Shown one piece after another: positions 1 through 64,000 of a stretch of 64,000 nucleotides of DNA. The notes under the pieces are model-generated. The model worked only from the letters and a program-made list of their open reading frames with translations, did not search any database and was not told the DNA's origin. The DNA is from Pseudodesulfovibrio aespoeensis Aspo-2 (GTDB lineage: Bacteria; Desulfobacterota; Desulfovibrionia; Desulfovibrionales; Desulfovibrionaceae): contig NC_014844.1 of NCBI RefSeq assembly GCF_000176915.2, forward strand, positions 3,348,001 through 3,412,000, read 5' to 3'. The position numbers were made by a program, and so were the translations under genes. Position 1 is the first letter of the stretch. Each line of letters begins with the position of its first letter.

Positions 1-425
1 AGATCGAGGCGACTCTGTCCATGATCATGGTAAAACGGCATGAAGAGGCTATGAAGCGGCTGCGGACGGTCCCCGGCGTCGGCCCGACGGTCGCCACCAC
101 GTTTTTGCTGGAGGTCTTTCGTCCGGAGCGTTTTCAGTGTCATGAACAGGTCGTGTCGTATCTCGGTCTTGCGCCGACGGTTCGCCAAAGTGGTGAGCGA
201 TCATCACGCGGCCGACTTGTTCCTGTCGGACAAAAACGATTGCGAAGCCTCCTGGTCGAATCCGCTTGGATATGGCAGGCAAAAGTTCCTAAAATCAAAG
301 AACGTTACAACCAGCTTGTCGCAAAAACAGGAGTGCCGCAAAAAGCCATTGCAGCCATAGCTCGCCTCCTGGCAATCGTTTTATGGCGTTTGAGTCTTTC
401 GGGCCGTTGTTATCAAAGTTCATAA
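1..425 (+). CDS. IS110-family transposase, C-terminal part (cut by window edge)
   Basis: The reading frame is open to the left edge, so only the last ~141 codons are visible. They form the Transposase_20 domain typical of the C-terminus of IS110/IS116/IS902 transposases. It opens with the helix-hairpin-helix-like RTVPGVGPTVATTFL, followed by the conserved YLGLAP, an SG..SSRG stretch, and the GQKRLRSLLVESAW helix that carries the family's serine region. In this family the N-terminal RuvC-like DEDD domain precedes this part and would lie outside the window. These enzymes recombine circular element intermediates into short targets, and in studied members a bridge RNA guides target choice. The first ATG in frame (position 21) is internal and is not the true start. 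The intactness of the whole element cannot be judged here. Confidence 0.88.
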   Translation, partial: IEATLSMIMVKRHEEAMKRLRTVPGVGPTVATTFLLEVFRPERFQCHEQVVSYLGLAPTVRQSGERSSRGRLVPVGQKRLRSLLVESAWIWQAKVPKIKERYNQLVAKTGVPQKAIAAIARLLAIVLWRLSLSGRCYQSS

Positions 426-674
426 CCTGAATCACCAATCTGCGCGGGCGTTTTTCGGCTGTTTAGACAGCGTGAACCAAATGGCGCAATAATGATTTTG
501 TACCGAACGAATGGTACTTGGTGCCAGAGAGCACGAATAGGAAAAGGCTATACACAGATTCCCTTGACGGTGGGCCACATAGGAAGAAAAAGGCCTTTCC
601 AGCTTGGCCGCCTGCACTCCACGGCCAAGAATCTGATCAAATCGCGCTGCTCCCGAATCAAGTCCTCCGCTTCG
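426..674. other. Non-coding flank of the IS110 element
   Basis: No convincing gene lies between the transposase stop and the repeat at 675. Short open frames on both strands have no recognisable protein features. For an IS110-type element this stretch should contain the non-coding right end and then the junction with host DNA. The exact end cannot be fixed because IS110 elements usually lack terminal inverted repeats. Confidence 0.4.
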
Positions 675-953
675 CTCCGTCCGTGATTCGAAAGAGCCGC
701 AGCTTGCGATTTGTCAGCTTCTAGGCCTTAGGAGGCTTAAGGGCTGGGACGCGCGAAGGTTGCAAGGACTGCGGATGCGGTTGGATGAGGAGAGAAAAGC
801 TGCTGCCGAAAACTCTTATAAACCCCCTGCCGCATGCAATGGCGCGGGCCTGTCCATCCCGAAAGGGTGGGCAGGCCCGCGTCAGTGTATGCGGCTCTTA
901 CCGCCGGAGGCTCGCTTGGGGTCCAGGGCAGCGCCCTGGCCGCCGGAGGCATT
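675..953 (-). repeat. Structured interspersed repeat, copy A
   Basis: This ~280 bp element matches 30046..30343 in the opposite orientation. Read from the end of nrdJ it has, in order: GCCTCCGGCGG (940..950); a small hairpin CCAGGGC/GCCCTGG; a second GCCTCCGGCGG (901..911); an outer stem GCCGCAT/ATGCGGC (889..895 with 829..835); a perfect 10-bp inner stem CGCGGGCCTG/CAGGCCCGCG (872..881 with 843..852); a spacer; AAGCCTCCTAAGGCCTAGAA near 718..739; and a conserved end with ATTCGAAAGAGC near 685..697. It begins 17 bases after the nrdJ stop and may act as that gene's 3' end. The inner stem shares no sequence with copy B, yet both are fully complementary. Confidence 0.85.
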
Positions 954-970
954 AGGTTCGGGTCAAGGGG

Positions 971-3217
971 TTAGCCGCACTTGGTGTAGGCGCAGGCCTT
1001 GCAGATATGGCAGCCTTCCTCAAAGACGAGCGGTTCGCCGCATTCGGGGCAGAGGTCTTTGTTCAGGGCCGGGGAGCCCGCGCCCACGCGGTCGCCCTGG
1101 AGGTAGCGGGATTCGAAGACGTGGGCGATGGCGTCGGGGATGGATTTGACCAGGTGTTTTTTCATGAACTTGGGGTTTTCGCCGCCGATGCCTTTGAGTT
1201 GCCCGACGATTTCGCGGACCTCGACCCCGGAGCGCAGGGCCAGGGAGACGAGGCGACCAATGGCTTCGGCCTTGGCGGTGATGGAGCCGCCTGATTTGCC
1301 GATGGTGGCAAAGACTTCAAAGGGTTTGCCGTCCATCTCGTTGACGGTCAGGAAGAGCATGCCCAGGCCGGTGGGGATCTTCTGGGTAAAGCCGTAGATG
1401 ACATCGGGCCGGGCCTTGACCACGGATTTCCCGGCCTTGGCGTCGTCCATCTTCTTGTCACCATCGCCGGTGCAGAGCACCTGGGAAGTCTTGGAACCGT
1501 CACGGTACACGGTGACTCCCTTGCAGCCGTATTCGTAGGCTTTCCAGTAGATGTCCCAGATGTCTTCCCTGGTGGCCGAGCCGGGCAGGTTGACGGTCTT
1601 GGACACGGCGTTGTCAGTATATTTCTGGAAGGCGGCCTGCATCTTGAGGTGCCAGATGGGCTCGATGTCCATGGCGGTGACATAGACGCGACGCAGGTCA
1701 TGGGGCAGGTGTTCCATCTTCCGGATGGTCCCCACCTTGGCGATCTCCTCCATGAGTTTTGGGGAGTAGGCGTCGGCTTGCTTGAGGGCGGTCTCGAAGA
1801 AGGGGTTGCTCTCCACCAGCTTGTCGTTGTCCATGACATTGCGCACAAAGCTGAGGGCAAAGAGCGGCTCCACGCCCGAGGAGCAGCCGCCGATGATGGA
1901 CAGGGTACCGGTGGGCGCGATGGTGGTGGTGGTGGCGTTGCGGTAGGGGCCGAGGTTGGCCTTGCCGAACACGGACTCTGCATAGGCGGGGAACGGTCCA
2001 CGCTCGGCGGCGAGCTGTTTGGACGCGCTGCGCGCCTCGTCACGCATGAACTTCATGACGCGCTCGGCCAAGTCCACGGCGGTCTGGGAGTTGTAGGCAA
2101 TGTCGAGCTGGAAGAGCAGGTCGGCCCAGCCCATGACGCCCAGGCCGATCTTGCGGTTTTTGCCGACCATCTCGGTGATCTCGGACAGCGGGTAGACCGA
2201 GGCGTCGATGACGTTGTCGAGAAAGCGGACCGAGAGGTGGATGATGCGGCGCAACTCGTCCCAGTTGACCTCGGAATCGTGGCCGTTTTTGCCCTTGGCG
2301 TAGCACTTGCCGAGGTTGATGGAGCCGAGGTTGCAGGCCTCGTAGGGGAGCAGGGGCTGCTCGCCGCAGGGGTTGGTGGACTCGATCTCGCCCAGGGCGG
2401 GGGTGGGGTTGTCGCGGTTGATGCGGTCGAGGAAGACGATGCCCGGATCGCCGGACTCCCACGCCTTCTGGACCAGGAGGTTGAAGACCTCGCGGGCGTT
2501 GAGCTTTTCCACCACCTGGCCGGAGTTGGGGGCCATGAGGTCGAACTCCTCGTTTTTCTCCACAGCGCGCATGAAGGCTTCTGTCAGGCCGATGGAGAGG
2601 TTGAAGTTGTTCAACTCGCCGTCGCGCTCCTTGGCCTTGATGAATTCCATGATGTCGGGATGGTCCACGCGCAGGATGCCCATGTTGGCCCCGCGCCGGG
2701 TGCCGCCCTGCTTGATCTGCTCGGTGGCGCAGTTGAAGATGCGCAGGAACGAGAGCGGGCCGGAAGCCACGCCGCCGGTGGAGCCGACCACCGAGTCCTT
2801 GGCCCGCAGCCGCGAGAAGGAGAAGCCGGTGCCGCCGCCCGACTTGTGGATCATGGCCGCGTGCTTGACCGCGTCAAAGATGTCCTCGATGGAATCGGCC
2901 ACCGGGAGGACGAAGCAGGCCGCCAGCTGGCCCAGGCCGGTGCCCGCGTTCATCAGCGTGGGCGAGTTGGGCAAAAAGGAGTAGGAGGTCATCAGGTCGT
3001 AGAAGTCGCGCGCCAGGGTGGCCGGCTTGCAGCTGGACCCGTCATACTTGGCCTCCTCGGCCGCGATGGCAGACGCCACCCGCCAGAACAGCTCCTTGAC
3101 CGTCTCGTAGACAATGCCCTCGGCGTCCTTTTTCTGGTAGCGCCGGGCCAGGACTATCTTGGCGTTTTCGTTGATGATCGGATCGGGCAGGCTGGCGGGC
3201 ATCTTCGTTTTGGACAT
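971..3217 (-). CDS. nrdJ: Adenosylcobalamin-dependent (class II) ribonucleotide reductase
   Basis: This 748-residue enzyme reduces ribonucleotides to deoxyribonucleotides using a radical generated from adenosylcobalamin, so it needs neither oxygen nor a separate radical subunit. The barrel carries the family motifs STNPCGEQPLL, ACNLGSINLGK and TIAPTGTLSIIGGCSSGVEP. The C-terminus has the zinc-ribbon-like CPECGEPLVFEEGCHICKAC and ends YTKCG, the redox-active tail usual for NrdJ. The ATG at 3217 follows a GAGG element. No NrdA/NrdB or NrdD/NrdG genes are in the window. It is apparently monocistronic, and repeat copy A follows its stop. No cobalamin riboswitch was recognised in the upstream region. 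The length is normal for the family. Confidence 0.96.
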   Translation of the reverse strand: MSKTKMPASLPDPIINENAKIVLARRYQKKDAEGIVYETVKELFWRVASAIAAEEAKYDGSSCKPATLARDFYDLMTSYSFLPNSPTLMNAGTGLGQLAACFVLPVADSIEDIFDAVKHAAMIHKSGGGTGFSFSRLRAKDSVVGSTGGVASGPLSFLRIFNCATEQIKQGGTRRGANMGILRVDHPDIMEFIKAKERDGELNNFNLSIGLTEAFMRAVEKNEEFDLMAPNSGQVVEKLNAREVFNLLVQKAWESGDPGIVFLDRINRDNPTPALGEIESTNPCGEQPLLPYEACNLGSINLGKCYAKGKNGHDSEVNWDELRRIIHLSVRFLDNVIDASVYPLSEITEMVGKNRKIGLGVMGWADLLFQLDIAYNSQTAVDLAERVMKFMRDEARSASKQLAAERGPFPAYAESVFGKANLGPYRNATTTTIAPTGTLSIIGGCSSGVEPLFALSFVRNVMDNDKLVESNPFFETALKQADAYSPKLMEEIAKVGTIRKMEHLPHDLRRVYVTAMDIEPIWHLKMQAAFQKYTDNAVSKTVNLPGSATREDIWDIYWKAYEYGCKGVTVYRDGSKTSQVLCTGDGDKKMDDAKAGKSVVKARPDVIYGFTQKIPTGLGMLFLTVNEMDGKPFEVFATIGKSGGSITAKAEAIGRLVSLALRSGVEVREIVGQLKGIGGENPKFMKKHLVKSIPDAIAHVFESRYLQGDRVGAGSPALNKDLCPECGEPLVFEEGCHICKACAYTKCG

Positions 3218-3418
3218 GGACGGACCTCGTCTGAAAAGCTGAAATGTTTAACTTTTATATGAAAAGCCTGAAAAAAAGGCGGCACAATTAGAGATTGTCT
3301 AGACTACAGAAGGAACGACTAAAAGACCAGTTGAAAGTGCGGGTGGAGGGCAAAAAGGCGGCCAGCCCGCGCCGTTCCTGGGCTGGCGGGCGCGGCCAAG
3401 CTAGGAATCACTCTTAAA
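3218..3418. other. Upstream region of nrdJ
   Basis: AT-rich leader with no gene. It contains an inverted repeat ACAAT-N5-ATTGT around 3285..3299 and a hairpin GCCAGCCC/GGGCTGGC around 3360..3388. The ACAAT repeat has odd spacing and does not fit an NrdR box well. The promoter of nrdJ is expected here, but no clear -35/-10 pair was found. Confidence 0.4.
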
Positions 3419-3499
3419 TCAGCGGGGCAGCCGGACGGTCATGGTGGTGCCAGCCAGATGGGCTAATGAGGGGCCTTCATCCGAAAAAGCCGTCTGCGA
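3419..3499 (-). pseudogene. Remnant of a histidine kinase C-terminus
   Basis: On the minus strand this stretch reads ...AFSDEGPSLAHLAGTTMTVRLPR and then a stop. GTTMTVRLP nearly matches the GTTMTLRLP end of the intact kinase that terminates at 4344. About 26 bases are identical to that gene's end apart from one mismatch. An in-frame stop lies just upstream at 3500, so only ~27 codons survive. The simplest reading is the tail of a second, mostly deleted kinase gene once in tandem with the intact one. Confidence 0.55.
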
Positions 3500-3638
3500 T
3501 CATAAAGTTGACACTGCCTCCGAACAATCCAACGGATTAATAAATCTGTGGCACTCGAATGCCATTTGACACTCACGGCTTGCAATAGCGGCGTTCTTGT
3601 ATTGAAGAAAATGCGCCCCTATAACGGCTACCTATAAT
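3500..3638. other. AT-rich non-coding stretch after the membrane-protein gene
   Basis: No gene, clear terminator or promoter was seen. The composition matches the low-GC gene at 3639..4331 and not the GC-rich surroundings, so this stretch probably belongs to the same foreign segment. Confidence 0.35.
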
Positions 3639-4331
3639 TTATATCTGGTCAATCATTTTCTGTATAATATCTTCTGTCATTTTCCCATCTACTAGGCTCC
3701 ACGACGCCAAAATAGTATACAGAAATGCTGAGAGTTTTTTTACGTGATCATAATGGCAGTCAGCATAATTTATTGCTTTGAAAACATTTTCTTGCAATGT
3801 AACAAACAGCGAGTGTGAGCCTTCCTCTGAAAAATCTATGTTATTAAGAACATACTCGATATCCTTGTACAGCAACTTAAGATCTATGTGGATATCGCGG
3901 ATGTACCTGCCGTTTTCATCTAATCCATTTAAAGCGTCATACCATCTTTGAATATTTTCACCGCTGAAGTACTCTTTAAATTGGTTGTGATCACATAGCT
4001 CGTTCACTAAATTAGAGTCTGTTGAATGACTATCTGCTGCATAGAGCAAGTTGCAGATCGTGTTTTCTTTAAATGACTTATACCGCTGGCTGATATTTTC
4101 CCTTATGATTTTTCTTTTTTTAACTTCTGGCAAATATACAAGTATATACCACAAAAAAATTGAAACTACATACCCACAAGACAGGTTGAACACGATTGAG
4201 TTTCCATTGTTCAATGAATAGAACAATGGTTCTACCCAGGTGCCCTGTAGAAAAGGTAGAATTGGGTCATCACTTCCAATAAATATGCCTAGAATTGAAA
4301 TTGGAAGAGAGAATAGGATTAGCTTTTTCAT
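3639..4331 (-). CDS. Hypothetical membrane protein, low GC
   Basis: A 230-residue protein of no recognised family. Residues ~3-20 and ~45-68 are hydrophobic and likely span the membrane. A basic KKRK segment follows, and the rest (~75-230) is a mainly helical soluble domain with several Cys and His residues. The gene is strikingly AT-rich, with many A/T-ending codons, unlike all its neighbours, which suggests recent transfer. It starts 12 bases after the stop of the upstream kinase, with an AGGA element before the ATG, so the kinase promoter could transcribe it. It lies between the intact kinase and a kinase tail remnant. Its function is unknown. Confidence 0.7.
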   Translation of the reverse strand: MKKLILFSLPISILGIFIGSDDPILPFLQGTWVEPLFYSLNNGNSIVFNLSCGYVVSIFLWYILVYLPEVKKRKIIRENISQRYKSFKENTICNLLYAADSHSTDSNLVNELCDHNQFKEYFSGENIQRWYDALNGLDENGRYIRDIHIDLKLLYKDIEYVLNNIDFSEEGSHSLFVTLQENVFKAINYADCHYDHVKKLSAFLYTILASWSLVDGKMTEDIIQKMIDQI

Positions 4332-4343
4332 GAAGATCTTATC

Positions 4344-6728
4344 CTAGTGTACAGGCAGCCGGAGGGTCATGGTGGTGCCTTGGCTCTCGGAGGTGGTGAA
4401 GCTGATGGAGCCGCCCAGGGTGGTGGCGATGAGCTTGGCCGTGTAGGTGCCGAGCCCGGTGCCCTGGCGCTTGCCCGCGGTGACGTATTTTTCGAAGAAG
4501 GTGCTGCGGATGGCCTCGGGGATGGCTCCCGCGTTGTGCACGGTAATGACGTGCTCGTCAGCGGCGCGCATGTTCAAGGTCACGGTGGAGCCTTGGGGCG
4601 AGGCCTCGACCGCGTTCTTGATCAGGTTGGAGAGGAGTGCGTAGCAGAGCAGCTCCTCGGAGCGGACCATGAAGACGTTGTCCGGCCCGGCTGGTTCGCC
4701 GGAAAGGTTCACGGCCATGGATACGCTTGATGCGCGCAGCACGGGCCGCAGGTCGTCGAGCACAGATTCGGCCACGGCCAGCAGGTCCACAGGCACCGGG
4801 TAGAGGGTGTAGGTGCCTGCCTCCATCTTGTAGAGGGCGCGGGACATGTCGATGATGTTGAGCATCCTCCGGCTGGCCTGCTTGACGCTTTCGAGCAGTT
4901 CGCGCTGGTCGCTGGTCAGGTTGTCGGCCCGGTCAAAGAGGGTGAAGAGGGTCTGCACGGCCAGGGTGGGCGAGCGCAGGTCGTGGCGCACCAGCCGCTC
5001 CACATCCTCACGCAGGGTCTCGACCCGCTTGCGCTCCGAGATGTCGAAGACAAAGGCGATGGCCACCTCGGTTCCCTTGAAGAGCAGGTGATAGGCCGAG
5101 ACCTCCACGGCGAGGCTGGTCTCGTCCTTGCCGCGCACCACGGACTCAAGGGTGACCACCTGATCCTCCTTGAGCCTGGCCCACAGGTCGGGCCAGGTTT
5201 CCCTGGTCACGGCAGAGGTCACGTCGGCCACCACCATGCGCCGCAGCTCGCTGCGGGTGTAGCCGAGCATCCTGGCTCCGGTCAGGTTGGCGTAGACGAT
5301 GCGCCCGGAGGGCCTTACCCGAAACACGCCCATGGCCGCATTGTCCACGGCGAACTGGGTCAGCCGCAGCTCTTCCTCGGCGTGCAGCCGGTTGGTGATG
5401 TCCGTGCCGTAGGAGATGGTGGCCAGCTCCTCATCGTCGCCGGTTACGGAGTTGCGCCACAGGATGTGCCGCGTCTCCCCGCTCTTGGTCAGAATGGGGC
5501 TTTCAAAAGTGTCGGCCACGCCGCGCGGCCCCTCGTTGACCAGCCGCGAGAACTCGTCCCAGACAAAGGGAAACCGCTCCTTGGGCACCACCAGCTCGAA
5601 CCAGTTGCGCCCCAGGATCTCGTCGCGGGCATAGCCGGTGACGGTCTCACCCGCCCGGTTGAAGAGCCGCACATGGCCCGCGTAGTCCAGGCCGACGATG
5701 ATGATGTCTGCGGATTCGATGATCCGCTGGGTGGCCTCGTGGGCGCGCCGGTACTCGGCCTCGGCCAGCTTGCGCTGCGCGATCTCCCTGGTCAGGCGGC
5801 GGTTCCACAGGAAAAACAGCGACAGCAGCAGCATCGCGCCCGCCAACACCAGCCCCACCATGCGCCAGACCTGCGGGCGCCCGACCCACTGGCTGTCATG
5901 GAGCACGGTCCAGTAGTCGCGGATGCCGGTGCGCTCCTCCTTGGTGATGGAGGCCAGGGCGCGGTTGACCAGGGTCAGCAGCACGGGCCAATCCTTGCGC
6001 ACGCCGATGGACAGGCGCGAGGAATACTCGGTGATGGCCGCGATGCGGATGTTGGAAATGCCCCGCTCCCTGGCGAGATAGGCGATGGCGGCCTCGGGCG
6101 CCACAAGGGCCGAGGCCCGGCCCGAGACCAGGGCGCGCAGCCCCTCCTCGGAGGAGGCGACAGGCATCAGCTGGATGGCTGGATGGTCCCTGGGAATGCG
6201 CATGGCCGGAACGTGTCCGGCAGCCACGGCCACCACCTTGCCCGACAAGTCCTTGAGCCCGGAGATGAACGGATAGTCGGCCCGAGTGGCGACGACGATG
6301 GGCAGGAGCAGGTACGGCTCGGACACGAGCATGTCGCTCTCGTGCTCCGGCGCGCCCGGCAGCGCGCCCACCATGTCCACCTCGCCCGCCTTGGCCAGCT
6401 CCCACAAGGCCGGGAAGCTCGACGCACGCACCCGTGTGGGCGTGAGCCCCAGCTTGCGTATGACGATATCCACATAGGCCGGGGACATGCCCTGGATGGA
6501 CCCGTCCGACCCCCGGAACACGACAGGCGGAGAGCCGAGCCAGACGCCCAGGCGCAGGTCCTTGTGGGCATCGAGCCAGGCCTGCTCCGCCTCGGTGACG
6601 TAGAAGGATCCGACCCGGTTCACCGCGCGGCGGTCCTGCCCGCCAGCGGGCAGGCTCCACGCCAGCGCGGCCAGCAGGGCCAGGACCAGGGCCCACGGCA
6701 GGGCCAGACCAAGGCGGCGGTTCGACAT
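4344..6728 (-). CDS. PAS-domain sensor histidine kinase with periplasmic solute-binding domain
   Basis: A 794-residue membrane kinase. It starts with a signal-type segment (LALPWALVLALLAALAW). A family-3 solute-binding domain follows (~50-290), including LRLGVWLGSPPVVF and DMVGALPGAPE, and is likely the periplasmic ligand sensor. Then come a transmembrane helix (VGLVLAGAMLLLSLFFLW), two PAS domains (~330-580) and a HisKA region with RHDLRSP carrying the phospho-acceptor His. The HATPase has an N box (NLIKNAVEAS) and a G box (GTGLGTYTAKLIA). No receiver domain is present and no response regulator gene is adjacent, so its partner is unknown. A longer frame reaches 6929, but the signal peptide begins at the ATG at 6728, so that start was chosen. 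Confidence 0.9.
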   Translation of the reverse strand: MSNRRLGLALPWALVLALLAALAWSLPAGGQDRRAVNRVGSFYVTEAEQAWLDAHKDLRLGVWLGSPPVVFRGSDGSIQGMSPAYVDIVIRKLGLTPTRVRASSFPALWELAKAGEVDMVGALPGAPEHESDMLVSEPYLLLPIVVATRADYPFISGLKDLSGKVVAVAAGHVPAMRIPRDHPAIQLMPVASSEEGLRALVSGRASALVAPEAAIAYLARERGISNIRIAAITEYSSRLSIGVRKDWPVLLTLVNRALASITKEERTGIRDYWTVLHDSQWVGRPQVWRMVGLVLAGAMLLLSLFFLWNRRLTREIAQRKLAEAEYRRAHEATQRIIESADIIIVGLDYAGHVRLFNRAGETVTGYARDEILGRNWFELVVPKERFPFVWDEFSRLVNEGPRGVADTFESPILTKSGETRHILWRNSVTGDDEELATISYGTDITNRLHAEEELRLTQFAVDNAAMGVFRVRPSGRIVYANLTGARMLGYTRSELRRMVVADVTSAVTRETWPDLWARLKEDQVVTLESVVRGKDETSLAVEVSAYHLLFKGTEVAIAFVFDISERKRVETLREDVERLVRHDLRSPTLAVQTLFTLFDRADNLTSDQRELLESVKQASRRMLNIIDMSRALYKMEAGTYTLYPVPVDLLAVAESVLDDLRPVLRASSVSMAVNLSGEPAGPDNVFMVRSEELLCYALLSNLIKNAVEASPQGSTVTLNMRAADEHVITVHNAGAIPEAIRSTFFEKYVTAGKRQGTGLGTYTAKLIATTLGGSISFTTSESQGTTMTLRLPVH

Positions 6729-6925
6729 GCGCAATCCCGGATCAGCGACTTCAGGGCATGACTCGACAACAGGGCCAACGACGCTCGGCAAACCAGTCGA
6801 AATTACACCATATCGCATTTTTCGACCCACGACAAACAGGAGTCTGCCAGCCAGCGAAAAAATAAACAGGATGCGCGCAGTGTGTGCAACCCCTGCTGCA
6901 GGCGGATGGATGCTGCCCGGGTCTA

Positions 6926-7657
6926 TCACCTCCTGAAGCAGAGGAACTCGTATCCGTACACGCCGGGATGCGCCCGGTAGAGGCTGATCTCGCGCCGACT
7001 GCCGTCGATGACGGCCCGACCGTCCGGGTCATCGCCATAAAGCGTTTCCACCTTGTCCAGATGTCGCTCCAGATCATCGTAAAAGGCATCCCAGCACTCG
7101 CGGTCCACAGAAAAGTGGCCGACGGATTCATATCCCAGCGCCTGTCCGGCGCTAACGATGTCCGCGGGCGTGCGCATGGCAGGGTACTCTTCGGCCCAGT
7201 AGGCACGCACCTCGTCAGGGACGGAAGTGGCAAGCCAGACCGCGTCGCTGAACACCAGAAAACCGCCGGGCCGCAGGAACCGTTTCCATTCCTCCATGGC
7301 CTGGTCCACACCCATGATATAGGCCGCGCCCTCGCACCAGATCAGGTCAAAGCTCTCCGGCTCGAAATCCAGGGCAGCCATGTCGGCCTTCGCGGTCGCG
7401 ATCCGGTGGGCCAGACCAGCGGCGGCAGCCCGTCCGGCCAGGGTGTCCAGAAACGGCTGATGCACGTCCACGGCCACCAGGCTGCCGCCGGTCAGCCCGG
7501 CCAGGGCCAGGGTCGCCCCGCCTGAACCGCACCCAAGTTCCAGCACCCGCGGGCTTTCCGGCAACCCGGCGCACAGGGCCAGGGCGCGCTGGGTCATGGC
7601 CCGGCTGCCCGGCCCCTCTCTGTCCAGTCCTTCATATATCTTGAAAAGTATCTCCAT
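6926..7657 (-). CDS. Class I SAM-dependent methyltransferase
   Basis: A 243-residue protein with a Rossmann methyltransferase fold. Motif I is VLELGCGSGGATLALA (~38-53), the acidic end of strand 2 is in SLVAVDVH, and a motif-IV-like stretch is FDLIWCEGAAYIMG, followed by FLRPGGFLVFSD. The sequence is closest in style to small-molecule (ubiE/Methyltransf_25-type) enzymes, but the substrate cannot be deduced. The ATG at 7657 is preceded by GGAGG at good spacing. An upstream in-frame extension to 7795 looks non-coding. The gene stands alone, with its stop ~200 bases from the kinase start. Confidence 0.85.
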   Translation of the reverse strand: MEILFKIYEGLDREGPGSRAMTQRALALCAGLPESPRVLELGCGSGGATLALAGLTGGSLVAVDVHQPFLDTLAGRAAAAGLAHRIATAKADMAALDFEPESFDLIWCEGAAYIMGVDQAMEEWKRFLRPGGFLVFSDAVWLATSVPDEVRAYWAEEYPAMRTPADIVSAGQALGYESVGHFSVDRECWDAFYDDLERHLDKVETLYGDDPDGRAVIDGSRREISLYRAHPGVYGYEFLCFRR

Positions 7658-8050
7658 GAATCCTCCCTGCCCGCTGCTGCGGCTGCATGTACTCCGGGGC
7701 GCGGCTGGCAACCCAACTCCCCCCTTCGCAAAAGAATCGGCCCTGAAGACACACCCCGCCCGTGCGCACCGGACACGGAATGCAGCCTCTCGCATTTCCG
7801 GTCATCAATCCAGTCGTATTCCCGCACCGGCAACGACAACGGTCACGGTTTCCACAGGCAAAACAGGCGTTCCTTTCCCCTTGGCGACTCAGGGCAGACA
7901 CCGGCGCAGCCCCATGAACCCGCCGACAGGGCAACACTCCGGACAACTTTTTTCCCCTGGTGGGGAAAAGCGGATTTACCTCTGTTTTTTTTTGGTCTAT
8001 TGGGGCTTGGGAACTGCCCGTCTTACCCCTTTCAATCAAGAGAGCGTTGC
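7658..8050. other. Divergent intergenic region
   Basis: This 393-bp region separates the minus-strand methyltransferase from the plus-strand aminotransferase and must hold both promoters. It contains a perfect 8-bp inverted repeat, TTTTCCCC-TGGT-GGGGAAAA, at 7950..7969, and a T-rich run near 7985..7994. No riboswitch family was recognised on either strand. Confidence 0.4.
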
Positions 8051-9223
8051 ATGCGTATTTCCGACCGTCTGGAGAGGATCAAGCCATCGGCCACCCTGGC
8101 TGTGAACGCCAAGGCGCAGGCGCTGAAGGCCCAGGGCCGGGAGATCATCAGCCTGGCCGTGGGCCAGCCCGATTTCGGCACCCCGACGCACGTCTGCGAG
8201 GCGGCCAAGGCGGCCCTGGACGAGGGTTTCACCCGCTACACTCCGGTGCCGGGCATTCCCGAGCTGCGCGAGGCCGTGGCCGCCTACTATGGCCGGTTCT
8301 ACGGAGCCAGGGCCACGGGCGACAACACCATCATCAGCAACGGCGGCAAGCAGGTGCTCTACAACCTGTTCATGGCCCTGCTCAATCCGGGTGACGAAGT
8401 GCTCATCCCGGCCCCCTACTGGGTCAGCTACCCGGCCATGGTCCAGCTGGCGGACGGGGTGTCCGTGTTCGTGCCCACCACCGCGGACCAGAACTTCCTC
8501 GTCACCCTGGACGCCCTGGAGGCGGCGCGCACGGACAAGACCCGGCTGCTCCTCCTCAACTCGCCCTCCAACCCCACGGGCTGCTGCTACACCCAGGTCC
8601 AGCTCGAAGCCATCGCGGCCTGGGCGCGCGAAAAAAAAGTCTTCATCGTCTCCGACGAGGTGTACGACCGGCTGGTCTACGCCCCGGCAGAGCCCGCCTC
8701 CCTGGCCAAGACCTGGGAGGCTTATCCCGAGACCATCGCCATCGTGGGCGCGCTCTCCAAGTCCTTCTGCATGACCGGCTGGCGCGTGGGCTACGCCCTG
8801 GCCCACGAAACGCTGATCAAGGCCCTGTCCAAGATCCAGGGCCAGTCCACCTCCAACATCAACTCCATCGCCCAGAAGGCGGCCCTGACCGCCCTGAACG
8901 GCTCATGGGACATCGTGGACGAGATGAAGCGCGCCTTTGTCCGCCGCCGCGACATCGCCTACGGGATCATCACCGGCTGGGGCGCGCAGTGTCCGAAGCC
9001 GGACGGCGCATTCTACCTCTTCCCGGTGCTCGGCCAATTCTACACCGCCGACGCGCCCGACTCGGCCACCATGTGCGCCAAGCTGCTTGATGAAGCAGGC
9101 GTGGCCCTGGTGCCCGGCTCCGCCTTTGGCGATGACACGTGCATCCGCTTCTCCTACGCCGTGGACGACGATACCCTGCGCACCGCCCTGGAGCGCGTGG
9201 GCACGGTACTGACCGGCAAATAA
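8051..9223 (+). CDS. Class I pyridoxal-phosphate aminotransferase (aspartate aminotransferase type)
   Basis: A 390-residue fold-type I aminotransferase. It has the N-terminal AVGQPDFGTPTHV and the substrate/PLP region NGGKQVLYNLF. NSPSNPTG carries the conserved Asn, SDEVYDRLVY the conserved Asp/Tyr, and SKSFCMTGWRVGYA the PLP-binding Lys. The arginine near the C-terminus (CIRFSYA) binds the substrate carboxylate. The family normally exchanges amino groups between aspartate and 2-oxoglutarate or related acids, though exact specificity cannot be read here. The ATG at 8051 begins the conserved region. The frame is open to 8000, but that part looks non-coding. Confidence 0.92.
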   Translation: MRISDRLERIKPSATLAVNAKAQALKAQGREIISLAVGQPDFGTPTHVCEAAKAALDEGFTRYTPVPGIPELREAVAAYYGRFYGARATGDNTIISNGGKQVLYNLFMALLNPGDEVLIPAPYWVSYPAMVQLADGVSVFVPTTADQNFLVTLDALEAARTDKTRLLLLNSPSNPTGCCYTQVQLEAIAAWAREKKVFIVSDEVYDRLVYAPAEPASLAKTWEAYPETIAIVGALSKSFCMTGWRVGYALAHETLIKALSKIQGQSTSNINSIAQKAALTALNGSWDIVDEMKRAFVRRRDIAYGIITGWGAQCPKPDGAFYLFPVLGQFYTADAPDSATMCAKLLDEAGVALVPGSAFGDDTCIRFSYAVDDDTLRTALERVGTVLTGK

Positions 9224-9241
9224 CCGGACCGCGATCCAGAC

Positions 9242-9281
9242 AAAAAAAGCGGGCCTGCCGGAACAACTCCGGCAGGCCCGC
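9242..9281 (-). terminator. Intrinsic terminator of tyrS
   Basis: A perfect 14-bp stem (9249..9262 with 9268..9281; core GGGCCTGCCGG) has a 5-base loop. On the minus strand it is followed by seven T residues. It lies ~35 bases after the tyrS stop. The stem could also help end the convergent aminotransferase transcript. Confidence 0.88.
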
Positions 9282-9315
9282 CCTGTGTGCGCTCTTGGCA
9301 GCAGTCAGAGCCGGC

Positions 9316-10599
9316 TCAACCCCGGGTGACGAGGCCGTAGTGCTTCTTGCCCTTGCGGATGATCAGCAGCTCGCCGCCGATGAAGTCGGCCTCGGCCACG
9401 CCCTGATCGGCCTCGACCCGCTCGCCGTTGATGTAGACGCCGCCGCTCGCGATGTCCTTGCGGGCCTGCCCCTTGGAGGCAGCCAGTTGGAGGTCCAGCA
9501 GCATCTGCGGCAGGTCGGGCACGTTGGAGGGCGCGTAGTGGCAGTGGGGCGCGGTTTCCAGCGCGGCGCGCAGGGTGGCCGGGTCCACGCCCTTGAGCGA
9601 GCCTTCGCCGAACAGAGCCTCTGTGGCGGCCATGACGCGGTCCAGCTCGGGCTGGCCGTGGACCATGCGCGTGACCTCCTCGGCCAGCCGCTTCTGGGCC
9701 GAGCGCAGGTGTGGTGCCTCGGCCAGTTCCCTTTCCAGGGCATTGATCTCGTCCTGGTCCAGAAAGGTAAAGAGCTTGAGGAACTTGATCACGTCGCGGT
9801 CATCGGTGTTGATGAAGAACTGATAAAAGGCGTAGGGCGGCGTGATGTCCGGGTTGAGGAAGATGGCGCCCTTCTCGCTCTTGCCGAACTTCTTGCCCGA
9901 GGCCGTGGTGATCAGCGGGAAGGTCAGGGCAAAGACCTCTTCCTGCTCGCCGTCCTCCTGGGCGCACTTCTTGCGCACCAGCTCACAGCCAGCAGTGATG
10001 TTGCCCCACTGGTCGCCGCCACCGAGCTGCAACCGGCACCCCTTGGTCTTGAACAGGTGGTAGTAGTCGTACCCCTGGAGGATCATGTAGCTGAACTCGG
10101 TGTAGGAGATGCCCACATCGTCGCGGTCGATGCGACCCTTGACCGACTCCTTCTGGAGCATCCAGTTGACCGTGAAATACTTGCCCACATCGCGCAGCAG
10201 CTCGATGGCGGTCAGGTCCTTGGTCCAAATATAGTTGTTGGTGATCTCCGGGCGATCACCGGTGTTGCGCTCAAAGAAACGGCGCACCTGCCCCTTGATC
10301 TTTTCGGAGCGGACATCAAGGTCTTCCCGGCGCGAAAGCTCGCGCTCCTTGTCCTTGCCCGAGGGGTCGCCGATGAGGCCGGTGGCGCCGCCCAGGAGAA
10401 AGATGGGATTGTGTCCGGCGCGCTTCATGCGGGCAAGACACAAGAGCGGGACGAGGTTGCCGACGTGCAGGCTTTCGGCGGTGGGGTCAAACCCGCAATA
10501 CATGACTGCGCCCTGGTTGGACAGGTAGGTGCGCACCTTCTCCTCGTCAGAGACCTGGTTGATCAGCCCACGCCATTTCAATTCGTCGTAAATGTTCAT
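9316..10599 (-). CDS. tyrS: Tyrosyl-tRNA synthetase
   Basis: A 427-residue class I aminoacyl-tRNA synthetase that charges tRNA-Tyr in the cytoplasm. The HIGH-like motif is HVGN in AESLHVGNLVPLL. The KMSKS-like motif is KFGKS in GKKFGKSEKGAIF, the variant typical of many bacterial TyrRS. The tyrosine pocket is seen in GYDYYHLF and GGGDQWGNI. A C-terminal S4-like RNA-binding domain covers ~360-427 (SGGVYINGERVEADQGV). The ATG at 10599 has a GAGGA element 5 bases upstream. A strong intrinsic terminator follows the gene. The ymdB-like gene lies 54 bases upstream in the same direction. Confidence 0.96.
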   Translation of the reverse strand: MNIYDELKWRGLINQVSDEEKVRTYLSNQGAVMYCGFDPTAESLHVGNLVPLLCLARMKRAGHNPIFLLGGATGLIGDPSGKDKERELSRREDLDVRSEKIKGQVRRFFERNTGDRPEITNNYIWTKDLTAIELLRDVGKYFTVNWMLQKESVKGRIDRDDVGISYTEFSYMILQGYDYYHLFKTKGCRLQLGGGDQWGNITAGCELVRKKCAQEDGEQEEVFALTFPLITTASGKKFGKSEKGAIFLNPDITPPYAFYQFFINTDDRDVIKFLKLFTFLDQDEINALERELAEAPHLRSAQKRLAEEVTRMVHGQPELDRVMAATEALFGEGSLKGVDPATLRAALETAPHCHYAPSNVPDLPQMLLDLQLAASKGQARKDIASGGVYINGERVEADQGVAEADFIGGELLIIRKGKKHYGLVTRG

Positions 10600-10653
10600 C
10601 GATTCCTCATTGTTTCCGTGCGAATATCACTATCTGGCCCGCATCCGCGCAGC

Positions 10654-11427
10654 TTATTCCTGCCGGAACGGAACTATGGAAACCGCCGTGCCGGTCGTAT
10701 CATCTATGTCAAAAACCGCGCCGTGTAAAACCCCTTTGCCCGGTGCCACTTCGAGCACGCCGGGCAGGCCGGTGCGGTAGCGGTCGATGATGATTTCAGG
10801 CCGCATGCCGATGCACGATCCCATTGGGCCGCACATGCCCAGGTCCGTTATATAGGCTGTCCCGCCGGGCAGCACAACAGCATCGTTGGTCTGGGTATGG
10901 GTATGGGTGCCAAGCACTGCGCTGACCCGGCCATCCAGGAACCAGGCCAGGGCCTGCTTCTCGCCCGACGCCTCGGCGTGAAAATCCACGATGCGGATGA
11001 CCACGTCGTCAAGCTCGGCCAGGGCCGCCTCGGCTGCGGCAAAGGGGCAGTCCACCGGCGGCATGAAGGTGCGCCCCTGGAGGTTGATGACAGCCACCGG
11101 CGCACGCCCCTCGCGCCGAAAGACGCGTACCCCGGAGCCGGGCGCGCCGACTGGATAATTGTGGGGCCGCAGCAGCCGCTCGTCCGTGTCCAGGAGATTC
11201 CAGAGGTTCCTGAACTTCCAGGTGTGGTTGCCGCCGGTCATGCCGTCGATGCCCGCGCCAAACAGCTCCGAGGCGTTGCGGGCCGAGAGGCCGAAGCCGC
11301 CGCTGGCGTTCTCGCCATTGGCAAAGACCAGATCAATGCCCGCCTGCTCGCGCACCCGCCTGACTTGCTCGCGCACCACCGCGCGACCGGGCCTGCCCAC
11401 GATGTCGCCAAGAAACAGAATCCGCAT
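10654..11427 (-). CDS. ymdB: YmdB-family metallophosphoesterase (TIGR00282)
   Basis: A 257-residue calcineurin-like phosphoesterase of the YmdB/SpdB family. It has the family motifs GDIVGRPGR (metal Asp), ANGENASGG, GGNHTWK, DFHAEASGEK and GTHTHTQTND. Family members hydrolyse 2',3'-cyclic nucleotides, and in Bacillus the gene lies next to rny, the RNase Y gene. Here rny is two genes upstream on the same strand with cheR between, which supports an RNA-turnover link but does not prove one. The start at 11427 is preceded by GGAGG and begins the first conserved strand (MRILFLGDIVG). The frame runs on upstream to 11709 without family similarity. Confidence 0.9.
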   Translation of the reverse strand: MRILFLGDIVGRPGRAVVREQVRRVREQAGIDLVFANGENASGGFGLSARNASELFGAGIDGMTGGNHTWKFRNLWNLLDTDERLLRPHNYPVGAPGSGVRVFRREGRAPVAVINLQGRTFMPPVDCPFAAAEAALAELDDVVIRIVDFHAEASGEKQALAWFLDGRVSAVLGTHTHTQTNDAVVLPGGTAYITDLGMCGPMGSCIGMRPEIIIDRYRTGLPGVLEVAPGKGVLHGAVFDIDDTTGTAVSIVPFRQE

Positions 11428-11563
11428 GCTCCTCCTCCCCCGCAGGGTAAGGCGTGGTAGCAGATTCGCGCCCAAAAGACGAGTCCCGGAATGTGACAAT
11501 CGCGGCGCGCCAAGGGAATGTGGTGAGTGGGAAACGGTGATCGGGCCTGGCCCTGGGGCGGAA

Positions 11564-12481
11564 TCAGCCGATCTTCTGGAACACGGTGGGCGCGATCTGC
11601 CGGATGGGCAACCGCATGCCGGAGAGGCTCTCGGAATGGCCGATGAAGAGATAGCCGCCCGGCTTGATGTGATTGCAGAACTTGTTGAAGAGCACCACCT
11701 GGGTGTCACGGTCGAAGTAGATGACCACGTTGCGGCAGAAGATGATGTCCTGCGGCTCCTGGATGCGGAAATCCTCCATGAAGTTGAGCTGCTGGAAGCT
11801 GACCTTGGCGCGCAACCCGCCGTCGATCTTGATGAGCGGCTTGGTCTTGCTTTTGAGCAGGTATTTCTTCTTCATGTTCTGAGGGATCTCGTCGGCCTTC
11901 TCAATGGAGTAGACGGCGCGCATGGCCTTTTGGAGGATCTCGCGCGAGATATCCGTGGCCAGGATGGCGAAATCAAAGCCCTGGGAGCGGACCGCGAACT
12001 CGGACAGGACCATGGCCAGGGTGTACGGCTCCTCGCCGCTGGAGCAGCCCGCGCTCCAGAGCCGCAGGGGTTTCACCCGGCCAACGCCGCGCTGCCACAA
12101 CTCGGGCAGGACCATGGTGTTCATGATCTCCCAGTGCTTGGGCTCGCGAAAGAAATGGGTGGTGTTGGTGGTGACCACGTCCACAAGGTGCGAGCGCTCC
12201 TGCTCCCGCCCCTGCTCGGAAAAAACGTAGTCGCAATATTCCTTGTAGGAGTGCATGCCCAGGGCACGCAGCCTTTTTTGGAAGCGCGACTGGAGCAGCA
12301 CTTTCTTGGTGGGCGGCATCTTGATGCCGAACTCGCTCTGGATGAGTTCGCTGAAGCGCTTGAACTCGCCGTCGCCCATCTCGGCGCGGAACAGACTCAT
12401 GGTCTTTTCCATGGACTTGTTCAGCGCCTCCTTGTCGAGGTGCGGCGCACCGCCTGCGGCGACTCTGTTTTCCTTGCTCAT
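11564..12481 (-). CDS. cheR: Chemotaxis protein methyltransferase CheR
   Basis: A 305-residue SAM-dependent enzyme that methylates glutamates on chemoreceptors. The N-terminal helical domain (~35-95, EFKRFSELIQSEFGIKMPP) is followed by the catalytic domain with TNTTHFFREPKHWEIM, the SAM-binding LWSAGCSSGEEPYTLAM, IIFCRNVVIYFD and the C-terminal GGYLFIGHSESLSG. No other chemotaxis gene is near. Its setting between rny and ymdB-like suggests an orphan CheR with a receptor encoded elsewhere. The start at 12481 has GGAG upstream. In-frame sequence to 12613 overlaps the rny terminator and is unlikely to be coding. Confidence 0.94.
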   Translation of the reverse strand: MSKENRVAAGGAPHLDKEALNKSMEKTMSLFRAEMGDGEFKRFSELIQSEFGIKMPPTKKVLLQSRFQKRLRALGMHSYKEYCDYVFSEQGREQERSHLVDVVTTNTTHFFREPKHWEIMNTMVLPELWQRGVGRVKPLRLWSAGCSSGEEPYTLAMVLSEFAVRSQGFDFAILATDISREILQKAMRAVYSIEKADEIPQNMKKKYLLKSKTKPLIKIDGGLRAKVSFQQLNFMEDFRIQEPQDIIFCRNVVIYFDRDTQVVLFNKFCNHIKPGGYLFIGHSESLSGMRLPIRQIAPTVFQKIG

Positions 12482-12612
12482 GGGCTGGCTCCAAGGGGCG
12501 TGGCGTTCATGCCCCGACCCTCCATCCTTGCTGATCACAAAATCCGTTCCCGCGCCATGATAAATCGGGCCGGACGCAAAGTTCAGGCCGCCCCCCCCAG
12601 GGCCACGAAACA

Positions 12613-12642
12613 CGGCCCGGACCTCTGGCGAAGTCCGGGCCG
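12613..12642 (-). terminator. Terminator-like hairpin after rny
   Basis: A perfect 10-bp GC-rich stem (12613..12622 with 12633..12642, CGGCCCGGAC/GTCCGGGCCG) lies 10 bases after the rny stop. The T content downstream on the minus strand is modest (TGTTTCG), so termination may be partial. Confidence 0.6.
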
Positions 12643-12651
12643 CTCATTGCG

Positions 12652-14208
12652 CTATTTGGCGTAGCCGACGGCTCGTTTTTCCCTGATGACCGTGACCCGG
12701 ATCTGGCCGGGATAGGTCATGTTGTTCTCAATCTTCTCGGCGATATCCTTGCACAAGACATAGGTGCTCTCGTCGCCGACCCGCTCGGAATCGACCATGA
12801 CGCGGATCTCACGGCCCGCCTGGATGGCGTAGGCCTTGGACACGCCGTCAAAGCTGGTGGCCAGCCCTTCCAGCTCCTCAAGCCGCTTGACATAGTTCTC
12901 AAGCAGCTCCTTGCGTGCGCCGGGGCGCGCGCCCGAGAGGGAGTCCGCGGCCTGGACCAGATTGGCCAGGATGGACATGGGCGGGGTGTCCTCGTGGTGG
13001 GCGGCGATGGCATGGACGATCTCCTTGGACTCGCCGTGCTTCTTGGCCAGGTCCGCGCCGATGATGGCGTGGGGGCCTTCGACCTCGTGGTCCACGGCCT
13101 TGCCCAGGTCGTGCAGCAGCCCGGCGCGCTTGGCCTCCTTCTCGTTGAGGCCCAGCTCGGCGGCCATGACGCCGCACAGGAAGGCGACCTCCATGGAGTG
13201 CTGGAGCACGTTCTGCGAGAAGCTGGTGCGGTAGTGCAGCCGCCCGAGCAGGTTGACCAGCTCCGGGTGGATGCCGTGCACGCCCACGTCAAAGGTGGCC
13301 TGTTCGCCGATCTCCTTGAGTTTGGTGTCCATCTCGCTCTCGACCTTCTTGACCACTTCCTCGATGCGGGCCGGGTGGATGCGCCCGTCGTGGATGAGCC
13401 GCTCCAGCGCCTGCTTGGCCACCTCGCGCTTGAGCGGGCTGAAGGCGGAGAGGACCACGGTCTCTGGCGTGTCGTCGATGATCAGGTCCACGCCCGTGGC
13501 CGCCTCGATGGCGCGGATGTTGCGCCCTTCGCGGCCTATGATGCGGCCCTTCATGTCTTCGGAGGGCAGGGTCACGGCAGTGACCGTCTGCTCGCCCGCG
13601 TAGTCGCCCGCGTAGCGTTGCAGGGCCAGGGAGAGGATTTCGCGCGCCTTCTTGCTGGCGTTTTCCTTGGCCTCCATCTCGATGGTGCGGACCATCCTGG
13701 CGGCCTCGTGCCGGGTGCGCGACTCGATCTCGGCCAGGAGTTTTTCCCTGGCCTCCTCCACCGTCAGGCCGGATATTTCCTGGAGCCTGCGCTCGTGCTC
13801 GCCAGCCTTCTGCTCAAGGTCCTCCTCAAGCTCGGCCAGCTGTTTTTCCTGCTTGATGAGCTGTTTTTCCAGCTCCACCACCTGGGCTTCCTTGTCTGCG
13901 ACCTTCTCGCGCTTGGCGTCGAGCCGCTCCTCCTTGCCCTGGAGGCGTTTCTCTTCGTTCTTGAGCTGGTTTTCGCGGTCCTTGAACTCGCGCTCCAGCT
14001 CTTTCTTCTGGCTGAAAATCTCGTCCTGCGCCTGGAGCCTGGACTCCTTTTTCAGGGCCTCGCTCTCCTTTCTCGCCTCTTCGACGATCCGGTCGGCCAG
14101 CCCGCGCGCGTCGGACACCTGTTTCTCGGATATGTATCGTTGCAGCAGGAACCCGGCCCCAAGGCCTAGGCCAGCCCCTGCGCCGATCATGGCGATTTCT
14201 ATGAACAT
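12652..14208 (-). CDS. rny: Ribonuclease Y
   Basis: A 518-residue membrane-anchored endoribonuclease that starts mRNA decay in many bacteria. It begins with a membrane helix ([20 protein letters not shown]). A long charged coiled coil follows (~30-190, rich in E/K/Q). A KH domain comes next (~215-280, [21 protein letters not shown]), then an HD domain with [12 protein letters not shown] that holds the metal ligands, and the C-terminal RNase Y domain. The ATG at 14208 has AAGGAG at correct spacing. The preceding frame to 14265 is non-coding. Next upstream on the same strand are a 6S RNA and zapA, and a hairpin follows the gene. Confidence 0.96.
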
Positions 14209-14352
14209 GGGGATTTCTCCTTGTGTTATGTTGACAGACTTTGGGCGGTCTGTTGACGCCAACAACGCGCTTGAGGCCTGGGATGCAAGGGCACAAAGAG
14301 AGTGTGCATACGCACATGTCGGGAGGGATGAGGAAAGGCTTGGTCACCGTGC

Positions 14353-14374
14353 CGGTCCGCCGTGCAGCGGACCG
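14353..14374 (-). terminator. Hairpin immediately 3' of 6S RNA
   Basis: A stem GGTCCGC/GCGGACC with one extra C-G pair and a short loop follows the closing stem of the 6S RNA. It lacks a T tract, so it may be a processing or stability element and not a full intrinsic terminator. Confidence 0.45.
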
Positions 14375-14376
14375 CG

Positions 14377-14557
14377 AAAGCCCCGGGAGGCCGTGTCGCC
14401 AGTTGGTTTTGAACCTGGCTATTCCAGGTGGGCATGGCTCGCGCGCCTTCAGGCTTCCCGGCTGACCGGGCATGCACACCAGCACGCTGGAGCCTTCGCC
14501 CGTATTACGAGCATTGGCTCAAAAACGCTCCTGGCAATCACTAACGTCCCAGGGTAT
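14377..14557 (-). ncRNA. ssrS: 6S RNA
   Basis: A ~181-nt RNA between zapA and rny, the usual neighbourhood of 6S RNA (next to zapA in many proteobacteria). The end stem forms between CCCTGGGA (about 14547..14554) and TCCCGGGG (about 14381..14388). The 3' half resembles Escherichia coli 6S closely. GGTGTGCATGCCCGGTCAGC then CGGGAAGCCTGAAG aligns with the GGTGAGCATGCTCGGTCCG...GAGAAGCCTTAAA region, and CACCTGGAATAGCCAGGTTC gives the next hairpin. The middle would form the open bubble that mimics a melted promoter and binds the housekeeping RNA polymerase. It starts ~40 bases after the zapA stop and is probably processed from the zapBA transcript or made from a promoter inside zapA. The exact ends are estimated. 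Confidence 0.88.
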
Positions 14558-14598
14558 TTCTCTGCCTGCCTCGGACCCGGTCCGCTCATCGGCCCGGA

Positions 14599-14856
14599 TC
14601 ATTCGAGGTTTTTTTCCAAAATCTCTCCGATCTTCTCTTCCAGCCGCGCCAGTTTGGCCTCGCCGACCAGATAGTCGTCCGCAAGGCTCAAAAGCAGGAA
14701 CGTCAACATCTTTTCCTTGCTGAGGTCCCCGGCCCCGGTGGTCAGATCCTTGAACCGTTTTTCCAACAGAGCCTGTGCAGCTTCAATGCGGGTGCTTTCC
14801 GCATCCGTCTTGAAGGAGATATCCAGGCCGAACAGGTTCAACGTGTAGCGTGGCAT
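14599..14856 (-). CDS. zapA: Cell division protein ZapA
   Basis: A small (85-residue) cytoplasmic protein that bundles and stabilises FtsZ filaments at the division ring. The N-terminal strand region (YTLNLFGLDISFKTDAEST) and the C-terminal coiled coil (LARLEEKIGEILEKNLE) match ZapA, including the central L..LSLADDYL helix. The size is normal for short ZapA proteins. A zapB-like coiled-coil gene ends 12 bases upstream of its start, and the 6S RNA follows. Confidence 0.85.
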   Translation of the reverse strand: MPRYTLNLFGLDISFKTDAESTRIEAAQALLEKRFKDLTTGAGDLSKEKMLTFLLLSLADDYLVGEAKLARLEEKIGEILEKNLE

Positions 14857-14868
14857 CGTCTATCGCTG

Positions 14869-15045
14869 TTATTCCAGCTCGCTCTTGATCTTCTCCAAAA
14901 GCGTATCGATGCGAGATTCAATGTCGCGCCGCGTTTGCCGCTCGGCCTCGACTTCCTCCCTCAAGCGCTGGTTTTCTTCCCTTAACTCGTTAATCTTGTT
15001 GAGCAACCCATTAAACCGCTCTTCAAGTTGGACAATAAGTTCCAT
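14869..15045 (-). CDS. zapB: Small coiled-coil protein, ZapB-like
   Basis: A 58-residue protein starting MELIVQLEERFNGLLNKINE and ending KSELE. It is almost entirely a heptad-patterned, highly charged coiled coil, like the division factor ZapB, which binds FtsZ through ZapA. The ATG at 15045 follows AGAGG at good spacing. The stop lies 12 bases from zapA, so the two are surely co-transcribed. ZapB proteins are poorly conserved in sequence, so the name rests on size, coiled coil and the zapA neighbour. Confidence 0.75.
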   Translation of the reverse strand: MELIVQLEERFNGLLNKINELREENQRLREEVEAERQTRRDIESRIDTLLEKIKSELE

Positions 15046-15076
15046 ACAACCTCTCTATCCTCTTACCCAATACAAA

Positions 15077-16453
15077 TCAAGACTTCTTCAGCCGCCGATG
15101 GATATTGACCTGTCTGCCCCTGGCTATGGCCCCGCCCTCGTCAGGCACATCCTTGGTGATGGTGGAACCGGCCCCGACCAACGCATCGCGGCCAACGGTC
15201 ACCGGAGCGACCAGGGCCGTGTTGCTTCCGATGAAGGCGCCGGGACCGATGGTGGTCGTGAATTTGTTTTTGCCGTCATAGTTACAAGTGATGGTTCCCG
15301 CGCCGATATTGGCCCCTGCCCCGACCTCGGCATCGCCCAGGTAGGAAAGATGGCTGGCCTTGGCCCCCTCGCCGAGCACGGCTTTTTTCATCTCCACGAA
15401 ATTGCCCACCCTGGCCCCGGTGTGCAGGACCGTGCCGGGCCTGAGCCGGGCATAGGGGCCGACCACGGCCTGCGGCCCGACCTCGGCCCCCTCGATGTGG
15501 CAGAACTCGCGCACCACGCAGCCGGGCGCAAAGGTGGAATCGGTGATGTGGGTATAGGACCCGAGCCGCGACCCGGCGGCCACGGACGACGCGCCGTAAA
15601 TCTCGCAATGGCCGAAAATTTCCGCACCCGGCTCCACGGCCACGCGCGGACCGATGATGACTGTCTCCGGGTTGTGGATGAGCACTCCGCGGTCGATATG
15701 CGCCTCGACGATCCGGCGGCGCAGCTCGGACTCGGCCCGGATCAGCTCGCGCGGGCTGTTGATGCCCATGAGGCTGATGTCGTCGCCGCACTGGACGCTC
15801 TCTACGGCCATGGCGCTGGCCACGGCCAGCCCGATCAGGTCGGTGACGTAGTATTCTCCGCTCTTGTTCTCGTTGCGCAACTGTCCAAGGAGCGTGTCCA
15901 CGCTCGACACCCGGAGCAGGTAGATGCCTGCGTTGACCTCGCCGGTGACCGGGCCGTGAACGGCCATGCAGTAATCCTTGGCTTCGACAATGGCGCTGAT
16001 GCGCTGGTTCTCGTCACGCACCACGCGGCCAAACTGCGCCGTGTCGCGCGGGGTGATGGTCATGAAGGCGAGATCGCAGCAGCCTGCCTGACCGGCCAGC
16101 CGACCCAGCCCCTCAGCCGTGATGAGCGGCGTGTCGCCGTTGATGACCAGGCAGTAGTCGGTGCCATCGGCCTTGACCGCGTCCCAGGCCACCTGGAGGG
16201 CATGGCCTGTGCCGAGCTGCTGCGCCTGGAGCACGAATTGACCTGCCATCTCCGGAAAAGCCTGCTCCACCAGCCCGCTACCGTGGCCCACCACCGTGAT
16301 GGCGGCCTGACCAAAGAGAGGTTTGATGGCATCGTAGACATAGCGCAGCATGGGCTCGCCCAGCAGGGTCTGCAGCACCTTGGGCCGGGACGAGTGCATG
16401 CGGGTGCCCTTGCCCGCGGCAAGAACCAGGGCGGTGATCTTCGGTTTGGTCAT
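15077..16453 (-). CDS. glmU: Bifunctional GlmU (N-acetylglucosamine-1-phosphate uridyltransferase / glucosamine-1-phosphate acetyltransferase)
   Basis: A 458-residue cytoplasmic enzyme that makes UDP-N-acetylglucosamine for peptidoglycan and lipid A. The N-terminal nucleotidyltransferase (~1-230) has LAAGKGTRMHSSRPKVLQTL and the UTP/Mg region INGDTPLI. The C-terminal left-handed beta helix (~250-450) shows hexapeptide repeats and the acetyltransferase signature NIGAGTITCNYDGKNKF. The length is normal. It is the first gene of a minus-strand group (glmU, zapB-like, zapA, 6S RNA, rny) and starts ~160 bases after the atp terminator. Confidence 0.96.
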   Translation of the reverse strand: MTKPKITALVLAAGKGTRMHSSRPKVLQTLLGEPMLRYVYDAIKPLFGQAAITVVGHGSGLVEQAFPEMAGQFVLQAQQLGTGHALQVAWDAVKADGTDYCLVINGDTPLITAEGLGRLAGQAGCCDLAFMTITPRDTAQFGRVVRDENQRISAIVEAKDYCMAVHGPVTGEVNAGIYLLRVSSVDTLLGQLRNENKSGEYYVTDLIGLAVASAMAVESVQCGDDISLMGINSPRELIRAESELRRRIVEAHIDRGVLIHNPETVIIGPRVAVEPGAEIFGHCEIYGASSVAAGSRLGSYTHITDSTFAPGCVVREFCHIEGAEVGPQAVVGPYARLRPGTVLHTGARVGNFVEMKKAVLGEGAKASHLSYLGDAEVGAGANIGAGTITCNYDGKNKFTTTIGPGAFIGSNTALVAPVTVGRDALVGAGSTITKDVPDEGGAIARGRQVNIHRRLKKS

Positions 16454-16612
16454 AGGCTCTCCGAAAGCGGATTGGTCGGCAAAAGTTTGAACGGTTTTTC
16501 CGGCTCATTACCCGCTTGGCCGGGAAAGAACAACCGTGAAATGCAGCAGGCGACTCGCGGCGGCTTGCGCCTGCGCCTGTGCATCAGGGCACTGTCGCCT
16601 ATCGGTGGGCAA

Positions 16613-16644
16613 ACGAAAAGGGCAGGCTCGAAGGCCTGCCCTTT
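16613..16644 (-). terminator. Intrinsic terminator of the F1 atp operon
   Basis: A perfect 11-bp stem, AAAGGGCAGGC/GCCTGCCCTTT (16617..16627 with 16634..16644), has a 6-base loop and continues into TTTTCG on the minus strand. It lies 29 bases after the atpC stop. Confidence 0.85.
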
Positions 16645-16673
16645 GGTGTATCAGGGTGTAGGGTCGGATCAGA

Positions 16674-17096
16674 CTAGCAGGTGCCTGCGCTCTTGCCGGA
16701 GCGCTGGCAGGACATCCGGGCGATGGCCCTGCGCAGGGCGGCCTGGTTGCGGGCAGCGTCGATCTTCTCCTTGGCCTGTGCGTTGCGCTCTTCAGCGCGT
16801 TCGCGGGCCTTCTGGGCGCGGTCAATGTCGATCTCGGTGGCCTTTTCCGCAACTTCTGCAAGGATGGTCACCTTGTTGTTGCTGACCTCGGCGAATCCGC
16901 CCGAGACGAAGACATAGTGCGCCTTGCCTTCCTGTTTGTAGTGCAGATTGCCTATCCCGAGCGCGGAAAGGAAGGGGACGTGGCTCGGCAGTACGCCGAA
17001 CTCACCGAGGATGCCGGGGGCACCCACGTATTCCACGTCCTCGGAAAGCACCTTCCGGTCGGGAGTGACAATCTCAAGCTTCAGAGTATTGGCCAT
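16674..17096 (-). CDS. atpC: ATP synthase epsilon subunit
   Basis: A 140-residue central-stalk subunit of F1 that couples rotation and can inhibit ATP hydrolysis. The N-terminal beta sandwich ([44 protein letters not shown]) is typical. The C-terminal helical hairpin (~90-130) is rich in Ala, Glu and Arg. It ends with an unusual Cys-containing tail ([13 protein letters not shown]). It is the last gene of the minus-strand operon, 12 bases after atpD, and an intrinsic terminator follows. Confidence 0.95.
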
Positions 17097-17108
17097 GAAG
17101 TACCTCGC

Positions 17109-19396
<2,288 letters not shown>

Positions 19397-19410
19397 TGGC
19401 TACCCCTTAG

Positions 19411-20919
19411 TTAAGCGCTGAAGCCTTTCTTGAACTCATCGATAGCAGCCCTGAGGCCCGCTTCGACATCGGCATCAATCTGCTGTTTCTCAACAATGGA
19501 GTCGAGCACTGCGGATTTGGCGTTGGCCATGAATTCATGAAACTCGGCCTCAAACTTCTGCACGGAAGCGACAGGAACGTCGTCCAGGTAGCCACGCGTT
19601 GCGGCAAACAGAATGGAAACCTGCTGCTGAACGGTCTGCGGCTTGTACTGGGGCTGCTTCAGAACTTCGACCATGCGGGCGCCACGGTTCAGTTTCTGCT
19701 GGGTGGCCTTGTCAAGGTCGGAACCGAAGCTGGCGAAGGCGGCAAGCTCGCGGTACTGAGCGAGGTCGAGCCGGAGGGTACCGGCAACCTGCTTCATGGC
19801 CTTGATCTGTGCGGAGCCGCCAACGCGGGAGACAGACAGACCGACGTTGATGGCGGGACGGACACCGGCCAGGAACAGGTTCGGCTCCAGGTATATCTGA
19901 CCATCGGTGATGGAGATAACGTTGGTCGGGATGTACGCGGAAACGTCACCGGCCTGGGTTTCGATGACCGGCAGGGCCGTCAGGGAACCGGCACCAAGGC
20001 TGTCGTTGACCTTGCAGGAGCGCTCCAGCAGCCGGGAGTGCAGGTAGAAAACGTCACCGGGGTAGGCTTCACGTCCCGGAGGGCGGCGAAGCAGCAGGGA
20101 CATCTGGCGGTAGGCAGTGGCCTGCTTGGAAAGGTCGTCGTAGCAGATAAGGGCGTGCTCGCCTTTATCGCGGTAGTACTCCGCCATGGTGGCACCGGTG
20201 TACGCGGCGATGAACTGGAGCGGCGCCGGCTCGGAAGCGGTGGCGGAAATGATGGTGGTGTATTCCATCGCGCCATGCTGACGAAGAATCTCGGCAACCA
20301 GGGCGACAGAGGCTTTTTTCTGACCGATGGCGACATAGAAGCAATGCACGTCCGTGGTCTTCTGAGCCAGGATGGCGTCCACGCACACCGCGGTCTTGCC
20401 GGTCTGGCGGTCACCGATGACGAGCTCGCGCTGGCCGCGGCCAACAGGGGTCATTGCATCGATGGCCTTGAGGCCGGTGTAGCACGGCTCGTGAACGGAC
20501 TTACGGGCGATGATGCCCGGAGCCTTCATCTCGACCGGACGCGTCTCGGTGGTGTCGATGGGTCCGAGTCCGTCGATGGGCTCGCCCAGGGGGTTGACCA
20601 CGCGGCCTGCCAGGGCGGGGCCGACGGGAACGGAATAGATCTTTCCGGTACGCTTGACCGGGTCGCCTTCCTTGACACCCCGGTCTTCGCCCAGAAGCGC
20701 GACACCGACGTTGTCTTCTTCCAGGTTGAGCACCATGCCCATCAGGCCGCCGGGAAACTCCAGCAGCTCCATGGCCATAACGTTCTGGACACCGTGTACA
20801 CGAGCGATACCGTCGCCGACATAGAGGACGGTGCCGGTCTCGCTCATTTCAACACGAGACTCATAGTCCTGAATCTGGTCCTGAATGATTTTGCTGATTT
20901 CTTCTGCTTTGATCTGCAT
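19411..20919 (-). CDS. atpA: ATP synthase alpha subunit
   Basis: A 502-residue non-catalytic nucleotide-binding subunit of F1. It has Walker [11 protein letters not shown], the DDLSKQA region, and the subunit-interface motif [20 protein letters not shown]. The start is taken as the ATG at 20919, which begins the conserved [13 protein letters not shown] 12 bases upstream is in frame but overlaps the end of atpH. Only four bases separate the atpH stop from this ATG, so the ribosome-binding site lies inside atpH and translation is probably coupled. Confidence 0.97.
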
Positions 20920-20923
20920 TGCC

Positions 20924-21475
20924 CTACTCACCCCTTTTAATATTTTCCTTCAAAATCTGCAGTTGAGCCTTGAGGCTTGCGTCCATGACCTTGTCCCCGA
21001 TCTTGAGGACGATGCCGCCGAGGATGGCCTTGTCAGCCGAGAAGGTCAGCTCGAGCTTCTTGCCGCACTGCCCTTCGAGGCGCGCCTTGACCTGCGCCCT
21101 TCTCTCCTCGCTGATATCGCTCACGGTGACGAGCTCACCTGTGAGGATGCCGGACACGACGTCCATCATCACCTTGTAATCGGAAGCGATGGCGGGAAGC
21201 ATCTCGGCCCGGCCCTTGTCGGCCAGCAGGTCGCAGAAGTTTCTGACCATCGGATCCACCGATGCCTTTTCAACTATCTTGTTGAGAACAGCCTTCTTCT
21301 CTTCCGCGCTGAAGGAAGGGTTCTTGAAGAAAGCCAGAGCCTCCGGAGCTTTGCCCAGGGACTCGGCCAGTTCCAACAACTGGTCGCCGTACGCTTTCTG
21401 CTCTGCCTCGCCCTTGGCGGCGCCGATGGCGAAAAGGGCCTTGGCGTAGCGGCGGGATACTACGTTACCGGTCAA
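20924..21475 (-). CDS. atpH: ATP synthase delta subunit
   Basis: A 183-residue peripheral-stalk subunit (OSCP type) joining F1 to the b subunits. It shows the family ends [14 protein letters not shown] and, near the C-terminus, [33 protein letters not shown]. No ATG lies near the N-terminus. The reading frame begins with TTG at 21475, which overlaps the atpF stop as TTGA and has AAGGTGG upstream, so a TTG start is likely. Confidence 0.93.
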
Positions 21476-22044
21476 TTGAGCACCACCTTTGTTAAGTAGT
21501 CATCCACGAGTTTCTCGTGATCCTGCGCGCTGAGCTTCTCGGCGACGATCTTCTCGGCGGCGGCAACGACCATGTCCGCCATCTCGGCGCGGATGGAGTC
21601 GATGGCGGCCTGGACCTCGTTGGCAGCCGTGCGCTTGGCCTGCGCCTTCAGCGCCTCGGCGTCGTTGTGGGCCTTTTCGATGATGGCGGCCTTGATGGCC
21701 TCGCCCTGCACCCTGGCCTGGTCAAGAATTGCCTTCTTCTCCTGCGCCATGTTGGCGATGCCGGTCTCGACCTCCTTGAGCTTCTTCTCGGCAGCGGCCT
21801 GACGGGCCTGAAGGTCGTCCAGCTCCTGCTTGATCTGGTCGCGACGACCAACGAAGAAGGCCTTGATCTTGGCTCCGCCAAACTTATAGAGCAGGAACGC
21901 AAAAATGATGAAGTTGACGACGCGCAACGCGTAGTCCTTCAGATTTTGCGCCGTGAACAGCGCACCGTCGGCAGAGGCAAAGGCGAAGGAAGCCATCGCC
22001 AGAGCGGCCACGAGGACCGCAAAAAACACATACACCCGTTTCAA
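21472..22044 (-). CDS. atpF: ATP synthase b subunit
   Basis: A 190-residue peripheral-stalk subunit. Unusually it has a cleavable-looking N-terminus (KRVYVFFAVLVAALAMASFAFA) before the membrane anchor (VVNFIIFAFLLYKFGG). A long charged coiled coil follows, with QARQAAAEKKLKEVETG and KAQAKRTAANEVQAAIDSIR. The likely start is the TTG at 22044, because AAGGAGGG lies 7 bases before it and no ATG is suitable. A frame open further to 22080 lacks a ribosome-binding site. The stop overlaps the atpH start. A second b-type gene precedes it. Confidence 0.92.
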   Translation of the reverse strand: MKRVYVFFAVLVAALAMASFAFASADGALFTAQNLKDYALRVVNFIIFAFLLYKFGGAKIKAFFVGRRDQIKQELDDLQARQAAAEKKLKEVETGIANMAQEKKAILDQARVQGEAIKAAIIEKAHNDAEALKAQAKRTAANEVQAAIDSIRAEMADMVVAAAEKIVAEKLSAQDHEKLVDDYLTKVVLN

Positions 22045-22066
22045 GATGAAACCCTCCTTGCCTTGA

Positions 22067-22489
22067 CTAAGCCTGACCAAGGATCTTGCCCGTGGCTTGC
22101 TCGGCGAATTTGTTCACGTCCCTGGTCAACTGGTCCATGGCGCCCTGCACCTGGACCTTGATCTCGGCGCGCGCGGACTGGATGGTGCCAGCCGCCTCGG
22201 TGCCAGCCGCAGACACGAGCGCCTGCTCTTCGGCAGTGGCGGCCTGCTTCATGGAGGTGCGGATCTCATTGGCCTCTTTGCGCGCGCTGGCAAGCTGCGC
22301 CTCGTAGTCCTCAACCTTCTTGGCCGCATTGGCGTTGAAGGCGTCGATCTTCTCCATCTGGTCAGCCATCAAGCCCTTGCGTTTGCTGATTATTTCCCGG
22401 ATGGGCTTGATCAGCAGAACATTCAGCACGAAGACCGTGACAAGGAAGTTCACACCTTGGATAATAATTGTTTTGTCAGGTAAAACCAT
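22067..22489 (-). CDS. atpF': ATP synthase b' subunit
   Basis: A 140-residue second b-type subunit: one N-terminal membrane helix (IIIQGVNFLVTVFVLNVLLIKPI), then a coiled coil (DAFNANAAKKVEDYEAQLAS ... REEA-type heptads). Pairs of unequal b subunits form a heterodimeric stator in cyanobacteria and many deltaproteobacteria. It is the first gene of the F1 operon, so the promoter and control site upstream (22510..22565) serve the whole cluster. Confidence 0.9.
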   Translation of the reverse strand: MVLPDKTIIIQGVNFLVTVFVLNVLLIKPIREIISKRKGLMADQMEKIDAFNANAAKKVEDYEAQLASARKEANEIRTSMKQAATAEEQALVSAAGTEAAGTIQSARAEIKVQVQGAMDQLTRDVNKFAEQATGKILGQA

Positions 22490-22509
22490 ACCGCATGCCC
22501 CCCGAGAGG

Positions 22510-22527
22510 TTGTGAATTTTAGCGCAA
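22510..22527 (-). promoter_or_regulatory. Candidate Rex operator before atpF'
   Basis: On the minus strand this reads TTGCGCTAAAATTCACAA. It matches 11 of 14 fixed positions of the classical Rex palindrome TTGTGAA-N4-TTCACAA, with the right half perfect. It sits just downstream of the predicted -10 element, where a repressor would block transcription. Rex is encoded in this window (30421..31053). Confidence 0.5.
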
Positions 22528-22536
22528 AGTCACTGC

Positions 22537-22565
22537 GAATTACCCAATTTCGGCGGCTGTGTCAA
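22537..22565 (-). promoter_or_regulatory. Candidate promoter of the F1 atp operon
   Basis: A consensus -35 box TTGACA (22560..22565) is followed after 17 bases by a weak -10, TAATTC (22537..22542). The -35 is exact but the -10 match is poor, so this is tentative. Confidence 0.4.
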
Positions 22566-22622
22566 AGGCTTTTTGCCTTTTGAAACATCCGCCGCCGACC
22601 CATCGCAGCGGCCTTGCGCTCG

Positions 22623-22991
22623 CTAGCTGGAAATGTCTTCCGACGCCCCTGCGGCACCCGGTTCGAGGCTGCCCATCACGAGCTGCCCCTCAAGCACCGC
22701 ACCCTCCTCGACAACCAACACCGGCGTCCTGATGTTTCCCTGCAGGTTCGCCGTCTTGTGCAGCACCACCTTGTCCCGGGCCTCAACCTCGCCCAGAATC
22801 TTGCCCGAAAGCACGAGCTGGCCGACCTGGATCAGCCCTTCCACCACAGCCTCCTGCCCCACGACAAGCGTGCCGTCCGAGACCACCTCGCCGTGGAAAT
22901 TGCCGTCTATCCGGACAGCCCCTTGAAAGTTCAGCTTTCCCTGATAGTTGGTCCCGGCACCCAGAAAGGCATTGATTTCGTCTCTCGCCAT
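22623..22991 (-). CDS. Bactofilin (polymer-forming cytoskeletal protein)
   Basis: A 122-residue bactofilin. These proteins form a right-handed beta helix that self-assembles into filaments without nucleotide, often at the membrane, and help shape the cell wall. The repeating strand pattern (VRIDGNFHGEVVSDGTLVVG, EAVVEGLIQVGQLVLSGKI, DKVVLHKTANLQGNIRTPVL) is clear. Short disordered ends flank it, with the N-terminal motif NAFLGAGTNYQGKL. It lies between the cell-shape genes (rodA to mreB) and the atp operon on the same strand, which fits a role in wall growth. Confidence 0.9.
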   Translation of the reverse strand: MARDEINAFLGAGTNYQGKLNFQGAVRIDGNFHGEVVSDGTLVVGQEAVVEGLIQVGQLVLSGKILGEVEARDKVVLHKTANLQGNIRTPVLVVEEGAVLEGQLVMGSLEPGAAGASEDISS

Positions 22992-23052
22992 GAAAACGCG
23001 CTCCTCGGAAAAGATCAGTTATGAAACGAGGCATGCGCCACTGCTCAACGCG

Positions 23053-24165
23053 TCAGCTCTGCTTGAACAGAAACCGGCGCATTGACACATTGAGCACAAG
23101 CCCGACGAGACAAAAATTTACCAGCGTGGCGCTGCCCCCGTAGCTGATGAAGGGAAGGGGGATGCCTACAACTGGCATTAGCCCGAGAACCATACCCGTG
23201 TTTATGAGGATTTGCCAGAAGAAATAGAAGTACACGCCCGCCGTCAGGTAGCTGCCGAATAATCCACGCGCGTCGCGCGCTATGTTCACCATCTGGTAGA
23301 GGAACAGACAGAAAAATGTCAGCAGCAGCATGGCTCCGGCAAAGCCCCACTCCTCGCCGAACACGGCCACGGCAAAGTCCGTGTGCCGCTCGGGCAGAAA
23401 CCGCAGCTGCGACTGCGTGCCTTCCATGAACCCCTTGCCCCAGAAGCCGCCCGAGCCAATGGCTATTTCCGACTGAATGATGTGATACCCCGCGCCCAGC
23501 GGGTCGGTGGTGGGATCGAGAAAGGTCATGATCCGCCGCTTTTGGTAGTCGTGCAGGAACAGCCACGCCAGGGGCAGCATTGAGGGGATTGCCACCAGCG
23601 CGGTCTTGAACACGGCAGGCGTCACCCCGTGGTAGAGGATCATCCCGCCCAGGATGAGGAGGATGGAGAGGCCCGTCCCCAGATCGGGCTGGCGGATGAC
23701 CAGCCCGGCCAGCACCAGACCGATGCCGAGCACGTAGCCCAGCCGGACGAATCCCAGAGGTTCGCGCTCCCTGGAGAGGATGCGCGCACCCACGATGAGC
23801 ACCGCGATCTTGGCCAGCTCGCTCGGCTGGAAGTTCATGAAGCCGAGATCAAGCCAGCGGCGCGCGCCGTAAATGGTCTTGCCCACGAAGAACACGGCCA
23901 GCAGCAGGATCACCGTAGCCCAGAACAGGGGCCAGGCTATGGTCTTGAGGTGGCGGTAGTCGAAGAGCATGAACATGACCATGCCGAACATGCCCATGAG
24001 CCCCCACAACAGCTGGCGTTGAAAGTACGGCGCCACGCTCATGCCCTCTTCCAGCCGGTAGCCGCTGGCTGAGTACAGGTTGAGCGCGCCCAGCAGGAAC
24101 AGGATCAGGGCCAGCCCGAGCAGGGGCCAGTTGATGTAGAAGAGCAGCCTGCGATCAATGGGCAC
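23053..24165 (-). CDS. rodA: Peptidoglycan glycosyltransferase RodA
   Basis: A 370-residue SEDS-family polymerase that builds lateral-wall glycan strands with PBP2. About ten membrane helices are visible. Typical SEDS features are YGARRWLDLGFMNFQPSELAK, GLVIRQPDLGTGLSILLI (with the catalytic-loop Asp), the loop before WGKGFMEGTQSQLRFLPERHTDF, and VVGIPLPFISYGGSA near the C-terminus. The start is a GTG at 24165 with GGAGG upstream, and it overlaps the end of mrdA by 11 bases. Confidence 0.96.
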   Translation of the reverse strand: MPIDRRLLFYINWPLLGLALILFLLGALNLYSASGYRLEEGMSVAPYFQRQLLWGLMGMFGMVMFMLFDYRHLKTIAWPLFWATVILLLAVFFVGKTIYGARRWLDLGFMNFQPSELAKIAVLIVGARILSREREPLGFVRLGYVLGIGLVLAGLVIRQPDLGTGLSILLILGGMILYHGVTPAVFKTALVAIPSMLPLAWLFLHDYQKRRIMTFLDPTTDPLGAGYHIIQSEIAIGSGGFWGKGFMEGTQSQLRFLPERHTDFAVAVFGEEWGFAGAMLLLTFFCLFLYQMVNIARDARGLFGSYLTAGVYFYFFWQILINTGMVLGLMPVVGIPLPFISYGGSATLVNFCLVGLVLNVSMRRFLFKQS

Positions 24166-26029
24166 GCGAGCCTCCGGTGGCGTTGACCGAGAGCAGTCGG
24201 GCCGCTCTGGATTTGGCCTTCTGGGCTTCCGGCTTGGGCGTCACCTTGCCGAAGAAAATATAGTCGATCATGGCCTTGACCACCGGGCCGGCCCCGGAGC
24301 TGCCGTGCAGCCCATGCTCGATCATGGCCACGATGGCGTACCGCCTGCCGTCCTTTTCCGCCGTGGCCGCCATCCAGGCGTGATCGCGGAAACGGTAGGG
24401 GATGTCGTCGTCCTTGAGCTCCTTGAGTTTGTCCGTCAGCCGCACCACCTGGGCCGTGCCGGTCTTGCCGCCCACGACCACGTCCTTGGTGCGCAGCCTG
24501 CGGCAGGTGCCCCGGTCGCCCTCCACGGTGTTCACCAGGGCGCGGTAGAGCAGGGCGAGCTGGCCAGGGTCCAGAGGCACCTGGCCCTGGACCACCGGCT
24601 TTTCATCCTTGAGCAGGCTGGGCTTGAGCAGCTTGCCGCCATTCATGGCCGCGGCAAAGAACCTCGCCACCTGAAGAGGCGTGACCAGGGTGTACCCCTG
24701 GCCAATGGCCATGTTCAGATTGTCGCCGCCCTGCCACCCCTCTCCGAAACGCTTGCGCTTCCAGTCGCGGGTCGGGATGATGCCCGCCTTTTCGTGAGGC
24801 AGGTCAATGCCCGTCTCCTGACCAAAGCCGCAGGCAAAAGCGAACTCGCTCATGCGGTCCACGGTCAGCTTCTTGCCCTGCTTGTAGAAATACACGTCGC
24901 AGGACTCGACCAGGGCGCGCTCAAGGTTGACGTTGCCGTGCCCGCCCTTGCGCCAGCAGCGGAAAACATGGCTTCCGAGCTTGGTCTGGCCGGTGCAGTT
25001 GACGACCTCCTTGGGGTCGAGCAGACCATAGTGCAACCCGGCTCCGGCCACGACATGTTTGAACACCGAGCCCGGCGGGTACACGGACTGGATGACCCGG
25101 TTCTGCATCGGATGCAGGGGATCGTCCCTGAGCTTGGCCCACTGCTCCGAGGTCAGACCCGAAGAAAAATCATTGGAGTTGTATGAGGGTGCCGTGGCCA
25201 GCGCCCAGAGCTGCCCGGTGTCGGCATCCATGACCACCACGCCGCCCGCCTCCTCGGCAAGCCAGTCCATGGCCAGCTCCTGCAGTCCGAGATCAATGGA
25301 CAGGGAAATCTCATGCCCGGCGCGCGGGTGCTTGAGCACGCGCTCCTTGAGCCGCCGACCGTTGACATCCACCTCGAACTGGACCCTCCCCTTGGCCCCG
25401 CGCATGCGGTCCTCAAACACCAGCTCAATGCCCTGCCTGCCTACATAGTCGCCCAGGGCCAGCTCGGGCCGCCGCTCCATCTCCTCCTCGCTGGCCTCGG
25501 CCACATAGCCGAGGACGTGGGCCAGAAGCTCGCCGTGGCGATACTGCCGGCGCGGCCTGATCTGTATGGCCAGGCCGGGCCAGCGCAGCCTGTTGGCGTC
25601 GATCAGGGCCACCTGGTCAAAGGTCAGGTCCGGGACAATGATGAGCGGCTCAAACGTCTTCACCCGCTTCTGGTTCTTTGTGTAGAGCGCCTTGTATTCC
25701 TCGAAACTGGCACCGGTCCACTCGGCCACCTGACGCAGAGTGGCGTCGATATCCTCGCAGTCCTCGCGCACCAGCCCCAGGGCGTAGGCGGGCTCGTTGA
25801 CGGCCAGCAGGTCTCCGTAGCGGTCGCGGATCAGCCCGCGCGGGGAGAAGATCGACTCCTGGCGCATCTGGTTCTCCCTGGCCTTGCGGGCGAACACCTC
25901 GCCACGATGGATCTGGAGATACCACAGGCGCACGGCAAAGAGGCAGAACACCGCCAGAATGAGCACCTGGAGCAGGAGCAGACCCGCGCGCGGCGGCTGC
26001 AGGTTGGTGTTGTCATAGAGATTTGGCAT
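24155..26029 (-). CDS. mrdA: Penicillin-binding protein 2
   Basis: A 624-residue class B transpeptidase, partner of RodA. It has one N-terminal membrane anchor (LLLLQVLILAVFCLFAVRLW), a dimerisation/pedestal domain (~50-220) and a transpeptidase domain. The active-site SxxK is in PPGSVFKH, SxN is SCDVYF and KTG is VGGKTGTAQV. The length is typical. Its start overlaps the end of mreD by 17 bases and its end overlaps the start of rodA, which suggests translational coupling. Confidence 0.96.
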   Translation of the reverse strand: MPNLYDNTNLQPPRAGLLLLQVLILAVFCLFAVRLWYLQIHRGEVFARKARENQMRQESIFSPRGLIRDRYGDLLAVNEPAYALGLVREDCEDIDATLRQVAEWTGASFEEYKALYTKNQKRVKTFEPLIIVPDLTFDQVALIDANRLRWPGLAIQIRPRRQYRHGELLAHVLGYVAEASEEEMERRPELALGDYVGRQGIELVFEDRMRGAKGRVQFEVDVNGRRLKERVLKHPRAGHEISLSIDLGLQELAMDWLAEEAGGVVVMDADTGQLWALATAPSYNSNDFSSGLTSEQWAKLRDDPLHPMQNRVIQSVYPPGSVFKHVVAGAGLHYGLLDPKEVVNCTGQTKLGSHVFRCWRKGGHGNVNLERALVESCDVYFYKQGKKLTVDRMSEFAFACGFGQETGIDLPHEKAGIIPTRDWKRKRFGEGWQGGDNLNMAIGQGYTLVTPLQVARFFAAAMNGGKLLKPSLLKDEKPVVQGQVPLDPGQLALLYRALVNTVEGDRGTCRRLRTKDVVVGGKTGTAQVVRLTDKLKELKDDDIPYRFRDHAWMAATAEKDGRRYAIVAMIEHGLHGSSGAGPVVKAMIDYIFFGKVTPKPEAQKAKSRAARLLSVNATGGSRAH

Positions 26030-26498
26030 CCTGCCTCAGCATTCTGGGAAAGAGTATGTCCGCCGCCATCCAGACGAGAGGAAAGGCCACTGCCTGCAAC
26101 ACGCCCTCCACGGCCAGCCGGCGCGTGTCCACGGTCAGATCGCCCAGGGAGGCCAGCCCATATGTGAGCAGCGGGTGCAGGGTGCCGAGGGCCGCGCCCA
26201 GCAGGCACATGAAGGCGAAGGAGCGCGCCTCGAAAAGCCAGCGGCCCATCAGATAGAGGGCGGCGAGCGTCCCGTACCATGCCAGTCCGTAGCCAAAGGG
26301 CAGGTTGCCCGTGCCCTCAAGGAGCAGCATCCAGACCAAGGCCAGCCACAACGTCCGATGCCCGGCCTGCACCTGCAGGGCAAGCACGATGCCGGGCGCG
26401 AGAAAATCCACTCCGGGAACGGTCCGCTGGGCCCACACGCCCGCCACGGTAAAGACGCCCCACCACAACAGGGCGACACTGTTACTGCGCGGCGGCAC
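26013..26498 (-). CDS. mreD: Rod shape-determining protein MreD
   Basis: A ~161-residue membrane protein with about five hydrophobic segments (LLWWGVFTVAGVWA, GIVLALQVQAG, LWLALVWMLLLEG, LAALYLMGRWL, FMCLLGAALGTL). The identity follows from size, topology and its place between mreC and mrdA, since MreD is poorly conserved. A GTG at 26498 preceded by AGGAGG is the best start and overlaps the mreC stop. The in-frame ATG at 26540 lies inside mreC without a good ribosome-binding site. Confidence 0.85.
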   Translation of the reverse strand: MPPRSNSVALLWWGVFTVAGVWAQRTVPGVDFLAPGIVLALQVQAGHRTLWLALVWMLLLEGTGNLPFGYGLAWYGTLAALYLMGRWLFEARSFAFMCLLGAALGTLHPLLTYGLASLGDLTVDTRRLAVEGVLQAVAFPLVWMAADILFPRMLRQDAKSL

Positions 26499-27360
26499 CG
26501 GGTGCAGCCTCCTGTTCGGCGGGCCCCTGCCCGCCCTCATCGGCCAGCTCGCGCCGGAGCAGCAGGACTTCCTCCAGCCCGGCCACGTCCGCCAGCGGCT
26601 CGGCCTCGACCGTGAGGAACAGGGAGATGTCCGACCGGCGCACCCGGACCACGCGGGCCACGGGCAACCCCTTGGGATAGATGCCCGACAGCCCGGACGA
26701 GAGCAGCAGTTCGCCCGGGTCGATGACCGCGTTGAGATTCATGTAGTGGACCACCAGCGGTTCGCCATAGCCCTGGCCCGAAAGCATGCCCGCAGAGCGA
26801 TTGTGCTCGCCAATCACCGCGACCCGACTGTTGGCGTCGGTCAGCAGCAATACGGTCGACGAAACGGCCCCGGAGCGGAGAATGCGGCCCACCACGCCGT
26901 CCAGGCTGACCACCGGCATGTCCTCTTCCACGCCAGAAGTGGTGCCCCGGTCCACAGCCAGGGTGGCCAGCGCCCCGGCCGGACCCATGCGATGGGCGAT
27001 GACGCGCGCACCGCTGAAATTCCACTGCGCCGGAGGCGTAAAGCCCAGGAGCTGTTCCAGCCGGTCGGCAGAGCGGGCCTCGGAGCCGAGAATCATGTTC
27101 TGCCGAATGAGACGCGCATTCCGCTGGACCAGTTCATCGTTCTGCCGCTTGAGATCGACAAGATAGATGTACCGCTCCCAGAACTCGACAGCCTTTTCCC
27201 CCGCCCACTGTCCGGGGCGGAGAATCAGGCTGGAGAGGTCAAGGCCGGTATGGCTTGAAAGGGCGTCCAAATGCCCGGTGCGCAGGTTCCACGTATACAA
27301 GCTCAGGTACACGAAGAGCCCCGCCACGATCACGACGGCGATCTTCTTGGGCTTATTCAC
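26482..27360 (-). CDS. mreC: Cell shape protein MreC
   Basis: A 292-residue periplasmic scaffold protein of the elongasome. The N-terminal membrane anchor (IAVVIVAGLFVYLSLYTW) is followed by a coiled coil (~60-100, VDLKRQNDELVQRNARLIRQ). Two beta-barrel domains carry RVIAHRMGPAGALATLAVDR, VVGRILRSGAVSSTVLLLTD and SSGLSGIYPKGLPVARVV. It starts 12 bases after mreB and ends overlapping mreD. Confidence 0.95.
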   Translation of the reverse strand: MNKPKKIAVVIVAGLFVYLSLYTWNLRTGHLDALSSHTGLDLSSLILRPGQWAGEKAVEFWERYIYLVDLKRQNDELVQRNARLIRQNMILGSEARSADRLEQLLGFTPPAQWNFSGARVIAHRMGPAGALATLAVDRGTTSGVEEDMPVVSLDGVVGRILRSGAVSSTVLLLTDANSRVAVIGEHNRSAGMLSGQGYGEPLVVHYMNLNAVIDPGELLLSSGLSGIYPKGLPVARVVRVRRSDISLFLTVEAEPLADVAGLEEVLLLRRELADEGGQGPAEQEAAPGAAAQ

Positions 27361-27372
27361 GCTGCTGGCTAC

Positions 27373-28443
<1,071 letters not shown>

Positions 28444-28593
28444 TCATGAAGTATATGCTCGGATGACACTTTCCAATGACCGGGAAGTGCGCTAGCGTCT
28501 AAATTCAGCTGAGGATTCGTACCAAATGTAACCAGCCCAGGCAATACGCTGAACCGGCTTTGAACCTTTTTTCTCAACTTTTTCTAAAAAAGC

Positions 28594-29577
28594 ATGCACA
28601 GAATCTACTCGCTTTCAGCCCACTTGCGCCAGCGTTATTTGGGGCGGGTTCAAAAAATCCCCCTGGACGCCGGATTCTCCTGCCCCAACAGGGACGGAAC
28701 CATCTCGACCAGCGGCTGTCTCTTCTGCAACCCAGCCGGGTCAGGCTCGGGCATGAAAGACCGGGGGCTCGACATCCCCGCCCAGTGGCGGTTCTGGCGC
28801 GACATCCACCGCAAGAAGCACCGCCTTGAGCGCTTCACCGCCTACCTGCAATCTTTTTCCAACACTTACGGTCCCATTGACAAGCTCGCCCGCACCCTTG
28901 ACCAGCTTGCCGGACTGCCCGGCCTCACGGCCTTAAGCATCGGCACCCGGCCCGACTGCCTCGACCCGGACAAGCTCGACCTTCTCGCCGCCCGGCGCGA
29001 TGCCCTGGGCCTGACCGACATCACCCTTGAAATGGGCCTGCAATCGGCCAGCGACACCACCCTCAAGCACATCAACCGGGGCCACGACGCCCGCGCCTTT
29101 GCCGATGCCGCTTGCGCCGCACACCAGCGGGGCATCACCGTCGTCGCCCACGTCATCGCCGGGCTGCCCACCCCTGACGGGCGCGAGGACCAGTCCGACC
29201 TCGGTTCCACCATTGATTTCATCAACGACCTGCCTGTGAGGGGCATCAAATTCCACAACCTCTACGTGGCCCGCCGCACCCCCCTCGCCCAGCTGCACGC
29301 ACAGGGAGGCTACACGCCGCTGACCCTGGACGAGTACCTCGACCATCTCAGCCATGCCCTCATGCGCCTCTCGCCCACAACCGTTGTCCACCGACTCAAC
29401 GGCAACCCCTCCTCGGGCGAACTCGTCGCACCCGACTGGGCCGCAAACATGCGCGCCCTGCACAATACTGTGCGCAATCACCTCGACGCCCGTGACATCT
29501 GGCAAGGCAAGCTCAATACGGCACCAACCGGGCCGCCCGCCTGGTTTTCCCCGGAATACAAAGGAGACACGCCATGA
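28594..29577 (+). CDS. TIGR01212-family (YhcC-like) radical SAM protein
   Basis: A 327-residue radical SAM protein related to E. coli YhcC. The iron-sulfur cluster cysteines lie in CPNRDGTISTSGCLFC (~24-39), a CX12-CX2-C spacing typical of the YhcC/Elp3-like subgroup and not the common CX3-CX2-C. Further motifs are SIGTRPDCLD, DITLEMGLQSASDTTLKHIN and VVAHVIAGLPTPDG. The substrate is unknown. The stop overlaps the next gene's start (ATGA), so the two are co-translated. It is transcribed divergently from mreB. Confidence 0.9.
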   Translation: MHRIYSLSAHLRQRYLGRVQKIPLDAGFSCPNRDGTISTSGCLFCNPAGSGSGMKDRGLDIPAQWRFWRDIHRKKHRLERFTAYLQSFSNTYGPIDKLARTLDQLAGLPGLTALSIGTRPDCLDPDKLDLLAARRDALGLTDITLEMGLQSASDTTLKHINRGHDARAFADAACAAHQRGITVVAHVIAGLPTPDGREDQSDLGSTIDFINDLPVRGIKFHNLYVARRTPLAQLHAQGGYTPLTLDEYLDHLSHALMRLSPTTVVHRLNGNPSSGELVAPDWAANMRALHNTVRNHLDARDIWQGKLNTAPTGPPAWFSPEYKGDTP

Positions 29578-30041
29578 AAGAATGCATCGTCGCAGACCCC
29601 ATCGCCCTGTCCCTGACTTGGGAAAACGGACAACTCGTCCGGCTCAACATCCACTGGGCCACGGCTGTGGCCGAATCGCCCGTCCTCTCCGATGAGGCGA
29701 AACTGCTCAAAAAAGCGCTCATCCGCTACATTTCCAAGCTCACCCCCGAGTGGCCCAACCTGCCCCTGGACTTCTCCAGGCTGACCCAGTTCCACCAGGC
29801 CGTCCTCCAAGCCCTGTCCCGCGTTCCCCAAGGCAAGATGTGCACCTACGGCGAACTCGCCTCCGCAGTCGGCAACCCCAACGCCGCACGCGCCATCGGA
29901 CGGGCCATGGCCACCAACCCCTTCCCGCTCATCTACCCCTGCCACCGCGTCATCGGCGCGTCCGGCAAACTCACCGGCTTCTCCGGGGAAGGCGGCATCA
30001 AGCTCAAGGAATACCTGCTCAAACACGAAGGCGCACTCTGA
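29574..30041 (+). CDS. ogt: Methylated-DNA-protein cysteine methyltransferase
   Basis: A 155-residue DNA repair protein that removes alkyl groups from O6-alkylguanine by transfer to its own Cys. The acceptor motif is IYPCHRVIG, preceded by the helix-turn-helix region GKMCTYGELASAVGNPNAARAIGRAM with the arginine finger. The N-terminal domain is short. It overlaps the radical SAM gene by four bases. Repeat copy B begins five bases after its stop. Confidence 0.93.
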   Translation: MKECIVADPIALSLTWENGQLVRLNIHWATAVAESPVLSDEAKLLKKALIRYISKLTPEWPNLPLDFSRLTQFHQAVLQALSRVPQGKMCTYGELASAVGNPNAARAIGRAMATNPFPLIYPCHRVIGASGKLTGFSGEGGIKLKEYLLKHEGAL

Positions 30042-30045
30042 GAGG

Positions 30046-30343
30046 AATGCCTCCGGCGGCCAGGGCTCTGCCCTGGACCCGCCAGGGGCAAGCCCCTGGA
30101 CCCCAGGCGAGCCTCCGGCGGTAGGAGCCGCGCGCAATGGAAACGGCCCGCCCACCCTTCGGGATGGACGAGCCGTTTCCATTGCACGCGGCAAATTGAT
30201 TACAAGAATCTTCGGCAGCCGCTCCCTTCTGCCCAACCGCGACCGCAACCCTTTCTTCCGTCGAACGCCCCGGCCATTAAGCCTCCTAAGGCCTAGAAGC
30301 TGAGCGATCGAGCGGAACAGCTCTTTCGAACCACGGACGGAGG
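30046..30343 (+). repeat. Structured interspersed repeat, copy B
   Basis: This ~298 bp element matches copy A (675..953, opposite strand). In order it has GCCTCCGGCGG (30049..30059); hairpins CCAGGGC/GCCCTGG and CCAGGGGC/GCCCCTGG; a second GCCTCCGGCGG (30111..30121); outer stem GCCGCG/CGCGGC (30127..30132 with 30187..30192); a perfect 14-bp inner stem GCAATGGAAACGGC/GCCGTTTCCATTGC (30134..30147 with 30172..30185); a spacer; AAGCCTCCTAAGGCCTAGAA (about 30280..30299); and a conserved end (30320..30343). The loop shares CCCACCCTTCGGGATGGA with copy A (one extra T there). It lies between convergent ogt and rex, in the ogt direction. Confidence 0.85.
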
Positions 30344-30420
30344 GAAGGCGGCTCCCCCTGGTCTCTCCCATCTTGGGAAACAGACGCAACGGGCGCAGAC
30401 GAATCAGGGCAATGTCGGGA

Positions 30421-31053
30421 CTAGTCGCTGCCCAGGGTGATCTGGAAGGCGATGGAATAGAGATGGTCGAAAAAGTCCACGTACTCCACCGGAATATGCG
30501 GCGGCACGTTGATCCTGGCCGGGGCAAAATTGATGATGCCCCGAATATTGGCGTCCACCAGATGATTGGCCGCGCGCTGGGCGCGATCCGGCGGCGTGGT
30601 GATGATGCCGATCTCAAGGCCCAGCTCCGGGGCCTGCTCCACCAAATGGGTGGGGCAGACGATCTCCAGGTCCTCGAACTCGCGCCCGATCTTGTCCGGG
30701 TCGCAATCAAAGGCGGCGGCGATGTGAAATCCGCGCCGCTCGAAATCGTGGTGCCGCAAGAGCGCGGTACCCATGTTGCCCACCCCGATCAGGGCGCATT
30801 TCCAGACCCGGTCGATACCGAGCGACTGCTTGATGGAGGTGATCAGCTCCTGGACGTAATACCCAACCCCTCGCACGCCAAACTCGCCGAAATAAGCGAG
30901 GTCCTTGCGTATTTGCGAGGAGTTCACGGAACACGCCCGGGCCAGCTTCTCCGAGGAGATGACATCGTTGCCGTCTCGCAACAGGTTCTCGAGCACCTGT
31001 ATGTAAACGGCAAGACGCCCAATGGTCGCCTTAGGGATGTGTTCGCTTTTCAT
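30421..31053 (-). CDS. rex: Redox-sensing transcriptional repressor Rex
   Basis: A 210-residue repressor that senses the NADH/NAD+ ratio. The N-terminal winged helix includes RLAVYIQVLENLLRDG, SSEKLARACSVNSSQIRKDL and FGEFGVRGVGYYV. The Rossmann domain has CALIGVGNMGTALL (GxGxxG), and a C-terminal helix is swapped between subunits. When NADH is high it leaves DNA and de-represses energy genes. It follows atpE on the same strand after a strong terminator. A Rex-like site lies in its own upstream region, and related sites precede both atp operons. Confidence 0.95.
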   Translation of the reverse strand: MKSEHIPKATIGRLAVYIQVLENLLRDGNDVISSEKLARACSVNSSQIRKDLAYFGEFGVRGVGYYVQELITSIKQSLGIDRVWKCALIGVGNMGTALLRHHDFERRGFHIAAAFDCDPDKIGREFEDLEIVCPTHLVEQAPELGLEIGIITTPPDRAQRAANHLVDANIRGIINFAPARINVPPHIPVEYVDFFDHLYSIAFQITLGSD

Positions 31054-31091
31054 GTACTGTGGTCTCTTTTCGGGTCAAAATACGTACCGGC

Positions 31092-31109
31092 ATGTGAATT
31101 TTGGAACAT
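31092..31109 (-). promoter_or_regulatory. Weak candidate Rex operator before rex
   Basis: On the minus strand this reads ATGTTCCAAAATTCACAT, 39 bases before the rex start. It shares the block AAAATTCACA with the site before atpF' and has one good half (TTCACAT). It matches 9 of 14 fixed positions of TTGTGAA-N4-TTCACAA, so autoregulation is only suggested. Confidence 0.35.
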
Positions 31110-31120
31110 GGCAGATGCTT

Positions 31121-31144
31121 AAAAAAGGGAGGCCGGAGCCTCCC
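31121..31144 (-). terminator. Intrinsic terminator after atpE
   Basis: A perfect stem GGGAGGC/GCCTCCC (31127..31133 with 31138..31144) has a 4-base loop and is followed by TTTTTT on the minus strand. It lies 27 bases after the atpE stop and separates the Fo operon from rex. Confidence 0.9.
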
Positions 31145-31170
31145 TTGGAGTCGCTGTCGCTGGTCTGGAA

Positions 31171-31479
31171 CTAGACGACGAAGAGCAGGATCAGGTTGAC
31201 GACCAGGGCGTAAATGGCCAGGGACTCGATGAAGGCCAGGCCCAGGATCAGGGTGGTGGACAGCTGGCCAGCAGCCTCGGGGTTGCGGGCGATGCCTTCG
31301 CAGGCACCCTTGACGCCCATGCCCTGGGCGATGCCGCACAGGCCGGCAGCAAGGCCCATGCCCAGCGCGGTGGCGTAAGCCTTGGCAGACATGACGCCAG
31401 CGTCGCCCTCGGCGGCAAAGGCAACGGAAGCAACCAGGAGCATGGCCAGGGTCGTGAACAGAATCTTCGTGATTTTCAT
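31171..31479 (-). CDS. atpE: ATP synthase c subunit
   Basis: A 102-residue proteolipid of the Fo ring. Before the usual hairpin it carries a signal-like extension ([23 protein letters not shown]), so it is longer than the common ~80 residues. Helix 1 has [20 protein letters not shown], the polar loop is ARNPEA, and helix 2 has the ion-binding Glu in [14 protein letters not shown]. The Gln in GIAQG, the ES pair and the following Tyr correspond to several ligands of sodium-binding rings, but the Thr after ES is Leu here. The ATG at 31479 has GGAGG upstream. Confidence 0.95.
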
Positions 31480-31555
31480 TGTCAATCCTCCAAGTGGAAT
31501 CGTGTAATATAGTTTTGGTCCGAGGACCATTTCCCCAAAGTACGGCTCGCCTGGG

Positions 31556-32278
31556 CTAGTGCGCGTGTTCGACGGCACCCTGCAGGTAGAGCATGGTCAG
31601 CATGAAGAAGATGAAGGCCTGGATGGTCTTTGCCAGAATGAACAGGAAGTACATGGGCAGAGAGCCCAGGATGGGCGCCAGGAAGAACATCAGGATCAGG
31701 ACGATTTCCTCGCCGCGGATGTTGCCAAAAAGACGAAGAGACAGGCTGAGCGGACGGGCGATATGGGAGATGGGCTCAAGGATCAGCATGAGGGGGGCCA
31801 GAAAGCTGACCGGACCCATGAAGTGCTTGATGTAGCCGAAACCCCATTTCTTGATGCCCACGGCCTGATAGAACACGAACACGATGATCGCCATGGCGGC
31901 GGGGGTGTTGATGTTGGCGGTGGGAGCGTCGCAGCCGGGAATCAGGCCGATCCAGTTCATCACCAGAATGAACATGAAGATCGTGCACAACAGCGGCATG
32001 AACTGACGGCCCTTCTGGCCGAGGTTGGAAACCACGAAGTCCTCAAGGCCGCCGATGACGGTCTCGAAAACGTTCTGCAGGCCGCCGGGAACAAGCTGAA
32101 GCTTGCCACGCACGACCAGGCCGAGGGAGAAAAGAATGGCCATGGCCAACCACATGTAGAGCACGTGGTTGATACTCTCGACACCGAGCGCATGCTCCAC
32201 ATTGGCACCCCAGTGTCCAATGCTCTTGAGCATGTCCATGTACAACAGAGGATGCGGCAAGCCGCCTGCGAAACCCAT
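31556..32278 (-). CDS. atpB: ATP synthase a subunit
   Basis: A 240-residue membrane subunit forming the ion half-channels of Fo. It has about five or six helices, and the essential Arg lies in [20 protein letters not shown]. The following [20 protein letters not shown] is also typical. The ATG at 32278 follows AAGGAGG by 7 bases. A TTG two codons upstream is too close to that element. It lies in the Fo operon after atpI and before atpE. Confidence 0.96.
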
Positions 32279-32304
32279 ATCCAAGCCTCCTTAAAAAAAA
32301 CAGC

Positions 32305-32736
32305 CTAGGCTTTTTTTCGCCCCACCTGCATCAGGCCCGTCACCGTGGTGTTGACCACCACGGTACCCAGCCCCGATATCAACCCCCAATGGGGTACACG
32401 CTCGACTCCGATCAGCCAATAGAGGGCCAGCCCGCTCAGAGTCATCTTCACCATGAATATGACAAACAGTTTGAATGGTCCGCCCTTGTGCGACCGCACC
32501 AAAACCTGGGCGATGCGGGCCAGCGCCCAGAAATTGACGAGGGCGAGCACCGCCCCGGCCGCAAAAGCGAGAGACCACCGGGATGCAAGTGTTACCAGCA
32601 CGATCACTAGAGAGGTCCCCAGCGACACGTAAATCTGATTGCGGACGAGGATCCTGACATCGGGCCTCGCAAAGCCGCTCCTGATGAGCAGCTGCTCAAC
32701 CCTCTGATTGATCATCTCCAGCACTTCCATCTCCAT
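32305..32736 (-). CDS. atpI: ATP synthase subunit I (AtpI)
   Basis: A 143-residue hydrophobic protein with about four membrane segments (IYVSLGTSLVIVLVTLAS, FAAGAVLALVNFWALARI, LFVIFMVKMTLSGLALYWLI, WGLISGLGTVVVNTTVTG). Proteins of this class assist c-ring assembly or magnesium supply to the ATP synthase. The start is uncertain because ATGs at 32736, 32730 and 32715 are all in frame. The longest overlaps the end of atpZ, as expected for coupled genes. Confidence 0.85.
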   Translation of the reverse strand: MEMEVLEMINQRVEQLLIRSGFARPDVRILVRNQIYVSLGTSLVIVLVTLASRWSLAFAAGAVLALVNFWALARIAQVLVRSHKGGPFKLFVIFMVKMTLSGLALYWLIGVERVPHWGLISGLGTVVVNTTVTGLMQVGRKKA

Positions 32737-32998
32737 CCTGTTTCAAAGAACCCTGTTTTCTGGCTTCTTCGCGTCTCTGGAGTTTCCTGAAATCCTCGAT
32801 CACCATCTTGAACCCGGCCATGACCCCCAAAAGGAAAAAGATCATGATCAGCCAGGGCTTGGTGCCGAAATAGTCATCCAGAAAATACCCGAAGGCAAGC
32901 CCGACGACGGTTGCGGACACGATATGCAGACCCATCGTGCTGGCGGTACCCCCGACCTGCACGACATTCGTCCATCGACCGTCTTTTGAAAAGACCAT
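32696..32998 (-). CDS. atpZ: AtpZ/AtpI-family protein
   Basis: A 100-residue membrane protein with two helices (MGLHIVSATVVGLAFGYFLDD and PWLIMIFFLLGVMAGFKMVI) joined by the typical YFGTKPW turn, then a charged tail. This matches AtpZ, a small partner of AtpI. The ATG at 32998 has AAAGGG upstream. The in-frame extension to 33097 is not AtpZ-like. It is the first gene of the atpZ-I-B-E operon. Confidence 0.85.
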   Translation of the reverse strand: MVFSKDGRWTNVVQVGGTASTMGLHIVSATVVGLAFGYFLDDYFGTKPWLIMIFFLLGVMAGFKMVIEDFRKLQRREEARKQGSLKQDGDGSAGDDQSEG

Positions 32999-33059
32999 GT
33001 GTGCACCCTTTGAACCGTCTGCCCATCGCCCCCAAGGGACGCCTGACGGAACAGGCCAT

Positions 33060-33077
33060 TCGTGCAATCCTTCACAA
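33060..33077 (-). promoter_or_regulatory. Candidate Rex operator before atpZ
   Basis: On the minus strand this reads TTGTGAAGGATTGCACGA, matching 12 of 14 fixed positions of the Rex palindrome TTGTGAA-N4-TTCACAA. It lies 62 bases before the atpZ start, downstream of TTGACG/TTGACC stretches (33094..33115) that could form the -35 region. The position relative to the operon resembles the site before atpF'. Confidence 0.55.
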
Positions 33078-33237
33078 GTTGTGGAGAAGTAGCACACGCG
33101 GTCAATTCACGTCAATGCGTTTTTCCGGGAAACGGCTCCTTTTTTCGGAAGTGCTGAGGGCCGCGTCGTTGCCTGCAAACCCCTGTGCAGAGCGGGTCGG
33201 GCCCATATCCAGACCGAGCCGTGGCCGACCGCGCCGC

Positions 33238-33275
33238 CAAAAAATGGCGGGGAGGCGCTACCGCGCCGTCCCCGC
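33238..33275 (-). terminator. Intrinsic terminator after the DUF3426 gene
   Basis: The stem GCGGGGA-GGCGC/GCGCC-TCCCCGC (33247..33275) has one bulged base and a short loop, and TTTTTT follows on the minus strand. It lies 19 bases after the stop at 33294. Confidence 0.85.
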
Positions 33276-33293
33276 GATGATTCAACTGTCGCC

Positions 33294-34568
33294 CTAGCTG
33301 GGGTCGCCCACGTCCACGACCTTGACCAGGAACTCCTTGACCGTGGGCGGCGGCTGGAAAAAAACCGCCATGAAGGGCGTGGACGAACCGGGCCGGATGA
33401 AGGTGTTGTTGGAGAGGATGCCCACCTCGCTGGACAGGCCGTCCTCGATCTCCTTTTGGGTCTGCACCTGGAGCTGGAACTGGGAGAGGACATTGCCACA
33501 CAGCAGCGCCTGGGAAGTGAGCACCGTGCCAGCGGCATCGTAGAGGACCACCTCGATCCGGACGCGCTCCTTGGGCGTGGCAAAGGCGTTGACCGCCTTG
33601 CCCTCGACCACGAAGAGGTTGCCCGTCTTTTCATTGGCCACATAGTACTGCTTGACGTTCCGCAACTCGATCTTGCGCACGCGGTCTGCCGGGGACTCGC
33701 CCGGTGCCGCGGCGGTGTCCGCGCCGCCGTCCATGAACAGCCTGCCCACGTAGGGCACGTTCTGGAAGTAGGAGGCCAGATCGATGCCGAGCAGGGTCCA
33801 GACCTTGAAATACACGCCCGCGCCGATGCCCAGGGCCAGGATCAGGATGACAATGAGACAGCCGAAGGACCGGCGGCTCTTGCGCGCGGGCCGATCGTCG
33901 AGGCCGAAGCCGGAGGCGTCGTCTTCTTCCTCCTCGTCTTCCTCGTACTCCTCGCCATCCTCTTCCTCCTCGTCGCCTTGTGCGGCGTCTTCGCCATCGT
34001 CGGCAAAAAGGTCGTCATCCGAGCCGGTCGGGGCGTCGTCGTCGAACAGACCTGCGTCCTCGTCGCTTTCCCCACCACTGTCGCTGTCGTCGTCGCTGTC
34101 GTCGAAAAGCGCGTCTTCATCCGCCACGCCGGCGCTGTCCGGGCCGTCGTCAGAATCGGCCCCGCCAGCTTCGTCGAACAGGTCGTCCATGTCCGCCGCG
34201 TCGCCGAACCCAGCCTCTTCCTCTCCAGCGTCCGTCTCGGGAAATTCATCTGGCTGCGCAACCGTCCTGGCCTTGGCTGCGGCTTTGGCGGGCGCGGCTT
34301 TGGGGGGTGCCGCTTTTTTCGCGCCACGGGTGGCCGACGCCACCTCGTCAAAGGTCTCGTCGAACTCGTCTCCGGCCCTGGCCTTGGTCCCTGAGGCCAC
34401 GGCCTCCTCTTCAAACAGGCCTTCCACCTCTTCTTCGGGCGAAGCCTTGGGCGCAGGCGTCTTGAACACGTGGGTGCACTTGGAGCACTTGACCTTGGCG
34501 CCTTTGGCAGGAACCTTCGCATCCGGAAGGTTGTACCGTGTCTGGCAGTTCGGGCAGGTGACGATCAT
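33294..34568 (-). CDS. Zinc-ribbon, acidic, membrane-anchored DUF3426 protein
   Basis: A 424-residue protein of unknown role. Residues 1-40 form an MJ0042-type zinc ribbon (CPNCQTRYNLPDAKV ... VKCSKCTHVF) that could bind nucleic acid or protein. Residues ~45-235 are low-complexity and extremely rich in Asp/Glu, with runs of Ser-Asp and Glu-Glu-Asp. A membrane helix follows a basic RPARKSRRSF stretch (LIVILILALGIGAGVYF, ~238-254). The C-terminal ~150 residues form a DUF3426-like beta domain (RKIELRNVKQYYVANEKTGN, NAFATPKERVRIEVVLYDA) expected outside the membrane. It may be co-transcribed after hpt, whose stop lies 28 bases upstream. Confidence 0.8.
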   Translation of the reverse strand: MIVTCPNCQTRYNLPDAKVPAKGAKVKCSKCTHVFKTPAPKASPEEEVEGLFEEEAVASGTKARAGDEFDETFDEVASATRGAKKAAPPKAAPAKAAAKARTVAQPDEFPETDAGEEEAGFGDAADMDDLFDEAGGADSDDGPDSAGVADEDALFDDSDDDSDSGGESDEDAGLFDDDAPTGSDDDLFADDGEDAAQGDEEEEDGEEYEEDEEEEDDASGFGLDDRPARKSRRSFGCLIVILILALGIGAGVYFKVWTLLGIDLASYFQNVPYVGRLFMDGGADTAAAPGESPADRVRKIELRNVKQYYVANEKTGNLFVVEGKAVNAFATPKERVRIEVVLYDAAGTVLTSQALLCGNVLSQFQLQVQTQKEIEDGLSSEVGILSNNTFIRPGSSTPFMAVFFQPPPTVKEFLVKVVDVGDPS

Positions 34569-34596
34569 ATTTCTGTCTCCAGTAGGGCCGTGTTAT

Positions 34597-35130
34597 CTAT
34601 CCGTTATCGGTGGACAATTCATAAATTCCGCCCAGTTCCCTGTAGCGCTCGGCATAGTCGAGGCCATAGCCGACAATGAACCCCTCGCGCAGCTTGAATC
34701 CGGCGAAATCGACGGTCACTTTGCGCTCGCGTCGTTCATGCTTATCAATAAGCGCGCAGATTTTCAAACTCTTCGGATTTCGCCTGCGCAGAACGTGCAG
34801 CAGGAAGTCCATGGAGTGGCCCGTATCCACGATGTCCTCGATGACGAGCACGTCCTTGCCCTCGATGGATATCTCCAGATCCTTGGAGAAAACAATGTCC
34901 TCGCCCCTGGAGACAGCCGTGCCGTAGCTGGCCAGCCGGACAAAGTCCACCTCGATCTCCCGGTCTATCCTGCGGATCAGGTCGGCGAAGAAGAGGAACG
35001 CGCCCTTGAGCACGCAGATGCAGACCAGCGGCCCGTCGCCCTGGTAGCTCGCGGCCACCTCCTGGCCCAGCGCTTCCACGCGGTCGGATATCTGGCCTTC
35101 GGTGATGAACGGTGTGAGTTTATGTCCCAT
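34597..35130 (-). CDS. hpt: Hypoxanthine phosphoribosyltransferase
   Basis: A 177-residue purine-salvage enzyme that makes IMP (and GMP) from the base and PRPP. The PRPP loop is DVLVIEDIVDTGHSMDFLL (~96-114). The N-terminal part has CICVLKGAFLFFADLI, and KVTVDFAGFKLREGFIVGYGLDYAERYRELG ends the domain. The length is standard. It is on the minus strand, downstream of the acetyltransferase gene (20-base gap). Confidence 0.95.
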   Translation of the reverse strand: MGHKLTPFITEGQISDRVEALGQEVAASYQGDGPLVCICVLKGAFLFFADLIRRIDREIEVDFVRLASYGTAVSRGEDIVFSKDLEISIEGKDVLVIEDIVDTGHSMDFLLHVLRRRNPKSLKICALIDKHERRERKVTVDFAGFKLREGFIVGYGLDYAERYRELGGIYELSTDNG

Positions 35131-35150
35131 GTTTCTTTATTGCAGAAAGG

Positions 35151-35618
35151 TTAGAGGACCATGACCATGGCCACTTCGTTGCAGTGGTCCGGAAAGCGCG
35201 GGCAGTTGAGGCAGTCGGCAAACACCTTCTGGTTGAGGGCGTCCATCTCCTCCTGCACGAACTCCAGGTGGGCGAAGAAGCCGGTCTGCTCGGTCAGGGT
35301 ATACACCTTGAAGATGCCCAGTGTCACGGCCTCGCTCAGGCACGCCTCCACCAGCTTGCGGCCCAGCCGCTTGCCCCGGTGTTTGGAGACGACCACCAGC
35401 GAGCGGATCTCGGCCAGGTTCTCCCAGATGATGTTCAGGGCGCAGCAGCCGATGACCGCGCCGTCGTCGTCCACGGCCACAAAAAAATCGCGCAGGTGCG
35501 AATAGAGCTGGCTGAAGGAGCGGGGAAGCACCAGCCCGTCATGCTCCTCGCGATGCATGAGCAGGCTGTGAATGGCCTTGACGTCCTGGATGCGGGCCTT
35601 GCGGATCATGCGCGACAC
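35151..35618 (-). CDS. GNAT-family N-acetyltransferase (ArgA-like)
   Basis: A 155-residue acetyl-CoA-dependent acetyltransferase. The acetyl-CoA loop is VSKHRGKRLGRKLVEACL, preceded by the strand LAEIRSLVVV. YTLTEQTGFFAHLEF and the C-terminal Cys motif CLNCPRFPDHC resemble short N-acetylglutamate synthases of the kind found in anaerobic proteobacteria. A role in arginine synthesis is therefore possible but not proven. No other arginine gene is nearby. It starts four bases after the thioredoxin-like gene ends. Confidence 0.82.
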   Translation of the reverse strand: MSRMIRKARIQDVKAIHSLLMHREEHDGLVLPRSFSQLYSHLRDFFVAVDDDGAVIGCCALNIIWENLAEIRSLVVVSKHRGKRLGRKLVEACLSEAVTLGIFKVYTLTEQTGFFAHLEFVQEEMDALNQKVFADCLNCPRFPDHCNEVAMVMVL

Positions 35619-35622
35619 GGCG

Positions 35623-36120
35623 TTACCGGGCCACCAGCTTGTCGGTCAGGGCCTGAAGCATCGGCAGCGGGAAGACGCCGGGCCGGGACATGACCAGCTT
35701 ACCCTGGGCGTCGAAGACCACCAGGGTGGGGATGGCCTCCACGTCGAACCGGGCGGCCAGGACCTGATCGCCGAAAAAGACCGGCAGGGTCCGCTCCCTG
35801 CCCTTGAAAAAAGCGTCCAGGGCCTCGACCTTCTCGTCGAGGGAGACGCTGAACACGGTCACCTCGTCGCCCCGGGCCGCACGCAGCTGCTCCATCTCGG
35901 GAATCTGCTGCTTGCAGGAGGGGCACCATGTGGTCCAGAAAAACAGGATGGCGGGCTTGCCCGTGTGCTCGGCCAGATAGGCGTCCAGCCCGGCGGAATC
36001 CATGGGCGGATAGCCCTGCGCGGCGACTGCGGAGGATTCGTCGGAAGCGCCGCCTGAGCAGGCCAGAAGCAGAAGGGCCATGGCAAGGATGGCGGCATGC
36101 CGCCCAAACGTTTTCATCAT
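35623..36120 (-). CDS. TlpA/ResA-type thioredoxin-like lipoprotein
   Basis: A 165-residue exported thiol-disulfide protein. The lipoprotein signal is MALLLLACSGG, with the lipid-modified Cys at ~21. The thioredoxin fold carries the redox motif FFWTTWCPSCKQQIPEME (~60-77) and the cis-proline loop VEAIPTLVVFDAQGKLV. Such proteins keep periplasmic thiols reduced, for example for cytochrome c maturation. No cytochrome gene is adjacent, so the target is unknown. It is followed closely by the acetyltransferase and hpt genes. Confidence 0.88.
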   Translation of the reverse strand: MMKTFGRHAAILAMALLLLACSGGASDESSAVAAQGYPPMDSAGLDAYLAEHTGKPAILFFWTTWCPSCKQQIPEMEQLRAARGDEVTVFSVSLDEKVEALDAFFKGRERTLPVFFGDQVLAARFDVEAIPTLVVFDAQGKLVMSRPGVFPLPMLQALTDKLVAR

Positions 36121-36176
36121 GCATCACCTCGTGATCGTGTGCGGACACCCTAGCAGAGTCGTGCCGCAAATAAAAG

Positions 36177-36204
36177 CGCGGACGGGGAACAATCCCCGTC
36201 CGCG
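36177..36204 (-). terminator. Intrinsic terminator of metH
   Basis: A perfect 11-bp stem CGCGGACGGGG/CCCCGTCCGCG (36177..36187 with 36194..36204) has a 6-base loop, then CTTTTATTT on the minus strand. It lies 18 bases after the metH stop. Confidence 0.88.
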
Positions 36205-36222
36205 AAATCCCTGGTCAGCGCG

Positions 36223-38634
36223 CTAGGCGACGAGGCTCTGAGCCAGCTTGACCGCCCTGACCGCATCGGTGGACCAGCCGTCTGCGCCGATGGCGGTGCA
36301 GAACTTCTCGGTGACCACGGCCCCGCCGATGATCACCTTGGTCTTCAGTCCGCGCTCGCGCACCAGCCTGACCGTGTCCTCCATGCGCACCATGGTGGTG
36401 GTCATCAGGGCGGACAGGCCGATGATGGCCGCGCCCCTTTCCTGGGCCGCGTCCACGATCCTCTCGGCGGCCACATCCTTGCCCAGGTCCACCACGTCGA
36501 AGCCGTAATTCTTGAGCATCAGGCAGACGATGTTCTTGCCGATGTCGTGGATGTCGCCCTCCACGGTGGCCATGACCACCACGGGCCTGTCGGCGCTCCC
36601 GCCGTCCGCCTCCAGCAGCGGCTTGAGCCGGGCAAAGGCCACCTGCATGGTCTCGGCGGACTGGAGGAGCTGGGGCAGGAAGTATTCCTTGCGCTCGTAC
36701 TTCTCGCCCACCACCAGGATGCCAGGAATGAGCAGGTCGTTGACAATGCTCATGGCCGTCATGCCCCGGTCCAGTTCGGCCTCCACCAGGGGCACCACGC
36801 CGCCCTTGTCGCCCTTGATCACGGCGGCCTGCACGGGCGGCAGGTCCGGGGTGTCGGTGGCTGCGCGCGCAGTGGGCGCGGCCTGAGAGCCGCCCCCGCC
36901 GGTCCAGTCCGAGAACCGTCCGATGTAGCGGGCGGCCTGGGGGTCGCGGTTCAGGAGCGCTTCGGCGGCGTGCAGGGTCTCCTGGATGCGGGCCGAGTTG
37001 GGGTTGGCAATGAACGAGCACAGTCCAGAGGCCATGGACAGGGCCAGGAAGGTCGAGTTGAGCAGCTCGCGCGCGGGCAGGCCAAAGGAGATGTTGGACA
37101 GCCCTATAGTGGTGGGCAGCCCCCAGTCGTCACGGCAGCGGCGCATGACCTCCATGGAGTGGCGCGCGGCCTCGGGCTTGGACGACACGGTCAGGGCCAG
37201 GGCATCGACCATGATCAGCCGCCGGGGGATGCCCAGCCCCTCGGCCTCGACCAGCAGGTCCTCGATGACCGCCAGCCGCTCCGTGGCCGTGACCGGGAGC
37301 TTGCGCCCGACAATGGGCAGCAGGATGAAGGGTGCGCCAAAGAGCTTGCACAGGGGGCCGAGCGCCTCCATCTTGCCCGGCTCCCCGGAGATGGAGTTGA
37401 CCAGCGGCGAGCCGGGATAGACCCACAGCCCGGCCTCGACAGCCCCGGAATCGTTGGAGTCGATGGAAAGCGGGGTGGTGAAGCGGCCCGACAGTGCCTT
37501 GATCAGTCCGGGCAGCAGGATTTTCTCGTCGGCCATGGGCGCGCCCACGTTGACATCGAGCACTGGCGCGCCAAGGTCTATCTGCTCGGCGGCAAAGCGC
37601 AGGGCCTCGGCGAAGACGCCGTCCTGCAGCTCGCTGGTGAGCAGCGGCTTGCCCGTGGGGTTGATGCGCTCGCCGATGATCACGCCGGGGTGGGAAAAGC
37701 CCACGGGCACGGACACGGACCGCGAGGTGAGGACCATCTGGGCGTCGTCCGTGGGCGCGGGCCTGCGCCAGGGGGTGTCGCCCACCTTACCGCGCACGGC
37801 CCGGATGTGCTCGGGCGTGGTGCCGCAGCAGCCGCCAATGAATTTCGCGCCCAGGTCCACAAACCGGACCGCCTGCTCGGCAAAGGGCTCTGGGCCCAGG
37901 CGAAAGGCGGTGTTGCCCTCGGCGTCCAGCTCGGGCAGCCCCGCGTTGGCCTCGGCAAAGCAGGGCACGGTCAGGCGCGGCGCCCAGGCGGCCAGGGTGT
38001 CGCGCATCTGCTCCGGCCCGGCGGAACAGTTGGTGCCGATCAGCTCCACGCCCATGTTCTGCATGGTGTCCACAAAGGTCAGCGGCGTGGTGCCGGTCAG
38101 GCTGGCCGGACCCTCAAAGGTCATGGACATGGCCACGGGCAGGGAGCAGACCAGCCGGGCGGCCACTACCACGGCCCTGGCCTCGGCCAGGTCAAAGTGG
38201 GTCTCGCCCAGGATCAGGTCGGCCCCGCCGTCCACGCAGCCCCGGATCTGCTCCTTGAATATCTCCACCAGCTCGCGGAAGGTCAGGTCGCCCAGCGGCT
38301 CGACAAAATGGCCGGTGGGGCCGATGGACGCGGCCACGAAGGCGCGGTCCCCGGCCACCTGCCGGGCGATGCGGGTCATGGCCCGGTTCAGCTCGTAGGG
38401 GTCGGCGTCCAGCCCCAGCTTGGGCCTTGAACCGCCAAAGGTGTTGGTGGTCAGGATGTCTGCGCCAGCCTCCAGGTATTCCTGGTGCACGCCGCGAATG
38501 ACCTCCGGGGCCTTGAGTCCCCACAATTCGGGCGACAGCCCGGGGGGCAGACCCCGCCCCTGGAGCAGGGTGCCGTAACCGCCGTCGAAGAAATATATCC
38601 TGTCGTCGCGCAGGATGGATCTGAAATCGGGCAC
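36223..38634 (-). CDS. metH: Cobalamin-dependent methionine synthase, short form without activation domain
   Basis: An 803-residue enzyme that transfers a methyl group from methyltetrahydrofolate to homocysteine through cobalamin. The homocysteine domain (~1-290) has FDGGYGTLLQ and the zinc cysteines in GTNCSAGPEQM and IGGCCGTTPEH. The folate domain (~310-570) has IIGERINPTGKPL and LDVNVGAP. The cobalamin cap and Rossmann domain (~610-803) have the cofactor motif GDIHDIGKNIV. The reactivation domain that binds SAM in long MetH (~1,200 residues) is absent, so another protein must re-reduce the cofactor. The start is a GTG at 38634 with GGGAGG upstream. An own promoter with a palindrome and a terminator frame the gene. 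Confidence 0.95.
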   Translation of the reverse strand: MPDFRSILRDDRIYFFDGGYGTLLQGRGLPPGLSPELWGLKAPEVIRGVHQEYLEAGADILTTNTFGGSRPKLGLDADPYELNRAMTRIARQVAGDRAFVAASIGPTGHFVEPLGDLTFRELVEIFKEQIRGCVDGGADLILGETHFDLAEARAVVVAARLVCSLPVAMSMTFEGPASLTGTTPLTFVDTMQNMGVELIGTNCSAGPEQMRDTLAAWAPRLTVPCFAEANAGLPELDAEGNTAFRLGPEPFAEQAVRFVDLGAKFIGGCCGTTPEHIRAVRGKVGDTPWRRPAPTDDAQMVLTSRSVSVPVGFSHPGVIIGERINPTGKPLLTSELQDGVFAEALRFAAEQIDLGAPVLDVNVGAPMADEKILLPGLIKALSGRFTTPLSIDSNDSGAVEAGLWVYPGSPLVNSISGEPGKMEALGPLCKLFGAPFILLPIVGRKLPVTATERLAVIEDLLVEAEGLGIPRRLIMVDALALTVSSKPEAARHSMEVMRRCRDDWGLPTTIGLSNISFGLPARELLNSTFLALSMASGLCSFIANPNSARIQETLHAAEALLNRDPQAARYIGRFSDWTGGGGSQAAPTARAATDTPDLPPVQAAVIKGDKGGVVPLVEAELDRGMTAMSIVNDLLIPGILVVGEKYERKEYFLPQLLQSAETMQVAFARLKPLLEADGGSADRPVVVMATVEGDIHDIGKNIVCLMLKNYGFDVVDLGKDVAAERIVDAAQERGAAIIGLSALMTTTMVRMEDTVRLVRERGLKTKVIIGGAVVTEKFCTAIGADGWSTDAVRAVKLAQSLVA

Positions 38635-38752
38635 GCATACCTCCCGGGCATGTTGACTGGCGCGCGGCCATCGGCCATCATCGCCCCTGTTCTCTGGCTG
38701 GCCGCATGGACGCCACCCCGTGCTCCGGGAGGGCCGCAGGCCGTGTATTCAT

Positions 38753-38796
38753 ATATCAAGATATTTCAATATACACGCCGCCCAGCCGGGAATCAA
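38753..38796 (-). promoter_or_regulatory. metH promoter with overlapping palindrome
   Basis: On the minus strand a -35 TTGATT (38791..38796) and a -10 TATATT (38768..38773) are exactly 17 bases apart. The expected start point falls in an AT-rich palindrome, ATATC-AA-GATAT (38753..38764), in otherwise GC-rich DNA. A repressor bound there would block initiation. An ArsR-type S-adenosylhomocysteine regulator (SahR), known to control methionine genes in Desulfovibrio relatives, is a candidate by inference only. About 120 bases of leader follow. Confidence 0.6.
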
Positions 38797-38873
38797 GACT
38801 TTTTCCGCGCGGGGCCACAGCCGGAAACCGTGAGCCAGCATGGCTCCACATGGCTCCGAGGTATCGAAAATCA

Positions 38874-38902
38874 TTGAAAAGGACAAACAAAAACTATACT
38901 GT
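38874..38902 (+). promoter_or_regulatory. Candidate promoter of the rpoH operon
   Basis: A -35 TTGAAA (38874..38879) and a -10 TACTGT (38897..38902) are 17 bases apart, 60 bases before the sigma-factor ATG. An inverted repeat AAAGGAC/GTCCTTT overlaps the promoter and is followed by T residues, so the site may also be regulated or partly attenuated. Confidence 0.5.
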
Positions 38903-38962
38903 CCTTTTTTTCACTCTTTATATAAGTATTGAACCGGGCTTTTGACGCCCGCCGCATAAAGC

Positions 38963-40156
38963 ATGACACCCGCAAGCAAGACCTCCGCACCTGAGCCCGA
39001 CATCGTTGATTCCGACTTTGACGAAACGGGCGCAACCGGGCCGAATCCTTACGATCCGTCCAGGAAGCCCCTGGACGACGACCCGGATGTTGAAGACCTG
39101 GACGACCAGGACGACGTGAACGTTGACGACCCGGACGAGACAGACCTAGAGGAACCGGGGTTTGACGACCCCGGCTTTGACGTTGCCCTGGACGACAGCC
39201 TGGGCGACCCTCTGTCCGGCACCGCCCTCCCGGCCCGGCTCGACCCTCCGGAAAGTCGGCTGCCCGCCTTTGTGGTCGCCTCGTCCAAGGAGGTCAGGGT
39301 CCGCGACCCGCTCCAGCTCTATCTCAAGGAGATCGCGCGCTTTCCCCTGCTCGACCCCGAGGAGGAATACGCCCTGGCCAAGCGCGTGCAGGACGAGAAC
39401 GACCAGGACGCGGCCTTCAAGCTGGTCTCCTCCCACCTGCGGCTGGTGGTCAGAATCGCCATGGATTTTCAGCGCAGATGGATGCAGAATGCCCTGGACC
39501 TGATCCAGGAGGGCAACGTGGGGCTGCTCAAGGCCGTGACCAAGTTCGACCCGGAGAAGGGCATCAAGTTTTCCTATTACGCGGCCTTCTGGGTCAAGGC
39601 GTACATCCTCAAGTACATCATGGACAACTGGCGCATGGTCAAGGTGGGCACCACCCAGACCCAGCGAAAGCTCTTCTACAATCTGAACAAGGAGCGGCAG
39701 CGGCTCCAGGCCATGGGCTTCGACCCCACCACCGAGGCGCTGAGCAAGAGCCTTGGGGTCAGCGAGGCCGAAATCGACGAGATGGACCAGCGGCTGTCCA
39801 GGAACGACATGTCGCTCAACGCCCCGCTGGGCGAGGATTCCGATGCCACCAGGATGGACTTCCTGCCCTCGCTCGGCCCCGGCATCGAGGAGTCGCTGGC
39901 CAGCGACCAGATCGTGGAGCTGCTTCTGGAAAACCTCAAGGCCATCCGGCCCACGCTCAACGACAAGGAGCTGGCCATCCTCGACCACCGGCTGCTTTCG
40001 GACGACCCGATGACCCTGCGCGAAATCGGCGAGCGGTTCGAGGTCACCAGGGAGCGCGTCCGCCAGATCGAGGCCCGGCTCATCGCCAAGATACGCGAGC
40101 ACATGACCGAGAAGATCAAGGGTTTTTCCAAAGACTGGGTGATTGAACACGACTAA
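38963..40156 (+). CDS. rpoH: RpoH-type (sigma-32) RNA polymerase sigma factor with acidic N-terminal extension
   Basis: A 397-residue group 3 sigma factor. Residues ~1-110 are an acidic, low-complexity extension (DDQDDVNVDDPDETDLEEPG) that ordinary ~285-residue RpoH proteins lack. Region 1.2/2 follows (DPLQLYLKEIARFPLLDPEE, HLRLVVRIAMDF, DLIQEGNVGLLKAVTKFDP, FSYYAAFWVKAYI). The RpoH box appears as QRKLFYNLNKER. Region 4 is TLREIGERFEVTRERVRQIE. The RpoH box points to heat-shock sigma function. It heads a run of genes on the plus strand, with the TPR gene 14 bases behind. Confidence 0.88.
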   Translation: MTPASKTSAPEPDIVDSDFDETGATGPNPYDPSRKPLDDDPDVEDLDDQDDVNVDDPDETDLEEPGFDDPGFDVALDDSLGDPLSGTALPARLDPPESRLPAFVVASSKEVRVRDPLQLYLKEIARFPLLDPEEEYALAKRVQDENDQDAAFKLVSSHLRLVVRIAMDFQRRWMQNALDLIQEGNVGLLKAVTKFDPEKGIKFSYYAAFWVKAYILKYIMDNWRMVKVGTTQTQRKLFYNLNKERQRLQAMGFDPTTEALSKSLGVSEAEIDEMDQRLSRNDMSLNAPLGEDSDATRMDFLPSLGPGIEESLASDQIVELLLENLKAIRPTLNDKELAILDHRLLSDDPMTLREIGERFEVTRERVRQIEARLIAKIREHMTEKIKGFSKDWVIEHD

Positions 40157-40170
40157 CAATGGGAAATCGC

Positions 40171-41928
40171 ATGACACGCACATATCGCCCCGCCGTTCTG
40201 GCCGCGCTTTCGGCCCTTCTGCTCATCCTCCCGCTGGCCGGACTTTCCGGCTGTGCCGTCGTGAGCGCCCCAAAGCCGGTTGCGCAGGAGCGATCCCTGT
40301 CGGACGAGGCCCGGCTCAACTACGACTTTCTCGTCTACCAGGACCAATTGCAGCGGCTCCAGCGGCATGCGGCCGAGGGCGAGCGCAGCCCGCTCACCGA
40401 GCAGGAAATCAGCGAGATCAGCGCGCGCGCCGAGGCCGCCCTGGACAGACTGCTGGCCGTTTCCCCCACCCCCCAGCTCTACCTCGAAAAGGCCGGGCTG
40501 ACCTGGAACGATCCGGCAGGCGCGGCCAAGTCGCGCGAGGCGCTCAAGACAGGGCTCAAGGCGTTCCCCGACAACCAGCTGCTGACCATCTACCTTGCCA
40601 ATTCCTATGTCATGGACAACCGCGTGGACGCGGCCATCGGGGTCATGGACGACTACCTGGCCAAGCAGCCCGAAGACTACCAGGCCCGCGAGCGGCTGGG
40701 CCAGATGCTCATGGACGCGGGACGCGACGCCCAGGCTCTGGACGCCCTCAAGAAGATTCCGGCGGACCAACGCTCGCCCGACGCGCTCTACGCCATGGGC
40801 CGCGCCCAGGGCAACCTGGGCATGCGCAAGGCGGCCATCGCCACCCTGAAGAAGGCCGTGGCCATGGACGAGACCTTTACCGAGGCCATGGTCGAGCTGG
40901 CCTACCAGTATGAGCTGTCCAAAGACCTCGTGGCCGCGGAAAAAACCTACGCGCGCATCATGGACCAGGGCGACCAGTTCCCGGAGGCGCGGCTGCGGGT
41001 GATCAACCTCAACCTCAAGCTCAACAATCCGGGCCGCGCCCTCGACGTGGCCCTGAACGGGCCGCAGTCCAAGAGCTTCGTCCTCGACGCCGTGCTCATG
41101 TTCATCAACGACGGATTCTACGCCCAGGGCTCCACGGTCCTGGACATGCTGACCTCGGACGGGGAAGTCCCGGCGGAGTATTTTTTCTACAAGGCCGTCA
41201 TTGCCAACGAGGGGGAGAACGACCCGAAAAAGGCCCTGACCTTCCTGGACAAGGTGAACGAGGACGACCGCCTCTACCCGCACGCCCTGCGCTTCAAGGC
41301 CCAGCTCTACAACGCGCTGGGCAAGGGCGACGAGGCCCTGGCCATCACCCGCAAGGGCAAGGAATTGTTCCCGGACGCCACCACCTTCTATATTCTCGAA
41401 TCCGCCCTGCTTCGGGACAAGGACGACAAAGCCGGGGCCGAGCGGGCGCTCAGAGAGGGGCTGGCCCGACTCAAGGACGACCCGGAACTGGCCTATGAAC
41501 TGGCCATGCTCTACGAGGCCTCGGATCGGCGCGCAGAAGGGCTCGCCCTGATGGAGAACGTGCTGCGCACCCACCCGGATCACAGCAACGGCCTCAACTA
41601 CGTGGGATACACCCTGGCCGAGGAGGACCGCGAACTCGACCGCGCCCTGGTCCTGGTCCAGAAGGCGTCCCTGCTCGATCCCGAAAACGGCTACATCCTC
41701 GACTCCGTGGCCTGGGTCCATTACAAGCTCAAGGACTACCCCCAGGCCTGGGAAAACATCGGCTACGCCGTGGGCATCGTGGACAGCGACCCCACCATCT
41801 GGGAGCATTACGGCGACATCGCCAAGGCCATGGGCAAGAAGTCCGAAGCGCGCAAGGGCTACCGCAACTCCCTCAAATTCAAGACCGCACACCCTGAAAC
41901 CATCCGGAAAAAACTGCAGGAACTATGA
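40171..41928 (+). CDS. Tetratricopeptide-repeat lipoprotein
   Basis: A ~585-residue exported protein. The signal peptide LAALSALLLILPLAGLSGC ends in a lipobox (LSGC), so the protein should be anchored in the outer or inner membrane. Most of the chain is TPR-like helix pairs, clear in LKTGLKAFPDNQLLTIYLAN, YQARERLGQMLMDAG and the C-terminal LVLVQKASLLDPENGYILDS. TPR lipoproteins act as scaffolds, often for envelope assembly. The partner may be the next lipoprotein, whose start overlaps this stop (ATGA). The ATG at 40171 follows GGGAAA. A second ATG four codons earlier (40159) is possible. Confidence 0.85.
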   Translation: MTRTYRPAVLAALSALLLILPLAGLSGCAVVSAPKPVAQERSLSDEARLNYDFLVYQDQLQRLQRHAAEGERSPLTEQEISEISARAEAALDRLLAVSPTPQLYLEKAGLTWNDPAGAAKSREALKTGLKAFPDNQLLTIYLANSYVMDNRVDAAIGVMDDYLAKQPEDYQARERLGQMLMDAGRDAQALDALKKIPADQRSPDALYAMGRAQGNLGMRKAAIATLKKAVAMDETFTEAMVELAYQYELSKDLVAAEKTYARIMDQGDQFPEARLRVINLNLKLNNPGRALDVALNGPQSKSFVLDAVLMFINDGFYAQGSTVLDMLTSDGEVPAEYFFYKAVIANEGENDPKKALTFLDKVNEDDRLYPHALRFKAQLYNALGKGDEALAITRKGKELFPDATTFYILESALLRDKDDKAGAERALREGLARLKDDPELAYELAMLYEASDRRAEGLALMENVLRTHPDHSNGLNYVGYTLAEEDRELDRALVLVQKASLLDPENGYILDSVAWVHYKLKDYPQAWENIGYAVGIVDSDPTIWEHYGDIAKAMGKKSEARKGYRNSLKFKTAHPETIRKKLQEL

Positions 41929-42872
41929 CCACGCGGCTTCGCTTCCCATTTGTTTCCGCGACCCTGGCGGCAGCCCTCTTGCTTGGCGCAACCCTGGCCG
42001 CCACAGGATGCGCGCCGCGCGCCGTCCGCCTGCCCGAACAGGCCGACCCGGAGGCCGCATGGCAGGTGTTCCGGCACAGTTCTTGCGCCCCGCCCGCACA
42101 GCCCGCCGCCCTGATCAAGGGCTCCCTCTACTACTCGCGGGTCACGCCCACCCGGCGCACCAACCGGACCCTGTACTCCATGTGGGGAGATTTCAACGGT
42201 CCCATGCGCCTTGACGTGTCCGCAGGCATCGGCAAGCTGCTCGCCCACATCCGCGAGGACCGCAACGGGCTCCTCGTCTACTACCCGGAGCAGAAGACCG
42301 CCTATGCCCACACCGACCCGGTGCTGGGGGCCACCCGGCTGGGCATGCCCTTTCCTTTTTCCCTGGGCCAGCTGGCCAGGGTGTGCGCGGGCGATTTCCA
42401 GGGGCTGGCCCCGGAGCGCTTCGAGACGGGCGGGCGCGAAAACGGCGGATTCGCCTATGCCGTCAATCACCGGCTCGCCTCGCACAACGGCAACGGACCC
42501 GGCACCACGGTGGTCACCGCCATCAGCCTGGACAAGGTCGGCAGGCCTGTCCTGATGCGCGGGACCGTGGCCCGAAGCCCGGTCCAAGGCGAGGCTGGGG
42601 AGGCGATCGGGGCCGGACTGCGCACCTGGCGGCTGGAGATCAATACCTATGAAGAAGACGGCGCTCAGCCGCCCATGCCCGGTCGGCTGACCCTGTCCAT
42701 GGACGACGGCGAGAAAGGCGTCTTGCGAATCACGGCGCGAGAGTTTAAGGTTGCACCCTGGCCCGCCAGGGCCACCGACCTTGAACTGCCGGAGGACACC
42801 CGGCTCCACCGCCTGGACAGGGGTCCCAGGCCGCAGGACACGGAAACGCCCGTGGCACATGAGGACAAATGA
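41925..42872 (+). CDS. Lipoprotein of unknown function (LolB-like size and fold possible)
   Basis: A 315-residue protein with a lipoprotein signal (LAAALLLGATLAATGC, lipid Cys ~30). The body has alternating hydrophobic strands typical of beta-rich outer-membrane lipoproteins (ALIKGSLYYSRV, GPMRLDVSAGIGKLLAHIRE, LLVYYPEQKTAYAH). LolB/LppX-like folds bind lipids in this way, but no diagnostic motif was seen. The C-terminus is charged and Pro-rich. It overlaps the TPR gene and the next small gene by four bases each (ATGA), so all three are co-translated. Confidence 0.75.
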   Translation: MTTRLRFPFVSATLAAALLLGATLAATGCAPRAVRLPEQADPEAAWQVFRHSSCAPPAQPAALIKGSLYYSRVTPTRRTNRTLYSMWGDFNGPMRLDVSAGIGKLLAHIREDRNGLLVYYPEQKTAYAHTDPVLGATRLGMPFPFSLGQLARVCAGDFQGLAPERFETGGRENGGFAYAVNHRLASHNGNGPGTTVVTAISLDKVGRPVLMRGTVARSPVQGEAGEAIGAGLRTWRLEINTYEEDGAQPPMPGRLTLSMDDGEKGVLRITAREFKVAPWPARATDLELPEDTRLHRLDRGPRPQDTETPVAHEDK

Positions 42873-43225
42873 TGCGCGATGTGAAATCGAACGAATCGGT
42901 CCTGGATGTCTTTTTGCTCGGCCTCAAGACCTGGCTCGCCGAAATGGGCTGGCTCTCCCGGTCCGTGCTCGCCCGCTTCGAGATAGGCAGGCTTGAAAAA
43001 GAGCTTGAACAGGAATATGCCACCCTTGGCCGCATTGCAGAGCAGCCCAGGGGCCGCAAGGAAGACAAGGACCTGTGCCTTGGGCAGATCAGCTTCCTCA
43101 AGGAGGAGATCGAGACCCTCAAGGCCGAGCTGGTCCAGGACCGCGAGGCGCGCATGAGCAGGCTGCGCCCGGACAGCGACCCGCCGGACAAACGCGACCC
43201 GGACACCAAGGGGGATTTGCCGTGA
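42869..43225 (+). CDS. Small coiled-coil hypothetical protein
   Basis: A 118-residue cytoplasmic protein of no recognised family. Residues ~10-35 are hydrophobic/amphipathic (VFLLGLKTWLAEMGWLS). Residues ~45-105 form a charged coiled coil (RLEKELEQEYATLGRIAEQ, CLGQISFLKEEIETLKAEL). The tail is Asp/Pro-rich and probably disordered. Its start overlaps the lipoprotein stop and its stop overlaps the rpiB start (GTGA), so it links the envelope genes to the sugar-phosphate genes. Confidence 0.75.
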   Translation: MMRDVKSNESVLDVFLLGLKTWLAEMGWLSRSVLARFEIGRLEKELEQEYATLGRIAEQPRGRKEDKDLCLGQISFLKEEIETLKAELVQDREARMSRLRPDSDPPDKRDPDTKGDLP

Positions 43226-43662
43226 GCAGAACCATCGTCATCGGCTCCGACCACGGGGGCTACACGCTCAAGCAGGCGCTTATCAAGGCCCTGGCCGACT
43301 GGGGCTGCCTGGTCGAGGACCAGGGACCGGACTGCCTCGATTCCTGCGACTACCCGATCTATGCCGCCAAGGTGGTCGAGCGGGTCAGGAACGACAACGG
43401 CGTGCTCGGCGTGCTCATCTGCGGCACGGGCCAGGGCATGACCATGACGGCCAACCGCATGGGCGTGCGCGCGGCCCTGTGCACCAACGAATTTCTCGCC
43501 CGCATGGCGCGCGAGCACAACGACGCGCGCATCCTCTGCCTGGGCGAGCGCGTCACCGGCCAGGGACTGGCCCTGGCCATACTCAAGACATTTCTGGAAA
43601 CCGGGTTCGGGGGCGAGCGGCATCAGCGGCGCATCGACCTCATGGACACCGTCTCCAAATAA
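43222..43662 (+). CDS. rpiB: Ribose-5-phosphate isomerase B
   Basis: A 146-residue LacAB/RpiB-family enzyme that interconverts ribose 5-phosphate and ribulose 5-phosphate. It has IGSDHGGYTLKQAL near the N-terminus, the catalytic Cys in GVLICGTGQGMTMTANRM, and VRAALCTNEFLARMAREHNDARIL. The start is the GTG at 43222 with GGGGG upstream, overlapping the previous stop. The frame is open much further upstream, but that part is a shadow of the coiled-coil gene. tkt and glpX follow. Confidence 0.93.
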   Translation: MSRTIVIGSDHGGYTLKQALIKALADWGCLVEDQGPDCLDSCDYPIYAAKVVERVRNDNGVLGVLICGTGQGMTMTANRMGVRAALCTNEFLARMAREHNDARILCLGERVTGQGLALAILKTFLETGFGGERHQRRIDLMDTVSK

Positions 43663-43685
43663 CACCATCCAGGAAGGGTTTCACC

Positions 43686-45653
43686 ATGACAAATATGACG
43701 GACAAGACCGTGGCCGTGGTCAAGGGATTGATCATGGACGGCGTGGCCAAGGCCAACTCCGGCCACCCCGGCGGGGCCATGTCCTCGGCAGACTACGCCA
43801 CCATCCTGTTCTCCGAGTTTCTCGACTTCAACCCGGACGACGCCTCATGGTTCAACCGCGACCGGTTCATCCTCTCCGCCGGGCACGAGTCCATGCTCCT
43901 TTACAGCCTGCTGCACTTGAACGGCTTCATCTCCATGGACGACATCAAGAACTTCCGCCAGCTCGGCTCCCTGACGCCCGGCCACCCCGAGGTCCATCTG
44001 ACTCCGGGCGTGGAGGCCACCACCGGGCCGCTGGGCCAGGGCTTTGCCATGTCCGTGGGCTTTGCCGCGGCAGAGGCGCACCTGCGCGCCCGTCTGGGCG
44101 AGGACGCCCTGAGCCATTACACCTATGTCCTGTCCTCTGACGGCGATCTGCAGGAGCCCATTGCGCTCGGCGCGGCCTCCCTGGCCGGGCTGTGGAAGCT
44201 GGGCAAACTCATCGCCTATTACGACTCCAACAAGATCCAGCTGGCAGGCCCCACCTGCAAGGCGGACTGCACCGACCACAAAAAGGTCTTCGAAGGGCTG
44301 TGCTGGCAGGTCATCGAGGTGGACGGCCACAACCACGACGAAATCCGCGCGGCCATCAGGGCGGGGCAGATGGAAACCGGCAAGCCCACCCTGATCATCG
44401 GCCACACGGTCATGGCCAAGGGCTGCGCCACCATGGAAGGCAGCCACAAGACCCACGGCGAGCCGCTCAAGGCAGACGAGATCGCGGCCACCAAGAAAAA
44501 GCTCGGCCTGCCCGCCACGGACTTCCACGTCCCGGCGGACGTGCTCGCCGCTTACTGCGCCCGCTTCGACGGCCTGCGCGCCAAGGCTGCCGCCTGGCAG
44601 ACCCGCGTGGACGCCAAGCTGGCCAAGGACGCCCCCTTTGCCGCCCTGTGGGCCCACGTCACCACGCCCCGGCCCGAGCTCGCCATCGACTGGCCCTCCT
44701 TCACCCCGGGCGAGAGCGTGGCCACCCGTCAGGCCTGGGGCAAGTGTCTCGACGCGGTCACCAACGCCCTGCCCACCCTGGTGGGCGGCAGCGCCGACCT
44801 CGACCCGTCCAACCAGACCATGAACTTCCGCACCCTGTGCGGCGACTTTGCCGTGGACGGCTACGCCGCCCGCAACCTCGCCTTTGGCGTGCGCGAATTC
44901 CCCATGGCCGCCATCATGAACGGCATGCAGCTGCACGGCGGGCTGCTCCCCTTCGGCGCCACCTTTCTGACCTTTTCCGACTACTGCCGCAACGCCATCC
45001 GCATGTCCGCCCTGCAAGACCTGCCGGTGCTCTACGTCTTCACCCACGATTCCTTCTGGGTGGGCGAGGACGGGCCGACCCACCAGCCCATCGAGCACGT
45101 CAGCTCGCTGCGGCTCATCCCCGACCTCATCGACCTGCGCCCGGCAGACGCCAACGAGACCGCGACCTGCCTGGACATCGCGCTCAAGCAGCCGCGCCAT
45201 CCCTCCTGCCTCTTCCTGACCCGCCAGGGGCTGCCGGTCCTTGACCCGGCAGAGTACCCGGCCATCATCGACGGCCCAAGGCGCGGCGCATACGTGCTCA
45301 AGGAGTGCGACGGCACCCCGGACCTGATCCTGATTGCGTCCGGGTCCGAGGTCTCCCTGGCCCTGGCCACGGCCAGGCTCTTCAAGCGCAAGGTGCGCGT
45401 GGTCAGCATGCCCTCGGCCAAACTGTTTGACGACCAGCCCGAATCGTATAAACATGCAGTATTGCCCCCCGCGGTCACGGCCCGCGCCGCCGCCGAAGCC
45501 GGACGCACGGGCCTGTGGTACAAATATGTGGGCCTTGACGGCGTGGTGCTCGGTCTGGACCACTTCGGAGCCTCGGCTCCGGGCAAGGTGCTGTCGGACC
45601 GATACGGCTTCACCCCAGAGAACTTTGCCCGCATGATCAGAGAGAAATACTAG
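43686..45653 (+). CDS. tkt: Transketolase
   Basis: A 655-residue thiamine-diphosphate enzyme of the non-oxidative pentose phosphate pathway. It has the N-terminal KANSGHPGGAMSSADYATIL and the cofactor/metal region EATTGPLGQGFAMSVGFA. SSDGDLQEPIALGAASLAGL and AYYDSNKIQLAG bind TPP-Mg, and HDSFWVGEDGPTHQPIEH carries catalytic His/Asp residues. The ATG at 43686 has AGGAAGGG upstream. It lies 23 bases after rpiB and 8 bases before glpX, a sugar-phosphate operon. Confidence 0.96.
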   Translation: MTNMTDKTVAVVKGLIMDGVAKANSGHPGGAMSSADYATILFSEFLDFNPDDASWFNRDRFILSAGHESMLLYSLLHLNGFISMDDIKNFRQLGSLTPGHPEVHLTPGVEATTGPLGQGFAMSVGFAAAEAHLRARLGEDALSHYTYVLSSDGDLQEPIALGAASLAGLWKLGKLIAYYDSNKIQLAGPTCKADCTDHKKVFEGLCWQVIEVDGHNHDEIRAAIRAGQMETGKPTLIIGHTVMAKGCATMEGSHKTHGEPLKADEIAATKKKLGLPATDFHVPADVLAAYCARFDGLRAKAAAWQTRVDAKLAKDAPFAALWAHVTTPRPELAIDWPSFTPGESVATRQAWGKCLDAVTNALPTLVGGSADLDPSNQTMNFRTLCGDFAVDGYAARNLAFGVREFPMAAIMNGMQLHGGLLPFGATFLTFSDYCRNAIRMSALQDLPVLYVFTHDSFWVGEDGPTHQPIEHVSSLRLIPDLIDLRPADANETATCLDIALKQPRHPSCLFLTRQGLPVLDPAEYPAIIDGPRRGAYVLKECDGTPDLILIASGSEVSLALATARLFKRKVRVVSMPSAKLFDDQPESYKHAVLPPAVTARAAAEAGRTGLWYKYVGLDGVVLGLDHFGASAPGKVLSDRYGFTPENFARMIREKY

Positions 45654-45661
45654 GAGTCACC

Positions 45662-46648
45662 ATGATGGAAGCCCCCCAGAAAAACCTTGCCCTGGACCTC
45701 GTCCGCGTGACCGAGGCCGCTGCCCTGGCCTGCGCCCGCTGGCTCGGCAAGGGCGACAAGATAGCCGCCGACCAAGCCGCCGTGGACGCCATGCGGCTGT
45801 GCTTCAACACCCTGGAGATCGATGGCCGGGTCATGATCGGCGAAGGAGCCAAGGACGACGCGCCAATGCTCTACAACGGCGAGAAGCTCGGCATCGGTCA
45901 GGGGGCGAAGGTGGACATCGCCGTTGACCCGCTTGAGGGCACCAACCTGCTCGCCTATGGCCGCCCCAACGCCATCTCGGTTGTGGGCGTGGCCCCGGCG
46001 GGCGCCATGTTCGATCCGGGTCCGAGCTACTACATGCAAAAGCTCGTGGTTCCGGCCCAAGCCAAGGATGTGGTGGATATCGAGGCCCCCACCGGCCACA
46101 ATCTCAAGCTCATCGCCCGCGCCCTGAACAAGGACGTGGACGACCTGGTGGTCTTTGTCCTGGACAAGCCGCGCCACAAGAAGCTCATCAGCGAGATCCG
46201 CGAGGCGGGCGCGCGCATCCAGCTGCACACCGACGGCGACATCACCGGCTCGCTCATGGCCATCGACCCGCGCTGCGAGGTGGATGTCATGATGGGCACC
46301 GGCGGCACCCCCGAGGGCGTGCTCTCGGCCATCGCCATCCGCATCATGGGCGGCGAGATGTTCGCCAAGCTTGACCCGCAGAAGCAGGACGAGAAAAACG
46401 CCCTGGCCGAATTCGGCATGGACGTGCGCCGCGTGCTCACGGTCAAGGATCTGGTCAAGAGCGACGACCTCTTCTTCGCGGCCACAGGCATCTCCGGCGG
46501 CACCTTCCTCAAGGGCGTGTCCTACCACGGCCACGGCGCCGAGACCTCGTCCCTGGTCATGCGCGGCAAGACCGGCACCATCCGCTACGTCGAGGCCCTG
46601 CACAACTGGGACTCCCTGATGCGCTTCAGCGCCGTGGACTACGACTAG
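45662..46648 (+). CDS. glpX: Class II fructose-1,6-bisphosphatase
   Basis: A 328-residue GlpX-type phosphatase that removes the 1-phosphate from fructose 1,6-bisphosphate in gluconeogenesis and may also act on sedoheptulose bisphosphate. It has DGRVMIGEGAKDDAPMLYNG, the metal motif VDPLEGTNLLAYG, the HTDGDITGSLMAID loop and GTGGTPEGVLSAIA. The ATG at 45662 has AGGAG upstream, and a second ATG follows immediately. It is the last gene of the rpiB-tkt-glpX group. Confidence 0.95.
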   Translation: MMEAPQKNLALDLVRVTEAAALACARWLGKGDKIAADQAAVDAMRLCFNTLEIDGRVMIGEGAKDDAPMLYNGEKLGIGQGAKVDIAVDPLEGTNLLAYGRPNAISVVGVAPAGAMFDPGPSYYMQKLVVPAQAKDVVDIEAPTGHNLKLIARALNKDVDDLVVFVLDKPRHKKLISEIREAGARIQLHTDGDITGSLMAIDPRCEVDVMMGTGGTPEGVLSAIAIRIMGGEMFAKLDPQKQDEKNALAEFGMDVRRVLTVKDLVKSDDLFFAATGISGGTFLKGVSYHGHGAETSSLVMRGKTGTIRYVEALHNWDSLMRFSAVDYD

Positions 46649-46716
46649 ACCTGAAGATGTCGGAAAAACGCGTCATGGCGCAAAGCGATACGCGGAAGCA
46701 AACACTCCGGCCAGAG

Positions 46717-46734
46717 AGCGGCACGCGTGCCGCT
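46717..46734. repeat. Perfect 18-bp palindrome after glpX
   Basis: AGCGGCACGCGTGCCGCT is fully self-complementary. It lies ~70 bases after the glpX stop and ~50 before the next gene. It has no T tract, so it may be a protein-binding site for the downstream operon and not a terminator. Confidence 0.45.
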
Positions 46735-46786
46735 TCGACAGCAGGAACCCGTGTAACGCACCATAATTATTACCGGCCACGAGGAT

Positions 46787-47038
46787 ATGATGAAATACTT
46801 TTGCACAAAAACGGCCCCAGGCCTGACGCTGGCATCGGTCACGCTTTTTACCCTCTTTCCTGAGGAAGCACTGGCTTACGTTGACCCCGGATTTCTGTCC
46901 TCGGTTTATCAGTTTGCCTATATTGCCATCTTCGGGGTCTTGGCGGGCCTGGTCTTTCGCCCATGGACATACCTCAAGCAAAAGTTCTTCAAAAAAGGCG
47001 ACAAAGGTTCATCCAAAAGCGAACAGGCCGAAGAATAG
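46787..47038 (+). CDS. Small YVDPG-type membrane protein
   Basis: An 83-residue protein. Residues ~10-30 resemble a signal segment ending ALA. Then comes AYVDPGFLSSVYQFAYIAIF, a motif seen in many small membrane proteins encoded beside surface-polysaccharide or sulfatase-like genes. One membrane helix (~40-58) is followed by a basic cytoplasmic tail (KQKFFKKGDKGSSKSEQ). The ATG at 46787 follows GAGGAT. The stop is two bases from the next start, so it opens the four-gene operon to 51091. The molecular role is unknown. Confidence 0.8.
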   Translation: MMKYFCTKTAPGLTLASVTLFTLFPEEALAYVDPGFLSSVYQFAYIAIFGVLAGLVFRPWTYLKQKFFKKGDKGSSKSEQAEE

Positions 47039-47040
47039 CG

Positions 47041-48441
47041 ATGGGTGCAGAGGTTCTATTGGCGGGCGAAGTGCATAGGCACCCCTCCTCTTATGTTGAT
47101 CCCCATGGCTTTGTCTTTTCGCATGAAGGGAATATCTACCGTGCGATCAAAGACGCGAGCGGCGATTTCTATGCCAAGCTCTTTTCCGATGGAACCATAG
47201 AGCGTTTCATGGACAACGGGCTGGTTGCAAGCAGCCTCTCCGAGGTTGTCCTGGAACTCCCGGATGTCGCCTTTATCATTCAGCACGAGAGGATTGAACC
47301 AGAAACATACTGCGTCGAATGGTGCCCTGCCATGCTGCTGGACGCTGCACGACTCACCGTATCCATGTTGAAGACGGCTTTTTCCGTCAACGCCACGCTT
47401 CAGGACGCCTACCCGTGGAACATACTTTTCAACGGAGCAACCCCTGTCTTCCTGGATCTGACCTCTATCGCTCCAAGAAAACCCGGACTTGTCTGGCCAG
47501 CCCTGGAGCAATTTCACGCTTTTTTCCTGCGCCCCCTGGCCCTAGCCACGCAAGGCAAGGGAAATGTGGCAAGGGACTTCTTGTATAACAACATTGGCGG
47601 TATCTCTTTCGAAAGTTTCTGGAACAATACCTCGACAGGCTACAAGGCGTCCCATCCGGGACAAGCGCTCGGATTTTTTATTTCGAGTCGAGTCAAGAAC
47701 CGCCAGTCTCTTCAGCGCAAGTTAAAGCACAGGGCACTTTCCGAAAGACCTATCCCAGAGGCGCTTTTCTCGCGCTTTTGCAGGGGGCTTGAAAAACGGC
47801 TCGACGCCTTCGACTTTTCAACAAAGGAAGACATCTGGTCCCAATATTACAGAGAAATCGACCCCCTCTTCGACACAGGAAAGAAACTCTCCCTCGTGGG
47901 CGAAGTCCTGGATCGCCTTGCCCCGGCAAGCGTGCTTGATGCCGGATGCAACACAGGAGCGTTTTCCGTGCTGGCTGCCCAAAAGGGAGCCAGGGTCATG
48001 TCCGTCGATTCGAGCGAGGCGAGCATCAACAAGCTTTACCATTACGCAAGGCAAAACAACCTTGAGATAACCCCTGTCGTCGCCGATCTACTCTGCCCAA
48101 CGCCTTCCTTCGGATTCATGGGGAGCCAATACCCTCCACTCTTCAAGCGCGCACAATCAGAAATGGTGTTTGCCCTCGCCCTGATGCACCATCTTCACAT
48201 CCCTGGGCGTCAGTCGTTTGAACGCATCAGCCGCATGTTTTCACAGTTATCCACCAAGCATCTTCTTTTCGAATTCGTGGATATGGACGATCAGAATAAC
48301 GATCTCATCGGTGCAGGGCGAGACATACGGTACTCGTTTGAGGATGTCATGTGCGCCCTGAAAAAGCATTTCCCCACGATCTCCGTGATGGACTCGGACA
48401 GGCCAACCAGGAAGCTGCTTTTATGCACAAAAAATGGTTAG
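47041..48441 (+). CDS. Kinase-like/SAM methyltransferase fusion protein
   Basis: A 466-residue two-domain protein. The N-terminal half resembles lipid or sugar kinases of the APH fold: FYAKLFSDGTI may be the Lys-bearing strand, QDAYPWNILF (121-130) mimics the H/Q-D-x4-N catalytic loop, and VFLDLTSI (137-143) takes the DFD/DLS metal site. The C-terminal half is a class I methyltransferase with SVLDAGCNTGAFSVLAA (~297-313), VMSVDSSEASINKLY and MVFALALMHHLHIPG. NoeA-type nodulation methyltransferases share this layout. The substrate is unknown but may be a surface glycan or lipid, given the next genes. Start at 47041. It overlaps the sulfatase gene by 19 bases. Confidence 0.75.
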   Translation: MGAEVLLAGEVHRHPSSYVDPHGFVFSHEGNIYRAIKDASGDFYAKLFSDGTIERFMDNGLVASSLSEVVLELPDVAFIIQHERIEPETYCVEWCPAMLLDAARLTVSMLKTAFSVNATLQDAYPWNILFNGATPVFLDLTSIAPRKPGLVWPALEQFHAFFLRPLALATQGKGNVARDFLYNNIGGISFESFWNNTSTGYKASHPGQALGFFISSRVKNRQSLQRKLKHRALSERPIPEALFSRFCRGLEKRLDAFDFSTKEDIWSQYYREIDPLFDTGKKLSLVGEVLDRLAPASVLDAGCNTGAFSVLAAQKGARVMSVDSSEASINKLYHYARQNNLEITPVVADLLCPTPSFGFMGSQYPPLFKRAQSEMVFALALMHHLHIPGRQSFERISRMFSQLSTKHLLFEFVDMDDQNNDLIGAGRDIRYSFEDVMCALKKHFPTISVMDSDRPTRKLLLCTKNG

Positions 48442-50327
48442 CAGTCGTCTCGCTTCTCTTCTCAATCTCCCTGGCCCTTTCCTTTTCTTTTTTTGCTCTC
48501 TCCGGAGATATTCTCTTCTTCATGAGCGACGCCCGCAGTATAACGACCATCATACTCACCCTGACCCCAGTCTTTCTGGTTGTCCTGGCAGCAGTGGGGT
48601 TGGCACTGCGTATTGTCGTCAAAAGCACTGAGGGAACCATATCCGCACTGCAAACACTGCTGGCGGCCCTGCTGGCAGCAACGCCGATTTTTCTCGGTCT
48701 AGCCCTCATCGATTCAGCCTTCCTGCTCACCGTCAGAGGCAAATACCTCCTCTTCAAGTTCACTTCATTCGCATACCCGGAATTCCTCTGGGTCATCTTC
48801 TGGCCGCTTCTCCTTGCCTTTTTCTGGATGTGCATCACCAGATCAAGGACAAGGGACGATATATTGAAACGGACCCAAACAGCCGCCAACTGGGTCATGC
48901 CCTTCACTCTGGCCCTGGCGGCCTTGGCCCTTGCCATGCCGCCAACTGGTCATAGCGGGCAACCGAAGCGCCTCGTACTCATCATCCTCGACGGGTGGCC
49001 GACCTCCCTATCCCCCACTTTCGCCACTGGAGCCCCATCACTTCCCAGCAGTCTGCCAAAGGCACGGGTATTCACCAATGTCCGGTCGAACGCGGTCTGG
49101 ACCAATGGGTACTTCGGCATCCTCTACAGAGGAAAGCAATCGGACACTTTTTCCTACCTTGATCCGTACAAAATGGTAATTGAAGACGCCATGGACGCCG
49201 ATCCCAATCTCATCAATGAACTCCAAAAGCGTGACGTCGCGGTTCGTGGCATCTTCTACCACCGCAACGGAATGCCGGAGAATTCTTCGGGGAGGGTCAC
49301 CGCATACTCGGGCTTCCGCAGCCTGTTCGCACTCCCGCACCACTCAGGACTTCTGGACAAGCTCGGCCTCGACTACTTCATTGTCACCCGCGGCCCGACC
49401 CTGGAGGCCAATCTTGGCAACGACATCCGGCCATGGCTCATATCGCGCACCGTTCCAGGGCTTGCCCCCCGAAAAGTTAGAGGAAGTGTGTTCAACAGCC
49501 TGCTCATTCCAGAGATGGAAAAACTCGCGCGCAAGTCGGCAAGAAGCGCGCTTATCTTCCACTATTCGTGGGCAACAGGAAGTGCAGACCTGCCCGTAGC
49601 ATGGGACTCTGACGAGCTGGAGGTGAAAGGCTCCATTGGCCGGGCGCGGAATAACGGATACCGCTATCCCCCGGAAGACGAGACTCTTGTAACCTCGATT
49701 CGCGAACACTCCCGACAAGTTGCTGCCTCGCTTGAGGACAATCTCGCTCGCTTTCTGGATGAGGCGCGGGAAAAGGGTCTCCTTGACGACACCCTTGTCC
49801 TGATCACGGCAGATCACGGCACCAGCTATGCGGACGGGCGGCTCTGGTACGGGTATCATCCCCAGGAAACCGTAGCCAAAACCCCTGTGCTGTTCTTTGG
49901 GGATGTGATGCCAGGAATTGACGACAGGCCAGCCGAGACGATTGATGTGACCCAAACCATCCTGAACTACTTCGCTCCCGGAGCCACTATCAACCCCCTG
50001 GCATCAGACCTCCTTGCCGCGCCTGTGAAGCAAACCACATTCACCTTCACGCAACCCTCGGACATCGCCAGGGAGTGGTTTGTCACCGTCTACCGCAATC
50101 AGACAAAAACCACTTGCAACATTCACCCCAAAGGTGATGGCAAATGCGTTGAATTCGAACTGGACAACTACAGGGAAACACCCACAAAAGAACGACTGGG
50201 CCCTGACGACTTCCTTAAAGAGGAGCTCGCACTGTGTTTTGGTGAATTCGGCATCAACCGACTCGGAAAGGACAAGGTGCATGCCGCTTTTCGGGATCTG
50301 CTCGGTCAAGGTTCCGGCAGCCGATGA
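48423..50327 (+). CDS. Membrane-anchored sulfatase/alkaline-phosphatase-fold protein
   Basis: A 634-residue protein. About five N-terminal membrane helices (~7-172) precede an extracytoplasmic alkaline-phosphatase-superfamily domain. The metal-binding start is RLVLIILDGWPTSLSP (Asp ~190), and the second metal site is VLITADHGTSYADG (~470). The position of the nucleophile looks like a Thr/Ser in the TNGYFG region, not the Cys of true sulfatases. A phosphoethanolamine- or glycerol-phosphate-transfer type activity is therefore as likely as sulfate hydrolysis. It overlaps both neighbours. The start at 48423 is preceded by AGGAAG and begins the first membrane helix. Confidence 0.75.
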   Translation: MHKKWLAVVSLLFSISLALSFSFFALSGDILFFMSDARSITTIILTLTPVFLVVLAAVGLALRIVVKSTEGTISALQTLLAALLAATPIFLGLALIDSAFLLTVRGKYLLFKFTSFAYPEFLWVIFWPLLLAFFWMCITRSRTRDDILKRTQTAANWVMPFTLALAALALAMPPTGHSGQPKRLVLIILDGWPTSLSPTFATGAPSLPSSLPKARVFTNVRSNAVWTNGYFGILYRGKQSDTFSYLDPYKMVIEDAMDADPNLINELQKRDVAVRGIFYHRNGMPENSSGRVTAYSGFRSLFALPHHSGLLDKLGLDYFIVTRGPTLEANLGNDIRPWLISRTVPGLAPRKVRGSVFNSLLIPEMEKLARKSARSALIFHYSWATGSADLPVAWDSDELEVKGSIGRARNNGYRYPPEDETLVTSIREHSRQVAASLEDNLARFLDEAREKGLLDDTLVLITADHGTSYADGRLWYGYHPQETVAKTPVLFFGDVMPGIDDRPAETIDVTQTILNYFAPGATINPLASDLLAAPVKQTTFTFTQPSDIAREWFVTVYRNQTKTTCNIHPKGDGKCVEFELDNYRETPTKERLGPDDFLKEELALCFGEFGINRLGKDKVHAAFRDLLGQGSGSR

Positions 50328-51091
50328 CAAAACGCTTGTTCGGAGTTCTTTTCCTCTGCGGGGCATTGCTTTTCGCCACCAACCTTTTCGGGTCATTCCA
50401 TGGTCTGCGCTCCGAAGCCCTGAAAACACCCATCTCCCTGGAGACCTTTCACCAGGAAATGCAGCGCAGGACAAACGAATCAGATACTGAGTATGCCAAA
50501 CGCATGACGAGCCTTGTCCACCTCGGCATCCTTCATTCATGGGACTTGCCCAAGGCCGAAGCTTATCACGTCTCTCTTCCAATCTGGGAAAACTGGATCA
50601 TTTACGCCCTCAAACATTTCATCCCTTCGTTCGAGCAATGGGAGTTTGTCGATGCCGACAAGGCCATTGAACGCGGGGTTGGACTGTGCTCACAACAATC
50701 GATCATCCTGAGCGAACTGCTCCACAAGAACGGCCTGGATGCAAACATTCTCGTCATGGACGGGCATGTCATGGTGGCGCTTACGCAGGGGCGGCACATG
50801 ATCCTGGACCCGGATTACGGCGTTGTCATCGAAGGAACTCTGGATGACGCTCGAAACAACCTCGACTTGGTAAGGAGCAAATACCCTTCGAATGCTGTTG
50901 AAGGGATTGTGTCGATATACGCCAAACCGCATGTCGCCATGGTGTCCGGGGTCGAACAATACCACCCTCGCCGATTCTGGTTGGAGCCACTCCTGTATGC
51001 CATGAAATGGTTGCTGCCCCTTCTTCTCATGGTTCCTCGTGTATTGTTGCGCGACCAACGGGTCATCCGCGGCCAGGGCGGCATCTCCTGA
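50324..51091 (+). CDS. Transglutaminase-like membrane protein
   Basis: A 255-residue protein with an N-terminal membrane segment (LFGVLFLCGALLFATNLFG) and a second one near the C-terminus (LLYAMKWLLPLLLMVPRVLL). Between them is a transglutaminase/cysteine-protease fold with a plausible Cys-His-Asp triad: GVGLCSQQSIILSELL (Cys122), MDGHVMVAL (His147/148) and ILDPDYG (Asp162). Such domains can act as peptidases or acyl transferases in the envelope. It overlaps the sulfatase-fold gene by four bases (ATGA) and closes the operon. Confidence 0.75.
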   Translation: MTKRLFGVLFLCGALLFATNLFGSFHGLRSEALKTPISLETFHQEMQRRTNESDTEYAKRMTSLVHLGILHSWDLPKAEAYHVSLPIWENWIIYALKHFIPSFEQWEFVDADKAIERGVGLCSQQSIILSELLHKNGLDANILVMDGHVMVALTQGRHMILDPDYGVVIEGTLDDARNNLDLVRSKYPSNAVEGIVSIYAKPHVAMVSGVEQYHPRRFWLEPLLYAMKWLLPLLLMVPRVLLRDQRVIRGQGGIS

Positions 51092-51174
51092 TCCCTGCCT
51101 GCAGACTTCCGGGCGAATAGGTATGTCGGTCTATCCTTATTCTGTCGCATCCCTTGGGTTACCACTACTTCCCT

Positions 51175-51202
51175 TTGAATCCGCCCCAATCTTTGCTATG
51201 CA
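51175..51202 (+). promoter_or_regulatory. Candidate promoter of the PilZ gene
   Basis: A -35 TTGAAT (51175..51180) and a -10 TATGCA (51197..51202) are 16 bases apart, ~20 bases before the PilZ ATG. The short leader still contains the GGAGG ribosome-binding site. Confidence 0.4.
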
Positions 51203-51223
51203 TGCAGCATGGAGGAGCAAGCC

Positions 51224-51580
51224 ATGTCACGAGACAAGCGTCGGAACACACGGGTGGATGCAGGATTCGAGGCCTATGTGACCGTGGGCGAAGTGGTCAT
51301 GCCGGTCAGGACCAGGAACATCAGCCTCAAGGGCGCGCTCCTGGCCGGGTGCGGCGACTGCGACGAGGGCACCCAGTGCGAGCTGCACCTGCCCCTGTCC
51401 GCGGGCGTGCGCATCGTGGTGAACGGTGTCATCAGGCGGTGCAAGGGCGACGAGGCGGCCATGGCCTTCACCGAGATGGACGACCTGAGTTTCACCTTCC
51501 TGCACCGCCTCGTGCAGCTCAATGCCCCGGACCCGGAGAGCATCGACGACGAACTGCTCGACGTGTTTGAAAACTTTTGA
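51224..51580 (+). CDS. PilZ-domain protein
   Basis: A 118-residue single-domain PilZ protein, the class that binds cyclic di-GMP and passes the signal to a partner. The N-terminal arginines (RRNTRV) and the strand with NISLKGALLAG correspond to the RxxxR and (D/N)xSxxG ligand motifs, and the N in place of D is common. The ATG at 51224 has GGAGG at good spacing. An earlier in-frame ATG at 51209 lies before that element. It is a lone gene with its own promoter-like sequence. An HD-GYP regulator at 60075 may be part of the same signalling network. Confidence 0.85.
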   Translation: MSRDKRRNTRVDAGFEAYVTVGEVVMPVRTRNISLKGALLAGCGDCDEGTQCELHLPLSAGVRIVVNGVIRRCKGDEAAMAFTEMDDLSFTFLHRLVQLNAPDPESIDDELLDVFENF

Positions 51581-51646
51581 CCGGCCCTGAGGGCATGGTC
51601 CTGTTTCGTTTCTTGCGCGCCGGGGCCGCAGAGCGTATGACAGGGC

Positions 51647-52924
51647 ATGAATCAGCATACACCCAAACCGCTCCCCCCGGCCAGACGCATCGCCCTTGAG
51701 GCGCTCTCGCACTGCCTCTTCTCCGGACACGACATCCAGGCCACCCTTGATACGGCCCTGTCCGCCAAACCGACCGATCCGCGCGACACTGGGCTGGCCA
51801 CCGAGATCGCCTACGGATATCTGCGCCACAAGGGGCGGGTGGAATACGTCCTGTCGCGCTTTCTCCAGGACCCCGGCAAACTGCCGCCCAAGATGCGGCT
51901 GGCCATGGGCGTGGCCGCCTACGAGATGATCTTTCTCGACAAGGTTCCGGCCTACGCCAGCGTGGACTGGGCCGTGGAGTTCTCCAAGACCAAGCCTGGG
52001 ACGCGCCTCTCCGGCCTGTTCAACGCGGTCCTGCGCCGCGTGGCCGAGCTGGGCGAGACAGCCCACGATCCCGATTTCTACCGCAAGGACGCCTCTGGCC
52101 CGGAGTTCCTGACCCGCTGGTATTCCTGCCCCCAGTGGCTGGCCGACATGTGGCGGCACGCCTACGGCGAAGCCGACACCCTGGCCTATCTCAAGGCCCA
52201 GCTCAACCCGCCCGCCCTGGGCATCAACCTCTTCGGCCATCCCGAGGCGGACGAATTGTACGCCGATCTGGCCGCCCTGCCCGAAGTCCTGGACATCGAG
52301 GGCATGAGCTTTGCCCTGCCGCCCGGCACTTCCTTCGAGGATGAGCCGCGTCCGCCCCTGGCCCGGCAATCCTTTGCCGCCCGGCAGGTCATCGAGCGGC
52401 TCTCCCCCGCAGCCTGGCCAGAGCCGGTCTGGGACGCCTGTGCCGGGCGCGGCGGCAAGACCCGCATCCTGCGCGAAAAGAACATCGACACCTTTGCCTC
52501 GGACATCCACCGGGGACGGCTGGCCGCCTTGAGCCGCGAGCTGCCCGAAGTGACCACCTTCGAGGCCGACGCGGCCACGGCCACGCCGCCGCGCCAGCCC
52601 GGCACCGTGCTCCTGGACCTGCCCTGCTCCGGCCTTGGCGTGCTCTCGCGCAGGCCGGACACCAAGTGGAAGCGCACCGCGCGCGACCTCGACGACCTGG
52701 TCAGGCTCCAGACCGAGATCCTGGACAACGCCGCCATCCAGGCCCGCCCCGGCGGCACCCTGGCCGTGGTCACCTGCACCCTCAACCCGGACGAGAACCA
52801 GGGACTTGTGCGCACCTTCCTGGCCGCGCACCCCGGCGCGGCCCTCCAAACCGAATGGACCACCCCGCCCGATTCCCCGCTCAACGAATTCTTCTACGGC
52901 GCCCTGATCACCCTCGCCCCATAG
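51647..52924 (+). CDS. rsmB: RsmB-family rRNA (cytosine-5) methyltransferase
   Basis: A 425-residue enzyme of the RsmB/Nop family that methylates a cytosine in 16S rRNA. The N-terminal NusB-like helical domain (~10-140) has ARRIALEALSHCLFSGHDI and YGYLRHKGRVEYVL. The SAM-binding region is VWDACAGRGGKTRIL, the motif IV Cys is in LLDLPCSGLGVLSR, and the second Cys is in VVTCTLNPDEN. A full-length enzyme of normal domain order. Its exact target base cannot be fixed by eye, so the name is by family. Confidence 0.9.
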   Translation: MNQHTPKPLPPARRIALEALSHCLFSGHDIQATLDTALSAKPTDPRDTGLATEIAYGYLRHKGRVEYVLSRFLQDPGKLPPKMRLAMGVAAYEMIFLDKVPAYASVDWAVEFSKTKPGTRLSGLFNAVLRRVAELGETAHDPDFYRKDASGPEFLTRWYSCPQWLADMWRHAYGEADTLAYLKAQLNPPALGINLFGHPEADELYADLAALPEVLDIEGMSFALPPGTSFEDEPRPPLARQSFAARQVIERLSPAAWPEPVWDACAGRGGKTRILREKNIDTFASDIHRGRLAALSRELPEVTTFEADAATATPPRQPGTVLLDLPCSGLGVLSRRPDTKWKRTARDLDDLVRLQTEILDNAAIQARPGGTLAVVTCTLNPDENQGLVRTFLAAHPGAALQTEWTTPPDSPLNEFFYGALITLAP

Positions 52925-52928
52925 CTGT

Positions 52929-52972
52929 AAAAAAATCAGGGCCGACAGATGCAATCGCACCCGTCGGCCCTG
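52929..52972 (-). terminator. Intrinsic terminator of copA (possibly bidirectional)
   Basis: A perfect 10-bp stem CAGGGCCGAC/GTCGGCCCTG (52937..52946 with 52963..52972) is followed on the minus strand by ATTTTTTTAC. It lies 25 bases after the copA stop and may also stop the convergent rsmB transcript. Confidence 0.88.
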
Positions 52973-52997
52973 GATTCTTTCGCGGAACCAGTCCCGG

Positions 52998-55496
52998 TCA
53001 GCCCTTGAAGAAGCGCAGCCGCAGGGCGTTGCTGACCACCGTGACCGAGCTCATGGCCATGGCCGTGCCCGCGATCATGGGATTGAGGGTCGGCCCGCCG
53101 AAAATGTGCAGCAGTCCTGCGGCCACGGGCAGGCCGATGACGTTGAAGGCAAAGGCCCAGAACAGGTTCTGCTTGATATTGGTCATGGTGGCCCGCGACA
53201 GATTCAGGGCCGTGAGCAGGGCGCGCAGGTCGCTCTTGATGAGCACCACATCGCCGGACTCGACAGCCACGTCGATGCCAGAGCCCATGGCCACGCCGAT
53301 GTCGGCCAGGGCCAGGGCCGGGGCGTCGTTGATGCCGTCGCCGACCATGGCTACCGTGCGCCCCTCGGCCTGGAGCCGCTCGATCTCGGCGGCCTTGCGG
53401 TCGGGCAGCACCCCGGCGATGACCGTGTCGATGCCCGCCCGCGCAGCCACCACCCGGGCCGTGGCCTCGTTGTCGCCGGTGAGCATGATCGGGTTCAGCC
53501 CGGATTGCTTCAGGCTGGCGATCACCTCCGGCGTCTCATCGCGCATGGCATCGGCAATGGCGAAGAGGGCGTTGAACTTGTTCTCGCTGGCAAAGTAGAC
53601 CACGGTCGCGCCCTGGTCCGCGTAGTGCTTGATGGCGTCCACCGCGAACTGGTCGTCGTCCAGGGCGATCCTGTTGTCCTCCATGAACTCCCGGTTGCCG
53701 ATGAGCACGGTCCGGTAGCCGATGACCGCCCGAATGCCCTTGCCCGGCACGGCCTCGAACCCGTCGGGCGCGGGCGGCTCAAGCTTGAGCTCGCGGGCGT
53801 GGCGCATGATGGCCTGGGCCAGGGGATGCTCGCTGCTGCTCTCGGCGGCGGCGGCCAGGTACACGGCCTCGGTCCGGGCCATGGTGCCCCGGACCATGGT
53901 CACGGCCGCCAGTTCGGGACGGCCATGGGTCAGGGTGCCGGTCTTGTCAAAGACCACGGTGTCGAGTTTGCCCGCTTCCTGCAGGGCGCGGCCCGACTTG
54001 ATGAGCACGCCGAGCTGCGCGCCCCGGCCCGTGCCGACCATGATCGACACCGGCGTGGCCAACCCCATGGCGCAGGGGCAGGCAATGACCAGCACGGCCA
54101 CGAAGATGCGCAAGGAAAACGGAAAGCCCGCCCCGCCGACAAAATACCACGCCAGCCCGGAGGCCACGGCCAGCAGCATGACTGCGGGCACGAAATAAAA
54201 ACTGATGCGGTCGGCCAGATTGGCGATGGGGGCCTTGGACCCCTGGGCCTCCTGGACCATGCGGATAATGCGCGCCAGCATGGTGTCCTGGCCCACGCGA
54301 CGGGCCGTGACCGTCAGCGCGCCAAAGGTGTTCAGGGTGCCCCCGGCCACCGGGTCGCCCATTGCCTTGCCCACGGGCATGGACTCGCCCGTGAGCATGG
54401 ACTCGTCCACGCTGGAGCGGCCATCGGCCACCTCGCCGTCCACCGGGATGCGTTCGCCCGGCTTGACCAGCAGGGTGTCGCCCGGCTCCACCTCGTCCAC
54501 CGGGATGGTCACCTGCTGCCCGTCGCGGATCAGGGTGGCCGTGTCCGGGGCGAGCTGCATCAGGGCGCGGATGGCGTCCGAGGTCTTGAGCCGGGAGCGG
54601 GTCTCGAAATACTTGCCCAGCGAGATCATGGCGATGAGCACGGCTGCGGACTCGTAGTAAAGGTCCATGGCCAGATGCACCATGGCCTCCTGCTGCGCGA
54701 CGAACATGGCCGCCGTGTTCCACAGCGAATAGAGAAAGGCCGAGCCTGTGCCAATGGCCACCAGCGAGTCCATGTTCGGCCCGCCGCGCAGCAGGGCCGG
54801 GATGCCCTGGAGGTAAAAGTTGCGGCCCGACCAGACAACGGGCAGGGTCAGCCCCAGCTGAACCAGGGCAAAGGTCAGGGGCGCGCGCATGGGGTCGAGC
54901 CAGCCGGGCAGGGGCATGCCCCACATGTGGCCCATGGAGAGGACGAGCAGGGGCAGGGCAAAGAGAAAAGCCGGGATCAATTCGCGCTTTTGCGCGGCCA
55001 GCCGCTCCTGCGCCTCCCGGCGCCGGGTCTGGAACAGGGTGAAGGTCTCGGAGCGTGCCTGGGTGGTGAACCCGGCGTCGGCAATGGCCTGGCGGATGTC
55101 GCGGCGCGAGATCCGGGCCGGGTCAAAGACAAAGGAACCCGCGCCCGACGCCAGATTGACCGAGGCCGAACTGACGCCCGGCAGCTTGCCGGTCACGCGC
55201 TCGATGCGGGCCGAGCAGGCCGCGCAGTGCATGCCCCCGATGTCGAGCTTCAGCTCATCAAGGCCCGGTGATGCCGTGGTCGCAACCGGGAAATCCGCCT
55301 CAAAGCCGAGCTCCCTGACGCGCCCGGCCACGGCCTCCAGGGTCGTGCCTTCTGGATCGTAGGTCAGGTCCATGGTTTCCGAGGCCAGGTTGACGGAGAC
55401 CGCGTCCACGCCGTCCATGGCCCCCACGGCGCGCTCAATGCGCCCGGAGCATGCCGCGCAGTGCATGCCCTTGATCTGTGCCTGTACTGATTTCAT
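52998..55496 (-). CDS. copA: Copper-exporting P1B-type ATPase
   Basis: An 832-residue inner-membrane pump that expels Cu(I) from the cytoplasm. Two N-terminal metal-binding domains each carry GMHCAACS (CxxC, ~10-18 and ~80-90). Eight membrane helices follow, with the CPC ion site in [15 protein letters not shown]. Phosphorylation occurs at [12 protein letters not shown], the nucleotide domain has [10 protein letters not shown] and the hinge [11 protein letters not shown]. The start at 55496 has GAGGAAA upstream. In-frame sequence to 55562 lacks similarity. A terminator follows the gene. No copper regulator gene is adjacent. Confidence 0.95.
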
Positions 55497-55531
55497 GGTG
55501 GTGTTTCCTCGCTTGCGTAGCCGGGGTCCAT

Positions 55532-55541
55532 AGTGCGCACT
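55532..55541. promoter_or_regulatory. Palindrome AGTGCGCACT upstream of copA
   Basis: A perfect 10-bp palindrome 36 bases before the copA start, within the region expected to hold the promoter. It does not match the CueR-type copper operator. It is a possible site for another metal regulator. Confidence 0.3.
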
Positions 55542-55622
55542 GCGGCGCGCTTTGGCAAGCAAGGAAGGGAGAACCGGGCAGACGCCGGGCAGACGAGAAT
55601 AACAGGCGCGACCAGGATGACC

Positions 55623-56222
55623 CTACAAGGCCGAGGTCTTCAGGATGTAGGCCACCACCGCCTCGACACTGTCCCGGATGCTCATTTTTTCCGTTTCCAG
55701 CAGCAGTTCCGGGTCAAGCGGGGCGTCGTAGGGGGCGGACACGCCGGTGTAGTTCTTGATCTTGCCCTCGCGGGCCAGCCGGTAGTAGCCCTTGGTGTCG
55801 CGCCGCTCGCACTCGCCCACCGGGCAGGAGACAAAGGCCTCGTGGAAATCCCCGGCCCCGACGATCTCCCGCACCCGCAGCCGGTCGGCGCGCAACGGCG
55901 AGATGAAGGCGCACAGGCAGATGGTGCCGTTCTCCAGGAAGAGCTTGACCATTTCCGCGATGCGGCGCGTGTTTTCGGCCCTGGCCTCCAGGGAGAAGCT
56001 CAGGTCGCCGCACAGCCCGTGGCGGACGTTGTCGCCGTCAAAGACCTTGACGCGCATGCCCCTGTCGAACAGCGTTTTTTCCACCTCGTGGGCAATGGTG
56101 GACTTGCCCGCGCCCGAAAGGCCGGTGAACCAGATGGCGAGTGCCTTGTGGCCGTTGAGCCGCTCCCACATGCCGCGGTCCACGGCCCCTTGATACCGGC
56201 GTATATTCTTCATGCTATCCAT
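55623..56222 (-). CDS. cysC: Adenylylsulfate (APS) kinase
   Basis: A ~199-residue cytoplasmic kinase that phosphorylates APS to PAPS, the donor for sulfate transfer or assimilation. The P-loop is IWFTGLSGAGKSTIAHEVE (~26-44), and VFDGDNVRHGLCGDL and SFSLEARAENTRRIAEMVKLF are typical. ISPLRADRLRVREIV and KGYYRLAREGKIKNYTG carry the APS-binding residues. Sulfate-respiring bacteria reduce APS directly, so here PAPS probably serves sulfation or assimilation. The start is uncertain: 56222 begins just before the conserved NIRRYQG, while 56261 is also possible. No sulfur gene is adjacent. Confidence 0.93.
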   Translation of the reverse strand: MDSMKNIRRYQGAVDRGMWERLNGHKALAIWFTGLSGAGKSTIAHEVEKTLFDRGMRVKVFDGDNVRHGLCGDLSFSLEARAENTRRIAEMVKLFLENGTICLCAFISPLRADRLRVREIVGAGDFHEAFVSCPVGECERRDTKGYYRLAREGKIKNYTGVSAPYDAPLDPELLLETEKMSIRDSVEAVVAYILKTSAL

Positions 56223-56313
56223 GGGGTCTGCCTTGCTTTTCCGTTTGCCACTGGAGAGCATATTTTCCTGGGCATGTCCACCCCGTCGTCATCCCCCGGC
56301 TGATGGGGGGATG

Positions 56314-56784
56314 TCAGACCACTGCGGCGAGCATGGTGCCGGGCGGCAGGAGGGGCTCCTGGGCGCAGCGGGCATAGGCGGCCAGGGCGGATTTGACGCG
56401 GGCCAAAGAAGGGGTGCCAACCGATGCCTCAGCCGTGACAGGCAGAGTGCGATAGTCAGCCCCCTCCACGCCCACCTGGGCGCGCAGGGAGGTGACCTCG
56501 GCCTGGGCCGAGAAGGCGGCGGCCTGCTGGCGGGAGCGGCGCGCCTCAAACGAAAGGGAGGGATTGAGCACCGTGCTGGACGACTCGTAGTCCAGCCCGA
56601 ACCCGCCCAGGCGAAAGCCAAAGGCGGTGGTGGTCACCGTGGCCAGGGTCTGGGCCTGGGCCTGGACCGGGGTGACTGCCTCCTCGCCCCGGCTTGTGGC
56701 CGCTGCGGCGTTGGTTCGGTATTGCTCCGAGGCGTGGGATGTGATCCGCACGGCTCCCCCTGCATCGGCCCGGCCTTTTCCCAT
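56314..56784 (-). CDS. Hypothetical protein
   Basis: A protein of ~156 residues without a recognised domain. Codon-position composition and the amino-acid pattern look genuine (GFRLGGFGLDYESSSTVLN, SRQQAAAFSAQAEVTSLRAQ, VKSALAAYARCAQEPLLPPG). The N-terminal third is Ala/Thr-rich and may be disordered. No signal or membrane segment is evident. The start is unclear because none of the candidates (56784, 56823, 56841) has a good ribosome-binding site. It stands alone between cysC and the helicase gene on the minus strand. Confidence 0.55.
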   Translation of the reverse strand: MGKGRADAGGAVRITSHASEQYRTNAAAATSRGEEAVTPVQAQAQTLATVTTTAFGFRLGGFGLDYESSSTVLNPSLSFEARRSRQQAAAFSAQAEVTSLRAQVGVEGADYRTLPVTAEASVGTPSLARVKSALAAYARCAQEPLLPPGTMLAAVV

Positions 56785-57017
56785 GAAAAAAGGCCGCGGC
56801 GCGTTGTTTCGCAGCCCGGCCATCCCTGCGGCTCGGAGCACGATCCGCTCAAGCCTGTGGCTCTCGCTTCTCCTGCCGCGCCGCGCTCTCTCCAGAGGGA
56901 CCCGTGGTTTTCCGCTTCCCGTCCGTGGGAATTGGCAAAGTACACTTCTGATCAGTTACCCGAAGTTTACCCTGTTCAAACGGATTTGACAAGCTCTCCC
57001 TGACACCCGACAGCTAA

Positions 57018-59981
57018 CTACCAGTCCACCGGCAGCCTGACCTTCTGGCCCGCCTTGTTGGTGAAGAAGATATGGCCGTGCTCGCGGCCATGGAGGTAGA
57101 GGTCGCGGGTCACCGCCACGTCCTTGCGGCAGTATTCGGTGATCAGGTCGAGCCGACCCTCCTTCCACCACTTGAGCGCCATCAGGCCGTCGGCGGATTT
57201 GCCCACATTCAGGGTGGCCTGGGCCGTGTTGTCGAGGCTGACCCGGTAGCCGAGCCGGGTGTTGATCTCCGCCAGCAGATCGAGATTGGGCAGGCTGCGG
57301 AACTTGAAAGGGTGCAGGCCGCCAAGCACGGCGTAGTCGAACTTGACGTGGTTGAAGCCGATGACCAGGTCGAACTGCTGCAACCGGGCCACCAGCGCGT
57401 CGAGGTCGTCCTGGCCGAAGTCGAACATGGCGCACTCACCCGCGTCCCAGACACAGGCCACGGACACGCCCATGCGGTCGGCCCGGCCCCAGCCGCCCAC
57501 CTCGTCGGCAGAGAAGCGGGTCTCGATGTCGATGACCCCGTAGCGCCTGGGCGCGGGCCGGGTGACTCCGTGGTCGAAAAGAGGTCCAGACAGAGGCATG
57601 TCGATCTCCTTGATGGCGGTGGTCAGCGGGTCGCCGGTGCGGATGGACTGAAGCACGAACCGGGCGGCGCGCTTGTCGATGGGCCGGTTGCCCGAGCCGC
57701 ACTTGGGCGAGTGGACGCAGGACGGACAGCCCAGCTCGCACGGGCATTCGTCGATGGTGCGCAGGGTGGTCAGCAACAGCTCGTCGGCCTGCTCAAAGGC
57801 CTGGCGGGTCAGCCCCGCGCCGCCGGGCATGCCGTCGTAGATGAAGACCGCCGGGCCTTCCACCTGGGGGTGCATGGGGGTGGAGATGCCGCCCAGGTCG
57901 TTGCGGTCGGTCATGACCAAAAGTGGCAGCATGCCGATGGCCGCATGCTCAAAGGCGTGGATGCCGCCCATGAAGTGCAGGTATTCCTCCTCGCACCGGG
58001 TGCGCACCGCGTGGGGAATCTCGAACCAGAGCCCCTCGGTCTCAAAACGCAGCGGCGGTAGGTCGAGCGGGGTGATGCCCAGCAGCTTGCCGCCGCGCAC
58101 GGCCCGTTTCTCATAGCCCGTGACCTGCTCGGTGACCTTGAGGCGGCCAAAGTGGACGCGGGTGCCAAAGCACGCCCTGGTGCCGAGCACTTCGAGGATC
58201 TCCGTGTCCTTGCTGCCGCGCGGGCGGGTGTAGTAGCCCACCCTGGCGCGCCGGGCGCGCACGGCCATGGTGCCCATGTCCATGTCGTCGATGACATAGG
58301 TCTGGCCCCGGTGCAGATAGACCGCGCCCGGATGCGCCTCGCGAAAGGCGCGGTGGGCGTCGAGGGTTCCGATGACCGGCCTTTTGCCCCCTTCGCCGCC
58401 TTCGGAATCCAAGCCCGTGATGTCCTCGATGTGCATGGACCGCCCGGCCCCGCGCAGGTCCACGTCGCGATGGGGGTGCTTGTGGCTGGTGATGATCTCG
58501 CCCGACGGCTCGGACCCAGGCCCGGTTCTGGGCCTGGTCGTGGGCCCGGTCGTGGTTCCGGCCACCTCAAACAGATGGCCCGCGGCCACCAGCTGATCCA
58601 CCCTTGTGCCCACAGGCTCCTCGCGCAGGAAGGTCTCGCCCCGGCGCAGGGTCAGCTCTGCCGCGGCGCAGATCAGGTGGCGGTCCATGATCACCGGGTT
58701 GTAGGGGTTGAGCATGGCCGATTCAGGCGGGCGGGCGAAGAAATCCTCGGGATGACGCATGAAATACTGGTCCAGGGCGTCCTCCTGGGCCACCAGGGCG
58801 ACCACGCTGTCGCGCGCAGTGCGGCCCACCCGGCCCCCGCGCTGCTGGGTGGCCATGATGGAGCCGGGGTAGCCGACCATGATGCACAGGTCGAGCCCGC
58901 CGATGTCGATGCCAAGCTCCAGAGCCGAGGTGGAGATGACGGCCAGAAGCTCGCCCGAGGCCATCCGGGCCTCGATCTCGCGCCGCTCCTCGGGCAGGAA
59001 CCCGGCCCGGTAGGCCGAGATGCGCTCCCGGTACTGCCCGCTGCGCTCGGCGGCCCACAGGGCGATCAGCTCGGTCAGCTTGCGCGACTGGCAGTAGACA
59101 ATGGTGCGCATATCGCGGGCCAGGGCCGAGCGGAGTAGCTGGATGGCCGCCTGGGCGGGCGAGCCCTCGGGGTTGATGAAGAGCATGTGCCGCAACCCCC
59201 TGGCCGCGCCGGATTCAAGGACCGGATGCACCTCAAGGCCGGTCAGCATCCGGCACAGGGCCACCGGGTTGCCGATGGTGGCCGAGCAGAAGATGAAGGT
59301 GGGCCGCGCCCCGTAGTATTCGCACAAACGCAACAGCCGGCGAAAGACCATGGCCATGTGCGAGCCCATGACCCCGCGGTAGGTGTGAACCTCGTCCACC
59401 ACCACATAACTCAGACCCGACAGGAACTCGGCCCAGGCCGCGTGGTGGGGGAGCATGGACAAATGGACCATCTCCGGGTTGCTCATGATCACGCTGGGCG
59501 GCGCGTTGCGGATCTTCTTGCGAAAATGGGGCGAGGTGTCGCCATCGTAGATGGCCGCCGTGGGCCTGCGCCCGCCCTGGTCCGGCCCAACGGGGAGCAG
59601 CCCGGCCAGCTCGTTGAACCCCTTGAGCTGGTCCTGGGCCAGGGCCTTGAGAGGGAAGAGATACAGGGCCTTGGCCTCGGGATCGGCCAGGCAGTGGTCC
59701 AGGACCGGCAGGTTGTAGCACAGGGACTTGCCGCTGGCCGTGGGCGTGGCCACCACCACATGGTGCCCGGCACGGGCGTGGTCCACGGCCTGGGCCTGAT
59801 GCGCGTAGAGAATCTCGATGCCGTGGAGCGACAGGGCGCTCCCCATGGCGGCGGACCAGGGATGGCGCGGGGTTGCGTGGCGCGCCTCGGCGCCCTCCAC
59901 AATCCGGTGATGGGCGACTTGGCGGGCCATGTCCCCGGATTCGAGCAGGGCCGCGATATAACGTGCAATTGGGTTGTCCAC
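57018..59981 (-). CDS. MrfA-like DEAD/DEAH helicase fused to a DEDD exonuclease domain
   Basis: A 987-residue protein. The N-terminal two-thirds is a superfamily 2 helicase: Walker A ATPTASGKSLCYN, DEVH box YVVVDEVHTYRG, SAT in FCSATIGN, and motif VI QQRGGRVGRTARDS. A DUF1998-type region ends in four cysteines, CPCELGCPSCVHSPKC, as in MrfA/YprA. Residues ~816-987 form an RNase H-fold exonuclease: VIDIETR (Asp818, Glu820), FNHVKFDYAV (Asp882) and YCRKD (Tyr950, Asp954). In Bacillus subtilis MrfA and the exonuclease MrfB are encoded as neighbours and repair mitomycin C damage, so this looks like their fusion. The GTG start at 59981 lacks a good ribosome-binding site, and an ATG at 59930 is an alternative. 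Confidence 0.88.
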   Translation of the reverse strand: MDNPIARYIAALLESGDMARQVAHHRIVEGAEARHATPRHPWSAAMGSALSLHGIEILYAHQAQAVDHARAGHHVVVATPTASGKSLCYNLPVLDHCLADPEAKALYLFPLKALAQDQLKGFNELAGLLPVGPDQGGRRPTAAIYDGDTSPHFRKKIRNAPPSVIMSNPEMVHLSMLPHHAAWAEFLSGLSYVVVDEVHTYRGVMGSHMAMVFRRLLRLCEYYGARPTFIFCSATIGNPVALCRMLTGLEVHPVLESGAARGLRHMLFINPEGSPAQAAIQLLRSALARDMRTIVYCQSRKLTELIALWAAERSGQYRERISAYRAGFLPEERREIEARMASGELLAVISTSALELGIDIGGLDLCIMVGYPGSIMATQQRGGRVGRTARDSVVALVAQEDALDQYFMRHPEDFFARPPESAMLNPYNPVIMDRHLICAAAELTLRRGETFLREEPVGTRVDQLVAAGHLFEVAGTTTGPTTRPRTGPGSEPSGEIITSHKHPHRDVDLRGAGRSMHIEDITGLDSEGGEGGKRPVIGTLDAHRAFREAHPGAVYLHRGQTYVIDDMDMGTMAVRARRARVGYYTRPRGSKDTEILEVLGTRACFGTRVHFGRLKVTEQVTGYEKRAVRGGKLLGITPLDLPPLRFETEGLWFEIPHAVRTRCEEEYLHFMGGIHAFEHAAIGMLPLLVMTDRNDLGGISTPMHPQVEGPAVFIYDGMPGGAGLTRQAFEQADELLLTTLRTIDECPCELGCPSCVHSPKCGSGNRPIDKRAARFVLQSIRTGDPLTTAIKEIDMPLSGPLFDHGVTRPAPRRYGVIDIETRFSADEVGGWGRADRMGVSVACVWDAGECAMFDFGQDDLDALVARLQQFDLVIGFNHVKFDYAVLGGLHPFKFRSLPNLDLLAEINTRLGYRVSLDNTAQATLNVGKSADGLMALKWWKEGRLDLITEYCRKDVAVTRDLYLHGREHGHIFFTNKAGQKVRLPVDW

Positions 59982-60074
59982 GACGAAGAAGGGTAGTATG
60001 ACGATGATGTCGAAGCAATATAATTGTATGCGGCGGACCTACCGGGTATCGCGCCAAGCGGAGGACAGCGCTCG

Positions 60075-61496
60075 ATGAACACCACCCTAGCAGACAAGGG
60101 CGACACCGAAGGACAGCAGCGGATTCTCGTGGTCGATGACTCGGTTTCTGTCCGCTATGCCATGGAAAAACACCTGACCGCCGCCGGGTTTGCCGTAACC
60201 CTGGCCGTGGACGGCGAGGACGGGCTGGGCAAGGCCGTCGAGGGCGACTTCGACCTGATCATCACCGACGTGGACATGCCCAGAATGGACGGCTTTGAGC
60301 TGTGCAAGCGACTCAAGGGCGAGTTCAAGACCTCGTCAATCCCCATCATCATCCTTTCCTCCCGCGACACGGACGAGTTCGTGGAGCAGGGATTTCGCGT
60401 GGGGGCCGACGCCTACCTGGCCAAGGGCGGCGACATCATGGAGGGCATCGAGCGCATCAAGGACATCGTCCGCGCCCGCAACTTCCTGACCGGCAGCAAG
60501 GTGCTGGTGGTGGACGATTCCTCAAGCATCCGCCTCTTCCTGCGCGTGGGCCTGACCGAGAACGGATTTGCGGTCCGAACTGCGGTCAACGGGCGCGAGG
60601 CCCTGGAGATGCTGGCCGATTTCCGGCCCGACCTGATCATTACCGACCTGATGATGCCCGAGATGGACGGTTTCGAGCTGTGCCGCGCCCTGAAGGGCTC
60701 CCAATTCTCCACCATCCCGGTCATCGTCATGTCCACCATGGGCGACAAGGCGATCATGCGCCGCCTCCTGCGCGGCGGCGCGGCCTCGTTCCTGATCAAG
60801 CCCTTTTCCGTGACCCAACTCTCGACGGTCATCGAGGAAATCTTCTCGTCCAACTTCCGGCTGCTGCTGGAGGAAAAGGAGCGGCTCCAGATGGAGCACC
60901 GGCTGACCCTCTCGGCCATCGCCAGTCTGGTCCAGGCCCTGGAGGCGCGCGACAGCCTGACTCGCGGCCACTCCGAGCGGGTGGCGCTCATTGCCGTGGG
61001 CATCGGCAGGGAGCTCGGCTTTACCCCGGCGGAGCTGGACCGACTGCTGCTCGTGGGCAGGCTCCACGACCTGGGCAAGATCGGCGTGCGCGACGACGTG
61101 CTGCTCAAGAAGGACTCCCTGAGCGACACGGAGTACGACCATGTCAAGGCCCACTCCAATGTGGTGGCCGACATCCTGCGCCCCATCGAGAGCCTGCACG
61201 ACATCCTTGAGGTGACCACCTCCCACCACGAGCGGTGGGACGGCAATGGGTATCCCGACGGGCTGGCTGGCGAGGCCATCCCCCTCAAGGCGCGCATCAT
61301 CTCGGTGGCCGATGTTTTTGAAGCCGTGACTGCGGAACGGCCCTACCGCGACTCCATGCCCAGGCCCGTGGCCGTGGACATCATCCGCGAGGAGCGCGGC
61401 AGACAGCTCTGCCCCACCTGCGTGGACGCCTTCATGCGCTGGTACGAGCAGACCGGCGGCGTCATCGATCTGCCCGAAGACTACCGCCAGCACTAG
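60075..61496 (+). CDS. Response regulator with two receiver domains and an HD-GYP output domain
   Basis: A 473-residue signalling protein. Two receiver domains carry ILVVDDSVSVR with LIITDVDMPRMDG, and VLVVDDSSSIR with LIITDLMMPEMDG. Each has the phospho-acceptor Asp. The HD-GYP phosphodiesterase domain (~285-473) has the metal site LHDLGKIGV and the signature SHHERWDGNGYPDGL, so it should hydrolyse cyclic di-GMP. The start at 60075 follows GGAGG. Sequence upstream to 60024 is open but not conserved. It is transcribed divergently from the helicase, with no kinase gene next to it. Confidence 0.93.
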   Translation: MNTTLADKGDTEGQQRILVVDDSVSVRYAMEKHLTAAGFAVTLAVDGEDGLGKAVEGDFDLIITDVDMPRMDGFELCKRLKGEFKTSSIPIIILSSRDTDEFVEQGFRVGADAYLAKGGDIMEGIERIKDIVRARNFLTGSKVLVVDDSSSIRLFLRVGLTENGFAVRTAVNGREALEMLADFRPDLIITDLMMPEMDGFELCRALKGSQFSTIPVIVMSTMGDKAIMRRLLRGGAASFLIKPFSVTQLSTVIEEIFSSNFRLLLEEKERLQMEHRLTLSAIASLVQALEARDSLTRGHSERVALIAVGIGRELGFTPAELDRLLLVGRLHDLGKIGVRDDVLLKKDSLSDTEYDHVKAHSNVVADILRPIESLHDILEVTTSHHERWDGNGYPDGLAGEAIPLKARIISVADVFEAVTAERPYRDSMPRPVAVDIIREERGRQLCPTCVDAFMRWYEQTGGVIDLPEDYRQH

Positions 61497-61519
61497 ACGG
61501 TCCGCGCCCGCTCAGACCG

Positions 61520-62710
61520 CTATGCCGTGGTGATCAGCGGCGTGAAGTCCGCCCCGGTCATGGCGGCCAGCCTGTCCATGCGGTCCGAGGCCGCCTTGGC
61601 AAAGACAAAGGCAAAGACCGGGTAGGCCGTGTAGTCCATGCGCCGCAGCTCCAGCACGGTGTCGAACAGGGCCGCGAACCCGTCATAATCCACCCGCGTG
61701 ATCGTTGCGCCGTCCATGGCGGACGGCAGATCGCCGATGACCATGGCGTGGACCGCGTCGCCCTCTCCGGCGGCGCTTTTGGCATCCAGAATGGCCGGCC
61801 AGTCGGGCCGGGTGTCGGCAAGGTAGCACTCGTAGGGGTTGAATCCCCAGGCATGAGCCGTGATGTCGGCCACGCACCAGCCCGCAAAGCGCAGGGGGTT
61901 GGCCTCAATGGGCAGGATCGCCCCGTCCGCGCCCACCCGCACCTCCAGATGCATGGGAAAATCATGAAACCCGCAGGCCAGGCCGATACGGCGGGCGGCC
62001 TCGGTGAACGGGCCGAGCCACGTCCGGACGATCTGCGGCGAGGTGTAGTAGAGCCGGTCCGACACGTCATCTTCCGAGGCGAAGCGGTGATGCAGGATGT
62101 TGGTAACCACAGGCTCGCCCTTGGCGTCGAAATACACGTCAATGGCGTATTCCTCGCCCTGGATGGCCGCCTCGACGATGAACTCGCCCGCGTCCACCAC
62201 GCTTTCGGGATACTGGGCGTTCATGGTCGCCCGTTCGCGCTCAAGGGCCGCCGCCGTGGCGGGCCACTGGCTGTCCAAACAGACCACATGCACGCCGAGG
62301 CTGAAGAATCCGCGCGAGGGCTTGATCACGAACGGCTTGGGAAACCCTGCCGGGTCGAACGCTCCCAGCCCTTCCGCCGTCACCCGCGCAAAGCGATAGT
62401 CCGGGTACAGGCAGGCCGTGACCTCCCGAAAACGCGCCTTGTCCTTGCACACCTCGATCTGCCGGGCCAGATCGCTGCCCTCGGCAGCCGCCAGGACCAG
62501 ATCAAGCGAGTTCTCGGAATTGGCCAGCACCCGCTCGCCCGCGACAATCCGCCGGGCCAGCTCCGCCTGATCGACGAAAAGCAGCCGGTCCCGCGCCGCC
62601 CTGTCGCAGACCACGGCCCGCGCTCGGTCCGTATCCAGCACAGGCTGGCCCAGCCGCGCGGCGGTCTCGCACAAATACTCCGACACATAAGGGGCGTCGA
62701 GGAGCAGCAT
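61520..62710 (-). CDS. ATP-grasp domain protein
   Basis: A 396-residue protein with an ATP-grasp fold, a family that usually joins a carboxylate to an amine or thiol using ATP. It has PFVIKPSRGFFSLGVHVV (ATP-binding lysine loop), EFIVEAAIQGEEYAIDVYFD (second half-site), FHDFPMHLEVRVGADGAILPIEANPLRFAG (metal-binding Glu/Asn) and an N-terminal pre-ATP-grasp domain. The substrate is unknown. Its ATG lies two bases after the DUF4276 stop, so it is at least co-transcribed with that pair. Its GC-rich codon use matches the core chromosome, unlike the two genes before it. Confidence 0.85.
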   Translation of the reverse strand: MLLLDAPYVSEYLCETAARLGQPVLDTDRARAVVCDRAARDRLLFVDQAELARRIVAGERVLANSENSLDLVLAAAEGSDLARQIEVCKDKARFREVTACLYPDYRFARVTAEGLGAFDPAGFPKPFVIKPSRGFFSLGVHVVCLDSQWPATAAALERERATMNAQYPESVVDAGEFIVEAAIQGEEYAIDVYFDAKGEPVVTNILHHRFASEDDVSDRLYYTSPQIVRTWLGPFTEAARRIGLACGFHDFPMHLEVRVGADGAILPIEANPLRFAGWCVADITAHAWGFNPYECYLADTRPDWPAILDAKSAAGEGDAVHAMVIGDLPSAMDGATITRVDYDGFAALFDTVLELRRMDYTAYPVFAFVFAKAASDRMDRLAAMTGADFTPLITTA

Positions 62711-62711
62711 G

Positions 62712-63281
62712 CTATCCTTGGGCTATGCGCCTGATTCCAGAAATGAAAGCCTGAAAGCTCCTGGACATATTGGCATTCGGCTCAAGGGATAGTTCTTGCC
62801 CGATGAGAGAAGATCCGCTCTTCTTCATGTAGTTTGGGACAAGTTTCTTCAACTCTGTGGCCGGAGACCCAAGCTTGTCCGGCTCTGAGAATTTTGCCTT
62901 GCTTTGGTTCTTGACCAATTTGGGCTTATGGAACGCAGCAGCAACAGCAGCGAGGTCCCCAATGTACCATGACTCCAATTCCCGGCAGACTATACGGATC
63001 AACGAGGCTTGCCTGCCTGACTGTTCACACAGATTGACCAGGTGCTGTTTGATCGTTTTGCAGTCGCCGCTGTCCTGGTCCCGCAGTATAACAAAAAGGT
63101 CATCTGGATAATTCCAGCTTCTGAGTTTTCTCGGAAGAGATTTTTCCAGGTGCTGCTTTCCGTCGTGGGAGATGAAAAGGTAGTCTCGTCCCTCCAGGGA
63201 GCCCGGCAAAAGGCGAGGAAGTAATCCTTTCAGACAGCGGACCATGGACTCTTCTTCGAGCATGAATATGAGCCGGGCCAT
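62712..63281 (-). CDS. DUF4276-family protein (Toprim-like)
   Basis: A 189-residue protein. It has an N-terminal acidic LIFMLEEESMVRCLKGLLPR, the conserved FISHDGKQHLEKSLPRKLR, the acidic pair FVILRDQDSGDCKTIKQ (DxD-like) and RIVCRELESWYIGDL. The Glu plus Asp-x-Asp arrangement is that of Toprim-type metal sites, which makes a nuclease or effector role plausible. The ATG at 63281 shares one base with the stop of the ATPase gene (TGATG), so the two proteins are translated together. GC content is lower than in the neighbouring core genes, which suggests transfer. Confidence 0.8.
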   Translation of the reverse strand: MARLIFMLEEESMVRCLKGLLPRLLPGSLEGRDYLFISHDGKQHLEKSLPRKLRSWNYPDDLFVILRDQDSGDCKTIKQHLVNLCEQSGRQASLIRIVCRELESWYIGDLAAVAAAFHKPKLVKNQSKAKFSEPDKLGSPATELKKLVPNYMKKSGSSLIGQELSLEPNANMSRSFQAFISGIRRIAQG

Positions 63282-64000
63282 CAGATATCCGTCCTGAATA
63301 AGCCTTCTTTCCAAAGATAACCGGGGAGATCTCCTTCTTCAACGAGCTTCACCAACTGCTCGATTTCCCCGGCTTTGAAAACCGTGGTGACTCCCTCGTT
63401 CTTCTCAAGCCAGAAGATGCTGGCAAGCGGGACCGCGTTGAGAAAATCCGGAGAGTGGGTTGTCACGAACACTTGCCCACCTCTCCGGGCATATTCTTCA
63501 AACTCCTCGGCAAGTTCACCAAGAAGCATCGGGTAGAGCTGGTTCTCCGGTTCTTCCACACACAGGAGCGGGTGCGGCTTTGGATCATAGAGCAACACGA
63601 GGTACGCAAACATCTTGATGGTGCCGTCGGAAACGTAGCGATCCACAAAAGGGTCGGCGAATGAGCCATCTTGAAATTTGAGGACAATTCTTCCGTCAGG
63701 CGTATCCGTCGCTTCAACATTTTTGATTCCGGGGACACGTTCGCGCATTTTGCCAAGTATGCGCGAGAATACATCAGGATGATTGTCGTAAATATGCTGT
63801 GCAACCAGCTGAAGGTTGTCGCCGGTTGTGGAAAGATGTTCGGCAACGCCTGCATCCTTGCTGCCGCGAGCATCATTTATGTGAAAATTCGAAACATGCC
63901 AGCTTTCGATCAATTGCCGGAAGGCGCTTGCGGCTTTGAACCTCTGGAACTGACCTACGCCTTTGATGGCTAAAATATCCGGGGCTTCAAGTTGCTCCCA
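63281..64000 (-). CDS. AAA (ABC-like) ATPase, C-terminal part (cut by window edge)
   Basis: The reading frame is open to the right edge and 239 residues are visible. They match the C-terminal part of COG4637/AAA_21-type predicted ATPases: an insertion with RQLIESWHVSNFHI, the signature-like stretch DRYVSDGTIKMFAYLVLLYD, Walker B LLCVEEPENQLYP and the H-loop VFVTTHSPDFLNAV. The Walker A loop must lie beyond the edge. Such ATPases often pair with a nuclease-like partner in phage defence. Here the partner is the DUF4276 gene that starts on this gene's stop codon. Codon use differs from the core genes to the left. Confidence 0.85.
   Translation of the reverse strand, partial: WEQLEAPDILAIKGVGQFQRFKAASAFRQLIESWHVSNFHINDARGSKDAGVAEHLSTTGDNLQLVAQHIYDNHPDVFSRILGKMRERVPGIKNVEATDTPDGRIVLKFQDGSFADPFVDRYVSDGTIKMFAYLVLLYDPKPHPLLCVEEPENQLYPMLLGELAEEFEEYARRGGQVFVTTHSPDFLNAVPLASIFWLEKNEGVTTVFKAGEIEQLVKLVEEGDLPGYLWKEGLFRTDI

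Follow-up and report, generated by a model that had tools for sequence, protein, structure and literature searches.

In one stretch of the Pseudodesulfovibrio aespoeensis Aspo-2 genome, two unrelated genes are followed by copies of a repeat whose stems differ in sequence, are paired nonetheless and enclose a constant loop. As long covarying stems are usually taken as proof of RNA function, the locus raises the question of whether this pairing is kept by selection on a transcript or has its cause at the DNA level. The window (the whole stretch analysed, 64,000 nucleotides) contains copy 1 at 675..953 on the minus strand and copy 2 at 30046..30343 on the plus strand, exactly where the original prediction had placed them. 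The predicted distances, 17 nt from the nrdJ stop codon to copy 1 and 4 nt from the ogt stop codon to copy 2, were also reproduced. The boxes said to be common to both copies matched far above chance (115 nt at 78% and 35 nt at 97%), the pairwise match between the copies having E=2.1e-46. The parts of the copies and the genes around them are the following.

21..425, plus strand: IS110-family transposase, C-terminal part; the remainder lies to the left of the window
584..740, minus strand: tail module C of copy 1, a long imperfect hairpin (limits by eye)
828..911, minus strand: module B of copy 1, the second box (901-911) and a 24-pair stem with a bulged CCACCC/GGGATGG core (alignment, E 4.0e-18)
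923..939, minus strand: short hairpin CCAGGGCGCTGCCCTGG of copy 1, after the box (sequence and copy-to-copy alignment)
940..953, minus strand: AAT and box GCCTCCGGCGG of copy 1 (leader A), 17 nt past the nrdJ stop (sequence, gene context and box search)
971..3217, minus strand: nrdJ, B12-dependent ribonucleotide reductase, adjoining copy 1
29574..30041, plus strand: ogt, methylated-DNA-cysteine S-methyltransferase, adjoining copy 2
30046..30059, plus strand: AAT and box GCCTCCGGCGG of copy 2, 4 nt past the ogt stop (sequence, gene context and box search)
30060..30110, plus strand: short hairpin CCAGGGCTCTGCCCTGG of copy 2 and a second, GC-rich mini-hairpin (sequence)
30111..30193, plus strand: module B of copy 2, the second box (30111-30121) and a 24-pair stem with the bulged core (alignment, E 5.4e-18)
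30277..30347, plus strand: tail module C of copy 2, the shorter of the two tails (limits by eye)
30421..31053, minus strand: rex, the convergent gene beyond copy 2

Tail C of copy 1 is interrupted at about position 584 by the IS110-family element (junction by eye). Neither window copy has a second outward-facing box in view, and no terminator-like site (a hairpin followed by a T-tract) was found at 500-1000 or at 30020-30440. At the Rfam gathering score, the window matched only 6S RNA and no family for the repeat; copy 2 gave four sub-threshold matches to miRNA and HCV hairpin models, the best scoring 40.5 bits where 97 are required.

Both window copies are part of a larger family, defined by a box, GCCTYCGGCGRCC, that opens a hairpin. 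The exact box occurs 34 times in the genome of P. aespoeensis Aspo-2, up to 103 times per genome among 237 sampled genomes of the same bacterial family, and at most four times per genome among 60 outside genomes. Adjacent boxes less than 700 bp apart were oriented +- in 23 cases, -- in two, -+ in two and ++ in none, that is, 23 of 27 were outward inverted pairs in a count whose search pattern leaves the second boxes of module B outside. The outward pairs span 86-619 bp (median 358), and the 81 box hairpins have a median arm of 19. The box is inverted at both ends of five elements in genome G014, with 0-3 changes, in the manner of the terminal inverted repeats of a MITE, and the full 16-bp AATGCCTTCGGCGACC stands at both ends of one of the five. 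These features of the wider family come close to the "MITE-like mobile unit" that had been suggested from the window alone. No target-site duplication was seen by eye in 14 nt of flank on each side of the 23 outward pairs. A search for RAYT (Y1_Tnp, PF01797) gave no match at E<=0.001 in the Aspo-2 genome, while it found the family in 5 of 14 control genomes; a RAYT of this genome was accordingly rejected as the mobiliser. With no target-site duplication seen and no transposase identified, we infer mobility from the distribution only.

The central hairpin, module B, is present in nine genomic copies and consists of 24 outer pairs plus six. In the alignment of these copies, 95.6% of 270 cells are paired and both sides have changed in 10 of the 30 pairs. 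The covariation score is 0.318, compared with 0.126 for shuffled and at most 0.083 for slid alignments. The compensated stems are therefore real, as collecting the genomic copies and testing them for covariation confirmed. It should be noted that the two stems in the window are not unrelated, as had been thought: in register they are homologous arms of equal length with 14 of 24 positions identical (counted on the alignment). Nor are they perfectly paired, since 2 of 30 pairs in copy 2 and 3 of 30 in copy 1 are non-Watson-Crick. The loop does keep its sequence, but it is reverse-complemented in one genomic copy, L003. An apparent spacer inversion in G001 was rejected, as both copies agree once read from the box (by eye). 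The repeat as a whole is composite: its 3' third is module C, which is also found alone, and seven of the nine module-B copies have tail D instead (by eye). The five related elements of G014 also show compensation. One place in their 31-bp stem reads GG, CG, GA, TG and CG, and in every case the opposite arm has the complementary bases, with an adjoining right-hand flank that is nearly constant; four of the five stems also have one one-sided mismatch.

Covariation of this kind need not mean selection on RNA, because template switching between the arms of an inverted repeat is described as yielding it too (PMC8794818; PMC8604942). The mispairs distinguish the strands: a hairpin under selection in the mRNA of the gene before it is expected to tolerate G.U over A.C on the strand of that gene. 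Of 116 box sites entered in the first strand test, 76 gave a hairpin; the other 40, which include the short CCAGGGC..GCCCTGG hairpins, had no palindrome that passed the threshold. In the set of 81 box hairpins (1,701 pairs), 15 G.U, 29 A.C and 8 other mispairs were counted on the box strand, whereas native terminators (179 hairpins, 2,152 pairs, 20 of the stretches in the 81-hairpin set being excluded from this control) had 60 G.U, 15 A.C and 28 others (Fisher p=1.2e-6). The box hairpins thus lack the G.U excess of native terminators, which argues against selection on the transcript of the gene; pairing selection on RNA of the opposite strand would shift the counts in the same direction, and copies related to each other are not independent observations. 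This strand test, with native terminators from the same stretches as its control, points to a DNA-level cause. The mispair pattern and the inverted core of L003 are both consistent with template switching in DNA.

The boxes have a marked position relative to genes. Among 56 boxes facing a gene 3' end, 43 start 0-29 nt past the stop codon, 10 at 40-69 nt and 3 further away. A T-run precedes the box in 5 of the 43 nearest ones, and all 10 boxes of the middle group stand directly behind a native T-run or terminator. A gene 5' end is faced by 25 of 83 boxes according to our codon-usage gene caller, some of these probably being miscalls. When the nine module-B composites were mapped, the first box lay 6-26 nt past a stop codon in seven, and in L007 and L018 it faces a divergent gene from its start side (same caller). 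The 3'-end location originally predicted therefore holds for both window copies but not for all genomic ones. Several sites lie between convergent genes. Behind ogt, a box was found within 20 nt of the stop codon in 5 of 22 assessable relatives, compared with 9 of 601 gene ends used as controls (p=5.6e-5, the relatives not being independent; G015 was left out as its locus is cut). Such shared occupation is better explained by descent with retention, or by targeting, than by random insertion. It also favours some role tied to the gene end. G014 has an element behind nrdJ as well. No box was found up to 450 nt past the nrdJ stop in G015, G003, G030 and G019, or in the 261 nt available from G029; an ordinary terminator stands behind this gene in G015, G030, G019 and G029 (by eye).

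A reading at the RNA level, in which the transcribed hairpin terminates transcription of the upstream gene or blocks 3' exonucleases on its mRNA, with selection for the compensatory changes, would account for the strong covariation of module B, the start of seven of its nine composites just past a stop codon and the recurrence behind ogt. It also fits the window copies, which have no terminator-like site where four relatives have one behind nrdJ. However, the hairpins have no T-tract, a native T-run already precedes 10 of the 56 boxes, two composites (L007 and L018) face a gene start, L003 has its core inverted, and the G.U to A.C counts run opposite to those of native terminators. We therefore regard this reading as unlikely, and the 3'-end stabiliser or terminator is not supported in the form that the original prediction gave it. 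Alternatively, the hairpins might serve transcripts of the convergent gene that reach them from the far side. Their A.C excess on the box strand (p=0.049 against 1:1) is a G.U excess on the opposite one, several sites do lie between convergent genes, and some members in G014 and G004 resemble bidirectional terminators with A and T tracts. The excess is, however, limited to one genome (10 G.U and 26 A.C in Aspo-2, 5 and 3 in all other genomes together) and falls short of the 4:1 ratio seen in native terminators; moreover, the two outward units of a complete element would affect both strands alike. Such an antisense or bidirectional role seems distinctly improbable.

The third alternative is a chromosome-organising DNA site, at which a protein would bind the box and a cruciform-capable hairpin and which would be kept mainly near the origin. 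In the Aspo-2 genome, 28 of 32 loci lie in the origin half and a gap of 1.24 Mb on the terminus side (p=1e-4), although convergent gene pairs are about as common there (17 vs 19 per 200 kb). All 19 loci of G014 lie in the origin half, their circular mean being 2.62 Mb with the origin near 2.60 Mb, and in G001 the circular mean is 0.56 Mb (p=0.00045), where the skew turns between about 0.44 and 0.6 Mb. Such crowding is not what random insertion predicts, and the repeated occupation behind ogt would also suit a maintained site. Meanwhile, the bias has p<0.001 in three of seven genomes and p>0.1 in the other four: G032 has 30 of 53 loci in the origin half (p=0.32), and G002, G009 and G005 gave p=0.11-0.22. 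In G014, moreover, the terminus side itself has fewer convergent pairs (16 in 11 samples vs 23 in 9). We know of no protein for the box, and we consider this alternative very doubtful.

The explanation that we favour, and hold to be somewhat probable, is that the window copies are dispersed non-autonomous palindromic DNA elements with a layout like that of REPINs or BIMEs and a putative mover. Their units, pairing, outward pairing, placement at gene ends, distribution across the bacterial family and lack of wobble tolerance on the sense strand are direct observations. A unit is the box followed by a hairpin, and the complete form is two outward-facing units, often situated after a stop codon but ahead of the terminator that follows it. 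Stem complementarity may be kept mainly by replication or repair copying one arm from the other, and such template switching might occasionally invert the spacer, as in L003. The elements would spread by insertion, through a putative recombinase acting in trans that is not a RAYT of the present genome. Their placement would then depend on which positions attract insertions, tolerate them or retain them, some gene ends, such as that of ogt, being occupied repeatedly. As the family has dozens of copies in many genomes, the maintenance of palindromes by template switching becomes testable in bacteria. A more speculative proposal, which we advance tentatively and think rather unlikely, is that this bacterial family possesses a putative system, for non-RAYT recombination or for chromosome organisation, that recognises the box-hairpin as a DNA site by its structure. 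Here the constant box on a folded hairpin between stop codon and terminator would persist, or be gained anew, downstream of the same genes in distant species, the arms being rewritten by template switching and the copies centred on the origin in several genomes.

The family was compared with known systems. REPINs of Pseudomonas are inverted doublets of REP sequences, commonly spaced 71 and 110 bp apart, with hairpins predicted in single-stranded DNA (PMC3116915). The box family likewise consists of repeated extragenic palindromic units in inverted doublets; in contrast, its outward pairs span 86-619 bp, every unit is itself a hairpin, and Aspo-2 has no RAYT/Y1 transposase. The GTAG/CGTC REP super-families, often downstream of coding regions, share with it that location and a constant tag beside a stem whose residues vary complementarily between subfamilies (PMC3733652). 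Their stems, however, have 5-13 bp, compared with the 24-pair outer stem of module B, G-T pairs are frequent in them (PMC3733652) and rare in the box family, and GTAG stands at the stem foot in just one of nine module-B copies (by eye). REP sequences are also reported as targets of insertion sequences (PMC1525189), as tail C of copy 1 is of the IS110-family element, the target here being another repeat. The uptake signals of Neisseria and Pasteurellaceae resemble the family in their short constant box and in inverted pairs behind genes, which there form terminators, but they generally reach 1,000 or more copies per genome (PMC1852404) compared with 34 exact boxes here. In the box family, hundreds of bp usually separate the two boxes of a pair, and they are not the arms of the terminator stem. 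The family combines a REPIN-like form, in a genome where no RAYT was found, with an ogt end occupied repeatedly and an origin crowding in some genomes that random insertion leaves unexplained. Within the open-licence literature searched, it appears to be undescribed: the box string occurs in four papers, whose titles point to no such repeat, and for Desulfovibrio no paper was found on intergenic repeats or REPs, while the two retrieved for MITEs are off topic by title.

An integron attC-like site was considered as a candidate and set aside. Translation from the ATG inside AATGCC was likewise dropped, the motif being mirrored at the element ends in G014. Plasmids had no match to copy 1, and plasmids and phages none to one G032 element. 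In IMG/VR, the box was present in 28 contigs, most of them with nothing like a family element around it, and seven (L248, L249, L256, L258, L259, L262 and L272) carry a family-like element by eye.

Both copies of the repeat were found at the positions that the original prediction had assigned to them, each close behind a gene whose identity (nrdJ or ogt) was confirmed with NCBIfam and Pfam. The features in window positions are:

1-583: IS110-family element (transposase 21-425), which breaks into the tail (tail C) of copy 1
675-953, minus strand: copy 1, beginning 17 nt after the nrdJ stop
14376-14558, minus strand: 6S RNA (Rfam)
30046-30343, plus strand: copy 2, beginning 4 nt after the ogt stop

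The similarity of the two copies lies far above chance (BLAST E = 2.1e-46 over the main segment) and extends over collinear matching pieces of 115 nt (78%), 84 nt (71%), 66 nt (82%), and 35 nt (97%). The central stems had been thought to be unrelated in sequence. Their arms are, however, homologous and of the same length, so the apparent unrelatedness is an artefact of comparing different registers.

The window was drawn from one contig of 3,629,109 bases, in which the module consisting of the second box and its hairpin (module B) was searched for. The search returned 32 rows, nine of them module-B copies (each E 1.2e-16 or better) and the remaining 23 weaker or opposite-strand matches. The proposed covariation was checked on these nine copies, where 95.6% of the 270 cells (30 pairs) were paired and 10 of the 30 pairs were altered on both sides. 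The covariation score was 0.318 versus 0.126 in shuffled and 0.017-0.083 in slid controls; further pair types showed no excess (16 versus 15.7 in shuffles). At locus L003, the core is reverse-complemented between the outer arms. Module B is followed by tail D in seven copies and by tail C in two, both in the window, and tail C was also found as a free-standing module. A covariance-model search (E<=0.01) gave matches in 8 of 60 genomes: the Aspo-2 genome and 7 of the 35 further genus members, against 0 of 24 genomes of other genera.

By eye, the same IS110-family element edge lies within the same repeat at loci L009, L012, and L015, and the repeat seems unbroken at the insertion place at L008, L010, L016, and L017. 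A distinct palindrome, GGTTACTTTCTTTTG..CAAAAGAAAGTAACC, repeatedly adjoins tail C at the latter four loci and others.

The box GCCTYCGGCGRCCAG, which opens each hairpin unit, occurs 34 times in the Aspo-2 genome and is present in 14 of the 17 genus genomes searched, the control (the backward pattern) giving 0 or 1 per strand. At least one match was seen in 191 of 297 sampled genomes of the order; the counts per genome ranged from 0 to 103 inside the taxonomic family (237 genomes; maximum in G222) and never exceeded 4 outside it (60 genomes). A hairpin above the set threshold stands behind the box at 76 of 116 sites, and its arms vary among subfamilies yet stay paired. Adjacent boxes less than 700 bp apart face outward in 23 of 27 pairs, as do all seven adjacent exact-box pairs in genome G032; in genome G014, the element measures ~360 bp and has the box inverted at both ends. 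The loops of three G032 box hairpins (L229, L235, L240) contain a similar extra insert, several tens of nt long. In genome G071, several boxes are located at the low end of a contig (within ~210 bp), the pattern that an assembly-breaking repeat would give.

Placement was surveyed for 83 boxes in fetched stretches, with gene ends taken from our own gene caller. The neighbour on the box side was a gene 3' end in 56 cases and a 5' end in 25 (one box lay inside a call and one had no neighbour); for the boxes facing a 5' end, the far neighbour was a 3' end in 20 of 25. Among the 56, 43 boxes stood 0-29 nt from the stop, 10 at 40-69 nt, and three farther. All ten at 40-69 nt come straight after a T-run, i.e., a native terminator; of the 43 nearest the stop, five have a T-run in front of them. 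In G032, several complete elements come within 2-16 nt of a stop at one end; their other end follows a T-run and lies 55-63 nt from the opposite stop. These distances and T-run positions indicate that the element is often placed between a stop and the terminator common to convergent genes.

At orthologous nrdJ ends, no box was found near the stop in G015, G003, G030, G019, or G029 (261 nt seen in G029). By eye, four of these carry an ordinary terminator and G003 a hairpin without a T-tract; pieces resembling tails C or D lie farther downstream in G015 and G019. In G014, an element begins 13 nt after the nrdJ stop. Behind ogt, a same-orientation box stands 3-13 nt after the stop in five other genomes of the genus (G019, G014, G009, G022, and G006; the five loci are L115, L117, L123, L124, and L125). 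An opposite-orientation box lies at 124 nt in G003, the box of G002 is degenerate, and 15 other relatives have no box within 450 nt. Leaving out G015, which could not be judged, a box within 20 nt of the stop was thus seen in 5 of 22 relatives versus 9 of 601 control gene ends, sampled evenly from three genomes (p=5.6e-5), and any box within 450 nt in 6 of 22 versus 39 of 601 (p=0.003), p-values that are too small because the relatives are not independent. The place behind ogt was either kept over long divergence with turnover of the element sequence or entered repeatedly.

Pairing selected in the transcript should tolerate G.U and not A.C, counted here on the box strand. The 179 native terminators used as a control show this pattern (G.U 60, A.C 15). 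It is absent from 81 box hairpins with 1,701 pairs (G.U 15, A.C 29; Fisher p=1.2e-6 against the terminators), and the nine module-B copies alone have 5 and 10. The A.C surplus comes mostly from the Aspo-2 genome (G.U 10, A.C 26), the other genomes having 5 and 3. Between orthologous module-B copies of G015 and G003 (31 pairs), 22 pairs are unchanged, four changed on both sides to Watson-Crick, four are one-sided A.C and one is both-sided to A.C, with no one-sided G.U. The repeat is unlikely to be an ordinary terminator or an RNA switch. Pairing of opposite-strand RNA would be expected to give the same sign of G.U/A.C. A REPIN/BIME-like family of DNA elements, with stems maintained at the DNA level, fits best, leaving gene-end retention or targeting to be accounted for.

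Template switching between inverted-repeat arms homogenises the arms and inverts spacers (PMC8604942), and it has been suggested to give rise to multibase compensatory changes in stems (PMC8794818). Such switching would yield compensated stems together with an inverted core, as in this repeat. The elements resemble the REPINs of PMC3116915 in dispersal, subfamilies, and outward pairing. Unlike the REPs of PMC3733652, they do not keep the GTAG tag and have longer stems; the Aspo-2 genome yielded no Y1 transposase, and no target duplication was seen at the elements. As defining features were looked for and not found, we do not claim membership in REPINs or MITEs.

The GC skew measured over fetched stretches, together with one of two DnaA-family hits (a gene at 3.607 Mb), places the origin of the Aspo-2 chromosome near the contig ends. 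The origin half holds 28 of 32 box loci, and 1.24 Mb on the terminus side (1.02-2.27 Mb) lack exact boxes (p=1e-4). All 19 loci of G014 lie within the origin half and G001 shows origin centring (p=0.00045), so that exact boxes are origin-centred with an empty terminus side in three of seven genomes tested; the bias was not significant in G032, G002, G009, and G005. Boxes lean toward reading to the origin in Aspo-2 (22 of 30; two-sided p=0.016); the lean in G014 (12 of 18) is not significant, and G032 shows no such tendency (19 of 46). Convergent gene pairs were about equal in Aspo-2 (terminus-side samples 17 versus 19) and fewer on the terminus side in G014 (16 in 11 samples versus 23 in 9).
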